Below, piece after piece: positions 1-64,000 of a stretch of 64,000 nucleotides of DNA; position 1 is the stretch's first letter; each line of letters begins with the position of its first letter. The stretch comes from Clostridia bacterium. Lineage in GTDB: Bacteria > Bacillota > Clostridia > Oscillospirales > Acutalibacteraceae. The notes below the pieces were generated by a model that saw only the letters and a list, made by a program, of their open reading frames with translations, had not been told where the DNA came from and searched no databases. The stretch lies in the NCBI GenBank assembly GCA_017465825.1, contig JAFTVI010000035.1, positions 124,001 through 188,000 on the forward strand, read 5' to 3'. The position numbers and the translations under genes are program-made.

Positions 1-704
1 GTAAAAACACTGCATTCAATCTCTGGTTTTTCGATACAGGCTCAACCCTTGTTCTTGAGGACGGAAGCCGTGACGGTTACGACTACATAAGAGAAGATCA
101 GGTTAAGTGGTACGAAGAAACCGAAACCGCACTCAAGGCGGCAAACGGCGGCAAAACCGTTCCCTCTATTGTATTCCAGCATATAATTGTTCCCGACGTT
201 TACAAGGCTATATATTCAGTAGAGCTTCCCTTTGAAACTGACGGCTATACATATGAAGGTGTTACATATCTTCCCGTGCCCTCTTTTTCAAAGTACAACG
301 GCATAATTATTGAACCCTGCAGTCCTTCATATTATAATAAGGCGGGTCAGTTTGATGCCTGGGTTGAACACGGTGATGTTATAGCGATGTTCTGCGGTCA
401 CGACCACCAGAACGATTTCCAGACCGTATATCAGGGAATCGGCATCAACAACGTTTCAACTGTTGGCGGCAGTGCTTATCACGACGATATTTCAAGAGGT
501 GTAGGTCTTGTCACTCTTGATGAGAGCGACCTTTCAACATATGAATACGAAATGATTTATATGTTTGACCTTGCTCTTGAGGAAGGCTCGCAGATTTCCG
601 AGGTTGAGGGCGGCAGAAGCAAATTCTATTACAGAGTTGTAAAATGGTTCCGTAAATTTATCAACGGTGTACATTGGGTTATTACCTTGGGTAAGGCTAC
701 TTAA
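1..704 (+). CDS. Calcineurin-like metallophosphoesterase, 5' end outside window
   Basis: The reading frame is open from base 3, so the gene begins upstream of the window. What is visible is the C-terminal half of a calcineurin-like phosphoesterase: an FQHIIVP segment and a CGHDH motif that would supply metal-binding histidines. The N-terminal metal motifs (GDN, GNHD) lie off the edge. It is a close paralog of the next gene, aligning over its whole visible length. Secretion is inferred from that paralog's signal peptide. The C-terminus is a hydrophobic/aromatic amphipathic stretch ending near FINGVHW, compare the LFNG tail of the neighbour. The substrate is unknown. A strong terminator follows. 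Confidence 0.85.
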   Translation, partial: KNTAFNLWFFDTGSTLVLEDGSRDGYDYIREDQVKWYEETETALKAANGGKTVPSIVFQHIIVPDVYKAIYSVELPFETDGYTYEGVTYLPVPSFSKYNGIIIEPCSPSYYNKAGQFDAWVEHGDVIAMFCGHDHQNDFQTVYQGIGINNVSTVGGSAYHDDISRGVGLVTLDESDLSTYEYEMIYMFDLALEEGSQISEVEGGRSKFYYRVVKWFRKFINGVHWVITLGKAT

Positions 705-716
705 ATAAAATATTTG

Positions 717-747
717 CAGACCGCATAAAAATGCGGTCTGTTTTTTT
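717..747 (+). terminator. Rho-independent terminator
   Basis: Perfect 10-bp stem (CAGACCGCAT/ATGCGGTCTG) with an AAAA loop and seven T's, directly behind the truncated phosphoesterase gene. Confidence 0.9.
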
Positions 748-757
748 CATTTTTGTA

Positions 758-786
758 TTGCATTTTTTATTCTGAATTGTTAAAAT
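758..786 (+). promoter_or_regulatory. Sigma-A-type promoter of the second phosphoesterase gene
   Basis: TTGCAT, 17-nt spacer, TAAAAT. It lies between the terminator and the ATG at 822, so the two paralogs are probably transcribed separately. Confidence 0.6.
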
Positions 787-821
787 ATAGTATATCAATT
801 TACGAAAGGTGTGTTTCAGCA

Positions 822-1997
822 ATGAAAACAGCAAAAAAGATTTTGTGCGTTCTTCTTGTATGCATAATGACAGCATTCGGCTCCGTTATGGCTTTTGCAG
901 ATGATGCAGCACTTAAGTTTGATGAAAACGGTCAGTTTGAAATTATGATTTTCGCTGACTCTCAGGATGATGAGGCTCTTGAAGCAACAACAACTCAGCT
1001 TATGAAAGAAGCTCTTGCAAAGTATGAGCCTGATCTGGTTGTTTATCTCGGTGATAATACTGTTGCTGACGGTTATGACAATCAGTATACTGCGATTCAG
1101 GCAATTCTTGCACCTGTTGTTGAAGCAGATGTTCCTTTTGCTCTTGTTTTTGGTAATCATGATCAGGAACAGGGCGTTGATAAGGAAGTCCTCCTTGCTA
1201 TGTATCAGCAGATCGGCGGCGGTCTTTGCCTTACATACGACACTCCCGACCTTTACGGCTGCGGTAACTCATTCCTTCCCATCGTTTCATCCGACGGCAC
1301 AGGTATTGCATTCAATCTCTGGTTCTTTGATTCCGGTTCATCTCTCCGTGATGAAGAAACAGGCGAATGGCTCGGTTATGATTATGTTAGAGAAGACCAG
1401 ATCGAGTGGTACGAAACAACAGCGGCAGGTCTTGCACTTGCTAACGGTGGCGAGAATGTTCCCTCAATCGTATTCCAGCACATCATTGTTCCCGAAGTTT
1501 ACGAGGCTATGTATCCCTCTCTTCCCTTTGGTATCAAGGACTTCACATACAAGGATGTAGCTTATCTTCCCGTTCCCTCATTCTCTGCTCACTCAGGCTT
1601 TGTCTTTGAGCCTCCCTGTCCTTCTTACTTCTCCGCAGGTCAGTTTGACTCATGGGTAGAAACAGGTGACGTTATTGCATCCTTCTACGGTCACGACCAC
1701 ACAAACTCATTCACAACCACATACAAGGGTATTGACATCACAACTGTTCCCACAGTTGGCTGCAACTCTTATTCAAACGATATTACAAGAGGTGTAGGTC
1801 TTATCACTCTTGACGAGAGCGACCTTTCAACATACTCATATGAAGTAGTAAGAATGTGTGATTTAGCTCTTGAAGAAGGCTCCTTGCTTTCATCTGTTGA
1901 CGGCGGCAGCAGTACATTCTACTGTATGTTTATGAACCTTGTTACAAAGATGCTTGATGCTATCCACAATCTTTTCAACGGTGGAATTTCTTTCTGA
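822..1997 (+). CDS. Secreted calcineurin-like metallophosphoesterase
   Basis: 391-residue exported phosphoesterase. Residues 1-27 form a signal peptide (Lys-rich start, hydrophobic core, cleavage probably after AFA). Metal-site motifs in order are ADSQD, LGDN, GNHD, FQHIIVP and YGHDH, the usual calcineurin-like set, except that the first motif has Gln where many members have DxH. The ATG at 822 is chosen because AAAGGTG sits upstream and the signal peptide begins there; an in-frame upstream start at 753 would overlap the promoter. It is a tandem paralog of the preceding gene with an almost identical C-terminal third. The last 20 residues form an amphipathic segment ending LFNGG. The substrate is unknown; phosphate or nucleotide scavenging outside the cell is a guess. 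Confidence 0.85.
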   Translation: MKTAKKILCVLLVCIMTAFGSVMAFADDAALKFDENGQFEIMIFADSQDDEALEATTTQLMKEALAKYEPDLVVYLGDNTVADGYDNQYTAIQAILAPVVEADVPFALVFGNHDQEQGVDKEVLLAMYQQIGGGLCLTYDTPDLYGCGNSFLPIVSSDGTGIAFNLWFFDSGSSLRDEETGEWLGYDYVREDQIEWYETTAAGLALANGGENVPSIVFQHIIVPEVYEAMYPSLPFGIKDFTYKDVAYLPVPSFSAHSGFVFEPPCPSYFSAGQFDSWVETGDVIASFYGHDHTNSFTTTYKGIDITTVPTVGCNSYSNDITRGVGLITLDESDLSTYSYEVVRMCDLALEEGSLLSSVDGGSSTFYCMFMNLVTKMLDAIHNLFNGGISF

Positions 1998-2020
1998 TTA
2001 ATTTTACTTGAATAATCAAA

Positions 2021-2055
2021 CGGACCGTGTTATAATCAATACGGTCTGTTTTTTT
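2021..2055 (+). terminator. Rho-independent terminator
   Basis: CGGACCGT paired with ACGGTCTG around a 12-nt loop, followed by seven T's, just after the phosphoesterase stop. Confidence 0.75.
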
Positions 2056-2082
2056 GTTTTATTTTTTGAAGGGGCTGATAAT

Positions 2083-3891
2083 GTGAAACGTAACATCATA
2101 ACAACTGCTGTTGCGGTGTGTCTGGTGCTTTTGCTTGCATTTTCACCGTCCGTTCCCGTTGCTGAAACAGTCAGCACAGGCGGCACATTATTGGCAGGGG
2201 ATAATATCTCAATAAAAACTGAAAATTTGGATGCTTTATCTTTGGGTACGGCTGAGCAATCTACATCTGATTATCAGGTTGATACTCAGGGTGTGCCCGG
2301 CGGTTCAACTGCCGTAACTCCCGACGAGGTGCTCCCCGACAGTGAAGCAGAGGATGTTGAACAATCTCAGACAAGCACAGAAAGTGCAGGTACGACGGTT
2401 GTTCCCGTTAAAATCAACAACATCATAAGGGACAGCCTTGCAAATATAATTTCAACCAATATTTATACGTTTTCCGTATCTCAGCGCGGTGTTATGATTT
2501 TTGCATTCAACCACACGGACGTGCAGACTGCAAGCGAGTGCCTCTGGTACATAACTCTTTACGAGGAATATTCTCCCGATGGTATGGGCAAAACCTACGC
2601 ATACAGGGAGCTTGAGCGGATTTCATACACTTCTGTTGGTACAAGCTGTCAGTCGGGTGCAATAGGCGTTTCCGCAGGTAATTACAGAATCAAGGTGGAG
2701 TGTATTTCCGGCTATACTGCGGAAAAATTTGACCTTGCAATCGGTTTTGCAAAGGCGGCGGATTACGAAATTGAACCCAATAATTCACAGACTCGTTACA
2801 GCGAGCTTTCGCTTGATAAAACCGTCAACGGCTCGGCATCCCTGCTTTCAGAGGACACTGACGAGGATTGGTATATGTTCGAGGTGACGCAGGAAGGCTA
2901 TGTTGTGCTCTATTTTGAGCACGAGGCTGATACGGAAGAATCCGATTACACCGTTGCGTGGCGAATCCGTCTTACGGATATGCAGGGCAATGAGTATTTC
3001 TATACTACGTCGGGTATGGGTGCGGCGTCCGTAAACAGCGGCGTTATGGGACTTGAACCTGGATATTATTTTGTGACAGTCTATTCCCACGTTCATACGG
3101 CTGTATCCTATGCGCTGAATGTTTCCTTTACAAAGGATTCCTCAATAGAAAAAGAGCTTAACGATTCGGTTGAAATTGCAACGCCCGTTGCAGTAAATAC
3201 GGAAATAGTAGGTTCGCTTACAGAGCGTAATGATGCATCCGACCGCGATTATTATTCGTTCACAATGGAAAATGACGGATTTATTGTCATAGATTTTGTT
3301 CACGAGGCTCTTTCGGAGCAAAAGGACGGCTGGCATATCTCCGTTGTGTCCGAAAACGGCGATGTTGCGTATGATGCTGTTTCCGATTGGTCGCAGAATG
3401 TGCTCCAGTCACCGAATATAGGTATTTCAGCAGGTAAATATTTTATTGTTATTGATTCGGATAATATCTACCACAGCAACATTGTTTACAGACTGTTGCT
3501 GATGACAGAGAGTGACAGCAGTTGGGAGTCCGAGCCTAACAATACAATTGAAAAAGCCGATATTATCACTCTCGGCAAACCTGTAAACGGCTCAATGATT
3601 GAGTACGGCACAGACTTTGACGAGGACTACTACAAGGTTGAGCTTGACGCGGCAGGAACGCTCCAGATTGATTTTGCTCATACTGCAAGCGTTGCCGAGG
3701 CTAAGGAAGGCTGGATAATTTCAGTTCTTGATTCAAACGGCAATGTGCTCTCCTCGCAGTCTGCAGACTGGAACAGCGGAACGGTGACGTTCACAGCTGA
3801 AATCAGCGAATCGGGCGCATACTATATCCTTGTAGAATCCGGACTGTATTTCAATGCTGACCGCTACAGCATAACCGCAAATTTCGGATAA
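2083..3891 (+). CDS. Secreted protein with repeated PPC-like beta-domains
   Basis: 602 residues with a GTG start at 2083, preceded by GAAGGGG at good spacing; the ATG at 2081 is out of frame and stops at once. The signal peptide covers roughly residues 1-28 and is followed by a Ser/Thr/Gln-rich spacer. The rest holds about four domains of roughly 110-120 residues. Three open with an acidic E(P)NN/ELN-like segment and continue with DEDWY or DYY and a DF-HE/HT strand, typical of bacterial pre-peptidase C-terminal (PPC) domains; the first copy is degenerate. No catalytic domain is visible. PPC domains usually accompany secreted enzymes, so here they may act alone as a surface or binding protein. 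Function unknown. Confidence 0.7.
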   Translation: MKRNIITTAVAVCLVLLLAFSPSVPVAETVSTGGTLLAGDNISIKTENLDALSLGTAEQSTSDYQVDTQGVPGGSTAVTPDEVLPDSEAEDVEQSQTSTESAGTTVVPVKINNIIRDSLANIISTNIYTFSVSQRGVMIFAFNHTDVQTASECLWYITLYEEYSPDGMGKTYAYRELERISYTSVGTSCQSGAIGVSAGNYRIKVECISGYTAEKFDLAIGFAKAADYEIEPNNSQTRYSELSLDKTVNGSASLLSEDTDEDWYMFEVTQEGYVVLYFEHEADTEESDYTVAWRIRLTDMQGNEYFYTTSGMGAASVNSGVMGLEPGYYFVTVYSHVHTAVSYALNVSFTKDSSIEKELNDSVEIATPVAVNTEIVGSLTERNDASDRDYYSFTMENDGFIVIDFVHEALSEQKDGWHISVVSENGDVAYDAVSDWSQNVLQSPNIGISAGKYFIVIDSDNIYHSNIVYRLLLMTESDSSWESEPNNTIEKADIITLGKPVNGSMIEYGTDFDEDYYKVELDAAGTLQIDFAHTASVAEAKEGWIISVLDSNGNVLSSQSADWNSGTVTFTAEISESGAYYILVESGLYFNADRYSITANFG

Positions 3892-3900
3892 TAAATTTGC

Positions 3901-3934
3901 AAGGCATCTTCGGTTTCGGAGGTGCCTTTGTTTA
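3901..3934 (+). terminator. Probable terminator
   Basis: AAGGCATCT/AGGTGCCTT stem with G-U pairs and a TTTGTTT tail, immediately behind the PPC-repeat gene. The T tract is weak. Confidence 0.5.
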
Positions 3935-3949
3935 AAAAGGAGCAGAAAA

Positions 3950-5341
3950 ATGAATCAAACAGAATATTGGAATACTGTTGCAGATGAAAAGAATTTCACT
4001 ACGGTTTTAGATGTGGAAATGTTTTTTAAATATGTTCCTAAAAATGCAAAAATTCTCGATGTCGGATGCGGTTACGGAAGAATACTTAGCGAATTGTATC
4101 AGGCGGGATACACCAATTTGATAGGAATAGATTCTGCTGAAAAAATGATACAACGTGGGCAGAAGGAGTACCCACATTTGGACTTAAGAGTAAATCCTGA
4201 CGGAAAAATAGATTTTGCGGATAATAGTTTTGATGTGGTTGTTTTGTTCGGAGTATTGACTTGCGTTCCTGATGACGCTTCACAAAAAACACTTATCGAA
4301 AATATCAGAAATGTTTTAAAGGCAGACGGCATACTCTATGTTTGTGATTTTCTTTTAAATTCAGGGTTGAAACGCAGACTTTTTTACAAAAAACAGCAAA
4401 AAGAATTTGGAATCTATGGTACATTCAAAACATACGATGGTGCTATTGTAAGACATCACGATGTGAAATATGTGTTTGAATTACTCTCAGATTTTAAACA
4501 GTTAGAATACAAAGAATATGTTTTTGCAACGATGAACGGACGTAAATCAAACGGTTTCGGATTTATAGGAAAATGCAAATCAAGTACGGGAGACAGCAAT
4601 GTGAATAATCAAAACATTTTTGACAATGACACTTTTTTCAACGGCTATAAAGATATGCGTGACAATGATATTAATTATAATGACTTACTTGAACAGCCTG
4701 CTATGTCAAAACTTTTACCTGATTTGAAAGGAAAGTCCGTGCTTGATTTGGGTTGCGGTTACGGTCATAACTGTATTGATTTTGTAAACAGAGGTGCTGC
4801 AAGAGTTGTAGGTATTGATATTTCCGAAAAGATGCTCGCCGTTGCAAAAGCTGAATCCGCACACGAAAAGATTGAATATCTTAATATGAGTATGACAGAT
4901 ATTTCAAGCCTTGATGAAAGATTTGACCTGATATACAGTTCGTTGGCTTTCCATTATGTTAAGGATTTTGATTCTTTTGCCAAAGATATGTATTCAATTC
5001 TCAATGTGGGCGGTCATTTACTGTTTTCACAGGAACATCCCATTATAACTGCAACAGTTGACGGTAACGGTCATTTCAATAAAGACAAAAAAGGTAACAG
5101 GATTTCATACACTTTTTCAGACTACAATAACCCCGGTGAGCGTAAAATTCATTGGTATGTTGACGGTGTTGTAAAATATCACCGCACAGTAAGCGGAGTT
5201 ATCAACGCTCTGGCAAAAGCAGGATTTATTATTGACGAGATTTGCGAGCCTGTTCCCGAGGATTGGGCGATTGAAAAACTTCCCACAATTGTTAAAGAGT
5301 ACATAAAACCGAATTTTCTTATTGTAAAATCAAAAAAGTAA
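3950..5341 (+). CDS. Tandem class I SAM-dependent methyltransferase (two domains)
   Basis: 463 residues with an AAAAAGGAG site before the ATG. Two complete Rossmann methyltransferase domains sit in one chain. The first (about residues 1-205) has SAM motif I ILDVGCGYGR and IGIDSAEKM; the second (about 225-463) has VLDLGCGYGH, VGIDISEKM and an FSQEHP segment. Each resembles a free-standing bacterial methyltransferase of unknown substrate. At the junction, near base 4602, a GGGAG-like sequence precedes an in-frame GTG, as though a separate gene start had been absorbed. The sequence is AT-rich compared with neighbours. It stands first in a run with a GNAT protein and a Nudix hydrolase, suggesting an accessory modification cluster. 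Substrate unknown. Confidence 0.8.
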   Translation: MNQTEYWNTVADEKNFTTVLDVEMFFKYVPKNAKILDVGCGYGRILSELYQAGYTNLIGIDSAEKMIQRGQKEYPHLDLRVNPDGKIDFADNSFDVVVLFGVLTCVPDDASQKTLIENIRNVLKADGILYVCDFLLNSGLKRRLFYKKQQKEFGIYGTFKTYDGAIVRHHDVKYVFELLSDFKQLEYKEYVFATMNGRKSNGFGFIGKCKSSTGDSNVNNQNIFDNDTFFNGYKDMRDNDINYNDLLEQPAMSKLLPDLKGKSVLDLGCGYGHNCIDFVNRGAARVVGIDISEKMLAVAKAESAHEKIEYLNMSMTDISSLDERFDLIYSSLAFHYVKDFDSFAKDMYSILNVGGHLLFSQEHPIITATVDGNGHFNKDKKGNRISYTFSDYNNPGERKIHWYVDGVVKYHRTVSGVINALAKAGFIIDEICEPVPEDWAIEKLPTIVKEYIKPNFLIVKSKK

Positions 5342-5365
5342 ACAACATCTAAAGGACTAAAAACT

Positions 5366-6316
5366 ATGAGAAATCCCGAAGAAATCATATTTATGATTGA
5401 TGATATATCAAAGCTTTCGGATATAAAACAAACTCACGAAATCAGGCGTGTCGGCACAGACGGACTTAAAGTTTATAATGAGCATTTAAAGCTGTGTTGC
5501 CCAAAGCATAAAAGAATCTTTTTTAAGGGTGTATCTCAGGAGAGCTGGGAAAACTGGAATAACGAAGGCATAGAATTTTATCTTTTGTTTGTTGACGGAA
5601 AACCTGTTGCCCGTTGCAGTATTGAACCTTACAGCGAGGACAAATGGGAGGCGGCAGACGTAAAAACAGTTCCGCAATACCGCAATGCCGGATTGTCCAA
5701 AGAAATAGTGGCTTTTGTCACGCGGAAAATTCTGGAGCGTGGAAAAATTGCAACCTGTTCCACTTTGCCCCGCAATACTGCAATGCTGAAGGTGATTGAT
5801 GCGGTTGGCTATAAAAATGATGTAAAATCTGCCGTGTCTGTTCAGTTCAGGGATATGACGGCGAACGAATTCAATATGTTTGCTCAATGGTCTGTGAAAT
5901 TCCACGCCGATGCGCTGATATCAGCCGGTGAAAAGAATAAAAATAGGGCTTTTGTGCAAGCCAAAACGGAGTTTGAAGAGGTATTTTCGGACGGCATAAA
6001 TACAAAAGAAAGTTATTTTTATGTAATTCATAATGAAAAATCCGAAAATGTGGGCATTGTTACATATCAGACCTCACCTTATGATTCATCCGCCGCTTTT
6101 ATAACGGAATTTGTAATCAAGGACAGTTTTCGGGGCAAAGGTTACGGCAAAGGAACACTTGTCAGATTGTTTGAAGAAGTGGAAAACAAAGGTTATTCTA
6201 AAATTGTGCTTAATGTATTCAAGCATAATGAAACAGCTTACGGCTTGTATGCAAGATGCGGATTCAAAGTTGTTGAGGATTATAAGGACAGTTGTATTTT
6301 AGAAAAGATTTTATAA
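5366..6316 (+). CDS. Double-GNAT-domain N-acetyltransferase
   Basis: 316 residues. The C-terminal half is a clear GNAT acetyltransferase with the acetyl-CoA loop motif RGKGYGKG and the later NETAYGLYARCGF segment. The N-terminal half looks like a second, more diverged GNAT fold (VDGKPVARC, PQYRNAGLSKEIV, NTAMLKVIDAVGY), probably structural or regulatory. The start has AAAGGAC upstream. It lies 24 bp after the methyltransferase and 16 bp before the Nudix gene, so the three are probably co-transcribed. The acceptor substrate cannot be told from sequence; such proteins often acetylate small molecules or protein N-termini. Confidence 0.8.
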   Translation: MRNPEEIIFMIDDISKLSDIKQTHEIRRVGTDGLKVYNEHLKLCCPKHKRIFFKGVSQESWENWNNEGIEFYLLFVDGKPVARCSIEPYSEDKWEAADVKTVPQYRNAGLSKEIVAFVTRKILERGKIATCSTLPRNTAMLKVIDAVGYKNDVKSAVSVQFRDMTANEFNMFAQWSVKFHADALISAGEKNKNRAFVQAKTEFEEVFSDGINTKESYFYVIHNEKSENVGIVTYQTSPYDSSAAFITEFVIKDSFRGKGYGKGTLVRLFEEVENKGYSKIVLNVFKHNETAYGLYARCGFKVVEDYKDSCILEKIL

Positions 6317-6332
6317 TTAAGGAGAAATCGAA

Positions 6333-6827
6333 ATGGAAAACAAAAATTGCGAAACCATAGAGCAGATCAGTAAGACATACACTGCGCCGTACAGGGAAGC
6401 GCGCACGTCCTGCAGGGCGATAATCGTTGCCGACGGTAAAATTCTGCTGTCGCACGAATCAAAAACCGGATTCTATATGTCACCCGGCGGCAGTCTTGAA
6501 GAGGGTGAAACCTTTGAAGAATGTGTTGTCCGCGAGGTTATGGAGGAAACAGGCTTTGCGGTAAGCCCCGTAAAACACTTTGTGACAGTCAATGAATACT
6601 GTTATGACATCTTATATATAAGTCAGTATTTTATCTGTGAAATCGTGGGGGAGGGTGAGCGAGCCCTGACCGAAACGGAAGTTTATAAGGGAATGGTTCC
6701 TAAGTGGGTCGGACTCAATGATGCTGTTGATATCTTCGGCACATACAAAAAACATACACCCGATAAGGAAAGTCTATATTTAAGAGAGCTTACGGTAATT
6801 AACAGATATATGCAATCAGAAAAATAA
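6333..6827 (+). CDS. Nudix hydrolase
   Basis: 164 residues. The Nudix box is intact: a GGSLEEGE start, then a REVMEETGF end, matching GX5EX7REUXEEXGU with the metal-binding glutamates present. Family members hydrolyse nucleoside diphosphates linked to another moiety, such as NDP-sugars, oxidised dNTPs or dinucleotides. The substrate here is not identifiable. A Shine-Dalgarno AAGGAG precedes the ATG, 16 bp after the GNAT gene. It is the last gene before the repeat element at 6850. Confidence 0.85.
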   Translation: MENKNCETIEQISKTYTAPYREARTSCRAIIVADGKILLSHESKTGFYMSPGGSLEEGETFEECVVREVMEETGFAVSPVKHFVTVNEYCYDILYISQYFICEIVGEGERALTETEVYKGMVPKWVGLNDAVDIFGTYKKHTPDKESLYLRELTVINRYMQSEK

Positions 6828-6849
6828 AATACTATCAAGAGCAGAATAA

Positions 6850-7226
6850 GTGTTGTTCTTAACGGAGAATTTGAAAATCCTTCAACTTCCGTCGAGAACC
6901 AGCATCGCATTTGTGAGTACAAATGCAGTTGGGCAGTAGCCAAAACCCACTAACAAACAGAAAAGAGCAAGAGTAAAAGGAAAGAATCCTTCTATTCTTG
7001 CTCTTATTTTTTTCTTCTGTCGATATGTCAACTCTGTTGACTCGATATGCTTTCGCTACGCTCAGGCTCGATATATTGGCGCTTTGCGCCAATTCGATAT
7101 GAGATAAATCCCTCGTTTGCGAAGCAAACATATCGAGTGTGTCAGCACATATCGAACGCCGTAGGCGTATATCGAAAATCCCGCAAGGGATTTATCTCGA
7201 TGCGTGTTCTCCGTTAAGGATAACAC
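6850..7226 (+). repeat. Nested-palindrome element with CGATAT-spaced hairpins and 20-bp terminal inverted repeats
   Basis: The ends are 20-bp inverted repeats matching at 18 positions (6850-6869 and 7207-7226, core TTAACGGAGAA). The right half (7020-7200) carries four TCGATAT boxes (7020, 7042, 7068, 7094), then ATATCGA boxes (7130, 7149, 7169) and a variant at 7194. The boxes can pair in nested order. Between them sit small perfect hairpins, for example ATTGGCGC-TTT-GCGCCAAT, ACGCC-GTA-GGCGT and AAATCCC-GCAA-GGGATTT, so the whole folds as a branched tree. The left half (6870-7013) holds a separate 8-bp hairpin at 6907-6926 and a strong terminator. No coding sequence is credible inside. Confidence 0.75.
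6963..7013 (+). terminator. Strong rho-independent terminator inside the repeat element
   Basis: 13-bp stem (AAGAGCAAGAGTA/TATTCTTGCTCTT) with a partly paired loop, followed by A and seven T's. It may end the methyltransferase-GNAT-Nudix transcript or a small RNA. Confidence 0.8.
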
Positions 7227-7333
7227 GCTAATGATTCTCTGTTCTTTTTTTATTAAAATACCATTGTGGGGATTTTGCACAGATGTTTTATCAAAAAAAT
7301 GTCAAAATTTTCACAATAAATGTTACTTTTTCC

Positions 7334-7361
7334 TTGCATTTTATTTTTATTCGGGTATAAT
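7334..7361 (+). promoter_or_regulatory. Promoter of the decarboxylase operon
   Basis: TTGCAT, 16-nt spacer, TATAAT. A second TATAAT lies at 7363-7368. The first gene starts at 7415. Confidence 0.55.
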
Positions 7362-7414
7362 GTATAATGGGTTGAATTTGAAATAGTTTTTTAATCCAAA
7401 CAGGAGGTAAATAT

Positions 7415-8791
7415 ATGAAAGTCCAGTTCACAGAAACAATTCTGCGTGACGCACAGCAGTCTCTGATTGCTACAAGAATGCCCTTTGAAACTTTCAAGCC
7501 CGTTCTTGAAAAGCTCAATAAGGCAGGTTATTATTCACTTGAGTGCTGGGGCGGCGCAACCTTTGACTCTTGTCTTCGTTATCTTGATGAAGATCCCTGG
7601 GAGAGACTCAGAAAAATCAAGGCTGCTTGTCCCGATACAAAGCTTCAGATGCTTCTCAGAGGTCAGAATCTTCTCGGTTACAAGCATTATCCCGATGACG
7701 TTGTCCGTATGTTCGTAAGAAAGAGCGTAGAAAACGGTATTGACGTTATCAGAATTTTCGATGCTCTCAACGACCTTCGCAACATTCAGGTTGCCGTTGA
7801 TGAAACAATCAAGGCAGGTGCAATCGCATCAGGTACGATCTGCTACACCACAAGCCCTGTTCACACTCTTGAAAAGTTTGTTGAAATCGCAAAAGAGCTT
7901 GAAAATATGGGCGTACAGACAATCTGTATCAAGGATATGGCAGGCGTTATGAGCCCCAAAGAGGCTTACGACCTTGTTAAGGCTATCAAGGCGGAGGTTA
8001 AGCTTCCTCTCGTTCTTCATACACATTCCACAACAGGTCTCGGCTTTATGACACTTCTCAAGGCTGTTGAGGCTGGTGCAGATATCATTGATACGGCACT
8101 TTCAAGTATGTCAGGCGGTACAAGCCAGCCTGCAACAGAAACAATGGCTTACGTGCTCCGTCAGTACGGCTACGACGTATCTCTTGACGATAAGCTTCTT
8201 ATGGAAATCAACAAGCACTTCAAGGGCTACAGAGCAGAATGTCTTGATTCAAAGCTTCTCAATCCCGTTGTTATGGCAACAGATACAGACGCTCTTAACT
8301 ATCAGATTCCCGGCGGTATGCTTTCAAACCTTGTTGCACAGCTTACGGCTATGAATAAGCTTGATAAGCTCGATGAGGTTCTTGCCGAAACTCCCAGAGT
8401 AAGAGCAGATCTCGGTTATCCTCCCCTTGTTACACCTCTGAGCCAGATGGTCGGCGTTCAGGCTACAAAGAACGTTCTTGACGGCGAGCGCTACAAGAAC
8501 ATCGCAAAGGAAATTCAGGGTTATATCAAGGGTGAATACGGCAGAGCTCCCGGCGAAATCAAGCCTGAGCTTATCACAAAGGTTCTCGGCGACGAACAGC
8601 CCATTACCTGCCGTTTTGCCGATACTCTCGCAGACGGTATTCCTGCCGCAAGAGAATATCTCGGTGACAAGGCAACCTGTGATGAGGACGTGCTTTCATA
8701 TATCGCATTCCCTCAGCAGGCAGAGGCTTTCTTCGAAAAGAGAGCAGACCTTAAAAAGCGTACCTTCAGTTTTTCAATAAAGAAAGTTTGA
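7415..8791 (+). CDS. oadA: Oxaloacetate decarboxylase/carboxyltransferase alpha-type subunit
   Basis: 458 residues without a biotinyl domain. The protein is the carboxyltransferase (5S/PycB/OadA) type: TILRDAQQSLIATRM near the start, the LECWGGATFD segment, RIFDALND, the IKDMAGVMSP region with the catalytic lysine, and the HTHSTTG metal-binding histidines. It transfers CO2 between an oxoacid (oxaloacetate is typical) and carrier biotin in the cytoplasm. The biotin carrier is encoded separately two genes downstream, and the membrane pump OadB follows, so the genes would form a Na+-translocating decarboxylase. Substrate by family; methylmalonyl-CoA or glutaconyl-CoA is less likely for this subunit. 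AGGAGG lies before the ATG. Confidence 0.85.
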   Translation: MKVQFTETILRDAQQSLIATRMPFETFKPVLEKLNKAGYYSLECWGGATFDSCLRYLDEDPWERLRKIKAACPDTKLQMLLRGQNLLGYKHYPDDVVRMFVRKSVENGIDVIRIFDALNDLRNIQVAVDETIKAGAIASGTICYTTSPVHTLEKFVEIAKELENMGVQTICIKDMAGVMSPKEAYDLVKAIKAEVKLPLVLHTHSTTGLGFMTLLKAVEAGADIIDTALSSMSGGTSQPATETMAYVLRQYGYDVSLDDKLLMEINKHFKGYRAECLDSKLLNPVVMATDTDALNYQIPGGMLSNLVAQLTAMNKLDKLDEVLAETPRVRADLGYPPLVTPLSQMVGVQATKNVLDGERYKNIAKEIQGYIKGEYGRAPGEIKPELITKVLGDEQPITCRFADTLADGIPAAREYLGDKATCDEDVLSYIAFPQQAEAFFEKRADLKKRTFSFSIKKV

Positions 8792-8805
8792 GGTGAGCTT
8801 ACAGT

Positions 8806-9324
8806 ATGACACCTACACTCTTTAATATGCAGATGAGTTGGGGCGAAACACTTAAAACCTCAGTTGTCGGTTTTGTAATTGTTATGATTGTTCTTGCTGT
8901 TATTGCGGTGCTTATTCTTATTATTTCAAAAGCATTCAAAGCAATCAGCGGTGCGGCATCAAAAACCGAAAAAAGCGAGGATGCACCTGTTGCGGCTCCC
9001 GTTGTTGAAAATGCGGCATCTGTCGCGCCCGTTGCAGCTACAGCACCTGCTGTTGCGCCTGTGCAGGCAATTCCCGGATATCTTCATCTTGAGAATACGG
9101 ACGAGCGTACAGCCGCAACTATTATGGCAATCGTAAGCCACGAGACAGGTATCCCCCTTAACCGTCTTGCATTCAGCTCAATTAAGCTTCTTCGCGAAGA
9201 GCTTGTTCTTGAAAACACTGATGATCAGACAGCCGCAATCATTATGGCTATCGTAAGCGATCAGACAGGTATACCCCTTAACAGACTTGAGTTCAGGTCA
9301 ATTAAATTGATAGAGGAGAATTAA
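8806..9324 (+). CDS. OadG-like membrane subunit with duplicated C-terminal module
   Basis: 172 residues. The N-terminal part has one transmembrane helix (about residues 19-46), followed by an Ala/Pro/Val-rich linker as in delta/gamma subunits of sodium-pump decarboxylases. The C-terminal part consists of two direct copies of about 38 residues, each beginning LENTD, continuing TAA-IMAIVS and GIPLNRL and ending F-SIKL. Single copies of such an IAA..AIV/SI module end ordinary OadG proteins, so this one has undergone an internal duplication. It lies 14 bp after oadA and 2 bp before the biotin carrier. Role: anchor and assembly of the decarboxylase complex (inferred). Confidence 0.7.
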   Translation: MTPTLFNMQMSWGETLKTSVVGFVIVMIVLAVIAVLILIISKAFKAISGAASKTEKSEDAPVAAPVVENAASVAPVAATAPAVAPVQAIPGYLHLENTDERTAATIMAIVSHETGIPLNRLAFSSIKLLREELVLENTDDQTAAIIMAIVSDQTGIPLNRLEFRSIKLIEEN

Positions 9325-9326
9325 TT

Positions 9327-9755
9327 ATGAAATACATTGTTACATTAAACGGTAAAAACTATGAAGTAAATGTTGAAGAAACAGAAGCAATCATCGAGTC
9401 TGTTACAGATGTTCCCGTAGCGGTTGCTCCCGTTGTAGCACCTGTTGCACCCGTAGTAGCTCCTGCTCCTGTTGCAGCTGCTCCCGCAGCTCCCGTTGCT
9501 CAGGCTGCTCCCGCAGCACCTGCCGCTCCTGTTGCTGCAGGCGACGGCGAAAAGGTTGTAGCTCCTATGCCCGGAAATATCATTGAAGTTAAGGTTTCCG
9601 TTGGTCAGGCTGTCAAGAGAGGCGACGTTGTAGTTGTCCTTGAGGCTATGAAAATGGAAAATGAAATCGTTGCTCCCGTTGACGGTACAGTCAAGCAGAT
9701 TCTTGTTCAGAAAGGCAACACAGTTGATACTGATGAGGTTCTTGCAGTTATCTGA
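9327..9755 (+). CDS. Biotin carboxyl carrier subunit
   Basis: 142 residues. A short N-terminal beta segment is followed by a long Ala/Pro/Val linker (residues about 30-72) and a biotinyl domain with the AMKMEN motif, whose lysine carries biotin. It shuttles carboxybiotin from the carboxyltransferase to OadB. Position between the OadG-like and OadB genes fits a Na+-pumping decarboxylase operon. The equivalent in glutaconyl-CoA decarboxylase is GcdC. Confidence 0.9.
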   Translation: MKYIVTLNGKNYEVNVEETEAIIESVTDVPVAVAPVVAPVAPVVAPAPVAAAPAAPVAQAAPAAPAAPVAAGDGEKVVAPMPGNIIEVKVSVGQAVKRGDVVVVLEAMKMENEIVAPVDGTVKQILVQKGNTVDTDEVLAVI

Positions 9756-9772
9756 GAAAGGACTAAGGTTTA

Positions 9773-10981
9773 ATGAGTATTGTTGAAGTTTTAACAGGCT
9801 TGTGGGAGTCCTCAGGCTTAGGTGCTTTGTTCAACGGCACCGCAAGCTGGAGAAACCTTGTAATGATACTTGTGGCGGCTGTATTTCTGTATCTTGCTAT
9901 TGCAAAGAAATTCGAGCCCTTACTGCTTGTGCCCATTGCATTCGGTATTCTTCTTGCAAATCTCCCCGGCTCTGAAATAATGTATGATTCAATCGGTCTT
10001 ACCGACCCTGCCACAATGGATGCCATCGAATCCGGTGCTGTCCAATCGGGGCATTGGTATGATTCGGGTGTTCTGCGTTTGCTGTATACCGGCGTTAAGA
10101 GCAGTATTTTCCCCTGCCTTATCTTTATGGGCGTCGGTGCAATGACAGACTTCGGCCCTCTGCTTTCTAATCCTGTCAGCCTTCTTTTGGGTGCGGCGGC
10201 TCAGCTCGGTATTTATGTTGCTTTCATTGTTGCTATCGTTTTCGGTTTCTCACCCGAACAGGCGGCTTCCATTTCAATTATCGGCGGTGCAGACGGTCCT
10301 ACGGCTATCTTCCTTACAGGTAAGCTCGCTCCCGAATTGCTTGCACCTATCGCTGTTGCGGCATATTCATATATGGCACTTATTCCTATTATTCAGCCTC
10401 CCGTTATGAAGATGCTCACAACTAAGAAAGAGCGCTCGGTAAAGATGACACAGCTCCGCAAGGTAACAAAAGTGGAGAAAATCATTTTCCCCGTTATTGT
10501 TCTTATAATTACTGCGCTCATTCTTCCCAGCGTTATTCCGCTTCTCGGTATGTTTATGCTCGGTAATCTTCTTAAAGAGTGCGCTGTTACGGACAGACTT
10601 TCCGATACCGCACAGAATGCACTTATGAACATTGTTACGATTCTCTTAGGTGTCTGTGTAGGTGCTACCGCAAACGGCGAAACATTCCTTACCTGGGAAA
10701 CAATCAAAATTGTTCTTCTCGGTCTGTTTGCATTTGTATTCTCAACTGTAGGCGGTGTGCTTCTCGGAAAGCTTCTCTATGTGCTTACAAAGGGTAAGAT
10801 AAATCCCCTTATCGGTTCTGCAGGTGTTTCTGCTGTTCCTATGGCGGCTCGTGTTTCACAGAAGGTCGGTGCGGAAGAAGATCCCACAAACTTCCTGCTT
10901 ATGCACGCTATGGGCCCCAACGTAGCAGGCGTTATCGGTTCTGCTGTTGCGGCAGGCTATCTTCTCACGCTTTTCGGTTAA
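9773..10981 (+). CDS. oadB: Na+-translocating decarboxylase beta subunit
   Basis: 402 residues, polytopic. Contains the hallmark [17 protein letters not shown] segment, whose Asp is essential for Na+ transport in this family, and the conserved [11 protein letters not shown] and [15 protein letters not shown] segments. It decarboxylates carboxybiotin and couples this to Na+ export across the cytoplasmic membrane. It begins 17 bp after the biotin carrier. The membrane subunit is shared among oxaloacetate, methylmalonyl-CoA and glutaconyl-CoA decarboxylases; the OadA-type partner argues for oxaloacetate. Confidence 0.9.
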
Positions 10982-10984
10982 GAT

Positions 10985-11629
10985 ATGTATAAGTATATAT
11001 TCTTTGACCTTGACGGTACTCTTACGGATTCGGAAGAAGGCATAATCAGAAGTCTTGAGTATGCCTTTGATGAATTGAATATTGAAAAACCGCCTTACGA
11101 AAAGCTCAGAAAGTTTATCGGTCCGCCCCTTACGGTCTCTTTTCACGATTATATGCATTTTGATGATGAACTCACCGTAAAAGCTATTGAAAAATACCGT
11201 GAAAGATACAATGTGAAAGGCATTTTTGAAAATGTGCCTTATGAGGGTATTCCCGAACTGCTTGATGAACTTTCTGTCAGAGGCTGCAGACTTGCTGTTG
11301 CAACCACAAAGCCTGAATATATGGCATTAAGAGTGACTGACAGATACGAGCTTACAAAGTATTTTGAAACAGTTTCCGGCGCAATCGGTGAGAACGATAC
11401 CAAGGAAGCTGTTATCAGGAAAGCCTGCGAAAGAATGGGTATTCCCGAAAACGAGTGGAATGAGATTCTTATGGTCGGCGACAGAAAATTTGATATAATC
11501 GGTGCACACGCCTGCGGTATAAAATGCTGTGCGGTGGAGTACGGCTTCGCTCCCGATGGTGAATTTGAGGAGTACGGCGCGGATTATGTTGTTGCTGATG
11601 TTGAAGAATTGAAAAATTTTCTTTTTTGA
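10985..11629 (+). CDS. HAD-superfamily phosphatase (phosphoglycolate phosphatase-like)
   Basis: 214 residues of HAD subfamily IA. Motif I is FFDLDGTLTDS with both catalytic aspartates, motif II is the AVATTKP strand, and motifs III-IV fall at the DTKEAVIRKA lysine and MVGDRKFDIIGA. A cap domain occupies residues about 17-80. Likely substrates are small phosphate esters or nucleotides; PpaX or YjjG-type function is possible. It follows oadB by 3 bp, so it is translated from the same transcript, perhaps as a repair phosphatase, and is followed by a terminator. Confidence 0.8.
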   Translation: MYKYIFFDLDGTLTDSEEGIIRSLEYAFDELNIEKPPYEKLRKFIGPPLTVSFHDYMHFDDELTVKAIEKYRERYNVKGIFENVPYEGIPELLDELSVRGCRLAVATTKPEYMALRVTDRYELTKYFETVSGAIGENDTKEAVIRKACERMGIPENEWNEILMVGDRKFDIIGAHACGIKCCAVEYGFAPDGEFEEYGADYVVADVEELKNFLF

Positions 11630-11675
11630 TGAAATGTGAGAATTTCTCCTTTTCAAATATTTTTGCTGCTTAGAG

Positions 11676-11709
11676 AAACACCGTGCTCAGCTCAGAGTGC
11701 GGTGTTTTT
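11676..11709 (+). terminator. Terminator of the decarboxylase operon
   Basis: AAACACCG paired with CGGTGTTT around an inner CTC-AGCT-CAGAG structure, ending in five T's. Confidence 0.75.
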
Positions 11710-11712
11710 CTG

Positions 11713-11741
11713 TTTACAAAGTAGAAAAAATATGATACAAT
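11713..11741 (+). promoter_or_regulatory. proC promoter
   Basis: TTTACA, 17-nt spacer, TACAAT, 20 bp before the proC ATG. Confidence 0.65.
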
Positions 11742-11760
11742 AAACAAAAGGTGATTAATT

Positions 11761-12570
11761 ATGAAAACTATCGGTTTTATAGGTTGCGGAAATATGGCAC
11801 AGCCGATTATTACGCAATGCAAAGAAAAAAATGTTTTTGATAAAGAAAATATTTTTGTTTATGATATAGATAAGGTGAAGCTTACTGAATTTTGTAAAAA
11901 ATTGGGTGTAAATGCGGCGGCTGATGAAAATGAAATTGCAAAAAATTGCGATATCGTTGTGCTTGCAACAAAACCGCAGACATTCCCCGATCTGATACCG
12001 TCGATAAGTGCTTCACTTGCGGAAAACGATCCTCTTATCGTTTCAATCGCCGCAGGTAAAACCACAGTGTATATAAAAGAGCTTACGGGCTACAATGCAA
12101 AGGTCGCAAGGATTTTTCCCAATCTCAATGCAACGGTTGGCGAGGCCGTTTCCGCCTATACAGGCAACGAAAATGTAAGCGATGCGGAGATTTCCAAGGT
12201 GGGTGAAATCTGTCTTTCCTACGGCGAAGCTAAACAGCTTGATGAAAGCCTTTTTTCTGTTTTCGGCGTTCTGGGCGGATGTGTTCCTGCCTATGCGTTT
12301 ATGTTTATAGGTGCGCTTGCAAAAGCAGGCGTGGCAGACGGACTTGACGAAGAAACTGCCCGTGATACGGCAATACAGGCAGTGATGGGCAGTGCAAAGC
12401 TTCTGAAAGAGTGCGGCGGAGATATTGATGAATGGGTAAAAAAGGTCTGCTCTCCCGGCGGCACAACAATAGAGGGCGTGACATCCCTCAGAGAGAGTGA
12501 GCTGGATTCGGTTGTGAAAGACGCATTCCACAAATCATATGTTAAAGATTTGTTGCTCTCAGGTAATTGA
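11761..12570 (+). CDS. proC: Pyrroline-5-carboxylate reductase
   Basis: 269 residues, normal length for ProC, the last enzyme of proline synthesis (NAD(P)H-dependent reduction of pyrroline-5-carboxylate). Evidence: N-terminal dinucleotide-binding GFIGCGNMAQPI, ARIFPNLNATVGEA, the ESLFSVFGVLGGCVPAY segment and the C-terminal signature beginning VCSPGGTTIEGV. AAAGGTG precedes the ATG. It has its own promoter and no partner genes of the pathway beside it. Confidence 0.95.
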   Translation: MKTIGFIGCGNMAQPIITQCKEKNVFDKENIFVYDIDKVKLTEFCKKLGVNAAADENEIAKNCDIVVLATKPQTFPDLIPSISASLAENDPLIVSIAAGKTTVYIKELTGYNAKVARIFPNLNATVGEAVSAYTGNENVSDAEISKVGEICLSYGEAKQLDESLFSVFGVLGGCVPAYAFMFIGALAKAGVADGLDEETARDTAIQAVMGSAKLLKECGGDIDEWVKKVCSPGGTTIEGVTSLRESELDSVVKDAFHKSYVKDLLLSGN

Positions 12571-12668
12571 CGCAGTAAATTGTAAAATATTGTCATTTGT
12601 TTGTTTAATATAGCCAATAAGAAATTTGCGAAAAATGTTTTTTAGGTGAAGTTTTTTAAAAAATATGC

Positions 12669-12697
12669 TTGACTTATGCAAGGTCATAGTATATAAT
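12669..12697 (+). promoter_or_regulatory. Strong promoter of the cohesin gene
   Basis: TTGACT, exact 17-nt spacer, TATAAT. The start site would leave a leader of about 90 nt before the ATG at 12794, with no recognised riboswitch. Confidence 0.8.
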
Positions 12698-12793
12698 ATC
12701 AATGTATTTTGGGCGTATGTCCACTTGATTACGGTATAATGAGTCTCAAGGCTCTTTATATAAGAAAAATTTTTTTAAAGGAAGGTTCTAAAA

Positions 12794-13525
12794 ATGAAAC
12801 TTGCAAAGAAAATGCTCGCTTGTGCAATGGCACTTGCAATGGTAGCAGCTCTTGCTCTTACAGCTTTCGCTGCTGCTCCTGTAGTTACACTTGAAACCAA
12901 AGACGGTCCTACTGAAGACACTGTTGTTGTTCTTGTTTCCGGTAAAGATATTGCTGGTCTTAAGAGCTGCGATCTTGTTATCGATTACGATCCTGAAGTT
13001 CTTGAGTTCAAGGCCGTTGCAAGCGCTTTCAAAAACGTGCTTGTTGGTGTAGACAACGACTACGATGGTTCAGATGATCTGCTTAACGCAGTTGCAGAGT
13101 GTGGTAACCCTGAAGGTACATCACATGTTACCTACGCTCTTGCTATCAGCGCAGACAGCGGTGCAATCGCTGACAGCAACCTTTGCGTAATCACTTTCAA
13201 AGTGCTTGACGCAGACAAGGCATCTGATGTAACTCTGACATACAAGTCATGGGAAGGCACAGCACAGCCTGCTGACGCTAAAGTTACAGTTGGTGAAGCA
13301 GAAGCAACAACAGCTGCTCCCACAACAGCTGCTCCTACAACAGCTGCTCCCACAACAGCTGCTCCTACAACAGCTGCTCCCGTAGAAGATGAGTCTGTTC
13401 CCGTATCAACAACAAAAGTTAACGAAATCCCTGCAACAGGTGATGTTGGCGTAGCTGCTATCGCAGGCGTTATGGCTCTTGCAGCAGTTGCTTTCGTAGC
13501 AACAAGAAAAAAGGATGCTGAATAA
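12794..13525 (+). CDS. Cell-surface single-cohesin protein with LPXTG-like anchor
   Basis: 243 residues. Signal peptide 1-27 (cleavage near AFA). Residues about 28-172 read as a type I-like cohesin domain: GLKSCDLVIDYDPEVLEF near the front and a late VITFKV strand. A TTAAP-repeat linker follows (about 175-198). The C-terminus is a sortase-type signal: IPATGD, a hydrophobic helix, then RKKDAE. Cohesins bind dockerins, and a dockerin-tailed protein is encoded at 38577-40577, so this may display dockerin proteins on the wall. The pairing is inference. The gene has its own strong promoter and terminator and an Ala/Gly-biased codon pattern typical of high expression. Confidence 0.75.
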   Translation: MKLAKKMLACAMALAMVAALALTAFAAAPVVTLETKDGPTEDTVVVLVSGKDIAGLKSCDLVIDYDPEVLEFKAVASAFKNVLVGVDNDYDGSDDLLNAVAECGNPEGTSHVTYALAISADSGAIADSNLCVITFKVLDADKASDVTLTYKSWEGTAQPADAKVTVGEAEATTAAPTTAAPTTAAPTTAAPTTAAPVEDESVPVSTTKVNEIPATGDVGVAAIAGVMALAAVAFVATRKKDAE

Positions 13526-13562
13526 TTCAGTAAACCTCTTTAATTAAGCATTTAATTGCAAA

Positions 13563-13611
13563 TTAAGTTTATCGGGCTTGGCATTTCGGTGTCAGGCCCT
13601 TAAACTTTTTT
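13563..13611 (+). terminator. Terminator of the cohesin gene
   Basis: AAGTTTA/TAAACTT outer stem with an inner GGGC/GGCCC-type stem and six T's. Confidence 0.7.
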
Positions 13612-13641
13612 GCAGTTTTATTTTTTTTCTTCTTCTCGCTT

Positions 13642-13674
13642 ATGACATTTTTTTCAGCCTTCGGAGAGTATAAT
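13642..13674 (+). promoter_or_regulatory. Putative spoIIG-type promoter with extended spacer
   Basis: ATGACA and a perfect TATAAT separated by 21 nt. In Bacillus subtilis the Spo0A-dependent spoIIG promoter is known for a similarly over-long spacer (22 nt). A clear Spo0A box was not found by eye. Confidence 0.45.
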
Positions 13675-13696
13675 GATAATCAAAGGCGGTGTTGGT

Positions 13697-14572
13697 GTGA
13701 AACAGGTAATTTACATAGATGTGTTGATTTTTCTGAATACGGCAATAACCTTTCTTCTCTTATTGGCAACATCGAGGATTACCAAGCTCACGCCATCGGC
13801 AGGTCGGTATGTAATCGGCTCTCTGCTCGGCGGTGCATCATCACTTATAATTTTTGCGCCCGATATGGGCTTGCTTTTGTCTTTGCTGACGAAACTGCTG
13901 TTTTCACTTATCATAGTATCGGTAGTGTATAAACCGAGAAGATTGATGATTACAGCAAAACAGACAGGATATTTTTTCAGTGTCAGCTTTATTTTTGTAG
14001 GTATAATGCTGTGTATAGCATCTTTGCCGGGAGTTTCTCTCATCAGTTATAATAACGGCGTTGCGTACATAGATCTGTCTATGTTCTCGCTTATTGCGGC
14101 GGCGGTTATCTGCTATGCCGTGACCTGCATACTCAACAGCCTTACAAGACACTCGGCTGAGGGTGAAATACTTTATAATATAAAAATCAGCCACAACGGC
14201 GAAACAGTTTCATTAAGCTCTATATTGGATACCGGAAACGGTCTGACTGACCCGTTCAACGGAGAAAGTCTTATTATTGCCGCGCAGAAGGATGTTGCTC
14301 AGCTTCTGAGTGAGGATATTAATAATTATCTGCGGGGCGAAACAGATAAATGCAGTTCGGTACGGCTTGTACCCTGTTCCACAGTTGCTGGTCAGTCGCT
14401 GTTGCCTGTTTTCAGGGCAGATGAAGTAAAAATCACCGGTGGCGGTATGGCTGTCAATATTAAAAATGCGGGAATTGCAGTGTGCACTGCTGAAATCGGC
14501 AATGTAATTCTGCCGTCGAACATATTTGATAATTGCAAAAGGAGAAGAAACAATGAAGTGGTTTACCGTTGA
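13697..14572 (+). CDS. spoIIGA: Sporulation sigma-E-processing peptidase SpoIIGA
   Basis: 291 residues from the GTG at 13697. The upstream in-frame ATG at 13673 lies inside the -10 element, and the protein family starts with an IYIDVL-like helix, both favouring the GTG. Five hydrophobic segments fill the first 150 residues. The C-terminal protease domain holds [12 protein letters not shown], with the aspartic-protease Asp. SpoIIGA cleaves pro-sigma-E at the sporulation septum after a forespore signal. It overlaps sigE by 20 bp, implying coupled translation. The match rests on motif, topology and synteny. Confidence 0.9.
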
Positions 14573-15269
14573 TTACATAAAAAGCTTATTCGTAAGGCTC
14601 AGGCTGAAATTTATGGGCGGCAGAGTGTTTTACATAAACGGACCCCAGACGCTCCCTCCGCCGCTCACAAAAGCACAGGAGGAGGAATGCTTGCATCTGC
14701 TGTCCGAGGGTGATAAACAGGCGAGAGAGAAGCTGATAACACATAATCTGCGCCTTGTGGTTTATATCGCAAAAAAATTTGAGAATACGGGAATTTGCGT
14801 TGATGACCTTGCATCAATCGGCACAATAGGTCTGATTAAAGCGGTGAATACATTCTGCCCCGAAAAAAATATAAAGCTTGCAACCTATGCAAGCCGATGT
14901 ATAGAAAATGAGATTCTTATGTATTTAAGAAAAGCAAGCAACCGAAAAACAGAGCTGTCATTTGATGAACCGCTGAATGTGGACCACGACGGAAATGAGC
15001 TTTTGCTGTCGGACGTATTGACCGATCAGGAGAGTGTAGTTGACAGCTCCATAGAATACGAGGAAGAAAAAAATATGCTGCACGCCGTTGTGAACGCATT
15101 GAACGAGCGCGAGCGTATGATAATAAATATGCGTTTCGGCATAGACGGCGGCGAGGAGCATACACAAAAAGAGGTTGCGGATATACTTGGTATTTCACAA
15201 AGCTATATTTCAAGACTTGAAAAAAGAATACTTGAAAAAATTAAAAGGGAACTGGAAGCTAAACAATAA
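14553..15269 (+). CDS. sigE: Sporulation sigma factor sigma-E (pro-form)
   Basis: 238 residues, the expected length. The first ~28 residues are a basic/hydrophobic pro-sequence removed by SpoIIGA. The mature part begins near GPQTLPPPL and contains region 2 ([42 protein letters not shown]) and region 4 ([22 protein letters not shown]). It directs mother-cell transcription early in sporulation. The ATG at 14553 has AAAAGGAG upstream. The gene ends CAA TAA, and these bases are also the first bases of the repeat element at 15264. Unlike many relatives, sigG does not follow. Confidence 0.95.
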
Positions 15270-15475
15270 TTTATCGGCAGATGCCGATAAATTATTGTAG
15301 CGATATAAATCCGTAAACGGATTTTCGATATACCTGACGATGCGATATATACATTCGTATACGATATGTGCCTGTCGGCACGCGGATTTATATCATATCG
15401 CATTTGATCAAAGCGACAAATATATCGCGTTGTAAACATATCGCGTTGCGTCAGCAACATATCGCTAAATTATTG
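15264..15475 (+). repeat. Nested-palindrome element with CAATAATTTA boxes and CGATAT-spaced hairpins
   Basis: Bounded by CAATAATTTA (15264) and TAAATTATTG (15466). A third box at 15288 closes a 34-nt end palindrome around TCGGC-AGAT-GCCGA. The body alternates (G/T/A)CGATAT boxes on the left and ATATCGC boxes on the right with small hairpins such as AAATCCGT-AA-ACGGATTT, GTGCC-TGTC-GGCAC and GTTGC-GTCA-GCAAC. It is built like the element at 6850. It supplies the sigE stop codon and separates sigE from the convergent gene at 15537. Confidence 0.75.
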
Positions 15476-15504
15476 TTTTTCTTTTTTTTGCAATCACAAA
15501 ATTT

Positions 15505-15529
15505 AAGGCGGCAGAACTTCTGCCGCCTT
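15505..15529. terminator. Palindrome between convergent genes, possible bidirectional terminator
   Basis: AAGGCGGCAGAA-C-TTCTGCCGCCTT, a perfect 12-bp stem. T tracts on either side are short and interrupted. Confidence 0.5.
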
Positions 15530-15536
15530 TGTGTGT

Positions 15537-16508
15537 TTAATTCCATACTATGGTCATTGTAAGACCTAAGCGCTGATAGTTTACGCCTTCAACAAAGTTA
15601 AGGTCGAGTATTGCTTCTTCGAGAGCATTTGCCATTTCCACGTTATCCATAAAGAATGTTGCGTGCAATGTAAGCTCTTCAGGTGATATCATATCAAACA
15701 GCTTGAAGCCTGTGAGCCACCAATGAGGTTCGGGACCTCGTGTCATATATAACTCGTCACCCTTGTAAAGCGCAAATGACATTGTGATTTTTGCATCATC
15801 ATCAGCGCAGGCGTAGAAGTCAACATCTGTGCCTTCCTTTTTGTAGTAAATACCTACTTCCGCACCGGTTGTAATGCCGTATCTGCCTTTCCAGACCTGT
15901 ATCATCCAATCGTACTTGTCGTAATTGAACTTAAGACGGATGGTATCGTAATACATACCGAAGAACGCCGCGCCTGCATCATAAAGGGATGTGTAGCCGA
16001 GATTGCGCTGGAAGGATTCGCTTTCAGAGTAGAAAATACCCTGCTCCTTATCGTATCTGAAACCTGCGGCAAGAACGACTTCACCTACGGTTTTTGCTAC
16101 GCCTGTAAGACCTGTGAGTGAGTTATCGTCGGTAACGGTTCCGTCTGTTACAACGTGGAACATCGGCTTTGAAGGCTTGGGCGACTGAGTGGTAACCTCA
16201 ACCTTGGTTGTGTAGGTTTCCGCCTCTGCAAGGAACTGCTCTATGTAGCTCTCTTCCTCGGACTGAGTTGTGGTTTCGGGGACAGTTGTGGTTTCTGTTG
16301 TTTCTTCGGTTGTTTTTTCCTGAGGCTGTACAATTGTTGTAACCACAGGGGCTTTTGTGAAGTCCTCCACAAGTCCGTCGTTTGATACTGCATTATCGGG
16401 ATTGCTTACGATAAGGTAAACTGCAACTGCGGCAACTGCCAGTATTACAACAGCAATAAGGGCAAATATGACCGTCTTTTTCTTTCCCGATTTCATTTTA
16501 TTTTTCAC
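15537..16508 (-). CDS. Membrane-anchored extracytoplasmic protein, unknown
   Basis: 323 residues. A Lys-rich cytoplasmic start is followed by one transmembrane helix (about 12-34), a Thr/Glu-rich linker (about 60-110) and a globular C-terminal part of roughly 200 residues outside the cell. That part has two similar-looking halves (FRYDKEQGIFYSESESF ... and IYYKKEGTDVDFYACADD ...) but matches no family I recognise. It lies 13 bp downstream of the alkaline phosphatase gene on the same strand, so is likely co-transcribed with it. The linker style is shared with several other exported proteins in the window. Confidence 0.6.
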   Translation of the reverse strand: MKNKMKSGKKKTVIFALIAVVILAVAAVAVYLIVSNPDNAVSNDGLVEDFTKAPVVTTIVQPQEKTTEETTETTTVPETTTQSEEESYIEQFLAEAETYTTKVEVTTQSPKPSKPMFHVVTDGTVTDDNSLTGLTGVAKTVGEVVLAAGFRYDKEQGIFYSESESFQRNLGYTSLYDAGAAFFGMYYDTIRLKFNYDKYDWMIQVWKGRYGITTGAEVGIYYKKEGTDVDFYACADDDAKITMSFALYKGDELYMTRGPEPHWWLTGFKLFDMISPEELTLHATFFMDNVEMANALEEAILDLNFVEGVNYQRLGLTMTIVWN

Positions 16509-16521
16509 TTCCGTTTTTTAA

Positions 16522-17664
16522 TCAATAATTAAATACCTCGGCAGGGAACTGTTCCTGTGTGAAACCGAGTGTGTATGCGATTCTCTGGGGAATCTCATAG
16601 TTGTTGATTGTTTCGCCGTCTTTTACAAAGTTGTCAGAACCGTAAGCGAGAACATATACATCAGCAGCAGAATGTCCGCCCTGAGTGAAGGAATATGTGC
16701 CGTCATCATTTTTGACAATACCGCCTGTTTCGTGGTCAGCTGTGATAACAACAAGAGTTTCACCGTCTGCTTCTGCATATTCAAGAACAGCTGCGATGGT
16801 TTTATCAAACTCTTCGAGAGCTTCCGTCATTCCCTCATCGTAATTGCTGTGGGAGTGCTTGTCAATATGAGCGCCCTCAACCATAAGGAAGAAGCCTTCG
16901 TCTGTATCGTCAAGCAGGTCGATAGCTTTCATTGTCATCTGCTCAAGGTTGGGAGTGTTTGCGTCTGACTGTTCAAGTGTCCACAGATTGTTTGTAAACT
17001 GAGCAAAGCTGCGGCTGCCTTCTTCAAGAGCCATCATTTCGTCGTAAGTTGTAACATATGTAAAGCCGTTTGCTTCAACCTCTGCCTTTTCTGCATAGCC
17101 GTTTTCGCCGCCCCAGATAAGGTCTGCATCGGATGCGAGCTGATCAAGAGTGATTTCTTCCGTGTTGTTTCTTGATGACTCGTGAGCTGAGAATGCTGAG
17201 GGAGTAGCGCCTGATGTAGCGTCAGTTGTAACAACACCTGTCATCATACCGTTCTGAGCGCAAAGCTCTCTGATATTCATAGGATGAGAGAAAATATCAA
17301 GTGGGTCAAGCAGATAAACACCGATTGCACCGTTGTATGTTCTCACACCTGATGAAAGGGCAGTGCCGCCTGCGGCTGAGTCTGTAATCAATGAAGAAAG
17401 AGAACAGGTTCTTGAGTATGCTGTGTACTCAAAGGTGTCCATTACAAGAGTAATATTTCTCTCCTGCTTTGCCTTCTCAAGATGAAGCTGTCCCATACCG
17501 TCGCCGATAAGGAGAATAACGTTTTTGACGTTTTCGTTCAGATAATCTTCTGCATTGAGTGTTGAAGTTTCTGCGTGGAGTCCGGTAGTTGTAAGGAATG
17601 TCATAATCACGGACATAAGTACGGCTGTGATTTTTGACCAGATTGCGCCAAGTGCTGCTAACAT
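16522..17664 (-). CDS. Secreted alkaline phosphatase
   Basis: 380 residues from the ATG at 17664, which has GAGGTG six bases upstream (the longer GTG start overlaps that site). An N-terminal hydrophobic segment of about 30 residues looks like a signal or anchor. Family motifs: VILLIGDGMG (metal site), TDSAAGGTALSSG with the catalytic serine, GAHIDKHSH, ITADHETGG and GGHSAADV. It hydrolyses phosphomonoesters outside the membrane with Zn/Mg. Together with the two phosphoesterases at the start of the window this suggests strong extracellular phosphate scavenging. Confidence 0.9.
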   Translation of the reverse strand: MLAALGAIWSKITAVLMSVIMTFLTTTGLHAETSTLNAEDYLNENVKNVILLIGDGMGQLHLEKAKQERNITLVMDTFEYTAYSRTCSLSSLITDSAAGGTALSSGVRTYNGAIGVYLLDPLDIFSHPMNIRELCAQNGMMTGVVTTDATSGATPSAFSAHESSRNNTEEITLDQLASDADLIWGGENGYAEKAEVEANGFTYVTTYDEMMALEEGSRSFAQFTNNLWTLEQSDANTPNLEQMTMKAIDLLDDTDEGFFLMVEGAHIDKHSHSNYDEGMTEALEEFDKTIAAVLEYAEADGETLVVITADHETGGIVKNDDGTYSFTQGGHSAADVYVLAYGSDNFVKDGETINNYEIPQRIAYTLGFTQEQFPAEVFNY

Positions 17665-17735
17665 AAAAAACACCTCATTAAAATATTTTATTTATTGATA
17701 TAATACCACTGAGTATTATAAAAATCAAGTTGTTT

Positions 17736-19226
17736 TTACAAAACGGATAAATCAAGTTGGTCAAACTGTTTTATGAATTCTGCAAACTGCGACAGAATGG
17801 TGTCAACTCCGCCCTGTGTGTTGCTTTCGATGTTGAAAGGAAGTATGGGGTCGTGAACACTCAAGCGAAGGAGCATCCAGCCGTTACCGTGATTTTTGTC
17901 AAGAGAAATCCGTATGCCCTCATAATTGTCGGGAGCGACAGCCCAGCCGTCCTGTGATTCTGCGTACTCAAAAAGCTCTGCAATGACCTTTTCGCCGTAG
18001 GCTCTGAAATCCTCTGTAAGAATTTTAAAACGAAGCTCTTTTTCTTCACAGGGTTCTTTAAGCTGTGCAATCAGATCTTTAAGTGATTTGCCTTCTTTTC
18101 TGAGATTTGCAAGCAGAATGATTATTTTCGTGATGAGATATGCGCCGTCATCAAGAAAATAATTCTCTTTAAGAGCGGCGTGTCCCGAGGTTTCGATTGC
18201 AAGGGGAGCGCTGACGTCTTCATTTTCGAGCCTGATTGCCTCGTTGATAACGTTTTTATAGCCTCTTCTGAATCGGTGATGCTTGCCGCCGAGATGCTTT
18301 TCTATAAATTCGTGAAGTCCGTCACTTGTTACGGAATCGGTAACGATTGTTGCGCCGGGATTGTTTTCAAGGGCAATAACAGATGCGAGCGCAACAAGCC
18401 TGTTTCTGTTTATTTCTTCGCCTGATGCGTCAACACAGGCGGCTCTGTCTACGTCGGTGTCAAAAATAACACCCAGATCGGCATTTGCCGATATAACGGC
18501 ATCCGAAATGAATTTCATTGCAACCTTGTTTTCCGGATTGGGTGTATGATTGGGGAACATTCCGTCAGGCTCCAGGAAAAGTGAACCCGAAATATCTGCG
18601 CCAAGCTCTTTGAGCACTTTTTCAGCGTAAAATCCGCCTGCGCCGTTACCTGCATCTGTTACAATATGAAATCCTTCGAGAGGTTTTTCGTAATTTTCCG
18701 CATTGACACCTTCGCAGATCATTTTTCTTAAAATTGCGGAGTATTCACTCATAAAATCGGTAGGAATGGCCTTGTGATTACCTGTAACGGCTGAAATATC
18801 AGCATTTTCGGCAAGAGTGAGAATTTTTGTTATGTCGCTGCCCTCAAATCCGCCATCCTTCGTGAAGAATTTAAGTCCGTTTTTGTCGTATGGATGGTGA
18901 CTTGCGGTTATCTGTACGGATGCCGTACATCCAAGCGTAACGGTTGTCATAAACATAGCAGGAGTTGAGGAAAGTGAGCAGTCGAGAACTTTTATATTGC
19001 TTGAACAAAGAACATCAATTACTGCGTTTTTGATTCTTTCAGCCGATATTCTTGAATCGTGACCTATCGCTATGCACATTTCATCGGGTGCAAGCCCCGT
19101 CTTTTCCTGCATAAGCAGAATGAATGCGGCTGTTATCTTTTTTATCGCTTCGTCGGTAAGCTCCGTGCCGTCGCCTACGGCTGTGCCTCTTATGTCTGTA
19201 CCGCTTTTAAGCTTCAATAGGGACAT
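17736..19226 (-). CDS. Phosphohexomutase (phosphoglucomutase/phosphomannomutase family)
   Basis: 496 residues from the ATG at 19226 with GGAGTG upstream. Alpha-D-phosphohexomutase signature: GTDIRGTA at the start, GHDSR, the phosphoserine loop TASHHPYDKNG (usually TASHNP; here His replaces Asn), the metal-binding DTDVDR, and ETSGHAALKENYFLDDGAY for sugar recognition. It interconverts hexose 1- and 6-phosphates for cell-envelope sugar synthesis; glucose versus mannose cannot be decided. It starts 4 bp after the sigma-like gene stops, so the two share a transcript. Confidence 0.85.
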   Translation of the reverse strand: MSLLKLKSGTDIRGTAVGDGTELTDEAIKKITAAFILLMQEKTGLAPDEMCIAIGHDSRISAERIKNAVIDVLCSSNIKVLDCSLSSTPAMFMTTVTLGCTASVQITASHHPYDKNGLKFFTKDGGFEGSDITKILTLAENADISAVTGNHKAIPTDFMSEYSAILRKMICEGVNAENYEKPLEGFHIVTDAGNGAGGFYAEKVLKELGADISGSLFLEPDGMFPNHTPNPENKVAMKFISDAVISANADLGVIFDTDVDRAACVDASGEEINRNRLVALASVIALENNPGATIVTDSVTSDGLHEFIEKHLGGKHHRFRRGYKNVINEAIRLENEDVSAPLAIETSGHAALKENYFLDDGAYLITKIIILLANLRKEGKSLKDLIAQLKEPCEEKELRFKILTEDFRAYGEKVIAELFEYAESQDGWAVAPDNYEGIRISLDKNHGNGWMLLRLSVHDPILPFNIESNTQGGVDTILSQFAEFIKQFDQLDLSVL

Positions 19227-19230
19227 TTTA

Positions 19231-20457
19231 TCACTCCAATGGTTCAATATAAACGGCATTTTCATCCGCACCGCCGGCAGTTGCTTCGGTGGTAGTTTCA
19301 GCTGTCGTAGTGGTTTCCGCTTCGGTGGTAGTTTCAGTTTCGGTAGTGGTTTCCGCCTCGGTTGTAGTTTCTGCTTCGGTGGTCGTTTCTGCCTCCGTAG
19401 TAGTTTCCGCTTCGGTGGTCTGCTCTTTTGTGGTTATTTCGAGCGTGGTCGTTTCTGATGTGTTGTCGTAATTGCCTACCGTGCCCGTGTTGTCCGCCGC
19501 ATTACGGTTTTGTATTGCAAGCACAACAGCAACCGTTCCGCCTATAATAATGAGAATTGCAATAATTGCCATAAGCACCTTGACGGCGGGTGACATATCC
19601 TGCCCGAAGTTTTTTTTCTGCTGAGTTACGGTAGCGTACGGTGAAGCCTGATAATTGCCTGTTTTTCTCTGTGTTGCGGTCTGCGGGATAGGTGCTGTAT
19701 TCTGGTCTGATAAGTCATCCGCAGTGTGCAGTTTTTTCATACAGTTGATGCCTGTTCTTGCGGTGACGCTTGATGCGATATCCCGCGGAATAACAATGCT
19801 CTCTGCCATAGTTGACAGAACTTCCGCAAAGAATGTTACCATTCCGTCAACATCATAGCCGATGCCGGAATATTTGTGTTCTTCCGTTTTAAGGCGCACC
19901 CTCGCTTTGTAAAGCCTGTTTTTGTATGCCGCCAATGAAATCTGCTCTATCTGCGCGATTTCGTTTTCTTCAAAGCCGCAGAAGTAATGAAGAATCGTAA
20001 CATTACGGAGCTTCTGAGGCATTTCGGAAAGAATAGAGTCGGCAGTCTGCATAATATCTACGGTTATGTCGATGCCGCCCTGATAGTTGAGCATATCGTC
20101 GTAATCCTGAGTGAGAAGAAGGTCTATTCTTTCTCCCTCGGCTGAGTTGGAGTCCAGATAATCTCCGAAGACCTCGGGACGGTTGCTTATTATAAAACGC
20201 CTGCACTGACTGAAAACCGTTGTGTACAGCCATTTTTCAAAGGTGGCGGCGTTTGGCAGCTTTGCAGTCTGTATGTATGCAAGGTCAAATATATCTACGG
20301 TCATTCTCTTTGCCTCAGCCTTACTTTTGAGGAGCTTACAGCAAAGAAAATATACCTTTTTTTCGTACATTTCAAAAATATCCGCAAATGCATCTCTTGC
20401 ACCGTTTTTGATGCTTGAGAGAAGTATGGAAAGCTTTCTGTATTCATCACTTGTCAT
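19231..20457 (-). CDS. ECF-like sigma factor fused to transmembrane helix and Thr/Glu-rich tail
   Basis: 408 residues, with GGAGG before the ATG. Residues about 10-100 resemble sigma region 2 (DAFADIFEMYEKKVYFLCCKLL and a later FEKWLYTTVFSQCRRF), and about 150-190 resemble region 4 (LRNVTILHYFCGFEENEIAQI...AYKNRLYKAR). A spacer, then one transmembrane helix (about 295-320), then an extracellular tail of repeated TTTEAE units. The arrangement is that of a membrane-tethered sigma or DNA-binding sensor without a separate anti-sigma factor. The sigma regions are divergent, so transcriptional activity is not certain. Confidence 0.65.
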   Translation of the reverse strand: MTSDEYRKLSILLSSIKNGARDAFADIFEMYEKKVYFLCCKLLKSKAEAKRMTVDIFDLAYIQTAKLPNAATFEKWLYTTVFSQCRRFIISNRPEVFGDYLDSNSAEGERIDLLLTQDYDDMLNYQGGIDITVDIMQTADSILSEMPQKLRNVTILHYFCGFEENEIAQIEQISLAAYKNRLYKARVRLKTEEHKYSGIGYDVDGMVTFFAEVLSTMAESIVIPRDIASSVTARTGINCMKKLHTADDLSDQNTAPIPQTATQRKTGNYQASPYATVTQQKKNFGQDMSPAVKVLMAIIAILIIIGGTVAVVLAIQNRNAADNTGTVGNYDNTSETTTLEITTKEQTTEAETTTEAETTTEAETTTEAETTTETETTTEAETTTTAETTTEATAGGADENAVYIEPLE

Positions 20458-20566
20458 GAAATCAACCTCCGATTATATATTATATTACATTTAAATGCAA
20501 AATTCAATAGGAATAATCAATAGGGCACCTCTGAAAACTCAATACACAATTATTTATGAAATTCTA

Positions 20567-20595
20567 TTGCAAAATTGTGTAAAATGAATTACAAT
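20567..20595 (+). promoter_or_regulatory. Promoter of the GPH symporter gene
   Basis: TTGCAA, 17-nt spacer, TACAAT. It excludes the earlier in-frame ATG at 20584 as a start, since that ATG lies inside the spacer. Confidence 0.65.
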
Positions 20596-20637
20596 AATTA
20601 TGATTATAATTCCGGATGTATGCAAGGAGGAAATGAA

Positions 20638-22119
20638 GTGGCAGAAATGCAGACTGCTGTTGACAAGCAAAAAGAACAACAGAATAAGTTTTATCTTTCG
20701 CCAAAGGAAATGGCATCATATATACTTTCGGGTGTGGGTGATAAAAACTGGGAAACCTTCAGCGGAAGTAACTCGGACTTTTATTACAGAACCATCGTGG
20801 GTGCTGAGGCGGCTACGCTCAGTACGGCAAGCGTTATATGCACCTTTGCCGATACATTTGACAATGCAATATCGGGCCCTATTCTTGACAGAACAAGAAC
20901 AAGATGGGGCAGAGTGCGTCCTTATCTTCTGCTGACACTGCCTTTGTGGTTGTTTGCCAATATGACCCCCTGGATTCTGCCTGCAGGAATGTCGCAGATC
21001 GTGTATCTTGGCATATTTGCCGTTCTTTATTACATAGGTTCAATTGCCAACTCGTTTTATAACCCTGCTTATTCTGCGCTGCTTTACAACCTTACTCCAA
21101 ATGTAAACGAGCGAAACCGTCTTATTGCGGCAGATACTTACGTTGACCTTTTCGGTGTGTGGATACCGTCGCTGTTCCCGTTTTTTATCGACTTTCTGCC
21201 CGAATCTGTTTCAAGACGCTCGATTTATGTGGGCGGTGCGCTGTTTTTTATAGCTCTTGTTGTGATTTTCAGAACTTTCGGCTTCTTTACGCTTCGCGAA
21301 AGAGTGCCCCTTGCATCAAGGCAGGAAATGAATCAGGTAAGCGTGTGGCAATCCGTCAAAATGGTTGCAAAATGCCAGCCGATGTGGATTCTTCTGCTCA
21401 AAGGCTTTTTTGAAATCGGCAGAGGTATCAGCTCCCGAGTGCAGAACGACTTCTGGCTTAATTGCTTCGGCAAGGTTTCGTACAGCACAATAACAAGCCT
21501 TTTTACGGGACTTCCGAGCTATTTTGTTCTTCCGCTTGCACCAAAGCTCACAAAGAAAATGGGGCTTAAAAATCTTGCATCTATGAGTTATGCAATCTGT
21601 GGCGTTACGTATATCGTTATGTGGTTTATCGGCTACAATCCTTTCGGTGACGATCATCTTGTGCTTAATCTTATTTATATGACGATAGGTCTTACCGTTG
21701 CAGGCTCCTTCAACAGCGTGCAGAGATACTGTACAACTGCTCTTACAGGCGATATGTATGACTATGTGGAGTGGAAAACAGGCATCAGAAACGAAGGTAT
21801 TATGAGCGCGGCTATGGGATATGTAAATCTCATAGTAAATCAGGTTTCCACACTTCTCAGCGGCGGTCTTATTACTGTTCTCGGTGTAAAATCCAAATAT
21901 ATGGGCGGCAAGCTTGTGCGTCAGACCGACCCCGTTATGCTCAGAAATATATGGACGCTCTTTGCATTGCTTATCGGCGTGGGCAGAACAATTGAAGCAA
22001 TATTGCTGCAGTTCTTTAAGGTTCACGGCAAGACGAGAGAGCAGATGATGCACGATCTCGCTGTTTCACGAGCCGCAAAGGTGCTTGATACGGGTAAAAA
22101 AGATGATGAAAGTCAATAA
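20638..22119 (+). CDS. GPH-family sugar:cation symporter
   Basis: 493 residues from the GTG at 20638, which has a strong AAGGAGG seven bases upstream and lies downstream of the promoter. Polytopic, about 12 transmembrane helices. Glycoside-pentoside-hexuronide (MelB-like) features: the DNAISGPILDRTRTRWGRVRP loop region after helix 2, YNPAYSALLYNLTP and a central TLRERVP loop. It imports a glycoside, pentoside or hexuronide with Na+ or H+. No glycosidase lies beside it, so the substrate is open. It is divergent from the sigma-like gene. Confidence 0.85.
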   Translation: MAEMQTAVDKQKEQQNKFYLSPKEMASYILSGVGDKNWETFSGSNSDFYYRTIVGAEAATLSTASVICTFADTFDNAISGPILDRTRTRWGRVRPYLLLTLPLWLFANMTPWILPAGMSQIVYLGIFAVLYYIGSIANSFYNPAYSALLYNLTPNVNERNRLIAADTYVDLFGVWIPSLFPFFIDFLPESVSRRSIYVGGALFFIALVVIFRTFGFFTLRERVPLASRQEMNQVSVWQSVKMVAKCQPMWILLLKGFFEIGRGISSRVQNDFWLNCFGKVSYSTITSLFTGLPSYFVLPLAPKLTKKMGLKNLASMSYAICGVTYIVMWFIGYNPFGDDHLVLNLIYMTIGLTVAGSFNSVQRYCTTALTGDMYDYVEWKTGIRNEGIMSAAMGYVNLIVNQVSTLLSGGLITVLGVKSKYMGGKLVRQTDPVMLRNIWTLFALLIGVGRTIEAILLQFFKVHGKTREQMMHDLAVSRAAKVLDTGKKDDESQ

Positions 22120-22134
22120 AATTTTTTACTGCTA

Positions 22135-22163
22135 TTGACAATCATTTTTAACTGTTATATAAT
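22135..22163 (+). promoter_or_regulatory. Consensus promoter of the 22206 secreted protein
   Basis: TTGACA, 17-nt spacer, TATAAT: a full consensus match. The gene also has an AAGGAGG site, so high expression is expected. Confidence 0.85.
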
Positions 22164-22205
22164 ATTATCTGTATAATACTATATTTTTCTCAAGGAGGAA
22201 AAACA

Positions 22206-23324
22206 ATGAATAAGATGAAAAAAATTATCGCTGTTCTGCTTAGTGTTATAATGTCATTCGGTATCGTTTCCGTCGCTGCGGTTGCCGCTGACGATGAAAC
22301 ATATTACGATGTTACATTTGCAGATCTTCCCTATGATATCTCACCTTTCAGAGATGATTACATTGCAGACTATATGGGCTATGAGTACGGCACTGACTAT
22401 TGGTTTACAATCACCAATAAATATGACAGTGAAATCATCATTGACGGCGTTTCTCACAGCGTTGCCGCCGGTACAACAACAGACATCAAGGGTGCTCCTT
22501 CAAGCATAAAGGTAAAAGAGGGCGATACTCTTGAGTTTACCGTTTCCGTTGCTGATTATATTGAGCCCCAGTCCGTAAAGGTTATTGCGTACGCAACAGG
22601 TACTGCAGCTGATGAGCTTACTGATCTTGATCCCTATTCAACACAGACTGCAGAACCCGGCCAGCCTTACGACCAGTATTATCTTGATAAGAGCAGCGTT
22701 GGTACATACGGCGTCAAGCCCGATAAGAATATTACAATCAACGTTTCTGAGTATCATCTCTATAATGATTGCTTCCTTTATGAGTTCCCCACATCTGATT
22801 ACTATACTGCAAACAGAGTAATTTACAATGCAAAAGGTGCAACTCCTCAGGAGATGTATGCAACCTCCGAGTGGGGCAACACAAGAGTTGTTTATGTTAA
22901 TGAAACACTTTACTTTGAAGTAAGACTTGCTTTTGATTCAGAGTATGACCTTCATTATGATACATATGAAGTTTATTATATGGTAGACGAGCTGGGCGCA
23001 CTTGTAGGTGAACTCAGCGGCACAGAAAAGGTTTACATTGACCCCGTATATCATTACGAAACAGAAGAAGAATGGGTGGACGTTTACGCTATTGAAAACG
23101 TAAGTCCCGATGTTGAAATCAAGATTACAAATACCGTGACATACACAATTTCAATGCTTGCTGAGCTTCTTGAAGATTTCAGCCTTGATTCACTTTCTGA
23201 AATCGACCTTAGCGCAATTGATATGTCACCTATGCTTGAGCTCCTTCTCAGAATCGTTAACCTTGTGGTTAAGATGCTCAACGGTTTCGGTCTGAATGTA
23301 AGCATCGGCGATTTGCTCGGTTAA
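22206..23324 (+). CDS. Secreted protein of unknown function
   Basis: 372 residues. Signal peptide 1-28 (MKKIIAVLLSVIMSFG core, AVAA end). The mature part is rich in Tyr, Asp and Glu, with beta-strand-like stretches and a DYIEPQSVKV segment. No family is recognised and no catalytic motif is seen. The last 60 residues switch to Leu/Ile-rich amphipathic helix (about 315-365) ending VVKMLNGFG, resembling the tails of the phosphoesterases and of the 23759 protein. The gene stands alone, between a consensus promoter and a terminator. Confidence 0.65.
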   Translation: MNKMKKIIAVLLSVIMSFGIVSVAAVAADDETYYDVTFADLPYDISPFRDDYIADYMGYEYGTDYWFTITNKYDSEIIIDGVSHSVAAGTTTDIKGAPSSIKVKEGDTLEFTVSVADYIEPQSVKVIAYATGTAADELTDLDPYSTQTAEPGQPYDQYYLDKSSVGTYGVKPDKNITINVSEYHLYNDCFLYEFPTSDYYTANRVIYNAKGATPQEMYATSEWGNTRVVYVNETLYFEVRLAFDSEYDLHYDTYEVYYMVDELGALVGELSGTEKVYIDPVYHYETEEEWVDVYAIENVSPDVEIKITNTVTYTISMLAELLEDFSLDSLSEIDLSAIDMSPMLELLLRIVNLVVKMLNGFGLNVSIGDLLG

Positions 23325-23355
23325 TTGATCTTTGCAAGACATTTTAATATAAAAG

Positions 23356-23387
23356 CACAGGCAGGATTTTTCTTGCCTGTGTTTTTT
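23356..23387 (+). terminator. Rho-independent terminator
   Basis: CACAGGCA/TGCCTGTG stem followed by six T's. Confidence 0.85.
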
Positions 23388-23407
23388 CTGAAAGTATAAA
23401 CAATATG

Positions 23408-23702
23408 AATTTAGAAGGAAATTGAATTGGTATCGTAGGGACGCCTATCGGGCGTCTGTATGAAATATAACATCTGCACAGACAAAACAGAGAATACAAG
23501 GCTCCCTCAATGAGGGAGCTGGATTTTGCGTAGCAAAAGACTGAGGGAGTTAAAATTTGCAGCAACTTTACTCCATCCGTCGCCTCCGGCGTCCACCTTC
23601 CTCAAAGAGGAAGGCTTGCTGCTCTTTGTTTGCTTTTGTGCTGTTACTTTACAGACGCCCGATGGGTGCTCCTACGATATCAAATTAATCCGTAGATAAA
23701 TT
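23408..23702. repeat. Nested-palindrome element with outer TCGTAGGG arms and two inner hairpins
   Basis: Outer arms of about 36 nt are inverted (23425-23460 against 23650-23685), carrying TCGTAGG and GGGCGTCTGTA. Inside are GCTCCCTCA-A-TGAGGGAGC (23501-23519) and CCTTCCTC-AAA-GAGGAAGG (23596-23614). Short AATTTA/TAAATT boxes flank it. The GCTCCCTC/GAGGGAGC module is, to my recollection, a common intergenic repeat in gut Clostridia. It fills the gap between the genes at 22206 and 23759; nothing coding was seen. Confidence 0.7.
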
Positions 23703-23716
23703 TCCGTGTTACGGCA

Positions 23717-23743
23717 TAAAAATTGCCCGTTTTACACGGGCAA
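23717..23743 (-). terminator. Terminator of the 23759 gene
   Basis: On the minus strand TTGCCCGT-GTAAA-ACGGGCAA followed by a short T run. Confidence 0.7.
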
Positions 23744-23758
23744 ATCTTTATTTAATTT

Positions 23759-24178
23759 TTACATAAGTCCGTTGAACAGGTTCATAAACCAATCGAGAAT
23801 ACTTCTCAGGAAAACGATAAGTGAAGCAAAGAGGTTTGACTGCTCGGTTTCCATTGAAAGATAAGCCTTGACTGTTACATCCTTCTGCATATCGGGGATT
23901 GTGTAAATACCGTGAACATCGGGTTCAACAACTACCATATCAACCTCAACGAGAACGAATGTATCTGAATAATCTTCAGCAACTTCAATGTAGAATTTGA
24001 ACTCTTCGCCGGGCATTACATACCAATCATAGCCGTTTGCAGGGACGATTGTGATGTTTTCATCGGTTGTGATGTTTTCAACATAGTAAGTCTGGTATTC
24101 ACTTCCTGCCGCAACAGAAACGGCTAAAACTGAAAATGCAAGGATTACAGCAAGCAATACAGAAATAAATTTTTTCAT
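23759..24178 (-). CDS. Small secreted protein of unknown function
   Basis: 139 residues with GGAGG upstream. Signal peptide 1-24 (VLLAVILAFSVLAVSVAAG). The short mature domain is acidic and beta-rich with a YDWYVMPGEEFKF segment, which could be an Ig-like or InlB-type repeat fold. The C-terminal 25 residues are an amphipathic helix ending WFMNLFNGLM, very like the LFNG tail of the 822 phosphoesterase. No enzyme motif is visible. Confidence 0.6.
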   Translation of the reverse strand: MKKFISVLLAVILAFSVLAVSVAAGSEYQTYYVENITTDENITIVPANGYDWYVMPGEEFKFYIEVAEDYSDTFVLVEVDMVVVEPDVHGIYTIPDMQKDVTVKAYLSMETEQSNLFASLIVFLRSILDWFMNLFNGLM

Positions 24179-24249
24179 TGTTTTGTGCCTCCATTATTTG
24201 ATTTGGTTATATTATACAACAACTGTAACTGCAAATCAATAGTTAAATC

Positions 24250-24275
24250 AAAAAAACCGGAGAACACTCTCCGGT
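24250..24275 (-). terminator. Terminator of rny
   Basis: Minus-strand ACCGGAGA/TCTCCGGT stem followed by seven T's. Confidence 0.85.
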
Positions 24276-24285
24276 CTTTGTCTGT

Positions 24286-25839
24286 TTACTTTGCAATGTC
24301 GAAAACTCTGCTTTCGCGGATGATGTTGATTTTGATCTGTCCGGGATATTCGAGTTCGTTTTCAATCTTTTTAACGATATCTCTTGCAACAAGAATCATC
24401 TGGTCGTCTGAAATAACTTCGGGCTTAACCATAATACGAACCTCACGGCCTGCCTGAATTGCAAAGGATTTTTCAACACCCTCAAATGATGTTGCGATTT
24501 CTTCAAGCTTTTCAAGACGCTTGATGTAGTTCTGCACGTTTTCACGTCTTGCGCCGGGGCGTGAAGCAGAGATTGCGTCTGCCGCCTGTACAAGGCAAGC
24601 TACAATTGTTTTTGCCTCAACATCTCCGTGATGAGCGTGGATTGCGTGAACTACGGCATCGTTTTCCCTGTACTTCTTAGCGTATTCAACACCAAGCTGA
24701 ATATGTGTGCCTTCCTGCTGATGGTCAAGTGCTTTCCCGATATCGTGAAGAAGACCTGCTCTCTTTGCAGTTTTGACATCTGCGCCTATTTCTGCCGCCA
24801 TAAGACCTGCAATATAGGAAACCTCAAGTGAGTGATTGAGAACGTTCTGACCGTAGCTTGTACGGTATTTAAGTCTGCCGAGAAGCTTGACAAGTTCGCC
24901 GTGAAGACCGTTTACGCCGGCTTCGATAACTGCTCTTTCACCTGTCTGCTTGACATTCTGGTCAACTTCTCTTTTTGACTTTTCATACATCTCTTCGATG
25001 CGTGCAGGGTGAATTCTGCCGTCTGCAATAAGCTTTTCGATTGTGAGCCTTGCAACCTCTCGTCTTATGGGGTCAAAGCTCGATACCGTAATTGCCTCGG
25101 GTGTGTCGTCAATAATAAGGTCAACACCTGTAATTGTTTCAAGTGTTCTGATGTTTCTGCCTTCTCTGCCGATGATTCTGCCTTTCATTTCATCGTTGGG
25201 AAGGGCGACTGTGGAAACTGTTGCCTCTGCTGTGTGGTCAGCGGCGCATCTCTGGATTGCAGATGTTACAATCTCACGTGCGAGATTTTCTGCTTCATCC
25301 TTTGTCTGCTGTTCAATTTCCATAATCTTGAGTGCTTTTTCGTGGGTTAACTCGCCCTCAAGTGACTTGATAAGATACTCTTTTGCCTGGTCTTTTGTAT
25401 AGCCCGATATTTTTTCAAGCATATCAAACTGACTCTTTTTAAGAGCTTCGACTTCAGCAAGCTTTGCTTCTGCGTCTTTGATTTTTTTGCTGAGAACTTC
25501 GTCCTTCTGTTCGAGTGTGTCAGCTTTTTTATCAAGATTTTCTTCTTTCTGAACAAGTCTGCGTTCCTGCTTCTGGACTTCGTTTCTGCGCTCTCTGATT
25601 TCTTTTTCGAGATCAGTACGCTGCTTATGTATCTCGTCCTTAGCTTCAAGAATAGCTTCTTTCTTTTTGGATTCTGCTTCTGAAATTGCCTGGCTGACAA
25701 TTCTGTTAGCTTCTTCCGTAGCAGAGCCTATTGCGGCTTCGGCAACTCTTTTTCTGTGGATGCCGCCGAGAACAAAGCCTGCAATGCCGAAAACGACTGC
25801 AGCTATTGCAATAAGCCCGATTGCTAAACCTAAGTTCAT
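24286..25839 (-). CDS. rny: Ribonuclease Y
   Basis: 517 residues, normal for RNase Y, the endonuclease that starts mRNA decay in many Firmicutes. N-terminal membrane helix (about 4-26), a long charged coiled coil (about 35-150), a KH domain with [15 protein letters not shown], and an HD domain with [11 protein letters not shown] (catalytic His-Asp) and HAHHGD. The C-terminal region is complete. GGAGGTG precedes the ATG. It stands alone, with its own promoter and an untranslated leader that holds a palindrome. Confidence 0.95.
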
Positions 25840-25880
25840 CTTTACACCTCCGTGAATTTTGTAGGTTATCTGAAAGTAAC

Positions 25881-25894
25881 TGACCGTTCGGTCA
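25881..25894. promoter_or_regulatory. TGACCGTTCGGTCA palindrome in the rny leader
   Basis: TGACCG-TT-CGGTCA, perfect 6-bp arms. TetR-family operators often look like this. It lies 41 bp upstream of the rny ATG and about 50-60 nt downstream of the predicted start site, so it could be a roadblock operator or a small RNA hairpin. Confidence 0.4.
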
Positions 25895-25949
25895 AAATTA
25901 AAAATCAGAAAAATAATGCAAAATGAAATAATACCGCATTATCCTCTAT

Positions 25950-25978
25950 ATTTTATAACTTTATATATATAAAGTCAA
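25950..25978 (-). promoter_or_regulatory. rny promoter
   Basis: Minus strand TTGACT, 17-nt spacer, TAAAAT, leaving a leader of about 105 nt. Confidence 0.7.
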
Positions 25979-26042
25979 GAGGTTATTTCATTATTTGAAA
26001 TATTTACTGTTATTTTTATGTAATTTTATAAAAATTAGGCAC

Positions 26043-26948
26043 TCATATGTGTTGACCCTGACGAATATTTTTCTCTTTAAGCATAGATGAAAGGGAATTG
26101 AGAACTGCTTTTTTGTCTGCACTCCAGAACGGGGCAATCAGTTTTTTCTTGTCGCCGTCACCTGTAAGGCGGTGAATCACAACGTCTTCGGGGATAACGG
26201 TGAGCATTCTGCAAACGAGAGAAATGTATTCCTCCTGTGAAAGAGCAGAAAATTTACCCTTTTCAAAGTCCGTTGCTAAATCTGTGTTTTTAAGAATGTG
26301 AAGAAGCTGAAGCTTGATGCCCCATATTCCGCATTCACAGGCATAGCGCACGGATTTTTCCATATCTTCTGCGGTTTCGTGGGGAAGACCTAAAATTATG
26401 TGTGCAATAACCTTGATATCCGCATTGTTGAGCCGTTTTACGGCATCGGCAAACACTTCATTTCCGTAACCTCTGCGGATGTACTGAGCCGAGGCTTCAT
26501 TTGAAGTCTGAAAGCCCAATTCGACCCAGACAGGCTTGATTTTGTTAAGCCGGCTGAGTAGATCAATGACTTCATCACTCAGACAATCGGGTCTTGTGGC
26601 AACGGAAAGTACCTCAATATCGGGATGAGAAATTGCCTGTGTAAAAATTTTTTCAAGATAATCAATCGGCGCGTAAGTGTTGGTGTAGCTTTGAAAATAG
26701 GCGATATATCCGCCGCCTTTGTTCTTATGTGCCACACGCAATTTTGCTTTTTCAATCTGCTCTGCGATGTTATTGCAGGATTTCTCGGCAAAATCACCGG
26801 AGCCGTCCTCCGAGCAGAAAATGCATCCGCCCGTGCCGATTGTTCCGTCACGGTTAGGGCAGGTCATTCCGCCGTCGAGGGACAGCTTGTACAGCTTATG
26901 CCCGAATGCTTCTCTGCAATAATCATTAAGTGAGTAATAATGGGTCAT
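26043..26948 (-). CDS. Radical SAM protein, YtqA/TIGR01212 type
   Basis: 301 residues. The cysteines of the Fe-S cluster are in MTCPNRDGT...GGCIFC, the extended spacing of the TIGR01212 (YhcC/YtqA) family. YFQSYTNTYAP and HIILGLPHET follow, also typical. The biochemical role of this family is not settled; a part in RNA modification has been suggested for related proteins. It overlaps the U32 gene by 4 bp (ATGA), so translation is coupled. Confidence 0.85.
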   Translation of the reverse strand: MTHYYSLNDYCREAFGHKLYKLSLDGGMTCPNRDGTIGTGGCIFCSEDGSGDFAEKSCNNIAEQIEKAKLRVAHKNKGGGYIAYFQSYTNTYAPIDYLEKIFTQAISHPDIEVLSVATRPDCLSDEVIDLLSRLNKIKPVWVELGFQTSNEASAQYIRRGYGNEVFADAVKRLNNADIKVIAHIILGLPHETAEDMEKSVRYACECGIWGIKLQLLHILKNTDLATDFEKGKFSALSQEEYISLVCRMLTVIPEDVVIHRLTGDGDKKKLIAPFWSADKKAVLNSLSSMLKEKNIRQGQHI

Positions 26949-28984
26949 AATAACTCCCTGTAATAAAGTCCGCCTGTTTTTTTGCCGCTGATGCTTGATT
27001 TTGAGGCATAGGCGGCAACGATTTTTTTGCAGAGCTCAGGTTTTTCAACGGTAAAATAAAGTGTTGCAAAGTCGATATTTTTTATATTCTTGTCGCCGAT
27101 GTAAAGCGGCACGGAATTAAGAAGAGAAGAATATTTTTTATTTGAACAGACAATATAAAAATCCGTGTTCATTCTGTCGGTGATTTTTGTTACGCCCTTG
27201 CAGTCGGCACAGCCGTTTTTGCCCTGCGCGGGACAGGCTCTGAATCGCATCAGCGGCAGAAATCCGTAGCCGATAACGCCCTTTTGTTTTGATGCTGTCA
27301 TCCGTTCGATTGCAGAGATGTTGAGTTCGGGTGATATTGTAATATCATCAGCACCCAACGACACATATTCTTCGAATGCGATTGAATTCAATACGTTCAG
27401 TCCGTGACCGCCGTGTACGGTAAAGCCTTTTTTTGCGGCTGAGGAGAGAGCGCCTATGTTGTCTGCCATAACATCATTCACGCACAAATCTTTGAGTTTA
27501 TCGAGATTTGATGCTACAGTATTTTCATTTTCGCCGAATATGAGAGCAGGGAGCTGAGCAACAAGCTTTTTGCCGAAAATTTCAACCGCCTCGGGGTGCT
27601 TTATGATTTGTGAAACGGGAAGAATGATTTTTTCCGCTCTTTCATCGTTGAATGCCTGAGCAAACACCTCAAATCTAAGCCTTAATTTCGGCTGAAATGC
27701 GTGAAGTGCGGCAGGAATGGACTTCTTTTCGGGTATGATGAATTTTTTAGGTGTTATTTCGGAACGGGTTGCATACAGCCTGTCAAGTGCATCACGTCGC
27801 ATAGCGTTCATCTGTGATGCTGAAAGAGCAACTCCGTCTGCTATGTCAAAGGTCAGCTTGTCGGTATAAAAACAGGTTCCGCCCGTTTTTGAGAGTGATT
27901 TTGCGGCATATTCCGCATCAAGAGGTTTGTTGATTGCGGCTGATGCACCGTCACCTGTTATGCAAACTGTGTTTGTGCCGTCGGTGGCGGTTAATTCGGT
28001 AATATTCAGGTCGGTTTTCAGGTGGAATGAAACGGGGATTTTCTGTATTTCGTCTTTATACAAAACGGCTAAATCTTTGAGTATGGGTGCTGCCGCAACA
28101 ACATCCTCTTTTCTTCTGTAGCCGAACATATCAAGGGTGCGTTTGCCCGTAAAATAGCCGTTTGTAAAGCCGCTCCGTGAAAAAACAGCCTGTAGCTTCT
28201 GTGTGTCATAAGGCATTTTGTTAACGGCATTTTTTGCCGCAGATACAGCCGCCGCAACATATTCGGGGCGTTTCATTCTGCCTTCTATTTTAAGAGAATC
28301 AACACCGATTTCATTTAATAAATCTGCATTTTCAAGCAGTGATAAATCTTTTAATGAGAGCGCATATTCTCTGTCTGCACACTTGAAATTCAGTCGGCAG
28401 GGCTGAGCACATTTTCCTCTGTTTCCGCTGCGTGCGCCTATCATCGAGGACAGCAGACAGGTTCCCGATATGCTCATACAAAGTGCGCCGTGAACGAAAA
28501 TCTCAATTTCGGCGTCAATATTATCTTTAATTTGCTTTATTTCGGCGGCGGTCAGCTCCCTCGCGAGAACGATTCGCTCAAAACCGAGCTTTTCAGCCTG
28601 TTTTGCACCTTCGACGTTGTGAATCGTCATCTGTGTTGAGGCGTGGAGCTTCATTTCGGGACAGTATTCTTTCCACAGCCGTGCGACGGCTAAATCCTGA
28701 ATTATAACCGCATCAGCGCCGCTTTCGGCAATGGTTTTTATCTCATTTATAACATCGTTTATCTCGTTGTCGGTGACAAGTGTGTTCATTGTTACGTAAA
28801 CCTTAACGTTTCTGGCGTGGCAATAGCCGACGGCTTCATTCAGAGCCGCCCTGTCAAAGTTTGTTGCACTGCTTCGTGCATTGAATTGCTCCGTGCCCAG
28901 ATAAACCGCATCAGCACCGCATCTTACGGCGGCAATCAGCTGTTCTTTACCTCCTGCAGGTGCAAGGATTTCGCATTTGTTCAT
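26945..28984 (-). CDS. U32-family protein with C-terminal DUF3656-like region (RlhA type)
   Basis: 679 residues. The N-terminal half (1-240) is the U32 domain: ILAPAGG at the start, AVYLG, HASTQMTIHN, FVHGALCMSISGTCLLS and GKCAQPCRL with the conserved cysteines. The long C-terminal half matches the extended RlhA/YhbU-like architecture. Characterised members hydroxylate rRNA or tRNA with an Fe-S cluster, despite the peptidase name. It overlaps both neighbours by 4 bp, in an operon of DUF951, U32 and radical SAM genes. Confidence 0.85.
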   Translation of the reverse strand: MNKCEILAPAGGKEQLIAAVRCGADAVYLGTEQFNARSSATNFDRAALNEAVGYCHARNVKVYVTMNTLVTDNEINDVINEIKTIAESGADAVIIQDLAVARLWKEYCPEMKLHASTQMTIHNVEGAKQAEKLGFERIVLARELTAAEIKQIKDNIDAEIEIFVHGALCMSISGTCLLSSMIGARSGNRGKCAQPCRLNFKCADREYALSLKDLSLLENADLLNEIGVDSLKIEGRMKRPEYVAAAVSAAKNAVNKMPYDTQKLQAVFSRSGFTNGYFTGKRTLDMFGYRRKEDVVAAAPILKDLAVLYKDEIQKIPVSFHLKTDLNITELTATDGTNTVCITGDGASAAINKPLDAEYAAKSLSKTGGTCFYTDKLTFDIADGVALSASQMNAMRRDALDRLYATRSEITPKKFIIPEKKSIPAALHAFQPKLRLRFEVFAQAFNDERAEKIILPVSQIIKHPEAVEIFGKKLVAQLPALIFGENENTVASNLDKLKDLCVNDVMADNIGALSSAAKKGFTVHGGHGLNVLNSIAFEEYVSLGADDITISPELNISAIERMTASKQKGVIGYGFLPLMRFRACPAQGKNGCADCKGVTKITDRMNTDFYIVCSNKKYSSLLNSVPLYIGDKNIKNIDFATLYFTVEKPELCKKIVAAYASKSSISGKKTGGLYYRELL

Positions 28985-29169
28985 TCTTCGCTGTTCCTTA
29001 TGATGTTTTTAATGTTTTTTTCTAATTTGGTTCTCGGCAGCATTACTTCGTGACTGCAACCGACGCATCTTATTTTAAAATCCATACCGATTCTCAGCAC
29101 CTTGAATTGCTTGTTGCCGCAAGGATGCTGTTTTTTCATTTCGAGTATATCGCCAACCTTAATATCCAT
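28981..29169 (-). CDS. DUF951 family small protein
   Basis: 62 residues. The conserved pattern KVGDILEMKKQHPCG...RIGMDFKIRCVGCSHEVMLPR is typical of DUF951; three cysteines suggest metal binding. The function is unknown in the family. First gene of the operon with the U32 and radical SAM genes, overlapping the U32 start by 4 bp. Confidence 0.85.
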   Translation of the reverse strand: MDIKVGDILEMKKQHPCGNKQFKVLRIGMDFKIRCVGCSHEVMLPRTKLEKNIKNIIRNSEE

Positions 29170-29293
29170 AGCTAAACCTCCGTCAGTCTATATGATAACA
29201 CAAAATAATGATTTTTGGAATAATTTTAGTATAAAAATCTGCGGCAAGCAATATTAATTTATTACGGTAATTTTTATTGAAAGGAAGGTCGGT

Positions 29294-30223
29294 ATGAAGA
29301 GTTACAGACCTGAGGGCAGAATAATATATAATAAAACGGCAGGGAACGCTGTGTATTCGGTAGCCTCTCTGTATGAGGCGATTACAAAGGGCACTATTCT
29401 TGAGGCGAGAGCGCTGTTGTGCGACAATGAACATAATCTTCACGTTGATTTAGGGTGTATGCGCGGAATTATACCGAGGAATGAGTGTGCAATCGGCATA
29501 AATGACGGTACTGCACGGGATATAGCCATAATTTCAAGAGTCAACAAGCCTGTGTGTTTTAAGGTGCTTGAAATTGAAAACAGCATAAACGGAATACCCT
29601 TTGCTGTGCTGTCAAGGCGTGCGGCACAGCAGGAATGTGTTGATGAATACATATCGTGGCTGTCAAACGGAGATGTTATTGACGCTGCTGTTACGCATCT
29701 TGAACCGTTCGGCGCGTTTTGTGATATCGGTTGCGGAATAAGCGCACTTCTTCCCATTGACGGCATTTCCGTTTCGAGAATTCCGCATCCTTCTGCAAGA
29801 TTAACGGTCAACGGCGATATTAAAGCAGTTGTGCGCAATATTGACGAGCTGGGAAGAATCACATTGACCAGAAAGGAACTGCTCGGCACCTGGCAGGAAA
29901 ATGCTGATTTGTTCAGCATCGGTCAGACCGTGCCCGGAATAGTCCGTTCGGTTGAAAGCTACGGCATTTTCGTTGAGCTTACACCAAACCTTGCAGGTCT
30001 TGCGGAGCTTGTGGATGATGTAAAAGCAGGGGAGTATTGCAGTGTGTTTATTAAAAATATCATCCCCGAAAAAATGAAGGTCAAGCTGATAATCGTGGAT
30101 AGCTTTTCTGCGGCATATCCTGCGGAAGAAACAAAATATTTCTTTGAGGGTACACATATGGATTCATTTGTTTATTCACCGGAGAATTGCGAAAAGGTTG
30201 TAAGGAGCGATTTTAAGCAATAA
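29294..30223 (+). CDS. S1 RNA-binding-domain protein (ribosomal protein S1-like)
   Basis: 309 residues. Three S1/OB-type modules are visible: about 35-110 (ARALLCDNEHNLHVDLGCMRGIIPRNE), about 125-200 (HLEPFGAFCDIGCGISALLPI) and about 215-285 (PGIVRSVESYGIFVELTPNLAGLAEL). It is shorter than full S1 and more likely a Clostridial S1-like translation or RNA-decay factor. GAAAGGAAGG lies before the ATG. The last codon and stop (CAA TAA) coincide with the first bases of the repeat at 30218. Divergent from the DUF951 operon. Confidence 0.8.
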   Translation: MKSYRPEGRIIYNKTAGNAVYSVASLYEAITKGTILEARALLCDNEHNLHVDLGCMRGIIPRNECAIGINDGTARDIAIISRVNKPVCFKVLEIENSINGIPFAVLSRRAAQQECVDEYISWLSNGDVIDAAVTHLEPFGAFCDIGCGISALLPIDGISVSRIPHPSARLTVNGDIKAVVRNIDELGRITLTRKELLGTWQENADLFSIGQTVPGIVRSVESYGIFVELTPNLAGLAELVDDVKAGEYCSVFIKNIIPEKMKVKLIIVDSFSAAYPAEETKYFFEGTHMDSFVYSPENCEKVVRSDFKQ

Positions 30224-30378
30224 TTTATCAGTTAGTAGTGAGTAGTGAGAAGTGAGGAGTGAAGGAAAAGGTTCCGCCTTTTGAACCATTGTAATGTTTA
30301 AAATCCAATTGTTACGTACAATCTTGAATTTTTATTTAATTATGAATTATGAATTATGCATTATGAATTAAATTATTG
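30218..30378 (+). repeat. Nested-palindrome element, 161 nt, CAATAATTTA boxes
   Basis: Begins CAATAATTTATCAGTTAG (30218) and ends TAAATTATTG (30369-30378). The left part is the AGTGAGR-type tandem also seen in the uxaC-flanking copies, followed by AAAAGG-TTCCG-CCTTTT. The right part is tandem ATGAATT/ATGCATT octamers as in the element at 52323. A hybrid of two element types, which shows the modular build. The stop codon of the S1 gene lies in its first box. Confidence 0.7.
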
Positions 30379-30493
30379 TTTATGCAGAATAAAACGTATT
30401 TTTGTATTCTTTATTAACACATTATTCATAATTACATAAAACGGATACAGAAAATATATGGTAAAATAACCGCAGTACAGGAGGTTATTTTAT

Positions 30494-31783
30494 ATGAAGA
30501 AATTTATAAGCATTTTTTTGAGCATTGCTCTTGTTTTTTCAATGCTCGGTGTTGTTGCTTTTGCTGAGGATGCAGATGCAACAAATACAGTTGAATACGA
30601 AGGCAAAACTTACGATCTGACAAATGAATATCCCTGGGTGTTCGTTCACGGAATGGGCGGCTGGGCTGACTATGATGGCGAAGCTTATTGGGGCGGCTGG
30701 GCTGATTCCGAGGGTGACGTTATAAAGATGTATAATGAGCTTGGCGTGGAAGCTTATGCGGCTGTTGTAGGTCCTCTGAGCAGTGCGTGGGACAGAGCCT
30801 GTGAACTTTATGCACAGCTTACAGGTACCGTTGTTGACTACGGCGCGGCTCATTCAAAGGCTCATAATCACGACCGCTACGGCTACGATTACTCCGAAAA
30901 TATACTTATGGGCGAGGCCTGGGATATGGAAAGTGCCATAAATCTTGTAGGTCACAGCTTCGGCGGCCCTACAGTAAGGCTTTTTGCATCTCTTCTTGCT
31001 TACGGCGATGCTGATGAAATTGCCGCAACAGGTGAGGACATATCTCCTCTCTTCACAGGCGGTCACGCGGATGCAATCAACGCTGTTGTAACGTTCTCAG
31101 GTGTTCATAACGGTTCTCCCATTGCAAATCTTATTGTGGATAACGGTCTGCTTTCTCTTATCGGCGCAAGTCTTAACCTTGTAGGTGCTGTTTTCGGCAG
31201 TGACTTTATGATGTGGGACCTTCAGCTCGGTCATTTCGGCGTTACTCCCAAGCAGGGCGAAAGTAAGGCAAAATTCAGTATGTCAACTATCAGCAATTTC
31301 GTTGGGGCTGACGACAACTGCGGTTACGATATGACTCTTCGCGGCGCGGCAGAGCTTAACGGGAAAATCAAAACTGTTGACAGCGTTTATTATTATTCAT
31401 ATTCCTGTGTTTCATCAAAGGAAACCGCTCTCGGCACACAAATACCCATTGCTTCAAACTTTATGCTGTTTATCCCCACATCGATTTATATAGGCACTCT
31501 TGAGGGTAAGACGGTCGACGGCATTTATATGGATGAAAACTGGGCAATCAACGACGGCATCGTGCCTCTTGCAAGTGCTCTCTATCCCTCAACGGATGCG
31601 GACAATGCAAAAAATTATGATGATGCAGTTGCAAACGGAGAAGCAATTGAAACGGGTGTATGGTATTATATGACACCTATGGTTGGCTTTGACCACTTTG
31701 ACTTCTGCGGAACGATTGACTATCTCACAAGCTTTGAGGATTTCTATTACACACTTGTTGAAACAGTAAACGCAACAAATTAA
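30494..31783 (+). CDS. Secreted lipase, staphylococcal/Bacillus family I.5-like
   Basis: 429 residues. Signal peptide 1-24. The alpha/beta hydrolase core has VFVHGMGGW (oxyanion region), the nucleophile GHSFGG, an acid in INDGIVPLAS and the catalytic His in GFDHFDFCG. The GPLSSAWDRACELYAQL and GAAHSKAHNHDRYGY stretches match staphylococcal-type lipases, including the Zn/Ca-binding histidine region. Likely a secreted triacylglycerol lipase or phospholipase. GGAGG lies before the ATG. It stands alone and is followed by a terminator. Confidence 0.88.
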   Translation: MKKFISIFLSIALVFSMLGVVAFAEDADATNTVEYEGKTYDLTNEYPWVFVHGMGGWADYDGEAYWGGWADSEGDVIKMYNELGVEAYAAVVGPLSSAWDRACELYAQLTGTVVDYGAAHSKAHNHDRYGYDYSENILMGEAWDMESAINLVGHSFGGPTVRLFASLLAYGDADEIAATGEDISPLFTGGHADAINAVVTFSGVHNGSPIANLIVDNGLLSLIGASLNLVGAVFGSDFMMWDLQLGHFGVTPKQGESKAKFSMSTISNFVGADDNCGYDMTLRGAAELNGKIKTVDSVYYYSYSCVSSKETALGTQIPIASNFMLFIPTSIYIGTLEGKTVDGIYMDENWAINDGIVPLASALYPSTDADNAKNYDDAVANGEAIETGVWYYMTPMVGFDHFDFCGTIDYLTSFEDFYYTLVETVNATN

Positions 31784-31790
31784 TAAATTC

Positions 31791-31817
31791 AATCCCACCG
31801 ATTTGGTGGGATTTTTT
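31791..31817 (+). terminator. Terminator of the lipase gene
   Basis: AATCCCACC-GATTT-GGTGGGATT followed by T's, a perfect 9-bp stem. Confidence 0.9.
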
Positions 31818-31820
31818 GAT

Positions 31821-32034
31821 ATAATTTAGCGGAATGTTGATGATATATCGTAGGGAGCGACGCCCTCGTCGCTCCGATTGGTGAAAATGTACCATTTGCA
31901 TCAATAAAATAATTTATCGCAAATCCAAAAACATTTATGTTGGTGTTTTTGTAAAATTGTAATTATCAAAATCGCAGATTTTGATAATTCGGCGCGACGA
32001 GGGCGACGCGCCCTACAGAACATCTCTAAATTAT
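31821..32034. repeat. Nested-palindrome element with TCGTAGGG arms
   Basis: Flanked by ATAATTTAGC (31821) and CTAAATTAT (about 32026). Outer arms 31848-31876 and 31990-32017 are inverted and GC-rich (GCGACGCCCTCGTCGC type). An inner ATTATCAAAATC-GCA-GATTTTGATAAT hairpin spans 31962-31988. Same architecture as the element at 23408. Together with the terminators it fills the gap between lipase and ferredoxin. Confidence 0.65.
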
Positions 32035-32052
32035 GTTTATCTGCCAAGCAAT

Positions 32053-32079
32053 AAAAAAGGACCGCGTTTGCGGTCCTTT
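32053..32079 (-). terminator. Terminator of the ferredoxin gene
   Basis: Minus-strand AAAGGACCGC-AAAC-GCGGTCCTTT followed by further T's. Confidence 0.85.
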
Positions 32080-32092
32080 CATAATAGGTAAA

Positions 32093-32263
32093 TTAGTCAG
32101 CAACGGGAGCCTCTACGGGGCAGGAATCTGCACAAGCGCCGCAATCGATACAAGTATCAGCGTCGATTACATAAATGCCGTCACCTTCAGAGATAGCCTC
32201 TACGGGGCATTCACCTGCACAAGCACCACAAGCGATGCAAGCATCTGTGATTTTGTAAGCCAT
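32093..32263 (-). CDS. 2[4Fe-4S] ferredoxin
   Basis: 56 residues. Two classical CxxCxxCxxxCP clusters: CIACGACAGECP and CIDCGACADSCP, each followed by VEA. This is the short clostridial-type electron carrier, likely a partner of pyruvate:ferredoxin oxidoreductase or hydrogenase. AGGAGGG precedes the ATG. The gene has its own promoter and terminator and is transcribed alone; codon bias suggests high expression. Confidence 0.95.
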   Translation of the reverse strand: MAYKITDACIACGACAGECPVEAISEGDGIYVIDADTCIDCGACADSCPVEAPVAD

Positions 32264-32296
32264 TATTAACCCTCCTTTTGTTTAGGTTGTGGCTAT

Positions 32297-32324
32297 ATTG
32301 TAGCACACTTTTTTAAAAATGCAA
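32297..32324 (-). promoter_or_regulatory. Ferredoxin promoter
   Basis: Minus-strand TTGCAT, 16-nt spacer, TACAAT. Confidence 0.65.
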
Positions 32325-32389
32325 TAGGAAAATTAATTTTTCTAACGGTTAGCCATTGCTAATATTTATAAATTCAGCAAAATTTTTTA

Positions 32390-33259
32390 TCAGTTGCCCT
32401 CAATTCCCTTAAGAGCGTCAAGTTCAGCCTTGTCAACGGTAATTTTTGCATCTTTTATAAGGGTTACTTCTTTTCTGTTGAATGTCTGCGGAGCAGCTGC
32501 CGGATTGCGGTCAAGCTTGACGGACAGCTTGCCTGTAAGCAGGTTCATATCCGATACAACGCCCTTGCCCTGAGGTGTTTCAACGATTGCGCCGACCTTG
32601 GGTGTAATTTTGAGCAGATGCTCGTATGCATCCTGCTCGTATTTAAGACAGCACATAAGTCTGCCGCAGGAGCCGCTGATTTTAGCTGTGTTGAGCGAAA
32701 GTCCCTGCTCCTTTGCCATTTTGATTGATACGGGCATAAAATCGTTTAAAAATTCCTTACAGCAGAAGGGTCTGCCGCAGATGCCCAGACCGCCGAGCAT
32801 TTTGGATTCATCCCTTACGCCGATCTGGCGAAGCTCAATTCTTGCTCTGAACACGCTTGCAAGGTCCTTTACAAGCTCACGGAAGTCAACCCTTGACGGA
32901 GCTGTGTAGTAAAATATGATTTTACTGCCGTCGAAGGTGTATTCAACGCTTACGAGCTTCATATTAAGCTTACGAGCCGCAACCTTTTCTTCAAAAATAA
33001 CAGCCGCGCCTGCTTCCTTTTCTTTGTTTTGCTCAACTGTTTTAAGGTCGCTTTCAGTTGCGATTCTTATAAGCTTTTTAAGGGGGGATACAATATCCTC
33101 CTCATTGACAGCCTTGTTTGCAAGTGCAACCTCACCGCACTCAATACCTCTTGCGGTTTCTACGATTGCAAAGTCGCCTTTTCTGAGCTGTTGACCGTTA
33201 GGGTCAAAATAATATATTTTTCCTGTTTCTTTGAATCTTATTCCGATAACCTCAACCAT
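32390..33259 (-). CDS. ricT: PSP1-domain protein RicT (YaaT)
   Basis: 289 residues from the ATG at 33259, preceded by AGGAGGC inside the end of holB. PSP1 domain with the cysteine pattern GICGRPFCCKEFL and SGSCGRLMCCLKYE, which in RicA/F/T complexes carries Fe-S clusters. In Bacillus the Ric complex helps RNase Y act on mRNAs and affects sporulation, competence and biofilm; rny lies 7 kb away here. The holB-ricT order is common in Firmicutes. Confidence 0.92.
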   Translation of the reverse strand: MVEVIGIRFKETGKIYYFDPNGQQLRKGDFAIVETARGIECGEVALANKAVNEEDIVSPLKKLIRIATESDLKTVEQNKEKEAGAAVIFEEKVAARKLNMKLVSVEYTFDGSKIIFYYTAPSRVDFRELVKDLASVFRARIELRQIGVRDESKMLGGLGICGRPFCCKEFLNDFMPVSIKMAKEQGLSLNTAKISGSCGRLMCCLKYEQDAYEHLLKITPKVGAIVETPQGKGVVSDMNLLTGKLSVKLDRNPAAAPQTFNRKEVTLIKDAKITVDKAELDALKGIEGN

Positions 33260-33264
33260 AATAG

Positions 33265-34155
33265 TCAAGCCTCCTGTTTGTAAATGCACGACATAAGCTT
33301 TATTGAAAGCCTTGTCAGCAGAAGATTGTCATTTGCGTTTTTGTCCGCGTCCGTTAAAAGCTCTTTGAGCTGTGTCTGCATATTGAGCAGTTCTTTTGGT
33401 GAAAACACGGCGGACAGCTTATTTTCTATGCCGTCACCGTCGGTCTGTATGTCTGTAAACTTGGCTACAACTGCATTTCTGAGCATAAGAAGCATTTTTT
33501 CAAGTGTAGCCTTGTATGTTTTTTTGTCCTTCTCCAATGCACCCGTGCTTACGATGATTTTATATTCGTTTCCGGTTGCAAGGGCAGACAGAATCTCTTT
33601 TGCGGCGGCTGATGCTTTGGGATTTTCCTTTTCGCCTGCCGCCTGACCGCTGTCCTCGCTTATGGCAAAGGGGGTCACTCTTGAAAGAATGGTCTGCCTG
33701 AAATCATCCCTTGATCGGGATGCAAGTATGAATCTTGCAGTTGCGGGCGGTTCTTCAAGGATTTTTAAAAGAGCATTCTGTGCCTCTTCGCCCATTCCCG
33801 ACGCCTCAAGAATAATAAAAATCTGAAACGGTGCTTCGTTGGGCACGATGTATGCCTGATTGCGGATGCTTCGTATGGTGTCAATTTTAATACTTCTGAG
33901 TTTTCCGGCTTCACCCGAAACGATTGTTACGTCGGGATGAATTCCGGATTTTATTTTTTTACAGCTTGAGCACTTCAGGCAGGGTTTTTCGCCGTTTTCG
34001 CACAGCAAAGCCTGAGCGAGCAAAAGACTTAACTCCTTGCGCTCTTTTTCCGTTCCTCCCGTCAACAGAACTGCGTGGGAAAGAGTCCCCGAATCTATTG
34101 CAGAGGATAATCTCATTTTTACTTCGTCATTAAGCTGTAGTTTTGCGAAATTCAT
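33265..34155 (-). CDS. holB: DNA polymerase III delta' subunit
   Basis: 296 residues. Clamp-loader subunit with the AAA-type fold: SHAVLLTGG (degenerate P-loop region, as usual for delta'), a four-cysteine zinc module CENGEKPCLKCSSCKKI, GEEAQNALLKILEEPP and an SRVTPF arginine-finger-like SRC motif in variant form. It loads the sliding clamp together with DnaX. It lies 3 bp after the AEC transporter gene and 5 bp before ricT. Confidence 0.92.
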   Translation of the reverse strand: MNFAKLQLNDEVKMRLSSAIDSGTLSHAVLLTGGTEKERKELSLLLAQALLCENGEKPCLKCSSCKKIKSGIHPDVTIVSGEAGKLRSIKIDTIRSIRNQAYIVPNEAPFQIFIILEASGMGEEAQNALLKILEEPPATARFILASRSRDDFRQTILSRVTPFAISEDSGQAAGEKENPKASAAAKEILSALATGNEYKIIVSTGALEKDKKTYKATLEKMLLMLRNAVVAKFTDIQTDGDGIENKLSAVFSPKELLNMQTQLKELLTDADKNANDNLLLTRLSIKLMSCIYKQEA

Positions 34156-34158
34156 AAT

Positions 34159-35094
34159 TTAAAGCTGGGACAGTGCAATCATCACGGGTAAGGTTATGAT
34201 TGATACAAAGCTGTTGAATGCAACGATCTTTGATGCAACTCCCGTATCCTTGTTGTATTTTGCTGAGAACATAACTGTATTGTTTGCGCTCGGTGCCGCC
34301 GCTGAAATCATACAGGCGGTGGTAAGTGCCGAATCCAGAGAAAGGAGCTTACATACGCCGAGCATAATAAGGGGAACGGCAAAAAGCCTTATTGCAAGAA
34401 CAATATATTGCTGGGGGAGCTTAAAAATAGTTTTAAGCTCTGTTTTTGAAATGTACGTGCCGAAAATCAGCATTGCAAGGGGTGTGTTGAGGTTTGAAAT
34501 GTAGTTTATCGGCATATTGATAAGGTCGGGCAATTCAACTGAAAGCAGAAAAAGTGGCAAACCTATCAGAACCGAGATGACACCCGGATTGAGTATGAGC
34601 TTTTTAAGGTCGAATTTTACATCCTTACCCTTGTTCATAAGCCATACGCCGTGTGTAAAGCCGATAGAGTTAAGTGCTATAACACCGCTTGAGCAGTAGA
34701 ATACTCCCTGTGCGCCCAACACCGCGTTTGCCAGAGGAAGTGCCATATAGCCGACATTTCCGTAGATTGCGGCAAATTTGTAGATCGGGTTGTTCTCGTC
34801 TCCCTTTTTGTTGAAGAACGGGGTTGCAAGTAAAATGCCTACAAAATGAGCAGTAAACGAGCAAGCTACTGCGATTGCAAAGCTTTTGCCCGTTTCGGGT
34901 GTGAATTCGGTGTTCAGAAAAGAACCCACGATAACACAGGGTGTAACAATGTAAAACATCAGGTCGTTACAGGCTCTTGCAGTTTTTTCGGTGAATACGC
35001 CGATTCTGTCACAAATGAAGCCTGTTGCAACCATTATATAAAGTATAAAAACCTGCTGTGCGGCAGTCTGCATATTCTGCAAAAACAGCTCCAT
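34159..35094 (-). CDS. AEC (auxin efflux carrier) family transporter
   Basis: 311 residues, about ten transmembrane helices in two halves. The FAIYGNVGYMALPLANA and APSANNTVMFSAKY motifs are those of AEC permeases, which export small organic anions such as malate. The substrate is unknown. It is embedded in the citrate synthase-to-ricT operon (15 bp after the preceding gene, 3 bp before holB), which allows but does not prove a link to organic-acid metabolism. Confidence 0.85.
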   Translation of the reverse strand: MELFLQNMQTAAQQVFILYIMVATGFICDRIGVFTEKTARACNDLMFYIVTPCVIVGSFLNTEFTPETGKSFAIAVACSFTAHFVGILLATPFFNKKGDENNPIYKFAAIYGNVGYMALPLANAVLGAQGVFYCSSGVIALNSIGFTHGVWLMNKGKDVKFDLKKLILNPGVISVLIGLPLFLLSVELPDLINMPINYISNLNTPLAMLIFGTYISKTELKTIFKLPQQYIVLAIRLFAVPLIMLGVCKLLSLDSALTTACMISAAAPSANNTVMFSAKYNKDTGVASKIVAFNSFVSIITLPVMIALSQL

Positions 35095-35109
35095 TTTTAA
35101 CGCTCCCTG

Positions 35110-36117
35110 TTATTCTTCGTTTTCTGTAGTATTTGCTTCGGGTCTGTGAATTATAACATTTCCGTCTTCATCTCTCACGGGTTCAATCACAGGTGCGTCA
35201 GCTGCTGTTTCTGCAGAGTGTGCCTGTTCGATTTCTTCATACATCGCGGTTACATCCTCAACGGTATAGCCCTTGCGAAGAACTGTGACGATGAAAAACA
35301 GAATAAATACTGCGCAGCCGATGTGTGCAAGATTTATGGGATAACCTGCTACAAGAGAATCGCTGTTGCCTGTGATGAAAAGCATAATTCTCGGTATTGA
35401 GTATGTGAGTATAAACATAGCCGCCGTACATCCGCAACCGATTACGCTCCACATTGAGCCTGTGCAGTTGATTTCGGATGCAACTCTTGCAAAGCTCAGG
35501 AAGAAAAGCATAAGGAACACAAGGGCGCAGATTTCAAGGAACAGCTCGGACACTCTCATTATGCTTATAATGACCGTGATTCTCTGGAAAACGCCTACGA
35601 TTGCCCAGGCAAGAGGCGCAAGTGAAAAAATCTTGAGCTTTTTGTGGAATGAATGACCTGAGAAGTAGGAAATTGCAAAAACAATAAAGTAACAGCTTGA
35701 AATAAATGCAAAAATTGCCTGCAGATTGCCCATTATTGACACTGCCTGCACATTCTGCACGATAGTTGCAGAGGATTCCACAGCAGGAATGTATGCACTT
35801 ATTGCATCATAGAAAAATCCTGCGGCGGCAACTGCAGATGCGATTGCAAGAGGGATTCTTTTGCCTTTGGGTGCAAGAGATGAGGGAATTTTTGCACTCA
35901 GGAAGGTAAGCACAAGAATAAGCAATGCGGCAACTGCCAGTACGCCGTAAAGAATGATGATTGTAATATTGGAATAATCCTCAAAGAAACCTGTTGTGGG
36001 GTCAATGTATTTGAGCATCTGGAAAATTCTTACGGGACTTGCTATAAGCAGAGCTACACACATAAGAATTATACCCACATCGGGTTTTATTCCTTTTACT
36101 GAATTTTTGATTTTCAT
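35110..36117 (-). CDS. Polytopic membrane protein of unknown function
   Basis: 335 residues with about eight transmembrane segments, spaced through residues 14-285, and a charged acidic C-terminal tail (VEDVTAMYEEIEQAH and beyond). No family signature is recognised and no transporter motif is visible. It sits between citrate synthase (23 bp upstream) and the AEC permease (15 bp downstream) on the same strand and is presumably co-transcribed. Confidence 0.7.
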   Translation of the reverse strand: MKIKNSVKGIKPDVGIILMCVALLIASPVRIFQMLKYIDPTTGFFEDYSNITIIILYGVLAVAALLILVLTFLSAKIPSSLAPKGKRIPLAIASAVAAAGFFYDAISAYIPAVESSATIVQNVQAVSIMGNLQAIFAFISSCYFIVFAISYFSGHSFHKKLKIFSLAPLAWAIVGVFQRITVIISIMRVSELFLEICALVFLMLFFLSFARVASEINCTGSMWSVIGCGCTAAMFILTYSIPRIMLFITGNSDSLVAGYPINLAHIGCAVFILFFIVTVLRKGYTVEDVTAMYEEIEQAHSAETAADAPVIEPVRDEDGNVIIHRPEANTTENEE

Positions 36118-36140
36118 ATTAACTCTCCCTTGTTGACAAT

Positions 36141-37499
36141 TTATCTGTCCTTGATAGGCACATATTTTGTGTGTGCGGAAATGCTCTTGTATGCAGGTCT
36201 TATAATTCTGTTGCCTGTGTAAAGCTCCTCAATTCTGTGTGCACACCAGCCTGCAAGTCTTGCGGTTGCAAAAAGCGGTGTAAACAAATCATCGGGAATT
36301 CTGAGCATTTTGTAAATAAAGCCCGAATACAGGTCAATGTTTGTGCACATAGGCTTATCCTTGCCTGTTACCTCGGCAAAAAGACCGGGAGTGATGTCGG
36401 CAATGTGGTTAAGAAGACGGAGCTCTTCTTCGAATTCAGTGCCCTGTGCAAAAGCGGTTGCTTTTTCTCTTAAAATTACTGCTCTGGGGTCTGAAAGAGT
36501 ATAAACCGCGTGACCTACGCCGTAAACAAGACCCGTGCGGTCACCGCCCTCTTTTTTAAGCAGCTTTACAATATAGTCCTGTACCTGTTTTTCGTCTGTA
36601 ATGTCCGAGCAGTTTGCCTTGAAATAATCCACCATTTCGGCAACCTTGCTGTTTGCGCCGCCGTGTTTGGGACCTTTTAAAGAACCTACGCCTGCGGCAA
36701 TTGCGGCATAAGTGTCCGTTCCCGATGATGAAAGCACTCTTGTTGCAAAGGTGGAGTTGTTACCGCCGCCGTGCTCTGCGTGGAGAATAAGACAGGTGTC
36801 AAGCAGTTTTGCCTCTTCGTCGGTAAAATGCTTGTCGGAACGGATAGAGTTGAGTATAACCTCTGCTGTGTGGTGATGCGCCATAGGCGGATGCAGATAC
36901 ATACTCTTATGATAATAATGCCTTCTTTTTACCTGGTATGCGTATGCGATGATAGAGGGCATCTGTGCAATAAGCCTGAGTGACTGATTAAGTACGTTTT
37001 CTATTGACGTGTCATCAGGATTGTCGTCGTAAGAATAAAGTGCAAGAACGGCTCTTGATATCTTATTCATAATATTGGGTGAGGGCGCTTTCATTATCAT
37101 ATCTTCCGTAAAGTTGTCGGGAAGCTCACGCATCTGTGAAAGTGCTTCGTTGAAGCGCTCAAGCTGACCTGCAGTGGGAAGTGAGCCGAAAAGCAACAGC
37201 CATATAACCTCTTCGTAGCCGAATCTGTTTTCGTTTATACAGGCATTGATAATGTCGTTAATGTCAATACCTCTGTAATACAAATGACCTTCCTTGGGTT
37301 TCTTTTCGCCGTCGTCTATATAGTAGCCTTCAACACTGCATATTTTTGTAAGACCTGCCATTACGCCTGTGCCGTCAGCGTTTCTCAAACCTCTTTTTAC
37401 GCCGTATTTTACATAATCTCCGGCGTTGATATAGTTATTATCGTGGAGTTCGGTGCATAATAATGAAATAGCTTCGTTATTAATAATTGTTTTGCTCAA
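36141..37499 (-). CDS. Citrate synthase
   Basis: 452 residues from the TTG at 37499, which has GGAGGTG seven bases upstream; the longer frame upstream lacks such a site and overlaps the promoter. Citrate synthase features: YYRGIDI, PPMAHHHTAE, LILHAEHGGGNNSTFATRV with the catalytic His, SLKGPKHGGAN (second His) and YGVGHAVYTLSDPRA, with the Asp of the active site nearby. It condenses oxaloacetate and acetyl-CoA. First gene of a five-gene operon running to ricT. Whether it is the Si or Re type is not decided by sequence here, but this fold is the usual Si-type family. Confidence 0.92.
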   Translation of the reverse strand: MSKTIINNEAISLLCTELHDNNYINAGDYVKYGVKRGLRNADGTGVMAGLTKICSVEGYYIDDGEKKPKEGHLYYRGIDINDIINACINENRFGYEEVIWLLLFGSLPTAGQLERFNEALSQMRELPDNFTEDMIMKAPSPNIMNKISRAVLALYSYDDNPDDTSIENVLNQSLRLIAQMPSIIAYAYQVKRRHYYHKSMYLHPPMAHHHTAEVILNSIRSDKHFTDEEAKLLDTCLILHAEHGGGNNSTFATRVLSSSGTDTYAAIAAGVGSLKGPKHGGANSKVAEMVDYFKANCSDITDEKQVQDYIVKLLKKEGGDRTGLVYGVGHAVYTLSDPRAVILREKATAFAQGTEFEEELRLLNHIADITPGLFAEVTGKDKPMCTNIDLYSGFIYKMLRIPDDLFTPLFATARLAGWCAHRIEELYTGNRIIRPAYKSISAHTKYVPIKDR

Positions 37500-37530
37500 A
37501 GTATAACACCTCCGTAAAGCTTTACATATT

Positions 37531-37559
37531 ATTGTATAATTTTTTGAAAGTAAAGTCAA
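37531..37559 (-). promoter_or_regulatory. Promoter of the citrate synthase operon
   Basis: Minus-strand TTGACT, 17-nt spacer, TACAAT. Confidence 0.75.
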
Positions 37560-37587
37560 TAACTTTTAAATAAAGGAATGGTCTATA

Positions 37588-38574
37588 ATGAAAATGTACG
37601 GTATTTTATGCGTGATTACAGCGGTTATAATGATAGTTGCACCTCTGTCAGCCATATCTTTTGCGGACAGCAAAGCAAAAAATGAGGAAGCAACGGAAAC
37701 CGAAACATTGTCTCAGGCGGTTGAGTCTGTCAGCGAGGAGTCGGACAAGGATACAATAAGCGTATTTATGACGATGTCGAACTCTGCTCAGGAGATGGAT
37801 ATGCGTGAGTATATAATCGGCACGGTTGCGGCAGAAATGCCTGCATCCTATGATGATGAGGCGCTCAAGGCTCAGGCTCTTGCGGCTGTGACTTATGCCG
37901 AATATCAGAAAAAAAACGGGAGCAAGGAAGATATTGACGGCGCTGATATATCGGATAACAGCAGTGTGCATCAGGGGTATATGACAAAGGATGAAATGCG
38001 TGAAAAATGGGGAGAGGCTTTTGATACCTACTACCAAAAAATTTCAAATGCCGTTGATGCGGTAATCGACAAGGTAATAACCTATAACGGCGAACCCATA
38101 ATGGCGGCATATCACGCAATAAGCTTCAGTACAACCGAATCGGCAAAGGCTGTATGGACTGTTGATATTCCTTACCTTTCGAGTGTTGAGAGTAAGGGTG
38201 ATGCTGATTCGGCAAGATATTTGTCAACGGTTACCGTTACCGACAGTGATTTGAAGGAGCTTATGGGTAAGGATAAGGTAAGCGGTGACGGCACGGATAT
38301 AAAAATAAACAGTACCTCTGATGCAGGTACTGTTACGGATATGACTGTGTGCGGTGAAAGCATCAACGGTACAAAGGCGAGAGAGCTGTTTTCTCTGCGC
38401 AGTCCCTGTTTTTCCGTAGAATATGAGGACGGAGAGTATACCTTTACCGTAAAAGGCTACGGTCATGGTGTCGGATTGAGCCAATACGGCGCTGATTGGT
38501 ATGCAAAACAGGGTATGACCTATGATGAAATCATAAAGCATTATTATACCGGTGTGGAGATTGAGGAGAGATAA
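37588..38574 (+). CDS. spoIID: Stage II sporulation protein D
   Basis: 328 residues. N-terminal membrane anchor (about 4-26), an acidic linker, then the SpoIID lytic transglycosylase domain: MREYIIGTVAAEMPA, LKAQALAAVTYAEY and GYGHGVGLSQYGADWYAKQG. SpoIID cuts peptidoglycan glycan strands so that the mother-cell membrane can engulf the forespore. It is a sigma-E target in model species, and sigE lies 22 kb away here. It converges on the dockerin protein gene with a 2-bp gap. Confidence 0.93.
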   Translation: MKMYGILCVITAVIMIVAPLSAISFADSKAKNEEATETETLSQAVESVSEESDKDTISVFMTMSNSAQEMDMREYIIGTVAAEMPASYDDEALKAQALAAVTYAEYQKKNGSKEDIDGADISDNSSVHQGYMTKDEMREKWGEAFDTYYQKISNAVDAVIDKVITYNGEPIMAAYHAISFSTTESAKAVWTVDIPYLSSVESKGDADSARYLSTVTVTDSDLKELMGKDKVSGDGTDIKINSTSDAGTVTDMTVCGESINGTKARELFSLRSPCFSVEYEDGEYTFTVKGYGHGVGLSQYGADWYAKQGMTYDEIIKHYYTGVEIEER

Positions 38575-38576
38575 CT

Positions 38577-40577
38577 TCACTCCAGCTGTGCCGATTTTCT
38601 GAGTATTTTTCTTGCATCGGCGGCAGTGAGATTTCCGTTGCCGTCCGCATCAGCTGCGATAGAGTATGCCTCTGTCAATCTGAACAGACCGGCAGAAGCG
38701 CGAAGAGCAAGTCTTGCATCAGCCGCTGTTATTGTTCCGTTTGAATCAAGGTCGTAAAGAACGATAACTTTGTATTCCGTTATTACGCGTGTTCCGCTGT
38801 AAATCTGGATTGTGAAGCCTGTGCCCAGTGTGTCCTCGTCGGATGCGACTAATCTGCCCACTGAGTTGAGAATACGCACCTTTTCATTTTCAATTTGACT
38901 GATAAGCTCCGCTTTGCTGACATCTTCGGGAATTGTTACACGCTTATTATCGTGGTCGGCAATAATTTTGCTGTCAGCGGTCAGCTTCAATGTTTTATCG
39001 GGATTCTGCGTGGTTTCCTCGGCAACGGTGGTTTCGTCTTTTTTTGACGTTGTGGTTTCCGCAACGGAAGGAGCGGTAGTCGTTTCAGCAGAAGGCGTTT
39101 CGGTTGTTGTTTCATTTTCTGCAGGTGCAGTTGTTGTTTCCTGTGAGGAGTTCCCGGTTGTTGTTTCTGCCGATGTGCCTTCCGTGGTGTTTTCTTCATC
39201 TATCTTTGCAAAGTGAACGTTTGCATTTTTAAGGGCGTCGTTGTACAGACCTGTTTCAATGGCATTCCACTCTGTGTTACTGCCCGTAAAATATATATCC
39301 TTAAGTCCGTAGCAGTAATCGAATGCTCTTTCACCGATGGATGTCACATTTTTACCGATGGTTATATTTTTTAAATTTTCGCATCTGAAAAATGCGTAGG
39401 GCTCGATTGTTGTAACACTGTCGGGAATGGTAACGGATGTAAGATTTTCACACTCAAAGAAAAGAGAATCAGAAATCACTTCTATTGTTTCGGGAAGTGT
39501 GATTGATGTGATTGAATCACAGCCACTGAATGCAAAAACTCCTATATGTGTAACACTTTCGGGAATGGTTATAACAGCAAGTGCGGTACAGTCTGCAAAG
39601 GTGTAGTCGTTGATTGCCGTTATGCTGTTGCTGAGAGAAGCCATTGACAGGCTTTTGCATCCGTTGAAAGCATAACTGCCGATATTTTTTACCGAATCGG
39701 GAATGTAAACGGTTGTAAGTGAAGTGCATCCGCTGAACGCGCGGTCTGCAAGCATAACCGTACCGTCGGGAACTGTATATGTGCCTGAAACACTGCCGAA
39801 GGCTGAAATAAGGCAGTTGTTTATATACAGTACGCCGTCTGTGCGGTTTGCCGTGTCGTTATAATATGCGGTATTTGTAAAGGCATCCTGCCTGATAGTG
39901 GTGATATTATCAGAAAGGGTAATATCATTAAGTGCCGTGCAGGAATTGAATGCTTCCTTGCCCACGAACGTTATGTTTTCATCAAGAGAAATTTTCGTAA
40001 GCGCAGAGCATTTATAAAAAGCCTTATCGCCGATTGTTGAAATTCCTCGGGGAATATCTATCGTGTTTAAAGCTGAACAGCCGTAAAACGCGTTACTGCC
40101 GATTGTGCCGTCGGTATCAAGCTCTGTTGAAACAGGCGTAACTGTTACACTTTCAAGGCTTTGGCAGTTGTAAAAAGCATATTCGCCGATTGAAATGATG
40201 CTGTCCGGAAGCTTTACTGTTTTCAGATTTTCACAGGCATAAAATGCGTAACTGCCGATTTGTGTAACGCTTTCGGGTATAGTTATGTCCGTAATTGAAT
40301 TCTGTGAGTAAAATGCATAATTACCTATGGATGTAATACCGTTTTCTACGGTTACGGAAGTGATCTTATATGATATCCAGGGAACGGAACGGGCATTTTC
40401 CCATACATCCATACCACCTGTACCGCTAAGGGTAAGGTGGTACTGATTATCTATTGACCAGCTTATATCATCACCGCAGCTGCCGCGTGCAACTGAATCT
40501 TCCGCTATTACCGATAAAGGCAGACAGGTCAGAAGCAACATAACAGATAATACAAATGCTGTTAACTTCTTGCTCAT
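38577..40577 (-). CDS. Secreted BspA-type leucine-rich repeat protein with C-terminal dockerin
   Basis: 666 residues from the ATG at 40577, chosen because AGAGGA lies six bases upstream; 40583 is the alternative. Signal peptide about 1-26. Residues about 60-440 hold roughly 14 BspA-type repeats of about 23 residues (pattern IGSYAFYGC...L..I.IP.SVT.I). A Thr/Glu/Ser-rich linker follows (about 455-530). The C-terminus has two dockerin loops, DLDSNGTITAAD and DADGNGNLTAAD, each with the 12-residue calcium-binding pattern followed by a helix. BspA repeats often mediate adhesion; the dockerin would dock to a cohesin such as the one at 12794. Confidence 0.88.
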   Translation of the reverse strand: MSKKLTAFVLSVMLLLTCLPLSVIAEDSVARGSCGDDISWSIDNQYHLTLSGTGGMDVWENARSVPWISYKITSVTVENGITSIGNYAFYSQNSITDITIPESVTQIGSYAFYACENLKTVKLPDSIISIGEYAFYNCQSLESVTVTPVSTELDTDGTIGSNAFYGCSALNTIDIPRGISTIGDKAFYKCSALTKISLDENITFVGKEAFNSCTALNDITLSDNITTIRQDAFTNTAYYNDTANRTDGVLYINNCLISAFGSVSGTYTVPDGTVMLADRAFSGCTSLTTVYIPDSVKNIGSYAFNGCKSLSMASLSNSITAINDYTFADCTALAVITIPESVTHIGVFAFSGCDSITSITLPETIEVISDSLFFECENLTSVTIPDSVTTIEPYAFFRCENLKNITIGKNVTSIGERAFDYCYGLKDIYFTGSNTEWNAIETGLYNDALKNANVHFAKIDEENTTEGTSAETTTGNSSQETTTAPAENETTTETPSAETTTAPSVAETTTSKKDETTVAEETTQNPDKTLKLTADSKIIADHDNKRVTIPEDVSKAELISQIENEKVRILNSVGRLVASDEDTLGTGFTIQIYSGTRVITEYKVIVLYDLDSNGTITAADARLALRASAGLFRLTEAYSIAADADGNGNLTAADARKILRKSAQLE

Positions 40578-40613
40578 TTTCATTCCTCTTTCCCTGTATA
40601 TTTTGTTGTGCAC

Positions 40614-41219
40614 TTATTTAATATAAGTGCGCACTTTCAAATCAATGCCGTTTTCTTTACATAATTTTCTGCATTTTTCAACAGCATCTTCACCAATGGT
40701 ATCAACCACCGTCATTTTGACAGACGGGATATACTTCTGACAGTCCTTTGTGAATTTTATCATTGCATCAAAGGATTGTAAACCGAATTTTGGATGAACT
40801 ATTGCTTCATAGCTTTGTGCATCGGGTGCATTAAGGCTTATTGATACGGAATCAATAAGTCCTGCCATTTTCTCTGCGCTGTCGTTGCATCTGTTAATAA
40901 GGTCTGAAAGTCCGTTTGTGTTAAGACGGATTTTCACGTTTTTTATTTGTTTGATGTATGCGGCAGTTTCAAGGAGCTTATTAAGAGCGCAGGTAGGCTC
41001 ACCGAAGCCGCAGAAAATAACGTTTTCAACATCTGACCAGTCAAAAGCGTCAACAGCGGCTTTGATTTCGTCAATTGACGGCTCGTGGTCAAGCCACAGA
41101 CTGCCCATATCGCCAAGACCTGATTTGTTGTGCCTTACACAGAAATCACAGTCGCAGGGACAGGCGTTAGTTATGTTTAAGTAGACGTTGTTGCCGTAGG
41201 TATATATAATATTTTGCAT
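40614..41219 (-). CDS. Radical SAM protein, TatD-associated type
   Basis: 201 residues. The CxxxCxxC cluster motif is CPCDCDFC in NITNACPCDCDFC, followed by CGFGEP and LNTNGL as in TatD-linked radical SAM proteins and NrdG-like activases. The exact substrate is unknown. No tatD is present beside it. It lies 36 bp upstream of the dockerin protein gene on the same strand and 19 bp after the ECF S-component gene. Confidence 0.8.
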   Translation of the reverse strand: MQNIIYTYGNNVYLNITNACPCDCDFCVRHNKSGLGDMGSLWLDHEPSIDEIKAAVDAFDWSDVENVIFCGFGEPTCALNKLLETAAYIKQIKNVKIRLNTNGLSDLINRCNDSAEKMAGLIDSVSISLNAPDAQSYEAIVHPKFGLQSFDAMIKFTKDCQKYIPSVKMTVVDTIGEDAVEKCRKLCKENGIDLKVRTYIK

Positions 41220-41238
41220 AAATCAAATAATCTTTCTG

Positions 41239-41748
41239 TTAAATTTTGCTCTGGAGCTTTGACTTTAATTTCATTTTGTCAAACGCCGCCGCAATTATAT
41301 AAAATACTATAAGACTTGCTGCCGCCTGTGCCAGATTCCATATGATTCCGGGTGCAGCTGCCGCAAAGGAGCTTGCGAGAAACGCATCTGCAAAAAAGTA
41401 GATAAGCGGAGTTGTTACTATTCCGCACAAGGGTGCAAGCTTGTTGCGTTTTGTAAGAATTTTGTCGTTTTTATAAGAAAAAGCTATTGTGAGAACTGCC
41501 TTTGCAACGATTGTAAAGGGCGCGTATGCGGAAAAGCCTGAGAGAATGTCTGCAAGACCGCCGCCGATTGCCGCCGCCGCCATAGCATAGGGCAACGGTA
41601 AAAACGTTGCGGCAAGGTAAATCATTGCATCACCCAGATGTACATATCCGCCGCCCGGAATGGGGATTTTGGGGAAGAAAGTAAGTCCTGTGACAAGTGC
41701 GGCAAACATAGCTGCCATAACGATTCTTAATAATTTTTTGTTTTTCAT
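41239..41748 (-). CDS. ECF transporter S component-like membrane protein
   Basis: 169 residues, five to six transmembrane helices. The GGYVHLGDAMIYLAA segment and the compact Ala/Gly-rich helices resemble substrate-binding S components of ECF vitamin transporters (the TIGR04002-like group). The vitamin is not identifiable and no riboswitch is visible upstream. It is sandwiched between ppa (22 bp upstream) and the radical SAM gene on the same strand. Confidence 0.7.
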   Translation of the reverse strand: MKNKKLLRIVMAAMFAALVTGLTFFPKIPIPGGGYVHLGDAMIYLAATFLPLPYAMAAAAIGGGLADILSGFSAYAPFTIVAKAVLTIAFSYKNDKILTKRNKLAPLCGIVTTPLIYFFADAFLASSFAAAAPGIIWNLAQAAASLIVFYIIAAAFDKMKLKSKLQSKI

Positions 41749-41770
41749 TGTTAATACGCCTCGGTTTGTA

Positions 41771-42313
41771 TTATTCGGCTGATTCTCCGAATTTGATATT
41801 GTAATTTTCCAATGCTGATTTGATGATAGTTATTGCCTCTTCTGCATCCTTTACCTCATCAACGGCAGTATCCTTGTGCTCAAGTGCCTTATATACTCTG
41901 AAAAAGTGGGTCATTTCATCATAAATATGTCTGGGCAGAGCAAAGATGCTTCTGTAAACATTATATGTGGGGTCGCCGAAGGGGACAGCGATAATTTTTT
42001 CGTCCGATCTGCCGTTGTCAATCATTTTGATAACGCCGATGGGATAGCATCTTACAAGAGTAAGGGGGTCAAGGGGTTCGGAGCAGAGAACAAGAACGTC
42101 AAGGGGGTCAAGGTCATCTGCATAGGTTCTGGGAATAAATCCGTAGTTTGCAGGATAGTGGGTCGATGTGTGAAGCACACGGTCAAGCATAATAAGCCCC
42201 GTTTCCTTGTCCAGCTCGTATTTGTTTTTACTTCCTTTGGGAATTTCCACAACAGCCATAAAGTCTGTGGGAGTGATTCTCTCGGGATTGATTGAATGCC
42301 ATATGTTGCTCAT
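41771..42313 (-). CDS. ppa: Inorganic pyrophosphatase
   Basis: 180 residues from the ATG at 42313 (GAAGGAG upstream). Family I soluble pyrophosphatase: EIPKGSKNKYELDKETG, YPANYGFIPRTYADDLDPLDVLV with the metal-binding aspartates, then DEKIIAVP. It hydrolyses pyrophosphate to drive biosynthesis. It follows rpmA by 71 bp on the same strand. Confidence 0.95.
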   Translation of the reverse strand: MSNIWHSINPERITPTDFMAVVEIPKGSKNKYELDKETGLIMLDRVLHTSTHYPANYGFIPRTYADDLDPLDVLVLCSEPLDPLTLVRCYPIGVIKMIDNGRSDEKIIAVPFGDPTYNVYRSIFALPRHIYDEMTHFFRVYKALEHKDTAVDEVKDAEEAITIIKSALENYNIKFGESAE

Positions 42314-42384
42314 AAAAATTCTCCTTCTTTGAGAAAACATAAAAGCCTACACCGGGTTAAGGCATAGGCTTCAAGTTGTATAAA

Positions 42385-42663
42385 TCAGTTTTCGTAAACG
42401 CTGACCTTCTTGCGGTCTTTGCCCATACGCTCAAATTTAACGGTACCGTTAACAAGAGCAAAAAGAGTGTCGTCAGAACCCTTGCCGACATTGTTGCCGG
42501 GGTGGATATGAGTGCCTCTCTGGCGAACAAGAATTGTTCCTGCATTAACAGCCTGACCGTCTGCACGCTTTACGCCGAGTCTTTTTGATTCAGAATCACG
42601 GCCGTTACGGGTTGAACCCGCACCTTTCTTATGTGCGAAGAGCTGAATGTTTATCTTAAGCAT
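42385..42663 (-). CDS. rpmA: 50S ribosomal protein L27
   Basis: 92 residues. Has the Firmicutes N-terminal extension MLKINIQLF, which is removed by the Prp protease after the Phe, leaving AHKKGAGS as the mature start. [21 protein letters not shown] follows. L27 sits near the peptidyl transferase centre. It is 2 bp downstream of prp, its processing enzyme. Confidence 0.97.
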
Positions 42664-42665
42664 AA

Positions 42666-42977
42666 TTACACCTCCGTAGTTATTTCGATAAAGTCCGGAT
42701 TGTCTTTGGCAAGCTCCGTTAAATGAAGCTGTAAGCCTTTAAGCATATCCGTTGCAGCCTTTGATGTGCTGCTGAGCATAATTTTCATATATCCGTCGTT
42801 AACGTCTGCATCAATGTCGATTCCGAGAATTTCGGTTACGGTGTTGACTGCCATATATGCCGCAGAAGAAACTGCCGCACATATAATATCCTGTCCGCAT
42901 TCTGCGTAACCGGAATGTCCGTCAATAACAAAGCCGCAGGGCTCATTGTTGCGGATATAAAAGGTTGCCCGAATCAT
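42666..42977 (-). CDS. prp: Ribosomal-processing cysteine protease Prp
   Basis: 103 residues. [18 protein letters not shown] contains the catalytic His (HSG) and Cys (the last C) of Prp, the protease that cuts the N-terminal extension of L27. Its position between rplU and rpmA is the standard one in Firmicutes. The rplU stop and prp start overlap by 1 bp, so translation is coupled. Confidence 0.95.
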
Positions 42978-43288
42978 TAAGCGTTGATTGAAGCAACTTC
43001 AATCTTTGTGTAGGGCTGTCTGTGACCCATCTTACGCTTTTCGTTCTTCTTTGCCTTGTAGGTTGAAACAGTGATCTTCTTGCCCTTGCCGTTCTTAACA
43101 GCCTTAGCAACAACTGTTGCACCTGCAACATAGGGAGCGCCGACTTTGATGCCGTCGTCTGCACCTACAGCAATAACCTTATCAAAAACTACTTCGCTGT
43201 CAGCTTCAACGTCAAGCTTCTCGATGAAAACAATTGAGCCTTCCTCGACTTTGTACTGCTTGCCGCCTGTTTCGATAATTGCGTACAT
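42977..43288 (-). CDS. rplU: 50S ribosomal protein L21
   Basis: 103 residues. [24 protein letters not shown] and [22 protein letters not shown] are classical L21 segments. First gene of rplU-prp-rpmA, preceded by an AAGGAAGG site and a structured leader. Confidence 0.97.
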
Positions 43289-43377
43289 TGTGATTTACCT
43301 TCCTTTGATAGACTCGCTGCGACGGGCGGTTAAAACGCTTGTAAGGGCATAGTTATCCCTTGCCTGCCACATGCGGC
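43289..43377 (-). promoter_or_regulatory. rplU leader region (L21-leader-like)
   Basis: About 90 nt of untranslated leader between the promoter and rplU, containing an AAGGG...CCCTT hairpin and a GGCAGGC segment. Such leaders often regulate the L21 operon; family membership was not tested. Confidence 0.4.
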
Positions 43378-43383
43378 TTAACA

Positions 43384-43412
43384 ATTTTATCATACAAAAC
43401 GGGGTTTGTCAA
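43384..43412 (-). promoter_or_regulatory. rplU operon promoter
   Basis: Minus-strand TTGACA, 17-nt spacer, TAAAAT. Confidence 0.8.
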
Positions 43413-43440
43413 TATTAAATTTAAAGATTGTCGGGGGAAT

Positions 43441-43603
43441 CAATAATTTATCAGTTAGTAGTGGGGAGTGAGAAGTGAGGAGTGGAGGAAAAGGCTCCGC
43501 CTTTTGAACCATCTGAATCCAAGCCGCTTTGCGGCTTCCTTAACTCCTAACTCATCACTCCTGACTCCTAACTACAATAATTTAGCGGTACGCTAAATTA
43601 TTG
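43441..43603 (+). repeat. Nested-palindrome element copy A, 163 nt, at 3' side of uxaC
   Basis: Starts CAATAATTTATCAGTTAG and ends with a 29-nt palindrome CAATAATTTAGCG-GTA-CGCTAAATTATTG (43575-43603). Inside: AGTGRGR tandem, AAAAGGC-TCC-GCCTTTT, AAGCCGC-TTT-GCGGCTT and TAACTCC-type repeats complementary to the left tandem. About 93% identical to the inverted copy at 45070-45232. It ends 1 bp before the stop codon of uxaC. Confidence 0.85.
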
Positions 43604-43604
43604 T

Positions 43605-45005
43605 TTAAATGCCAAAGAACTTCTTCGCATTATTATATGAAATATCTTCTGCTAATTTTGCAAGAGCTTTTTCGTCGTTGGGGTAAAGGCCTTTTGCAAC
43701 CATATCGCCCATAAGACCGCAGAGAATACGGCGGAAATACTCGTGTCTGGGGTAGGAGAGGAAAGAACGTGAGTCTGTGACCATACCTACAAATTTACCG
43801 AGTGCGCCGAGGTTACCGAGAGTTTTCATCTGCTCTCTCATACCGTCGATATTGTCGTTGAACCACCAGGCAGAGCCGAACTGAATCTTGCTTTCTGCCT
43901 CGCTTGACTGGAAGTTGCCCAGCATTGTGCCGAGAACATAATTGTCTTTCGGATTGAGTGTGAAGAGCACCGTTTTGGGAAGATTGCCCTCAACAGCAAG
44001 TGAATCAAGCATTCTTGAAAGCTTCTGTGCAATCTCTTTGTCGTCGATTGAATCGTAGCCTGTGTCGGGACCGAGCTTTCTGAACATCGCTGTGTTGTTG
44101 TTTCTCATAGCGCCCATATGAAGCTCCATTACCCAGCCGCGCTTTGCGTATTCAGCGGCAAGAACCTGAAGAAGAGCAGTTTTGAACTTGTCGGCCTCAA
44201 CGAGTGATATTGCCTCGCCGTTTACGCCTTTATTAAATATGATTTCAAGCTCATCAGCCGTTGCCTCTTCATAGGGAACATAAGTGAATGCGTGGTCACT
44301 TGCACAGCAACCGAGAGAATCGAAAAATTCAATTCTTTCCTTAAGCACTTCACAAAGAGCAACAAAGCTTTCAATCTTTCTGCCTGCTCTGTTCTCCATA
44401 TCATTGAGCCAGGGTTTCCAGGCGGGAGCTTCTACTGCAAGAGCCTTGTCGGGTCTGAATGCAGGGAGCACCTTGCACTTAAAGCTGTCATCCTGTGCCA
44501 GAAGAATGTGATATTCAAGGCTGTCGGCAGGGTCGTCAGTTGTGCAAAGATGTGATACGTTTGATTTTTCTATAAGCTCTCTGGGAGTGAAACCGCCTGC
44601 ATTGATTGCAGCGTTCGCTCTGTTCCATATATCGTCTGCGGTGTCCTCGTTGAGAATGTCGTAAATACCGAAGTAACGGCGGAGCTCAAGATGTGACCAG
44701 TGGTACATCGGGTTGCCGATAAGGCAGGGCATAATTGATGCAAATTTCTTGAATTTTTCGTATCCGCTTGCATCGCCTGTGATGTATTTTTCATCAATAC
44801 CGCAGGAGCGCATAGCACGCCATTTATAGTGGTCGCCGCCGAGCCAGAGATATGCAATATCTGCCGGCTGCTTGTTTTCGTAAATCTCTTTGGGGGAAAG
44901 GTGGCAGTGCCAATCGAAAATAGGCATTTTGTCAGCCGCCTCAAAAGCCCTGAGCGCAGGCTCATTGTCTAAAAGGAAATCGTTTCCCATAAATTCTTTT
45001 ATCAT
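43605..45005 (-). CDS. uxaC: Glucuronate isomerase
   Basis: 466 residues from the ATG at 45005 (GAGGTG six bases upstream). Uronate isomerase of the amidohydrolase fold: FDWHCHLSPKEI (metal histidines), WLGGDHYKWRAMRSCGI, a central ELHMGAMRNNN, GSAWWFNDN and LSYPRHEYFRRILCGLMG. It turns glucuronate into fructuronate (or galacturonate into tagaturonate) for uronic acid use. It stands without uxuA/uxaB neighbours. Both flanks carry inverted copies of one 163-nt repeat, so the gene may have moved as a cassette. Confidence 0.93.
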   Translation of the reverse strand: MIKEFMGNDFLLDNEPALRAFEAADKMPIFDWHCHLSPKEIYENKQPADIAYLWLGGDHYKWRAMRSCGIDEKYITGDASGYEKFKKFASIMPCLIGNPMYHWSHLELRRYFGIYDILNEDTADDIWNRANAAINAGGFTPRELIEKSNVSHLCTTDDPADSLEYHILLAQDDSFKCKVLPAFRPDKALAVEAPAWKPWLNDMENRAGRKIESFVALCEVLKERIEFFDSLGCCASDHAFTYVPYEEATADELEIIFNKGVNGEAISLVEADKFKTALLQVLAAEYAKRGWVMELHMGAMRNNNTAMFRKLGPDTGYDSIDDKEIAQKLSRMLDSLAVEGNLPKTVLFTLNPKDNYVLGTMLGNFQSSEAESKIQFGSAWWFNDNIDGMREQMKTLGNLGALGKFVGMVTDSRSFLSYPRHEYFRRILCGLMGDMVAKGLYPNDEKALAKLAEDISYNNAKKFFGI

Positions 45006-45025
45006 TTGAAACACCTCTTTAGTAT

Positions 45026-45054
45026 ATGATAGCAGATGATGAAAAGTAAATCAA
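45026..45054 (-). promoter_or_regulatory. uxaC promoter
   Basis: Minus-strand TTGATT, 17-nt spacer, TATCAT. The upstream repeat copy begins 16 bp beyond it. Confidence 0.55.
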
Positions 45055-45069
45055 GAATAAAAAATCAAA

Positions 45070-45232
45070 CAATAATTTAGCGTATCGCTAAATTATTGTA
45101 GTTAGGAGTTAGGAGTGATGAGTTAGGAGTTAAGGAAGCCGCAAAGCGGCTTGGATTTAAATGGTTTAAAAGGCGGAGCCTGTTCCTTCACTCCTCACTT
45201 CTCACTCCTCACTGCTAACTGATAAATTATTG
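45070..45232 (-). repeat. Nested-palindrome element copy B, 163 nt, inverted relative to copy A
   Basis: Same length and modules as 43441-43603 in opposite orientation: it starts with the CAATAATTTAGCG palindrome (45070-45098) and ends CTGATAAATTATTG. Differences from copy A are scattered single bases. It lies between the uxaC promoter and the terminator of the acyl-CoA ligase gene. Confidence 0.85.
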
Positions 45233-45248
45233 TCTATCTTTCAGAATT

Positions 45249-45279
45249 GAAAAAACAAGACCCGCATTCCGCAGGTCTT
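45249..45279 (-). terminator. Terminator of the acyl-CoA ligase operon
   Basis: Minus-strand AAGACCTGC-GGAAT-GCGGGTCTT followed by G and six T's. Confidence 0.85.
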
Positions 45280-45287
45280 TAAGCAAA

Positions 45288-46928
45288 TTAATTTGTTGTC
45301 TGTGCCTCAACAAGTCTTTCTCCGCAATAAATGTCGCGAAGTCTTGGCTTTTCGATTTTGCCTGTTGCGTTTCTGGGCACGGGTGCGAAGATGATCTTCT
45401 TAGGTCTTTTGTATCTGGGTAAGCCGTCGCAGAATTCGTTGATTTCGTCCTCTGTGCAGGTCATACCCTCTTTGATTTCGATAATAGCGGTTGCGATTTC
45501 ACCCAGACGCTTGTCGGGCAGACCGATAACTGCAACGTCCTTGATCTTATTGTGAGCTCTCAGGAAGTCCTCAATCTGAACGGGATAAAGATTTTCGCCG
45601 CCGCTGATAATAACATCCTTTTTGCGGTCAACAAGGTAGATAAATCCGTCCTCGTCGGTTTTTGCCATATCGCCTGTAAGAAGCCATCCGTCATCTGTAA
45701 GCACTTCTGCACTTGCTTCGGAATTTTTGTAGTAGCATTTCATTACGCCGTCGCCCTTGACTGCAAGCTCGCCCACTTCGCCGTCGGCAACCTCGTTGCG
45801 GTTTTCGTCAACGATTTTTGTCTGCCAGCCGTAGCCTGCCTTACCGATTGCACCGACTTTATGTATGTTTTCAACACCGAGATGTACACAGCCGGGGCCG
45901 ATTGACTCGGACAGACCGTAGTTTGTGTCGTACTGATGATGAGGGAATACGGTTTTCCATCTTTTTATAAGGCTGGGGGGAACGGGCTGTGCGCCGATAT
46001 GCATCAATCTCCACTGCGCAAGCCTGTAATCATTGAGGTTGATATCACCTCTGTCAATTGCGTCAAGGATATCCTGCGCCCAGGGCACAAGCAGCCAGAT
46101 GATTGTAGCTTTTTCTTCGCTTGCCGCCTGAAGTACCCATTCGGGCTTTACGCCTCTGAGAATAACTGCCTTGCTTGCAGAAAGAAGTGAACCGAACCAA
46201 TGCATTTTGGCGCCTGTGTGGTAAAGGGGAGGGATGCAGAGGAATACATCGTCACGTGTCTGTGAATGGTGATTCTGTTCAGCCTTGCAGGAGGCAACCA
46301 AAGCGGCGTGACGGTGAAGAATCGCTTTGGGGAAGCCTGTTGTGCCTGATGAAAAGTAGATAGCCGCATCATCGTCGTCGTTGATTTCCACAGGGGGAAC
46401 AACGCTTGAACAGAAGTACGTCATATCTTGATAATTGTCAGCATAATCGGGAGTTTCCTCTCTCTTTCCTACGTAGAAGTAGTCGCTGATATCCATTTCA
46501 TCCTTTACTGCGGTAACGCGTTCAATAAATTCAGGGCCGAAAACCATCATTTTTGAATCGGACAGGTCTGCGCAGTATTTGATTTCGTCAGCTGAATAGC
46601 GGTAATTCATAGGTACTGCCAATGCGCCTGTTTTGAGAATGCCGAAGTAGATAGGCAGCCATTCAATGCAGTTCATAAGCAGAATTGCAACCTTGTCACC
46701 TTTTTTGATACCTCTTGTGAAAAGAAGATTTGCAAATCGGTTGGCATTTATATCAAATTCACGCCAGGTCATTTCACGGCGGTATTTTTCTGCCTCGCTT
46801 GCTTCAATAAGGTTGTATTCACGCCAGGTGATGTTTCTCTCAGGCTGATTTGCAGGATTGATTTCAACAAGGCTTACATCGTTGGGGTAAAGCCGCGCGT
46901 TGCGTTCAAGATATTCCGTAATAGGCAT
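45288..46928 (-). CDS. AMP-dependent acyl-CoA synthetase/ligase
   Basis: 546 residues from the ATG at 46928 (AAGGAG upstream). ANL adenylating enzyme: P-loop-like YFSSGTTGFPK, YGLSESIGPG, TGDMAKTDEDGFIYLVDRKKDVIISGGENLYP and the C-terminal PRNATGKIEKP with the catalytic lysine. It activates a carboxylic acid to its CoA thioester; the acid is unknown. Near residues 30-60 a TWRE-Y motif occurs twice (ITWREYN and MTWREFD), a small duplication. Located 72 bp downstream of the Na+/solute symporter gene, which may import its substrate. Confidence 0.88.
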   Translation of the reverse strand: MPITEYLERNARLYPNDVSLVEINPANQPERNITWREYNLIEASEAEKYRREMTWREFDINANRFANLLFTRGIKKGDKVAILLMNCIEWLPIYFGILKTGALAVPMNYRYSADEIKYCADLSDSKMMVFGPEFIERVTAVKDEMDISDYFYVGKREETPDYADNYQDMTYFCSSVVPPVEINDDDDAAIYFSSGTTGFPKAILHRHAALVASCKAEQNHHSQTRDDVFLCIPPLYHTGAKMHWFGSLLSASKAVILRGVKPEWVLQAASEEKATIIWLLVPWAQDILDAIDRGDINLNDYRLAQWRLMHIGAQPVPPSLIKRWKTVFPHHQYDTNYGLSESIGPGCVHLGVENIHKVGAIGKAGYGWQTKIVDENRNEVADGEVGELAVKGDGVMKCYYKNSEASAEVLTDDGWLLTGDMAKTDEDGFIYLVDRKKDVIISGGENLYPVQIEDFLRAHNKIKDVAVIGLPDKRLGEIATAIIEIKEGMTCTEDEINEFCDGLPRYKRPKKIIFAPVPRNATGKIEKPRLRDIYCGERLVEAQTTN

Positions 46929-47000
46929 ATTATTTATCTCCTTTATATATGCCGAAATACGCCCTTGTTGCAAGGCGTACTCGGTAATTTGTGTTTTTGA

Positions 47001-48581
47001 TTATTTTTCAAGTGTTTCTTTTACGGTTACAGTTACCTGTTTGTCGTAGCCGGCGAATTTCTCGTCAACTTCGGCTTTTTTCATTTTGGGTGTAACAAGG
47101 CTTACAATGGGAACGATAACAAGACCGCCGACCATTGAAACAACACCGCTTCTGATTGAAGATGCGAACAGGTAGGACATTACTTCGCCGCTGAAGGTGA
47201 TAACTCCGAAGGAGCAGAGAAGCTGAACAATTGTAACTGCAATGCCGAAGGCAAAGCTTGCCCATACTGCCGCTTTAGTTGTCTTTTTCCAGTAAAGACC
47301 GTAGAGGAAGGGAGCGAGGAATGCACCTGCAAGTGCGCCCCAGGAAACACCCATCATCTGTGCAATAAATGTAAATCCGAATGTATCCTTAACTATTGCG
47401 ATAACAGCTGAAACTGCTACGAAGAAAGCGATGAATATACGCATAACGAGCATTTTCTTTTTCTCGGACATAGTGCCCTTGCTGTCGATAACATCAAGAG
47501 TGAGAGTTGAGCTTGACGTGAGAACGAGAGAAGAAAGAGTGGACATTGATGCCGCAAGAACAAGAACTATAACAACTGCGATGATGATATCACCCCAGGA
47601 GTAATTGTTGAGTGTGCCAAGCATAGCTGGAACGATTGCATCAAATGATACACTGCCTGTTTCCGAAACGATACCTTCGATACCGCCGTAAAGTCTGCCG
47701 AAACCGCCGAGGAAGTAGCATCCGCCTGCAACGATGATAGCAAATATTGTTGATATGATAGTGCCTTTTTTGATTGCATCCTCGCTCTTGATAGCGTAGA
47801 ACTTGCCGACCATCTGAGGAAGTCCCCAGGTGCCGAGAGAAGTAAGGATGACAACAAACAGCAATGCCAGCGGGTCAGGTCCGAGGAAGGAGGTGAATGC
47901 GCCGTCCATAGCAGAGGTTTCCGCTTCAATGTGAGAAAGCTCTGTCATAGCGTTGAGCAGACCGCCGTTTGAATAGAGAACTGCAAGAACAACAGCAACG
48001 ATACCTATAAGCATTATGATGCCCTGTACAAAGTCGTTGATTGCAGTTGCCATATATCCGCCGAAAAGAACATAAATGCAGGTAAGAACTGCCATTACTA
48101 TTATACACACATAATACGGAATGTCAAATGCCATATTGAAAAGGCTTGAAAGACCGTTGTAAAGTGACGCTGTGTAGGGAATAAGGAAAATGAAAACGAT
48201 AACGGATGCCGCAATTTTCAGCGCAGGGGAGTTGAAACGCTTGCCGAAGAAATCGGGCATTGTCTTTGAGTCGATATGCTGAGTCATAATTCTTGTTCTT
48301 CTGCCGAGAACTACCCAGGCAAGAAGTGAACCGATGAATGCATTACCCAAGCCTATCCAGGTGGATGCAAGACCGAAGTTCCAGCCGAACTGACCTGCAT
48401 AACCGATAAAGATAACTGCTGAGAAGTAAGATGTTCCGAATGCGAAAGCAGTAAGCCAGGGGCCTACGTTTCTGCCGCCGAGAACGAATCCGTTAACATT
48501 TGTTGCGTGTTTACGGCTGTAAACGCCGATACCGATCATTACGGCAAAGAACACAACCAACAGGATAATTTTGATTGCCAT
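47001..48581 (-). CDS. Sodium:solute symporter (SSF family)
   Basis: 526 residues from the ATG at 48581 (GAGGTG upstream). About 13 transmembrane helices. SSF signatures: GGRNVGPWLTAFAFGTSYFSA near helix 2, GGYMATAINDFVQGIIM and SMSTLSSLVLTSSSTLTLD. It imports an organic acid or amino acid with Na+; PanF/PutP-like but substrate undetermined. Probably in one transcript with the acyl-CoA ligase, suggesting uptake and activation of a carboxylate. Confidence 0.9.
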   Translation of the reverse strand: MAIKIILLVVFFAVMIGIGVYSRKHATNVNGFVLGGRNVGPWLTAFAFGTSYFSAVIFIGYAGQFGWNFGLASTWIGLGNAFIGSLLAWVVLGRRTRIMTQHIDSKTMPDFFGKRFNSPALKIAASVIVFIFLIPYTASLYNGLSSLFNMAFDIPYYVCIIVMAVLTCIYVLFGGYMATAINDFVQGIIMLIGIVAVVLAVLYSNGGLLNAMTELSHIEAETSAMDGAFTSFLGPDPLALLFVVILTSLGTWGLPQMVGKFYAIKSEDAIKKGTIISTIFAIIVAGGCYFLGGFGRLYGGIEGIVSETGSVSFDAIVPAMLGTLNNYSWGDIIIAVVIVLVLAASMSTLSSLVLTSSSTLTLDVIDSKGTMSEKKKMLVMRIFIAFFVAVSAVIAIVKDTFGFTFIAQMMGVSWGALAGAFLAPFLYGLYWKKTTKAAVWASFAFGIAVTIVQLLCSFGVITFSGEVMSYLFASSIRSGVVSMVGGLVIVPIVSLVTPKMKKAEVDEKFAGYDKQVTVTVKETLEK

Positions 48582-48644
48582 AAAAAAACACCTCTTAAGC
48601 TTCACTCGTTCAATACTTTAAATGAGTGAAGAACTGATATTGAC

Positions 48645-48673
48645 AGTATATACTATTATATTTAATTTGTCAA
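48645..48673 (-). promoter_or_regulatory. Promoter of the symporter-ligase operon
   Basis: Minus-strand TTGACA, 17-nt spacer, TATACT. Confidence 0.7.
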
Positions 48674-48712
48674 TAGCAATTTGCATTGTTTTAAATAAAT
48701 TGAAATAAGGTC

Positions 48713-48741
48713 TTGCAAAATTAAAAAGAATCTATTATAAT
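48713..48741 (+). promoter_or_regulatory. tRNA-Thr promoter
   Basis: TTGCAA, 17-nt spacer, TATAAT, 12 bp upstream of the tRNA. Confidence 0.75.
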
Positions 48742-48753
48742 AGTGCAGTAAGT

Positions 48754-48829
48754 GCTGGTGTAGCTCAGTTGGTAGAGCAGCGCATTCGTAATGCGCAGGT
48801 CACGTGTTCGAGTCACGCCACCAGCTCCA
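48754..48829 (+). tRNA. tRNA-Thr (anticodon CGU)
   Basis: 76 nt with the 3' CCA encoded. Acceptor stem GCTGGTG/CACCAGC, D arm GCTC-AGTTGGTAGA-GC, anticodon stem GCGCA/TGCGC with loop TTCGTAA (anticodon CGT, reads ACG), and a TTCGAGT T-loop. A terminator follows directly. Confidence 0.95.
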
Positions 48830-48834
48830 GAATC

Positions 48835-48863
48835 AAGGCAGTCTTCGGACTGTCTTGTTTTTT
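48835..48863 (+). terminator. Terminator of the tRNA gene
   Basis: AAGGCAGTC-TTCG-GACTGTCTT followed by G and six T's. Confidence 0.9.
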
Positions 48864-48879
48864 GTGCAGAAAGTAAAAA

Positions 48880-48935
48880 ATAATTTAGCACAATTTCGTA
48901 GGGCGCGTCGCCCCCTACAATTATGATAAATTTTA
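48880..48935. repeat. Short nested-palindrome element with TCGTAGGG module
   Basis: AATAATTTAGC at one end, TGATAAATTT at the other, enclosing TCGTAGGGCGCG/CGCCCCCTACA. It looks like a minimal member of the 23408 and 31821 type. Confidence 0.45.
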
Positions 48936-48938
48936 TAG

Positions 48939-48965
48939 TAAAAAAGGACGGCATTGCCGTCCTTG
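48939..48965 (-). terminator. Terminator of the 48982 gene
   Basis: Minus-strand AAGGACGGCA/TGCCGTCCTT followed by T's, with almost no loop. Confidence 0.8.
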
Positions 48966-48981
48966 ATCGTTTATGTGAAAA

Positions 48982-50145
48982 TTACCACTGAACTGTCCAC
49001 TTCTGCTCGTAAAGAAGACCGAGTTTGCAGTTTTCAACAGAAATGAAACCGAGTGCTGTAGCCTTACCGAAGCACATATATGAGGGATTGTTTACGTCAA
49101 GAGCTGTCATCTTGCCGGTTTCCTTCTCAATAGTTGCTGTAACGGTAGAGCCGATGTAAAGGTTTTCAAAGCCTTCAAGTGCAACGAAATCGCCTGCTGC
49201 ATCTGTAATCTGGCTTACTTCAACAGTATCAACAAGGTTTGATGCCATTGTGCCGTCATCGGGATTTTCCTCTGTGCTGTTGAGTGTAAGAGTGATTATG
49301 TAGTTGCCGTCTTTTTCCTCACAGGTGTAGTCAGAAATCATATCTGCTGTAAGACCTGTTGTGCCGTTTTCGTTAGCGGGAGGGAAGTTTGTTTTGATTG
49401 CATCGGAGCCTTCGTGAACGATTGCTTCTTTGTTTTCTGTCATAAAGGTATCCATAAGAGTTTTTGCGATACCTGCAATTGTGGAGTTGCCGCCTACTTC
49501 AACAACACCGTTGTAGTTTGAAGGACGGTCATATGTTCTTGTAACAGACTTTGCTTCAGCAATAACCTTTGCGTGAGCAGTCTTGTAATACTCAACAACA
49601 GCTTCCTTTGAATTAAGGGCACCTGTTGCAACTGCATCACCTGATGTATCAGCGTTTGCGTCATCGCCTGTGTTTGCATCCTCAGAACCGTTATCAGTTG
49701 AATCTGTGGCTGCGGAATCATCGGGAGTGCTTGTCTGTGTATTGTTGTTTGTGTTTGTCTGTGTGCTGTTGCTTGTGTCTGTCTGTGCGGAAGAATCGTC
49801 AGCTGCGCTATCATCACCGGATGAAACAGCTGTATCTGACAGATTCATTGTAACGGTGATTGCGCTGTAGCAGCAAACTACCATACAAGCAATAACGATC
49901 AATGTAAGAAGAGTAAGGAAGAACTTCTGTGCTTTTGTAGCTTTTGCAGAATGTTTCTTTGCTTCTTTCTTAACTTCTTTCTTGTGCTTTTTGATTTCCT
50001 TGCGCTCTTTTTTAAGTTCTTTTTTTGTTTTTGTAACAGGAGGAAGAACTTCTTCCGCTGTTGCTTCTTCAACGACTGCTTCGTCGGTAACAGCTTCTTC
50101 GCCTATGGGCTCAAGAACCTGCGTGTTGTCGTTATTAGTACTCAT
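48982..50145 (-). CDS. Single-pass membrane protein with FMN-binding-like outer domain, unknown
   Basis: 387 residues. A cytoplasmic, acidic then very Lys-rich stretch (KKELKKERKEIKKHKKE, about residues 40-70), one transmembrane helix (about 75-98), a Ser/Thr/Asn/Asp-rich low-complexity linker (about 108-170) and an extracytoplasmic domain of about 210 residues. I do not recognise the domain; the NKEAIVHEG... and VDTVEVSQITDAAGD parts look like ordinary beta-rich secreted folds. It stands alone and is divergent from the 50371 gene. Confidence 0.6.
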   Translation of the reverse strand: MSTNNDNTQVLEPIGEEAVTDEAVVEEATAEEVLPPVTKTKKELKKERKEIKKHKKEVKKEAKKHSAKATKAQKFFLTLLTLIVIACMVVCCYSAITVTMNLSDTAVSSGDDSAADDSSAQTDTSNSTQTNTNNNTQTSTPDDSAATDSTDNGSEDANTGDDANADTSGDAVATGALNSKEAVVEYYKTAHAKVIAEAKSVTRTYDRPSNYNGVVEVGGNSTIAGIAKTLMDTFMTENKEAIVHEGSDAIKTNFPPANENGTTGLTADMISDYTCEEKDGNYIITLTLNSTEENPDDGTMASNLVDTVEVSQITDAAGDFVALEGFENLYIGSTVTATIEKETGKMTALDVNNPSYMCFGKATALGFISVENCKLGLLYEQKWTVQW

Positions 50146-50309
50146 AAAACCTCTCCTATCTTAAAGATTGTATGTAAGGTATAGTTTTTTACTCTATTAC
50201 TATACTACAAAATAATCCGTAAAGTCAACTGCATTTCAAAAATAAATGTGCAAATATTAACATAATTTTTCATTTTTATCTATAAAAATACGCCAATTGA
50301 AAAAAAGAC

Positions 50310-50338
50310 TTGTAATTGATTGCAACATATTGTATAAT
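50310..50338 (+). promoter_or_regulatory. Promoter of the 50371 gene
   Basis: TTGTAA, 17-nt spacer, TATAAT, 33 bp before the ATG. Confidence 0.65.
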
Positions 50339-50370
50339 ATTTTTTATCTAAATCCTTAGGAGTTGAGAAA

Positions 50371-52236
50371 ATGAGTGATCCTATCAAAGTTGATTTTTCC
50401 GATAAGGGAAAAGGCAAGGGCGGCGCATCTACAAAGGAAGTTCTGATTCCCCCCGAAAAAGCAGGACTTAAAATTGTAATCAGCCTTATTCTTACTGCGG
50501 TGATCGGAGCTATTGTTTACTACTTTATGCTTCCCCCTATGAATTTCGGCGCAATTGAGTTTTATATGTTCTGGGCAATTATTGCCGCTGTTTTTGTAGG
50601 CTGTATGGCTGTGCTCTCAAAGGCAGTTTTTCAGCCGGAATACATTCCGTACGTAAAAAAGGTTTCCGTAGCACCGATTATCATTGTTGTAATTCTCGGT
50701 GTCGTGCTCGGTATCGGTTATCTTACGTCAAGCGTGTTCTTCCGTGCAGATGCTTTCAGTCAGCTGATTTCATTCAGTGACGAAACAGACCTTGATTCAA
50801 GCGTTACCAAAATCGACAGCACTGTTGACTTCTCCAACGTTGCTATGATAGATAAATCAGCTTCGGAAAAGCTTGCTGATAAGGTTCTCGGTGACCTTGC
50901 AACCATCGGACTTGAATCACAGTTTGAAATTGCAACAGAGTATTCAACACAGATAAACTACAACGGCGCACCCTGCCGTGTATATCCTCTTGCATACGGC
51001 AATATCTTCAAGTGGCTCAACAATACGGCTGACGGTTTCCCCGGATATGTTATCGTTAATATGAATACTCAGGAAACTGAGCTTGTTATCCTTGATGATG
51101 ATGGTGTTGAGGGTTATATCAAATACTCTCCCACAGAGCATTTCCAGAAGAATCTTCTGCGTATACTCCGTTTTGAATATCCTGCCGCAATCTTCGGTAA
51201 CATTTCTTTTGAGGTTGACGATAGCGGTACACCCTACTGGATATGTCAGGTTATCGAAAAGAAAGTCGGTCTTATCGGCGGTGACGATGTAAAGGGCATT
51301 GTTATTGTTGATGCCGTTTCCGGAGAATCAAAGTATTACGCAATTGAGGATGTAATCAGCGGTACAGCAACGGCTGACGACGGAACAACATCAAATCTTC
51401 TCTGGATTGACCAGGTTTATGATGCATCACTTCTTGTTCAGCAGTATAATTACTACGGCACTTATAACGGCGGTTTCTGGAACTCGATTTTCGGCCAGAC
51501 CGGTGTTAAAAAGACAACCTCCGGCTCAAGCTATATCGCTATGGAGGATGACGTTTACATTTATACGGGCGTAACCAGCGTTACTTCCGACGAATCAATC
51601 CTCGGTTTTATCCTTATCAATCAGCGCACAAAGGAAGCTATGTTCTACAATACAACGGGTGCTACAGAAAGTGCTGCACAGAGCTCCGCACAGGGTGCTC
51701 TTTCCGATAAGGGTTGGTCTGCAACCTTCCCCATTCTTATCAACCTTGACGGTGAAGCTACCTACTTTATGGCTATGAAGGACAGCAGTAACGTTGTTAA
51801 GGGCTATGCAATGGTTAACGTAAGCAATTACAATATCGTTGCAACGGATAACGCAGACGGTAAGCCTGACCTTGCGCTTTGTATCGAGAATTACACAAAG
51901 CAGCTCAAGGATAACAAGGATGTTGTGATTGACGTTGATACTTCTGTTGATATTGAAGTTGTTGTTCCCGATGATTCGGCTGATGACTCTGAACAGGCAA
52001 TCAGCGTAACAGGTGCTGTAACAAAAATTAAATCACAGATTGAAAACGGCTCAACCTGCTACTATATCGCAGTCAGCGGTACGGATAAATATATCAGAGT
52101 TTCCGCAGATGAGCTTCCTGAAGCAATCTTCTACGAAGCAGGCGATACTCTCACTGTGACTTATTATGAATCCGACATCAACGGAATGTGGATTGAAAAT
52201 GCAGTGGTAGGCTACGCTGAAGTAACAACTGAATAA
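50371..52236 (+). CDS. Large membrane protein with extracytoplasmic domain, unknown
   Basis: 621 residues. Three hydrophobic segments in the first 125 residues (about 33-53, 62-85, 101-122) anchor it. The remaining 490 residues are outside, in repeated Tyr/Asp/Gly-rich beta segments (YVIVNMNTQETELVI, GIVIVDAVSGESKYY, FILINQRTKEAMFY, YAMVNVSNYNIV): four similar strand pairs, suggesting a repeated domain. A C-terminal part (about 540-621) resembles an OB-like barrel. Large unknown proteins of this design occur in Clostridia, with no assigned role. AGGAG precedes the ATG. Confidence 0.65.
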   Translation: MSDPIKVDFSDKGKGKGGASTKEVLIPPEKAGLKIVISLILTAVIGAIVYYFMLPPMNFGAIEFYMFWAIIAAVFVGCMAVLSKAVFQPEYIPYVKKVSVAPIIIVVILGVVLGIGYLTSSVFFRADAFSQLISFSDETDLDSSVTKIDSTVDFSNVAMIDKSASEKLADKVLGDLATIGLESQFEIATEYSTQINYNGAPCRVYPLAYGNIFKWLNNTADGFPGYVIVNMNTQETELVILDDDGVEGYIKYSPTEHFQKNLLRILRFEYPAAIFGNISFEVDDSGTPYWICQVIEKKVGLIGGDDVKGIVIVDAVSGESKYYAIEDVISGTATADDGTTSNLLWIDQVYDASLLVQQYNYYGTYNGGFWNSIFGQTGVKKTTSGSSYIAMEDDVYIYTGVTSVTSDESILGFILINQRTKEAMFYNTTGATESAAQSSAQGALSDKGWSATFPILINLDGEATYFMAMKDSSNVVKGYAMVNVSNYNIVATDNADGKPDLALCIENYTKQLKDNKDVVIDVDTSVDIEVVVPDDSADDSEQAISVTGAVTKIKSQIENGSTCYYIAVSGTDKYIRVSADELPEAIFYEAGDTLTVTYYESDINGMWIENAVVGYAEVTTE

Positions 52237-52244
52237 TAAACTTT

Positions 52245-52273
52245 CGGGTGTCCCTTCGGATGCCCGATTATTT
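52245..52273 (+). terminator. Hairpin behind the 50371 gene, probable terminator
   Basis: CGGGTGTCC-CTTC-GGATGCCCG, with an ATTATTTT tail. Confidence 0.6.
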
Positions 52274-52322
52274 TGGTTGAATGGTCTCAGAAGTGACTTA
52301 CATATAATAGTATAGGGAAAAA

Positions 52323-52510
52323 CAATAATTCATAATGTATAATGCATAATTCATAATTAGGTAAGGGGCAAAGCCCCTTACCTAATTTGTAGTAATACAA
52401 GTTTCTCGAATGCGAAGCGTGAGAGTTTTTCTAATGGATTAAAAGGCGGAGCCTTTTCCACAATTATGCATTATGAATTGTGAATTATGAATTATTCAAA
52501 TGAATTATTG
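52323..52510 (+). repeat. Nested-palindrome element, 188 nt, CAATAATTCA box variant
   Basis: Ends are CAATAATTCA and TGAATTATTG. Tandem ATAATGCATAATTCATAATT-type octamers on the left mirror ATTATGCATTATGAATT on the right. Inside are AGGTAAGGGGC-AAA-GCCCCTTACCT and AAAAGGC-GGA-GCCTTTT. The octamer module also occurs in the element at 30218. It fills the gap between the 50371 and TetR genes. Confidence 0.7.
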
Positions 52511-52530
52511 TAAAAATATTCCTCAGTATG

Positions 52531-52559
52531 TTGACTTTTCCACGAAAAAAGAATATAAT
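52531..52559 (+). promoter_or_regulatory. Promoter of the TetR-family gene
   Basis: TTGACT, 17-nt spacer, TATAAT. Confidence 0.8.
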
Positions 52560-52585
52560 TGTGCTGTGATTGTGAGGTAATGGCA

Positions 52586-53182
52586 ATGAATATAATAGAT
52601 ACCGCTTTATATTACAGTGACGGACTTGACCGCAGGCAGATAAAAACGAAGAAAGCCATTTATGCGGCATTTTTTGACCTGCTCAAAGAAAAGGATATGT
52701 CAAAAATTACAATTACCGAGCTTGCCCGTAAAGCTGATATTGACCGTAAAACGTTCTATCTGCATTTCAACAGCGTTTCCGATATTTACAATGAGCTGGG
52801 CACAAAAATGGTTGCTATACTCAAAGAAACAATTACAGGCTTCGGCAAAGGCGGACTTATTGAGTCCTCTTACGGACTTTTTATGACCGTGAATGAGATT
52901 CTTAATGAAAAGCTTGAGCTTATTCGTGAAATTATGAACAATAACGATTTTACCGCTTTTGTGTTCAGTGTGAAGGATGAGCTTTGTAATGAAATCATCA
53001 AAATGTATGAGCAGGCTGATTGTGAAGATGCTGAAAAGTTTAAGTTCAGAGCTGAATTTATCGCTTCGGGCACGGTTTCTATGTATTTGCGCTGGTTTAA
53101 GGGCGAGAGTTCGCTTTCAATGGATGAACTGGCGTTGCTTGCAGGTTCTATGATTATTCACGGTATAAGCGGAATGGAATAA
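52586..53182 (+). CDS. TetR/AcrR-family transcriptional regulator
   Basis: 198 residues from the ATG at 52586 (GAGGT seven bases upstream; 52580 is the alternative). The N-terminal helix-turn-helix runs IKTKKAIYAAFFDLLKEKDMSKITITELARKADIDRKTFYLHF, the pattern of TetR proteins. The C-terminal ligand domain is a helix bundle with no recognised inducer. No divergent target gene lies beside it, so its targets are unknown; the TGACCG palindrome at 25881 is one candidate by type only. Confidence 0.88.
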   Translation: MNIIDTALYYSDGLDRRQIKTKKAIYAAFFDLLKEKDMSKITITELARKADIDRKTFYLHFNSVSDIYNELGTKMVAILKETITGFGKGGLIESSYGLFMTVNEILNEKLELIREIMNNNDFTAFVFSVKDELCNEIIKMYEQADCEDAEKFKFRAEFIASGTVSMYLRWFKGESSLSMDELALLAGSMIIHGISGME

Positions 53183-53276
53183 TATTGTGCTATATGCACA
53201 AACAAAAGCCTTAAAATACATTCAATATGTCAAATTAAATAAAAATTCAAAAATCCGGATTTTTTTCAAAAAACAG

Positions 53277-53305
53277 TTGAAATCCGGTACTTTTTATTGT
53301 ATAAT
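53277..53305 (+). promoter_or_regulatory. S10-spc operon promoter
   Basis: TTGAAA, 17-nt spacer, TATAAT, about 300 bp before rpsJ. Confidence 0.8.
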
Positions 53306-53311
53306 ATTTGA

Positions 53312-53613
53312 GCGTGCGAGAATACAGCAGGATAAGTCTGCCTATTTTCAGCACAAATCATGCGATGATGTGGGATGTGGCTGCACCTGGATGCAGGGAA
53401 CTCTCACGGAGTATGTCCGATTTCCAAACCGGGCGATCTACCGACCAAGGGGTGTTTTTGCGCCTTAACCGCAAAAGCGCTTTAGTCGGATTGTGATTTA
53501 ATGCGACCCGGAAATCAAAATTTTCCGGTTTTTAAAATCGGAAAACACAAAACACCCGGGTGCGTTGATAAAAAATCACGATAGCCCGCCAAATCTATCA
53601 GGAGGCGTAAAAA
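53312..53613 (+). promoter_or_regulatory. Long structured leader of the S10-spc operon
   Basis: About 300 nt of probably untranslated leader. GGGGTGTTTT near 53450 can pair with AAAACACCC near 53547, and a TTTTCCG/CGGAAAA stem sits inside (about 53521-53545). A frame is open across part of it but has no ribosome-binding site. The region could be where a ribosomal protein feeds back; no known leader family was recognised. Confidence 0.5.
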
Positions 53614-53925
53614 ATGGCAGTTAAGGAAAAAATCAGGATCAGACTCAAAGGTTACGATCACAATCTCGTTGACAAAGCAGCAGAGAAGATCGTTGAAACC
53701 GCAAAGCGTACAGGAGCTCAGGTTTCCGGTCCCGTACCTCTTCCCACAGAAAAGGAAGTTGTTACAATCCTTCGTGCAGTTCATAAGTACAAGGATAGCC
53801 GTGAGCAGTTTGAGCAGCGTACACACAAGAGACTTATCGATGTTCTCAGACCTTCCAACAAGACTGTTGAAGCTCTCACAACACTTGAGCTTCCCGCAGG
53901 CGTAGACATCGAAATCAAGCTCTAA
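53614..53925 (+). CDS. rpsJ: 30S ribosomal protein S10
   Basis: 103 residues, usual length. [29 protein letters not shown] and [20 protein letters not shown] are diagnostic. S10 is also the NusE antitermination factor. First gene of the operon, with an AGGAGG site. An 88-bp gap with two hairpins follows. Confidence 0.98.
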
Positions 53926-53936
53926 TTTCTTAATTA

Positions 53937-53987
53937 CGGTTATATATACATTTATATATACCGCAGGTCACGTTGACTTGTGTCAAC
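53937..53987 (+). other. Two hairpins between rpsJ and rplC
   Basis: An AT-rich stem (CGG-TATATATA...TATATATA-CCG, 53937-53963) and GTTGAC-TTGT-GTCAAC (53972-53987). There is no T tract, so these are mRNA structures or processing sites rather than terminators. Confidence 0.5.
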
Positions 53988-54013
53988 CAATAATCTGACA
54001 GGAGGAAAAACAA

Positions 54014-54646
54014 ATGCAAAAAGGTATTATCGGTAAGAAAATCGGTATGACTCAGATCTTCGACGCTAACGGCAAAGTAGTTCCCGTTACAGTAGTTGAA
54101 GCTGGTCCCTGCCCGGTAGTCCAGAAGAAGACCGTCGAGGTTGACGGTTACGCCGCAGTTCAGCTCGGCTACGCTGTTCAGAAGCAGCAGCGTGTTACAA
54201 AGCCCCTCAAGGGTCACTTTGCAAAAGCTGACGTAGCACCCCAGAAGGTTCTCAAGGAGTTCAGATTCGCTGATACTTCCGCTTACGAGGTTGGTTCAGT
54301 AGTTAAGGCTGATACCTTCGCAGCAGGTGACAAGGTAGACGTCATCGGCACAAGTAAGGGTAAGGGAACAGCAGGTGCAATCAAGAGATGGAATTTCTCA
54401 AGACTTAAGGAAACTCACGGTACAGGCCCTGTTGCAAGACACGCAGGTTCACTGGGTGCATGTTCTGACCCCTCAAGAGTTTACAAGGGAAAGAAGCTTG
54501 CAGGTCACCTCGGTGCTGAAAGAGTTACAATTCAGAATCTTGACATTGTCAAGGTAGATGCAGAGAACAACCTTATCGCTATCAAGGGCGCTATTCCCGG
54601 TCCTAAGGGCGGATACGTTGTAATCGCAGATGCAAAGAAAGCGTAA
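54014..54646 (+). CDS. rplC: 50S ribosomal protein L3
   Basis: 210 residues. KKIGMTQIFD at the start and the SKGKGTAGAIKRWNF / HGTGPVARHAGSLG region, which holds the long loop reaching the peptidyl transferase centre. AGGAGG precedes the ATG. Followed by rplD after 14 bp. Confidence 0.98.
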   Translation: MQKGIIGKKIGMTQIFDANGKVVPVTVVEAGPCPVVQKKTVEVDGYAAVQLGYAVQKQQRVTKPLKGHFAKADVAPQKVLKEFRFADTSAYEVGSVVKADTFAAGDKVDVIGTSKGKGTAGAIKRWNFSRLKETHGTGPVARHAGSLGACSDPSRVYKGKKLAGHLGAERVTIQNLDIVKVDAENNLIAIKGAIPGPKGGYVVIADAKKA

Positions 54647-54660
54647 GGAGGAAATAACAG

Positions 54661-55284
54661 ATGGCTACTATTAAAGTTGTTAATAAGGCCGGCGAGCAGG
54701 TTTCAGAGCTTACTCTTAAGGATGAAATCTTTGCTGTTGAGCCCAACACCTCCGCTATGCACATCGCTGTTGTAAATTATCTTGCAAATCAGCGTCAGGG
54801 CACACAGTCCACACTTACAAGATCCGAAGTAAGCGGCGGCGGAAGAAAGCCCTGGAGACAGAAGGGTACAGGCAGAGCCCGTCAGGGTTCAACAAGATCA
54901 CCCCAGTGGTATCACGGTGGTATTGCTCTCGGTCCCAAGCCCAGAAGCTATAAGTACACAATCAACAAGAAGGTAAGAAGACTTGCTATGAAGTCTGCTC
55001 TTTCTGCAAAGCTTGCAGCTGAAGAAATTATCGTTCTCGATACTTTCGCTCTTGATGCAATCAAGACAAAGGATGTTGCAAACACACTCTCCGCTATCGG
55101 TGCAGGCAAAAAGACACTTATCGTTCTTGACGAAAAGAATGATGTTATCTACAAGAGCGCAAGAAACATTGCAGGCGTTAAGGTTTCAACAGTAAACACT
55201 CTTAATGTTTACGATATGCTTAACTGCAGCAAGATTGTTGTTCTTAAGGATGCCGTCTCCAAGATCGAGGAGGTATATGCATAA
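54661..55284 (+). CDS. rplD: 50S ribosomal protein L4
   Basis: 207 residues. RRSEVSGGGRKPW-type loop (here TRSEVSGGGRKPWRQKGTG) that lines the exit tunnel, then GPKPRSYKYTINKKVRRLA. In other bacteria L4 represses its own S10 operon through the leader; whether it does so here is unknown. Its stop overlaps the rplW start by 1 bp. Confidence 0.98.
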   Translation: MATIKVVNKAGEQVSELTLKDEIFAVEPNTSAMHIAVVNYLANQRQGTQSTLTRSEVSGGGRKPWRQKGTGRARQGSTRSPQWYHGGIALGPKPRSYKYTINKKVRRLAMKSALSAKLAAEEIIVLDTFALDAIKTKDVANTLSAIGAGKKTLIVLDEKNDVIYKSARNIAGVKVSTVNTLNVYDMLNCSKIVVLKDAVSKIEEVYA

Positions 55285-55577
55285 TGAAAATCGCTCAGGA
55301 TATTATCATCCGCCCTGTAATCACAGAAGAGAGCATGGCAGAGGTTCCCGCAAAGAAGTATACCTTTGAGGTAGCAAAGAGCGCTACAAAGATCGACATC
55401 GCAAGAGCTGTTGAGCAGCTTTTCGACGTTAAGGTTGCTAAAGTCAACACAATGAACGTTAAAGGTCACAAGCGCACATACGGCCGTTTCTCAGGCTACA
55501 AGGCAGATTGGAAAAAAGCAATCGTGACAACAACAGAGGATTCCAAGCCCATCGAGTTCTTCGACGGAATGTTCTAA
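55284..55577 (+). CDS. rplW: 50S ribosomal protein L23
   Basis: 97 residues. IIIRPVITEESM near the start, KYTFEVAKSATKIDIARAVEQLF and the NTMNVKGHKRTYGR loop. L23 forms the docking site at the exit tunnel for trigger factor and SRP. Starts in a TAATG overlap with rplD. An 88-bp gap follows. Confidence 0.98.
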   Translation: MKIAQDIIIRPVITEESMAEVPAKKYTFEVAKSATKIDIARAVEQLFDVKVAKVNTMNVKGHKRTYGRFSGYKADWKKAIVTTTEDSKPIEFFDGMF

Positions 55578-55589
55578 GGAATCATTAAA

Positions 55590-55638
55590 TCAGACTTTCA
55601 GACGGTGATGTATGGGTGCCGACCGCTAAGCTGTCTGA
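55590..55638 (+). other. Structured gap between rplW and rplB
   Basis: TCAGAC (55590) and CAGAC (55599) can each pair with GTCTGA (55633-55638), enclosing a GC-rich GGTGATGTATGGGTGCCGACC loop. Two alternative pairings could act as a switch; there is no T tract. Confidence 0.35.
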
Positions 55639-55665
55639 ATATATAAAGAAAGGCAAGTGAAAACA

Positions 55666-56499
55666 ATGGCTATTAAAGTCTACAAACCGACAACAAACGG
55701 CAGAAGAAATATGTCGGTTACAGATTATTCCGGACTTTCAAAGTGCGGCCCCGAAAGAAGCCTTCTTGAGCCTCTTAAGAAGCATTCAGGCCGTAACAGC
55801 TACGGAAGAATCACTGTTCGTCACCATGGTGGCGGCAATCGCCAGAAGTACCGTATTATCGACTTCAAGAGAGATAAGTTCGGTGTTAAGGCAGAGGTTA
55901 AGACTCTCGAGTACGATCCTAACCGTTCAGCAAATATTGCACTCATTCAGTATGAGGATGGCGTAAAGGCTTATATCCTTGCTCCCGAAGGTCTCAAAGT
56001 CGGCGACACAGTCGTTGCAGGCCCCGATGCAGATATCAAGACAGGTAATGCTCTTCCCCTTATCAATATCCCTACCGGTACATTCGTTCACAACGTTGAG
56101 CTTTATCCCGGCAGAGGCGGTCAGCTTGCAAGAGCAGCAGGTAATGCAGCTCAGCTTATGGCTAAAGAGAACGGCTACGCTCTTCTCAGACTTCCTTCAG
56201 GTGAGCTCCGTAACGTTCCTGCTATCTGTATGGCTACTGTTGGTACAGTCGGCAACGCAGACCACGAGAATGTTAAGATCGGTAAGGCAGGCCGTACACG
56301 TCATATGGGTATCCGTCCCACAGTTCGCGGTTCTGTAATGAACCCCTGCGATCACCCTCACGGTGGTGGTGAAGGTAAGTCACCTATCGGTCGTCCCGGC
56401 CCTGTAACACCTTGGGGCAAGCCCGCTCTTGGTTACAAGACTCGTAAGAAATTCAAGCGTTCCGATAAGCTTATCGTAAGACGCTGCAATGACAAATAA
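55666..56499 (+). CDS. rplB: 50S ribosomal protein L2
   Basis: 277 residues from the ATG at 55666 with AAAGGCAAG upstream. [18 protein letters not shown] start, [16 protein letters not shown], and the late [16 protein letters not shown] loop with the conserved His near the peptidyl transferase centre. Core of 50S assembly. Confidence 0.98.
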
Positions 56500-56521
56500 T
56501 CGGGAAAGGAGCTATTGAATA

Positions 56522-56803
56522 ATGGGTAGAAGTATTAAAAAAGGACCTTACGTGCAGCCCAAACTGCTCGCAAGAGTCAAGAAAATGAACGATGCCGGAG
56601 AAAAGATAGTCCTTAAAACATGGAGCAGAAGCTCTACAATTTTCCCGGATTTTGTCGGACACACATTTGCTGTTCACGACGGCAGAAAGCACGTTCCCGT
56701 ATATGTTACCGAGGATATGATCGGTCACAAGCTCGGTGAATTTGCTCCTACAAGAACTTTCAAAGGTCACGCAGGTTCAAAGACCTCTAACAACGGTAAA
56801 TAA
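56522..56803 (+). CDS. rpsS: 30S ribosomal protein S19
   Basis: 93 residues. [44 protein letters not shown] and the [14 protein letters not shown] tail. It sits in the head of the 30S with S13. 22 bp after rplB, AAAGGAG upstream. Confidence 0.98.
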
Positions 56804-56821
56804 GGCAAAGGAGTGTAAAAA

Positions 56822-57160
56822 ATGGAAGCAAGAGCAAAAGCGACTTTTGTGCGCATAGCACCTCGTAAGGTTCAGATTGTTCTCGACCTTATAAGAAACA
56901 AGCCCGCTGATGAAGCTATGGCAATCCTTAAGTACACACCCAAAGCTGCGTGTGAACCCCTTGCAAAGCTTCTTAAATCAGCTATGGCAAACGCTGAAAA
57001 CAATTATGATATGGATGTTTCCAGACTTTACGTTGCAGAATGCACCGTAAGTCAGGGCCCCACACTTAAGAGAATCAGACCCAGATCAAAGGGACGTGCT
57101 TACAGAATCAACAAGAAAACTTCGCACATCACTCTTGTTCTTAAAGAGTCTGAAGAATAA
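56822..57160 (+). CDS. rplV: 50S ribosomal protein L22
   Basis: 112 residues. [25 protein letters not shown] and the tunnel hairpin region [18 protein letters not shown], the site of macrolide-resistance changes in other bacteria; the loop has no unusual insertion. 18 bp after rpsS. Confidence 0.98.
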
Positions 57161-57180
57161 TCGGGGAGGAGGACAATAAA

Positions 57181-57873
57181 ATGGGACAGAAAATCAATCC
57201 TACCGGTTTAAGAATCGGAGTTATTAAAGACTGGGAATCCCGTTGGTACGCAGACAAGAAGGACTTCGGTTCAAACCTTGTAGATGACTACAATCTTCGT
57301 GAGTACCTCCTTGAATCTCTCGCAACAGCAGGAGTACCCAAAATCGAAATCGAAAGAGATCCCAAGAGAGTTCGTGTTAACATTCACTGCGCTAAGCCCG
57401 GTATGGTTATCGGCAGAGGCGGCGCTGAAATCGAAAAGCTCAAGGCAAAGTGCAAAGAGCTTCTCGGCGGCGATAAGGATGTTTTCATCAACATCATTGA
57501 GGTAAAGCAGCCCGACGCTAATTCACAGCTCGTTGCAGAAAACATTGCAGCTCAGCTTGAAAGACGAGTTTCCTTCCGCCGTGCAGTTAAGCAGGCAATC
57601 GGCAGAACAATGAAGCTTGGTTCAAGAGGTATCAAGGTTCAGGTAAGCGGCAGACTCGGCGGTGCTGAAATCGCTCGTAGCGAAACTTATCACGAGGGTA
57701 CAATTCCCCTTCAGACAATCCGTGCTGACATTGACTACGGCTTTGCTGAGGCAAAGACAACTTACGGCCGTATCGGTGTTAAGGTATGGATTTACAGAGG
57801 CGAGGTTCTTCACGAAAATCGCAGATCAAACAACAGATCTAACAGATCCAACAACAGGAAAGAGAGGGCTTAA
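57181..57873 (+). CDS. rpsC: 30S ribosomal protein S3
   Basis: 230 residues. [18 protein letters not shown] start, KH domain with [16 protein letters not shown], and the [17 protein letters not shown] region. The tail ends in a low-complexity Arg/Ser/Asn stretch ([16 protein letters not shown]). It helps mRNA entry into the 30S. Confidence 0.98.
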
Positions 57874-57875
57874 TA

Positions 57876-58301
57876 ATGTTACTGCCTAAGCGCGTTAAAT
57901 ACCGCAGACCCCAAAGAGGTCGCCTTACCGGTAAGGCAACAAGAGGCAATAAGGTTAGCTACGGTGAATTCGGCCTTGTAGCACTTGAGCCCGCTTGGAT
58001 TACATCAAACCAGATTGAAGCAGCCCGTATTGCTATGACAAGACATACAAAGCGTGGCGGTAAGGTTTGGATTAAAATTTTCCCCGATAAGCCGATTACA
58101 AAGCAGCCTGCTGAAACCCGAATGGGTTCAGGTAAAGGTTCTCCGGAATATTGGGTAGCAGTTGTAAAACCCGGCAGAGTTATGTTTGAAATCGCCGGTG
58201 TAGACGAAGAAGTTGCTCGTGAAGCAATGCGTCTGGCTGCAAACAAACTTCCCATTAAGTGTAAGTTTGTAACTAAGGAAGAACAGGGTGGTGAGCAGTA
58301 A
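57876..58301 (+). CDS. rplP: 50S ribosomal protein L16
   Basis: 141 residues. [19 protein letters not shown] start, [19 protein letters not shown] and [20 protein letters not shown]. It helps position the tRNA acceptor end. 2 bp after rpsC and overlapping rpmC by 1 bp (TAATG). Confidence 0.98.
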
Positions 58302-58504
58302 TGAAAGCCAGTGAAATCAGAAAGATGTCCGCCCAGGAGTTGGATGCTAAGCTTCTTGAGCTCAAGGACGAGCTTTTTAAGCTGCGCTTCCAGCAGGCCA
58401 TCAACCAGCTCGAAAACCCCACACGCATCAGTGCCGTTAAAAAGGATATCGCAAGAATTCTTACAGTTCAGCGTGATATTGAACTCCACGGCACAGACGC
58501 TTGA
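58301..58504 (+). CDS. rpmC: 50S ribosomal protein L29
   Basis: 67 residues. [26 protein letters not shown] and [15 protein letters not shown]. Near the exit tunnel next to L23. It overlaps the rplP stop. Confidence 0.97.
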
Positions 58505-58524
58505 TTAAAGGGAGGATATCGATA

Positions 58525-58779
58525 ATGGACAGAAATTTAAGAAAGACCCGTGTCGGCATCGTTACAAGCGACAAGATGGATAAAACCGTTGTTGTTTCTG
58601 TTAAGGACCGTGTCAGACACCCGCTCTATAAGAAAATCGTTAACCGTACAATCAAACTCAAGGCTCACGACGAGCTCAACGAGTGCGGTATCGGTGACCG
58701 TGTAAAAGTGATGGAAACCCGTCCTCTTTCCAAGGATAAGAGATGGCGCGTTGTTGAAATCATCGAGAAAGCTAAATAA
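58525..58779 (+). CDS. rpsQ: 30S ribosomal protein S17
   Basis: 84 residues from the ATG at 58525 (GGGAGG upstream); an upstream in-frame start at 58501 lacks a site and would overlap rpm[31 protein letters not shown] and [14 protein letters not shown] are diagnostic of S17, an OB-fold early 16S binder. Confidence 0.97.
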
Positions 58780-58791
58780 GGAGGACTACCC

Positions 58792-59160
58792 ATGGTACAG
58801 CAGCAGACACTTCTCAAGGTTGCTGACAACACAGGTGCTAAGGAACTTATGTGCATCCGTGTGCTCGGCGGTACCGGCAGAAGATACGCCAATATCGGCG
58901 ATGTTATAGTAGCTTCCGTTAAAAAGGCTACGCCCGGCGGCGTTGTTAAAAAAGGCGATGTAGTTAAGGCGGTAGTTGTCCGTTCAGCTAAAGGCGTTCG
59001 CCGTGATGACGGCACATACATCCGTTTCGACGAGAATGCAGCCGTTATCATTAAGGAAGACAAAAACCCCAAGGGTACACGAATCTTTGGACCAGTTGCA
59101 AGAGAGCTCAGAGATCACGATTATTCAAAGATCTTAAGCCTTGCTCCTGAGGTTCTGTAA
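58792..59160 (+). CDS. rplN: 50S ribosomal protein L14
   Basis: 122 residues. [27 protein letters not shown] and [20 protein letters not shown], with [24 protein letters not shown] at the end. It forms an intersubunit bridge and is the target of the silencing factor RsfS. AAGGAGG upstream. Confidence 0.98.
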
Positions 59161-59175
59161 TCGGGAGGTAAAATT

Positions 59176-59502
59176 ATGAGTAAAGTTCACGTTAAGACCG
59201 GTGATAAGGTCGTAGTTATCAACGGTAAGGATCGCGGCAAGCAGGGCAAGGTTCTGCAGGTCAGCCCTTCCGAAGGTAAAGTTATCGTTGAGGGCGTTAA
59301 CATTGTTTCAAAGCACGTTAAGCCCCGTAAGATGGGTGAAGCAGGCGGAATCATCAAGGCAGAGAGTGCTCTCTATGCTGATAAGGTTCAGCTCGTATGC
59401 CCCAAATGCGGCAGACCCACAAGAGTTGGTCATATGATCGACGAAAAGGGCAAGAAAGTCCGTGTTTGCAAGAAAGCCGATTGCGGCGCTAAGTTTGAAT
59501 AA
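59176..59502 (+). CDS. rplX: 50S ribosomal protein L24
   Basis: 108 residues. [28 protein letters not shown] motif at the start, [14 protein letters not shown], and a C-terminal four-cysteine motif (CPKCG and CKKADC) that may hold zinc. It starts assembly of the 50S. Confidence 0.97.
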
Positions 59503-59516
59503 GGAGGAGCAGTAAA

Positions 59517-60056
59517 ATGGCAAGACTTAAAGATATGTACAAAGCAGAAGTTGCTCCCGCACTTATGAAGAAATTCGGCTACAAGAGCGTTATGCAGATT
59601 CCTAAGATTGATAAGATCGTTATCAACGTAGGATGCGGCGAAGCAAAAGACAATGCTAAGGTTATTGATGCTGTTATCCGCGACCTCGGCCTCATCACAG
59701 GTCAGAAGCCCGTAGTTTGTAAGGCTAAGAAGTCAGTTGCAAACTTCAAGCTCCGTGAAGGTATGCCCAACGGCGTTAAGGTTACACTCCGTGGCGACAA
59801 GATGTATGAATTTGTTGACAGATTCTTCAACCTTGCTCTTCCCAGAGTTCGTGACTTCAGAGGTATCAATCCCAACTCATTCGACGGCAGAGGTAACTAC
59901 TCAATGGGTATCAAAGAGCAGCTTATCTTCCCCGAAATCGAGTACGATAAGATTGATAAGGTTCGTGGTATGGACATTTGTTTCATCACCACAGCAAAAA
60001 CAGACGAAGAAGCTCGTGAGTTACTCACACTTATGGGCGCACCGTTTGCAAGATAA
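59517..60056 (+). CDS. rplE: 50S ribosomal protein L5
   Basis: 179 residues. [53 protein letters not shown] and [18 protein letters not shown]. It binds 5S rRNA in the central protuberance. 14 bp after rplX. Confidence 0.98.
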
Positions 60057-60068
60057 GGAGGGGTTTAA

Positions 60069-60254
60069 ATGGCAAAGACATCACAGAAGGTAAGAGCAGC
60101 AGCTCCTGCCAAGTATTCAACAAGACAGCATAACAGATGTAAGATTTGCGGCAGACCCCACGCTTATTTACGTAAGTACGGTGTATGTCGAGTATGCTTC
60201 AGAGAGCTGGCTCACGCAGGTCAGATCCCCGGAGTAAAGAAAGCAAGCTGGTAA
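60069..60254 (+). CDS. rpsZ: 30S ribosomal protein S14, zinc type
   Basis: 61 residues, the short zinc-binding form. [21 protein letters not shown] gives the four zinc cysteines; it ends [12 protein letters not shown] zinc-free S14 paralog is not in the window. Confidence 0.98.
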
Positions 60255-60267
60255 GGAGGACAACGCA

Positions 60268-60666
60268 ATGCAGATTACCGATTCAGTCGCTGATATGCTC
60301 ACGAGAATAAGAAACGCTGTCTCCGCAAAGCATGACACAGTGACAGTTCCTGCATCAAACGTGAAGAAGGCTATTGCTCAGATCCTCGTTGATGAAGGTT
60401 ACGTTAAAAGCTACAAGGTAATTGAGGACAACAAGCAGGGCATCATCGAGATCGCTCTCAAGTACGGTCCCAATAAGGCACCCGCTATTATGGGTATACG
60501 CAGAGTTTCCAAGCCCGGCCTGCGTATCTACACAGACGTTGAGAATATGCCCAAGGTTATCAAAGGTCTTGGTATTGCAATCATCTCAACAAACAAGGGT
60601 ATTATGACTGACAAGGACGCTCGCAAAGCCAACGTCGGCGGCGAAGTTCTTGCATACATCTGGTAA
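60268..60666 (+). CDS. rpsH: 30S ribosomal protein S8
   Basis: 132 residues. [39 protein letters not shown] and the [31 protein letters not shown] end. It binds central 16S rRNA; in other bacteria it represses the spc operon. Confidence 0.98.
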
Positions 60667-60680
60667 GGAGGCACAACGGA

Positions 60681-61223
60681 ATGTCACGTATAGGCAGAAA
60701 GCCCATTACAGTTCCGGCAGGTGTTGATGTCGTTATCGACGGCAGCACTGTTACAGCTAAAGGCCCCAAGGGTACTCTTACCGGAACATTTAACAGCAAT
60801 ATGGCAATCGCTAAGGACGGCGATGTAATCACAGTTTCCCGTCCTAACGATGAAAAAGAGAACAGATCTCTTCACGGTCTTACACGTACTCTTATCGCTA
60901 ATATGATAGAGGGTGTAAGCAACGGTTATTCAAAGACACTTGAAATTGTAGGTATCGGTTACCGTGCAGCAATGCAGGGTACAAGCCTTGACCTTAGTGT
61001 TGGTTTCTCACACAAGGTTGTTATGGCTGCTCCCGAAGGCATCACAATTTCAGTTCCCAACCCCAATCAGATCATTATCTCCGGCCCCGACAAGCAGAAA
61101 GTCGGCCAGTTTGCAGCTGAAGTCAGAGGCGTACGTCCTCCCGAACCCTACAAGGGCAAGGGCATCAAGTATGCTGATGAGCACGTAAGACGCAAAGAAG
61201 GTAAAGCCGGTAAGGGCAAATAA
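60681..61223 (+). CDS. rplF: 50S ribosomal protein L6
   Basis: 180 residues. [43 protein letters not shown] and [22 protein letters not shown]. It sits near the factor-binding region. 14 bp after rpsH. Confidence 0.98.
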
Positions 61224-61241
61224 TAAAGGAGTGAATATTAA

Positions 61242-61601
61242 ATGGTAAACAGACCTGATACAAAACAGGCACGAATTCAGCGTCATAAAAGAGTTCGCGG
61301 CAAGGTTTACGGCACAGCTCAGTGTCCTCGACTTAACGTATTCCGCTCCCTTAAGCACATTTATGCTCAGCTTATTGATGACGATAAGGGTGTAACTCTT
61401 GTTTCCGCTTCAACTGTTGAAAAGGATTTCACAGAATACGGCGGCAATGCAGACGCTGCTAAGGCAGTTGGCAAGAAGATCGCAGAACGTGCGGCTGAAA
61501 AAGGCATCAAGGAATGCGTTTTTGACCGTGGCGGATATATTTATCACGGCCGTGTAGCAAGCTTGGCCGAAGGCGCCCGCGAAGGCGGACTTGATTTCTA
61601 A
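61242..61601 (+). CDS. rplR: 50S ribosomal protein L18
   Basis: 119 residues. [37 protein letters not shown] and [24 protein letters not shown]. It binds 5S rRNA with L5. 18 bp after rplF. Confidence 0.97.
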
Positions 61602-61620
61602 CGAAAGGGAGGAAATACTT

Positions 61621-62124
61621 TTGGCTAAGTTCGAAACAAAAGAAAGAGAAGAGTTTCAGGAGAGAGTTGTAGCTATCAACCGTGTATCCAAGACAGTTAA
61701 GGGCGGCCGTATTATGAAGTTCTCTGCTCTCGTAGTAGTAGGAGATCAGAAGGGTACAATCGGCTTCGGTCTCGGCAAGTCCGGCGAAGTATCAGACGCT
61801 ATCCGTAAGGGTATCGAGGATGCTAAGAAGAACCTTATTACTGTACCTCTCAAGGGCACAACAATCTCTCACGAGGTTATGGGTAAGTTCGGCGCAGGCG
61901 TCGTACTCCTCAAGCCCGCTGCACCCGGTACCGGCGTTATCGCAGGCGGCCCTGTTCGTGCAGTTATTGAGACTGTAGGTATCAAGGATATCCGTACAAA
62001 GGCTCTTCGTTCAAACAACCCCTGCAACGTAGTAAGAGCTACAATCAACGGTCTTTCACAGCTTCGTTCAGCTGAGACTGTTGCTGCAACAAGGGGCAAA
62101 TCAGTTAAGGAAATTTATAATTAA
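61621..62124 (+). CDS. rpsE: 30S ribosomal protein S5
   Basis: 167 residues with a TTG start at 61621, preceded by AAAGGGAGG eight bases upstream; no ATG fits. [34 protein letters not shown] and the [12 protein letters not shown] region are diagnostic. S5 affects decoding accuracy and is the spectinomycin-resistance locus in other bacteria. The only TTG start among the ribosomal genes here. Confidence 0.96.
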
Positions 62125-62137
62125 GGAGTGGAACGGT

Positions 62138-62317
62138 ATGGCAGACATTAAAGTTAAGCTTGTCAGAAGCCTTATAGGCAGCAAGAAAGATCAGATTGCT
62201 ACCGTTAATGCACTCGGTCTTCGTAAAATCGGCGATGAGGCTGTTCAGCCGAACAATCCTCAGACTCTCGGTAAGATCAAGAAGGTTTCTCATCTTATCG
62301 AAGTAACCGAAGCTTAA
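62138..62317 (+). CDS. rpmD: 50S ribosomal protein L30
   Basis: 59 residues from the ATG at 62138 (AAGGAG upstream). [33 protein letters not shown] is the L30 core. 13 bp after rpsE. Confidence 0.97.
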
Positions 62318-62336
62318 GAAAGGATGGGCGAAACTA

Positions 62337-62780
62337 ATGAAATTACATGAGTTAGCACCTTCGGCAGGTTCAAACAGACCTTCCAAGCGTATCGGCCGTG
62401 GTCCTGCATCCGGTCAGGGTAAGACAGCCGGTAAGGGTCACAAGGGTCAGAAGGCACGTGCCGGTTCAGGTCCCCGTCCGGGATTTGAAGGCGGTCAGAT
62501 GCCCCTTCAGAGAAGAATCCCCAAGAGAGGATTCAACAATATCTTTGCTAAAGAGATCGCTATTGTCAATGTTTCAGCAATTGACGAGAAGTTTGCAGAC
62601 GGCGCAGTAGTTGATGTAGCAGCTCTTAAGAGCGTAGGTCTTGTTAAAGACGAACTTGACGGTGTAAAGGTTCTCGGTAACGGTGAAGTTACAAAGAAGC
62701 TTACAATTAAAGCTAACGCTTTCTCTGCGGGCGCAAAGGCAAAGATCGAAGCTGCCGGCGGTAAGGCTGAAATTCTTTAA
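62337..62780 (+). CDS. rplO: 50S ribosomal protein L15
   Basis: 147 residues. MKLHELAPSAGSNRPSKRIGRG, the Gly/Lys-rich GQGKTAGKGHKGQKARAG stretch and GGQMPLQRRIPKRGF. Late 50S assembly protein. 58 bp before secY. Confidence 0.98.
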   Translation: MKLHELAPSAGSNRPSKRIGRGPASGQGKTAGKGHKGQKARAGSGPRPGFEGGQMPLQRRIPKRGFNNIFAKEIAIVNVSAIDEKFADGAVVDVAALKSVGLVKDELDGVKVLGNGEVTKKLTIKANAFSAGAKAKIEAAGGKAEIL

Positions 62781-62838
62781 TTGCACCAAATAATCTGATT
62801 CGGCTCAAAAACCGAAAAGATAAGGAGCGTGTAATAAA

Positions 62839-64000
62839 ATGATTCAGACAATAAGAAACGCCTGGAGAATTCCGGATCTCAGAAAAAAGATTCTTTTTAC
62901 GGCATTTATTATTCTGGTCTTCAGATTCGGCTCTGCGATTACAGTACCTTTTGTTAATATAGGCGCTGACGGTATCCTTGGCGACGCAACAGGCTCAGGT
63001 ACATTCTTCGACTATATTAATATGATTTCGGGTAACGCATTTAACTATGCAACTATCTTCGCAATGTCGATTACTCCGTACATCAACTCATCGATTATTA
63101 TTCAGCTTTTAACAGTAGCATTACCTTTCCTTGAAAGACTTTCAAAGGAAGGCGAAGAAGGACGCAAGAAGATTGCTAAAATCACAAGATATACATCTGT
63201 TGGTCTTGGCTTACTTCAGGCTGTTGCATACTATGTATTCCTTCGCAGTCAGAATGCTCTTACTGAAACAACATCGACAGTCGGTGAAGTATTCCAGGCA
63301 ATTGCAATCATTCTCATTTTAACAGCAGGTACAGCAGTTACAATGTGGCTCGGTGAACAGATTAATGATAAGGGTATCGGTAACGGTATTTCAATCATTC
63401 TTTTTGCCGGTATTGTATCAAGAATTCCCTCATACGCTGGTGAGCTTTTCACAAACTTCCAGTTTGGCGGTATCTACTATGCTCTCGTACCTATCGCTGT
63501 TGTATGTCTTCTTCTTCTCGTTGTTTTCATCGTATGGATGGACAATGCAGAACGCAGAATTCCCGTACAATACACAAAGCGTGTTGTTGGTCGTAAAATG
63601 TACGGCGGTCAGAGCTCTCATATTCCGATCAAGGTTAATATGTCAGGTGTTCTCCCCGTTATCTTTGCAAGCTCAATTCTTTCACTTCCCACAACAATTG
63701 AGATGTTTGTTACTCCCAAGGAGGGCTCAGGTTGGGAAACCTTCTTCAGCATCTTCACAAGTGACCATTGGGCATATGCATTAATTTACTTTGTTCTTAT
63801 AATCTTCTTTGCTTATTTCTACTCTTCAATTCAGTATAATCCCATTGAGATGGCAAACAACCTTGCTAAGAACAGCGGTACCATCCCCGGTATCCGTTCC
63901 GGCAGACCCACCTCAGATTATATTGCGAAGGTTATCAGCAAAATCGTTCTCCTCGGCGCTCTGCTTCTCAGCGTAGTTGCTCTCTTCCCCATCATTTTCT
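62839..64000 (+). CDS. secY: Preprotein translocase subunit SecY, 3' end outside window
   Basis: The ATG at 62839 has AAGGAG upstream; the frame stays open to the window's last base (387 codons). RNAWRIPDLRKKILFTAFIILVFRFG, the plug region after helix 1, MSITPYINSSIIIQLL, QINDKGIGNGISIILFAGI, RRIPVQYTKRVVGR and YSSIQYNPIEMANNL are typical of SecY. It forms the protein-conducting channel with SecE and SecG. The usual adk-map-infA genes would lie beyond the edge. Confidence 0.97.
   Translation, partial: MIQTIRNAWRIPDLRKKILFTAFIILVFRFGSAITVPFVNIGADGILGDATGSGTFFDYINMISGNAFNYATIFAMSITPYINSSIIIQLLTVALPFLERLSKEGEEGRKKIAKITRYTSVGLGLLQAVAYYVFLRSQNALTETTSTVGEVFQAIAIILILTAGTAVTMWLGEQINDKGIGNGISIILFAGIVSRIPSYAGELFTNFQFGGIYYALVPIAVVCLLLLVVFIVWMDNAERRIPVQYTKRVVGRKMYGGQSSHIPIKVNMSGVLPVIFASSILSLPTTIEMFVTPKEGSGWETFFSIFTSDHWAYALIYFVLIIFFAYFYSSIQYNPIEMANNLAKNSGTIPGIRSGRPTSDYIAKVISKIVLLGALLLSVVALFPIIF

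Follow-up and report, generated by a model that had tools for sequence, protein, structure and literature searches.

Correia/NEMIS elements of Neisseria, RUP of the pneumococcus and ERIC of enterobacteria are described as non-coding sequences of less than 200 bp with inverted-repeat ends and a terminal TA, which are mostly intergenic and give foldback transcripts (PMC2229807). GTAG repeats were reported in a 2013 survey from Proteobacteria, Cyanobacteria, Chloroflexi and PVC; the same work describes REP ends providing a stop codon, and TIR families flanking tyrosine transposases (PMC3733652). One copy of MITEAba12 in Acinetobacter is fused to the 3' end of a gene, to which it gives a proposed stop codon (PMC6382973). 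Finally, TAACTGA heptanucleotide repeats form intergenic 7-bp tandem units in Beggiatoaceae and cyanobacteria (PMC4679880).

The short, foldable repeats analysed here belong to a gut bacterium, and were examined in a 64,000-nt stretch of its DNA (the window) as well as in its whole genome and related genomes. Their common end is the quasi-palindromic sequence TAAACAATAATTTA (inner 12 bp AACAATAATTTA), which bounds many dispersed copies on either side in inverted orientation. We consider it probable that they form a non-autonomous, MITE-like mobile family, whose boxes enclose interiors, REPINs among them, that recombine. As Correia/NEMIS, RUP and ERIC are described in the account cited above, box elements resemble them in being short, non-coding and mostly intergenic, with inverted-repeat ends and TA termini. 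They differ from that description in that one end is common to several unrelated interiors, that this quasi-palindromic end is also found bare, as a palindrome of 27-36 bp, and that they have a strong preference for stop codons and no parental IS that we could find. They share with MITEAba12, as reported, the short MITE-type structure and the supply of a stop at a gene 3' end, whereas MITEAba12 has a 9-bp duplication, a proposed parent (ISAba12) and one kind of interior. Intergenic 7-bp tandem units are present here as in the published description of the TAACTGA repeats but, unlike those, form two foldback arms within boxes.

An earlier note on this DNA had grouped nine intergenic loci of the window as one family of one boxed design. 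Five of the nine (15264, 30218, 43441, 45070 and 52323) are clear members, 31821 and 48880 are degenerate, and at 6850 and 23408 no box was found at up to two mismatches. The common end holds for part of the list, while the insides belong to at least three unrelated repeat types. The features are the following.

15264..15475, + strand: complete box element with exact CAATAATTTA/TAAATTATTG pair, interior of type b; the solo palindrome 15264-15297 precedes an ATATCG/CGATAT hairpin array, and the box at 15466-15475 closes the element
30218..30378, + strand: complete box element with exact pair, chimeric; left 72 bp like 43441, the rest of another heptamer subfamily
43441..43603, + strand: complete box element with exact pair, type a; the box is followed by a GAGTTAG-type heptamer arm, two GC hairpins, a second heptamer arm and the solo palindrome 43575-43603
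45070..45232, - strand: complete box element with exact pair, type a; 95% identical to 43441 in inverted orientation, with the solo palindrome at 45070-45098 and the closing box at 45223-45232
52323..52510, unstranded: box element with one mismatch in each box (CAATAATTCA at 52323, TGAATTATTG at 52501); AATTATG heptamer arms, AAAAGGC..GCCTTTT hairpin, GGGGC hairpin
31819..32036, unstranded: type c element with degenerate boxes (two mismatches on each side), enclosing a GTAG..CTAC REP pair (REPIN-like) at 31850-32016
48878..48933, unstranded: small GTAG..CTAC palindrome (48898-48918) with a single left box of one mismatch; right limit by eye
23435..23676, unstranded: boxless pair of GTAG-tagged palindromes around a further repeat, AAGGCTCCCTC..GAGGAAGGC, at about 23498-23619 (by eye)
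7019..7200, unstranded: ATATCG/CGATAT hairpin array without boxes (the 6850 locus), within an imperfect 20-bp inverted repeat 6850-6869 / 7207-7226 (by eye)

A right box within two mismatches was sought at 48880 and none was found; this locus lies 49 bp past a tRNA-Thr. Modules are indeed shared between loci, although several details change. The AAAAGGC..GCCTTTT hairpin attributed to four loci is intact in 43441 and 52323, whereas 30218 and 45070 have altered versions of it, and the ATGAATT tandems exist with a unit of 7 bp, not as octamers. The TCGTAGGG arms are present in 23408, 31821 and 48880; the first of these is a boxless GTAG-tagged pair. Both 6850 and 15264 carry CGATAT arrays, but 6850 shares the array only.

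In the whole genome of this bacterium, TAAACAATAATTTA (a 14-mer) occurs 135 times and its reversed control not at all, and the box 10-mer was counted 94 times on both strands of 770,564 bp, against about five expected. The 43441 element has 59 matches in the genome, among which 17 span 112-170 bp and are 86-100% identical, and copies of 165 bp at 95% identity are present. Searching 1,166,375 bp of this genome and 695,278 bp of its congener G007 gave 130 box clusters, of which 106 (71 and 35) were scored as complete, two 13-bp overlap artefacts included. The second batch from the source genome and the first from G007 were chosen partly for contigs with hits, so that densities per Mb are biased upwards; the whole-genome totals are separate 14-mer counts, free of this choice. 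Both terminal inverted repeats, CAATAATTTA..TAAATTATTG, are exact in 79 of the 106 elements and mismatched in 27, the two artefacts among them. Outer bases at the TA positions are T in 65% and A in 82% of 55 complete elements, some ends of which abut another module; TAAA flanks both sides in 19 of the 55, one side in 26 and neither in 10. Duplication of TA is suggested by one clean filled/empty pair (S72), which reads GCA-TAG-ATAATGAGG when empty in the source genome and GCG-TA-(AACAATAATTTA..GTT)-TAGGGAGAG when filled in G007. A further pair (S115) is compatible, and other sites have diverged too far to be read. Near-identical dispersed copies with no coding capacity, inverted-repeat ends, a TA at most outer ends, the clean filled/empty site and the presence of the exact 14-mer in 6 of the 11 genomes of the genus make a MITE-like element the best fit of the three possibilities named in the earlier note (the others being a structured RNA and a boundary element). 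A transposase acting in trans would recognise the box end and insert at TA.

The box end encloses heptamer foldbacks, ATATCG hairpin arrays, a GTAG-tagged REP pair or a short loop only, insides that are unrelated to each other. Further heptanucleotide repeats are the STRR repeats of cyanobacteria. The left 72 bp of 30218 are 94% identical to the 43441 subfamily, and its body and right half match another heptamer (AATTATG) subfamily at 85% over 150 bp. Left and right arm types are mixed in type c copies, a class taken from a separate core survey, the labels of the folding run having put some heptamer copies with CCCGTAGGGC in 'c'. At two gene ends of the source genome (C28:265724 and C20:9301) the inside differs from that at the same end in G007. 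Judged by such sequence comparisons, 30218 is a chimera of two subfamilies and some copies are recombinants. REP pairs, heptamer foldbacks and hairpin arrays would have become enclosed by boxes, and these interiors would then have been reshuffled through recombination between copies.

Elements favour gene 3' ends far beyond chance. With genes called by a simple ORF rule (no gene finder), 28 of the 74 downstream ends coincide exactly with a stop codon, against 768 of 11,600 available TA sites (6.6%, p about 9e-15). Among the 106 elements, 28 end exactly on a stop and 28 provide it as the TAA inside the box (55 overall); the figures become 54/104 elements and 27/73 ends once the two artefacts are removed, and 23/55 ends for elements with both boxes exact. 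The class at offset -3 often lacks the TA; the box holds the stop, so such an ORF would end there regardless. In the window, the upstream + strand ORF 14526-15269 ends at the TAA within the first box of the 15264 element, the upstream ORF 29294-30223 terminates within the box of 30218, and the minus-strand ORF 43605-45014 has its TAA stop at the end of 43441. The TA used for insertion would often be that of a stop codon and, as the element starts with A, TA+A would rebuild a TAA; stop-codon insertions may therefore do little harm.

Orthologous gene ends are co-occupied above expectation, with different insides, although numbers are small. Within 60 bp, 5 of 182 ends are occupied in both genomes against 0.8 expected (p 0.0003; two of the five involve an approximate element in the source genome). 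The counts are 2/182 within 15 bp (p 0.09) and 2/70 for spacers of at least 30 bp (p 0.03). Initial counts of 5/73 and 7/182 were dropped, as a loose box rule had included chance hits. The gene end matching that of 15264 also bears boxes in G007 (a 36-bp palindrome) and G009 (another element), and none in the six other congeners examined. Gene order is broken at 17 of 24 spacers with an element and 54 of 149 without (p 0.0015), a link that is not significant for spacers of at least 60 bp (9/12 versus 20/38, p 0.15). It is conceivable, and we propose it tentatively, that a minimal mobile end TAAACAATAATTTA-loop-TAAATTATTGTTTA (35-44 bp) moves alone and targets the TA of stop codons, the stop being rebuilt. 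It would then act as a socket for swapped, unrelated cargo, so that sister species share sites with different cassettes.

In the type c core a short palindrome has GTAG at its foot (GTAGGGAGCGACGCCCTCGTCGCTCC and relatives). Such REP tags number 118 in the genome at up to two mismatches (reversed control 0), and GTAG..CTAC paired cores lie inside 17 complete box elements. An interrupted RAYT relative of the source genome (C16:50105-50674) has these repeats on both sides, to which 31819..32036 shows 78% identity over about 170 bp, and two sister species (G004 and G006) possess open RAYT-like ORFs with GTAGGG palindromes on both sides. These ORFs score above the cut-off for Y1_Tnp; with NCBIfam REP_Tyr_transpos they reach E values of 1.8e-13 and 9.9e-15, at 50.6 and 54.7 bits under a cut-off of 80. 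This sequence evidence places the TCGTAGGG type among the GTAG-tagged REP pairs found beside RAYT-like genes, and a RAYT-like enzyme, a known kind of mobiliser, would have moved it, at least formerly. Like the GTAG REPs and REPINs associated with RAYT, it is a GTAG-footed palindrome in inverted pairs, of high copy number, flanking a RAYT-like gene; unlike in those systems, only the type c core fits, and the outer boxes are not REPs. Judging by its named relatives, the host genus belongs to Clostridia, outside the phyla listed in the 2013 survey as cited.

A tyrosine (HUH) transposase of RAYT/TIRYT type could instead have moved the whole composite, boxes included, by way of single-stranded hairpins; the boxes would then be a further REP-like palindrome and not DDE-type transposon ends. 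The RAYT remnant and its open relatives, the several identical copies of bare 27-36 bp palindromes and the published TIR families flanking tyrosine transposases (PMC3733652) speak for this. So do one-mismatch right boxes inside the REP pairs adjoining the RAYT-like genes of the source genome and G006 (L301, L300), which indicate that the box may not be fully independent of the REP pair. Nevertheless we regard it as unlikely: no exact box was found in the loci of RAYT-like ORFs (L241, L242, L299-L303), boxes lack the GTAG tag, 34 of 46 sampled REP tags lie outside box elements, and G007 has 93 copies of the 14-mer and no detectable RAYT relative.

For the preferred MITE-like family, neither an IS nor a transposase sharing the box ends was found as a parent in 11 genomes of the genus, and searching these genomes with models of five Pfam families, plus a single RAYT protein as query, revealed no mobiliser for the boxes. 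Above cut-off, PF13358 gave no hit, PF01609 one (G001), PF00872 two (G001, G003), PF01797 four (source genome and G007 not among them) and PF00665 six (including the source genome; not G007 or G009). None of 30 transposase loci inspected has an exact box, and some have single one-mismatch boxes. Parent elements of MITEs are often lost, so that a missing parent lowers, and does not exclude, membership of this class. Two box-bounded stretches of 0.46-3.5 kb were noted as candidates in the sampled sequence, C22:20000-22151 and C28:193079; the former was rejected as an autonomous parent, being by eye a transporter-like gene between type c copies.

A palindrome scan of 84,980 genomes returned 51 stretches, 32 of them in two MAGs from sheep and yak (counted as G009 and G007), seven in SUG254, two in UBA5904, one in SIG652 and one in a rabbit MAG; the eight in other taxa have other loops and were taken as chance. 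In G046, from another genus, the 14-mer occurs 13 times, inverted, at the outside of other repeats. This arrangement led us to reject G046 as a carrier of the same family, and it makes the limits of the element uncertain.

Most elements are predicted to fold: with 30 shuffles per sequence, z falls below -3 in 98 of the 106 complete elements and in 17 of 60 spacers taken as controls. In 10 hand-picked elements of different subfamilies, arms pair better with their own partner (-0.86 versus -0.49 kcal/nt on average; 0 of 20,000 permutations), which is the best in 7/10 rows and 3/10 columns with arm limits taken from the predicted helix; an earlier test with crude limits was weak (best in 4/10 rows). 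Together with the stop-codon position and the co-occupied orthologous ends, these data might suggest that selection maintains the elements for a function as RNA or DNA at gene ends, either terminating transcription in both directions or stabilising mRNA 3' ends. We find this quite improbable, because the chimera 30218 folds poorly (z -1.3), the exact 14-mer is missing from 5 of the 11 congeneric genomes (the source genome being one of the six that have it), insides differ at orthologous sites, and a foldback origin itself yields matching arms. The 43441 subfamily shows no paired changes, its right arm being nearly invariant and its left variable, and the conserved structured RNA once suggested is unsupported. 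Individual copies may, once folded as RNA, serve as a terminator or 3' end; the fold is not what is conserved. Chance likeness of AT-rich intergenic DNA, to which the AT-rich boxes, two boxless and two degenerate loci of the nine might be ascribed, is refuted for the five box loci by the genomic counts, by the 165-bp copies and by the window itself, where six exact right boxes and five exact left ones occur, every left box having a right box no more than 420 bp away; 200 order-3 Markov simulations gave means of 0.12 and 0.12 boxes and not a single left/right pair.

If the MITE-like reading is true, a single short end is enough for unrelated hairpin modules to be spread to gene ends while genes stay unbroken, which would join two classes usually kept apart, TA-type MITEs and RAYT/REPIN systems. 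It would also place REPIN-type repeats with RAYT-like genes in a genus of Clostridia, beyond the phyla of the 2013 survey as cited (later surveys may list more), and make it possible to ask by which enzyme elements are moved when their parent is not found in the genome.

Rfam gave no family match above the gathering score in the window except the tRNA-Thr, and none at that score in 6800-7260, where the best hit reached 24.1 bits against 70 and against 50 needed. A repeat similar to the inner one of 23435..23676 lies inside another type c copy, at about 21913-22047 of contig C22 of the same genome (by eye).

The boxes, the inverted end sequences that close the intergenic elements, are real. The nine loci were read, boxes were located by mismatch, and counts were made in 1.17 Mb of the window's genome (G000:C28:124001-188000 is the window; source assembly 2.2 Mb, 37 contigs, 87% complete), in 0.70 Mb of the sister species G007 and in whole genomes. 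Counted with its reverse complement, the 10-mer CAATAATTTA ranks second by frequency among the 10-mers in 770,564 bp of the window's genome, with 94 occurrences where an order-3 model predicts about 5. Whole-genome counts of the 14-mer TAAACAATAATTTA are 135 in the window's genome and, among its congeners, 93 in G007, 96 in G009, 20 in G006, 6 in G004, 2 in G010 and 0 in G001, G002, G003, G005 and G008. Outside the genus it is present in 5 of 69 genomes; in another genus of the family (G046, loci L284-L296), repeats carry the same 14-mer at their outer ends in inverted orientation. The named relatives from a palindrome scan are chiefly gut Clostridia/Oscillospiraceae MAGs. Many contigs of G007, G009 and G006 start within a box element, some 110-140 bp in; assemblies therefore break at these repeats, and the copy numbers are probably underestimates. 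The earlier grouping of all nine loci into one family holds for five clear members; the boxes of 31821 and 48880 are degraded, and 6850 and 23408 have none.

A complete element consists of TAAACAATAATTTA, an interior and TAAATTATTGTTTA, and one of its ends often forms a full small palindrome of 27-36 bp, from an outer C to an outer G. Four types of interior were distinguished.

Interior types of the box elements
Type a: two 7-bp-periodic arms flanking GC-rich hairpins, about 110-190 bp
Type b: arrays of short hairpins with ATATC/CGATAT joints, about 212-314 bp
Type c: GTAG..CTAC cores whose left and right arms mostly differ, 106-167 bp
Type d: a short loop only

Folding z-scores fall below -3 for 98 of 106 complete elements and for 17 of 60 spacers used as controls. 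The evidence does not support a conserved role as RNA, although some copies may individually work as terminators. Hairpin-array clusters overlap box elements in 9 of 17 sampled cases, and the unboxed arrays include the 6850 locus and some that are possibly coding. At 6850-7226 the array lies within its own imperfect 20-bp inverted repeat and adjoins a strong terminator-like hairpin (~6962-7016); no Rfam match there reached the gathering score.

Positions relative to genes rest on ORFs of 80 aa or more, called by a simple rule. A gene 3' end faces 87 of the 106 complete elements within -60 to 300 bp. Twenty-eight elements lie exactly on the stop codon, the element's own base A completing TAA; for 28 the gene terminates at a TAA within the box, some of these genes possibly being spurious ORFs because of the simple rule, and the two classes together comprise 55 of the 106. 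Of the 74 ends at or past the stop, 28 coincide with it, vs 768 of 11,600 available TA sites (6.6%; p ~9e-15). The 106 include two 13-bp artefacts, whose removal leaves 54 of 104 elements and 27 of 73 ends; when only elements with an exact box at each end are counted, 23 of 55 ends are on the stop. In 10 of 11 orthologue pairs between the window's genome and G007 in which one or both members carry an exact-stop element, three or fewer C-terminal residues are unaligned (the filter allowed 20), so that the stop is at or near its ancestral place.

Some gene ends are occupied in different species by different interiors. Elements are present in both the window's genome and G007 at 5 of 182 orthologous 3' ends within 60 bp (0.8 expected, p 0.0003) and at 2 of 182 within 15 bp (p 0.09). 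The gene ending at 15269 is followed by a hairpin array in the window, by a 36-bp palindrome in G007 and by another box element in G009; none was found in six other congeners, a set leaving out G002 and G010. The G009 element (L201, G009:C54:26600-27557) runs into transposase-like sequence just before the contig end. We take this sequence to resemble an IS30-type transposase, and the gene is presumably a sigma factor. At C28:265724 of the window's genome the interior is of the heptamer type; the orthologous site holds a GTAG type in G007 and, in G004, a heptamer type in the opposite direction with degraded boxes. Such co-occupied ends reflect either hot spots at gene ends or interiors swapped at old sites.

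Seventeen long copies, 86-100% identical, each lie in unlike flanks, and single 7-bp units have been lost or gained between them. One orthologous gene end is filled in G007 and G009 and empty in the window's genome, a pattern compatible with an element having inserted at the TA within a TAG stop codon; another site, filled in G007 and empty in the window's genome, is compatible with a TAA stop. The remaining filled/empty pairs have diverged too far for a duplication to be read. We infer that these repeats are mobile. The exchange of modules between members, proposed in the earlier note, is borne out: 30218 is 94% identical to the 43441 subfamily over its first 72 bp and 85% identical to the C28:21188 subfamily in its body, its fold being poor (z -1.3); C28:21188 and C22:47529 have their first 98 bp in common (95%); and type c copies combine, by eye, left and right arms from a small set.

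The 15543 side and the 30478 side are direct neighbours, in opposite orientation, in G007, G009 and G005, and block 15537-30223 is therefore inverted in the window's genome. Both junctions hold box elements, 15264 and 30218. The gene ending at 15269 adjoins, in G005, the 42359-43412 region, which in the window sits beside element 43441. At 19282-19437 of the window, tandem repeats with an 18-bp unit, in which a 48-nt reference recurs in 7 overlapping copies, lie inside ORFs called on both strands.

The elements are a genuine mosaic made up of MITE-like repeats and REPINs; they are frequent in some of the species of a single genus and unusual in their preference for stop codons. The literature compared comprised parts of PMC2229807, PMC3733652, PMC6382973, PMC4679880 and PMC6006769; the terms looked for were absent from PMC10969869. 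The matches listed for the box and tag strings in open-access full text were a paper on Borrelia proteases and one on yeast origins, and open-access literature gave nothing for MITEs with Ruminococcus/Clostridia or for REPIN, RAYT and Firmicutes. No description of the family was found in this literature, whose coverage excludes most subscription journals.

Each type c core is an inverted pair of palindromes tagged with GTAG, and the genome has 118 such tags at up to 2 mismatches; 12 of 46 sampled exact tags fall within box elements. With a RAYT-like ORF of G004 as query, relatives were recovered from three genomes: G006, the window's genome, where the gene is interrupted, and G002, where the match is partial. 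The interrupted gene (C16:50105-50674, L301) has one in-frame stop and lies in two pieces; its relatives in G004 (L241) and G006 (L242) are open. These two ORFs match Y1_Tnp above cut-off and REP_Tyr_transpos under the curated cut-off (E 1.8e-13 and 9.9e-15). Type c cores flank the remnant on both sides and share 78% identity with the core at window 31850-32016. No exact boxes occur in these RAYT-like loci; right boxes with one mismatch are nevertheless present within the REP pairs beside the RAYT-like genes of the window's genome (L301) and of G006 (L300). Another repeat, AAGGCTCCCTC..GAGGAAGGC (window 23498-23619), is nested within a GTAG-tagged pair, and a similar one is likewise nested at ~21913-22047 of contig C22 of the window's genome.
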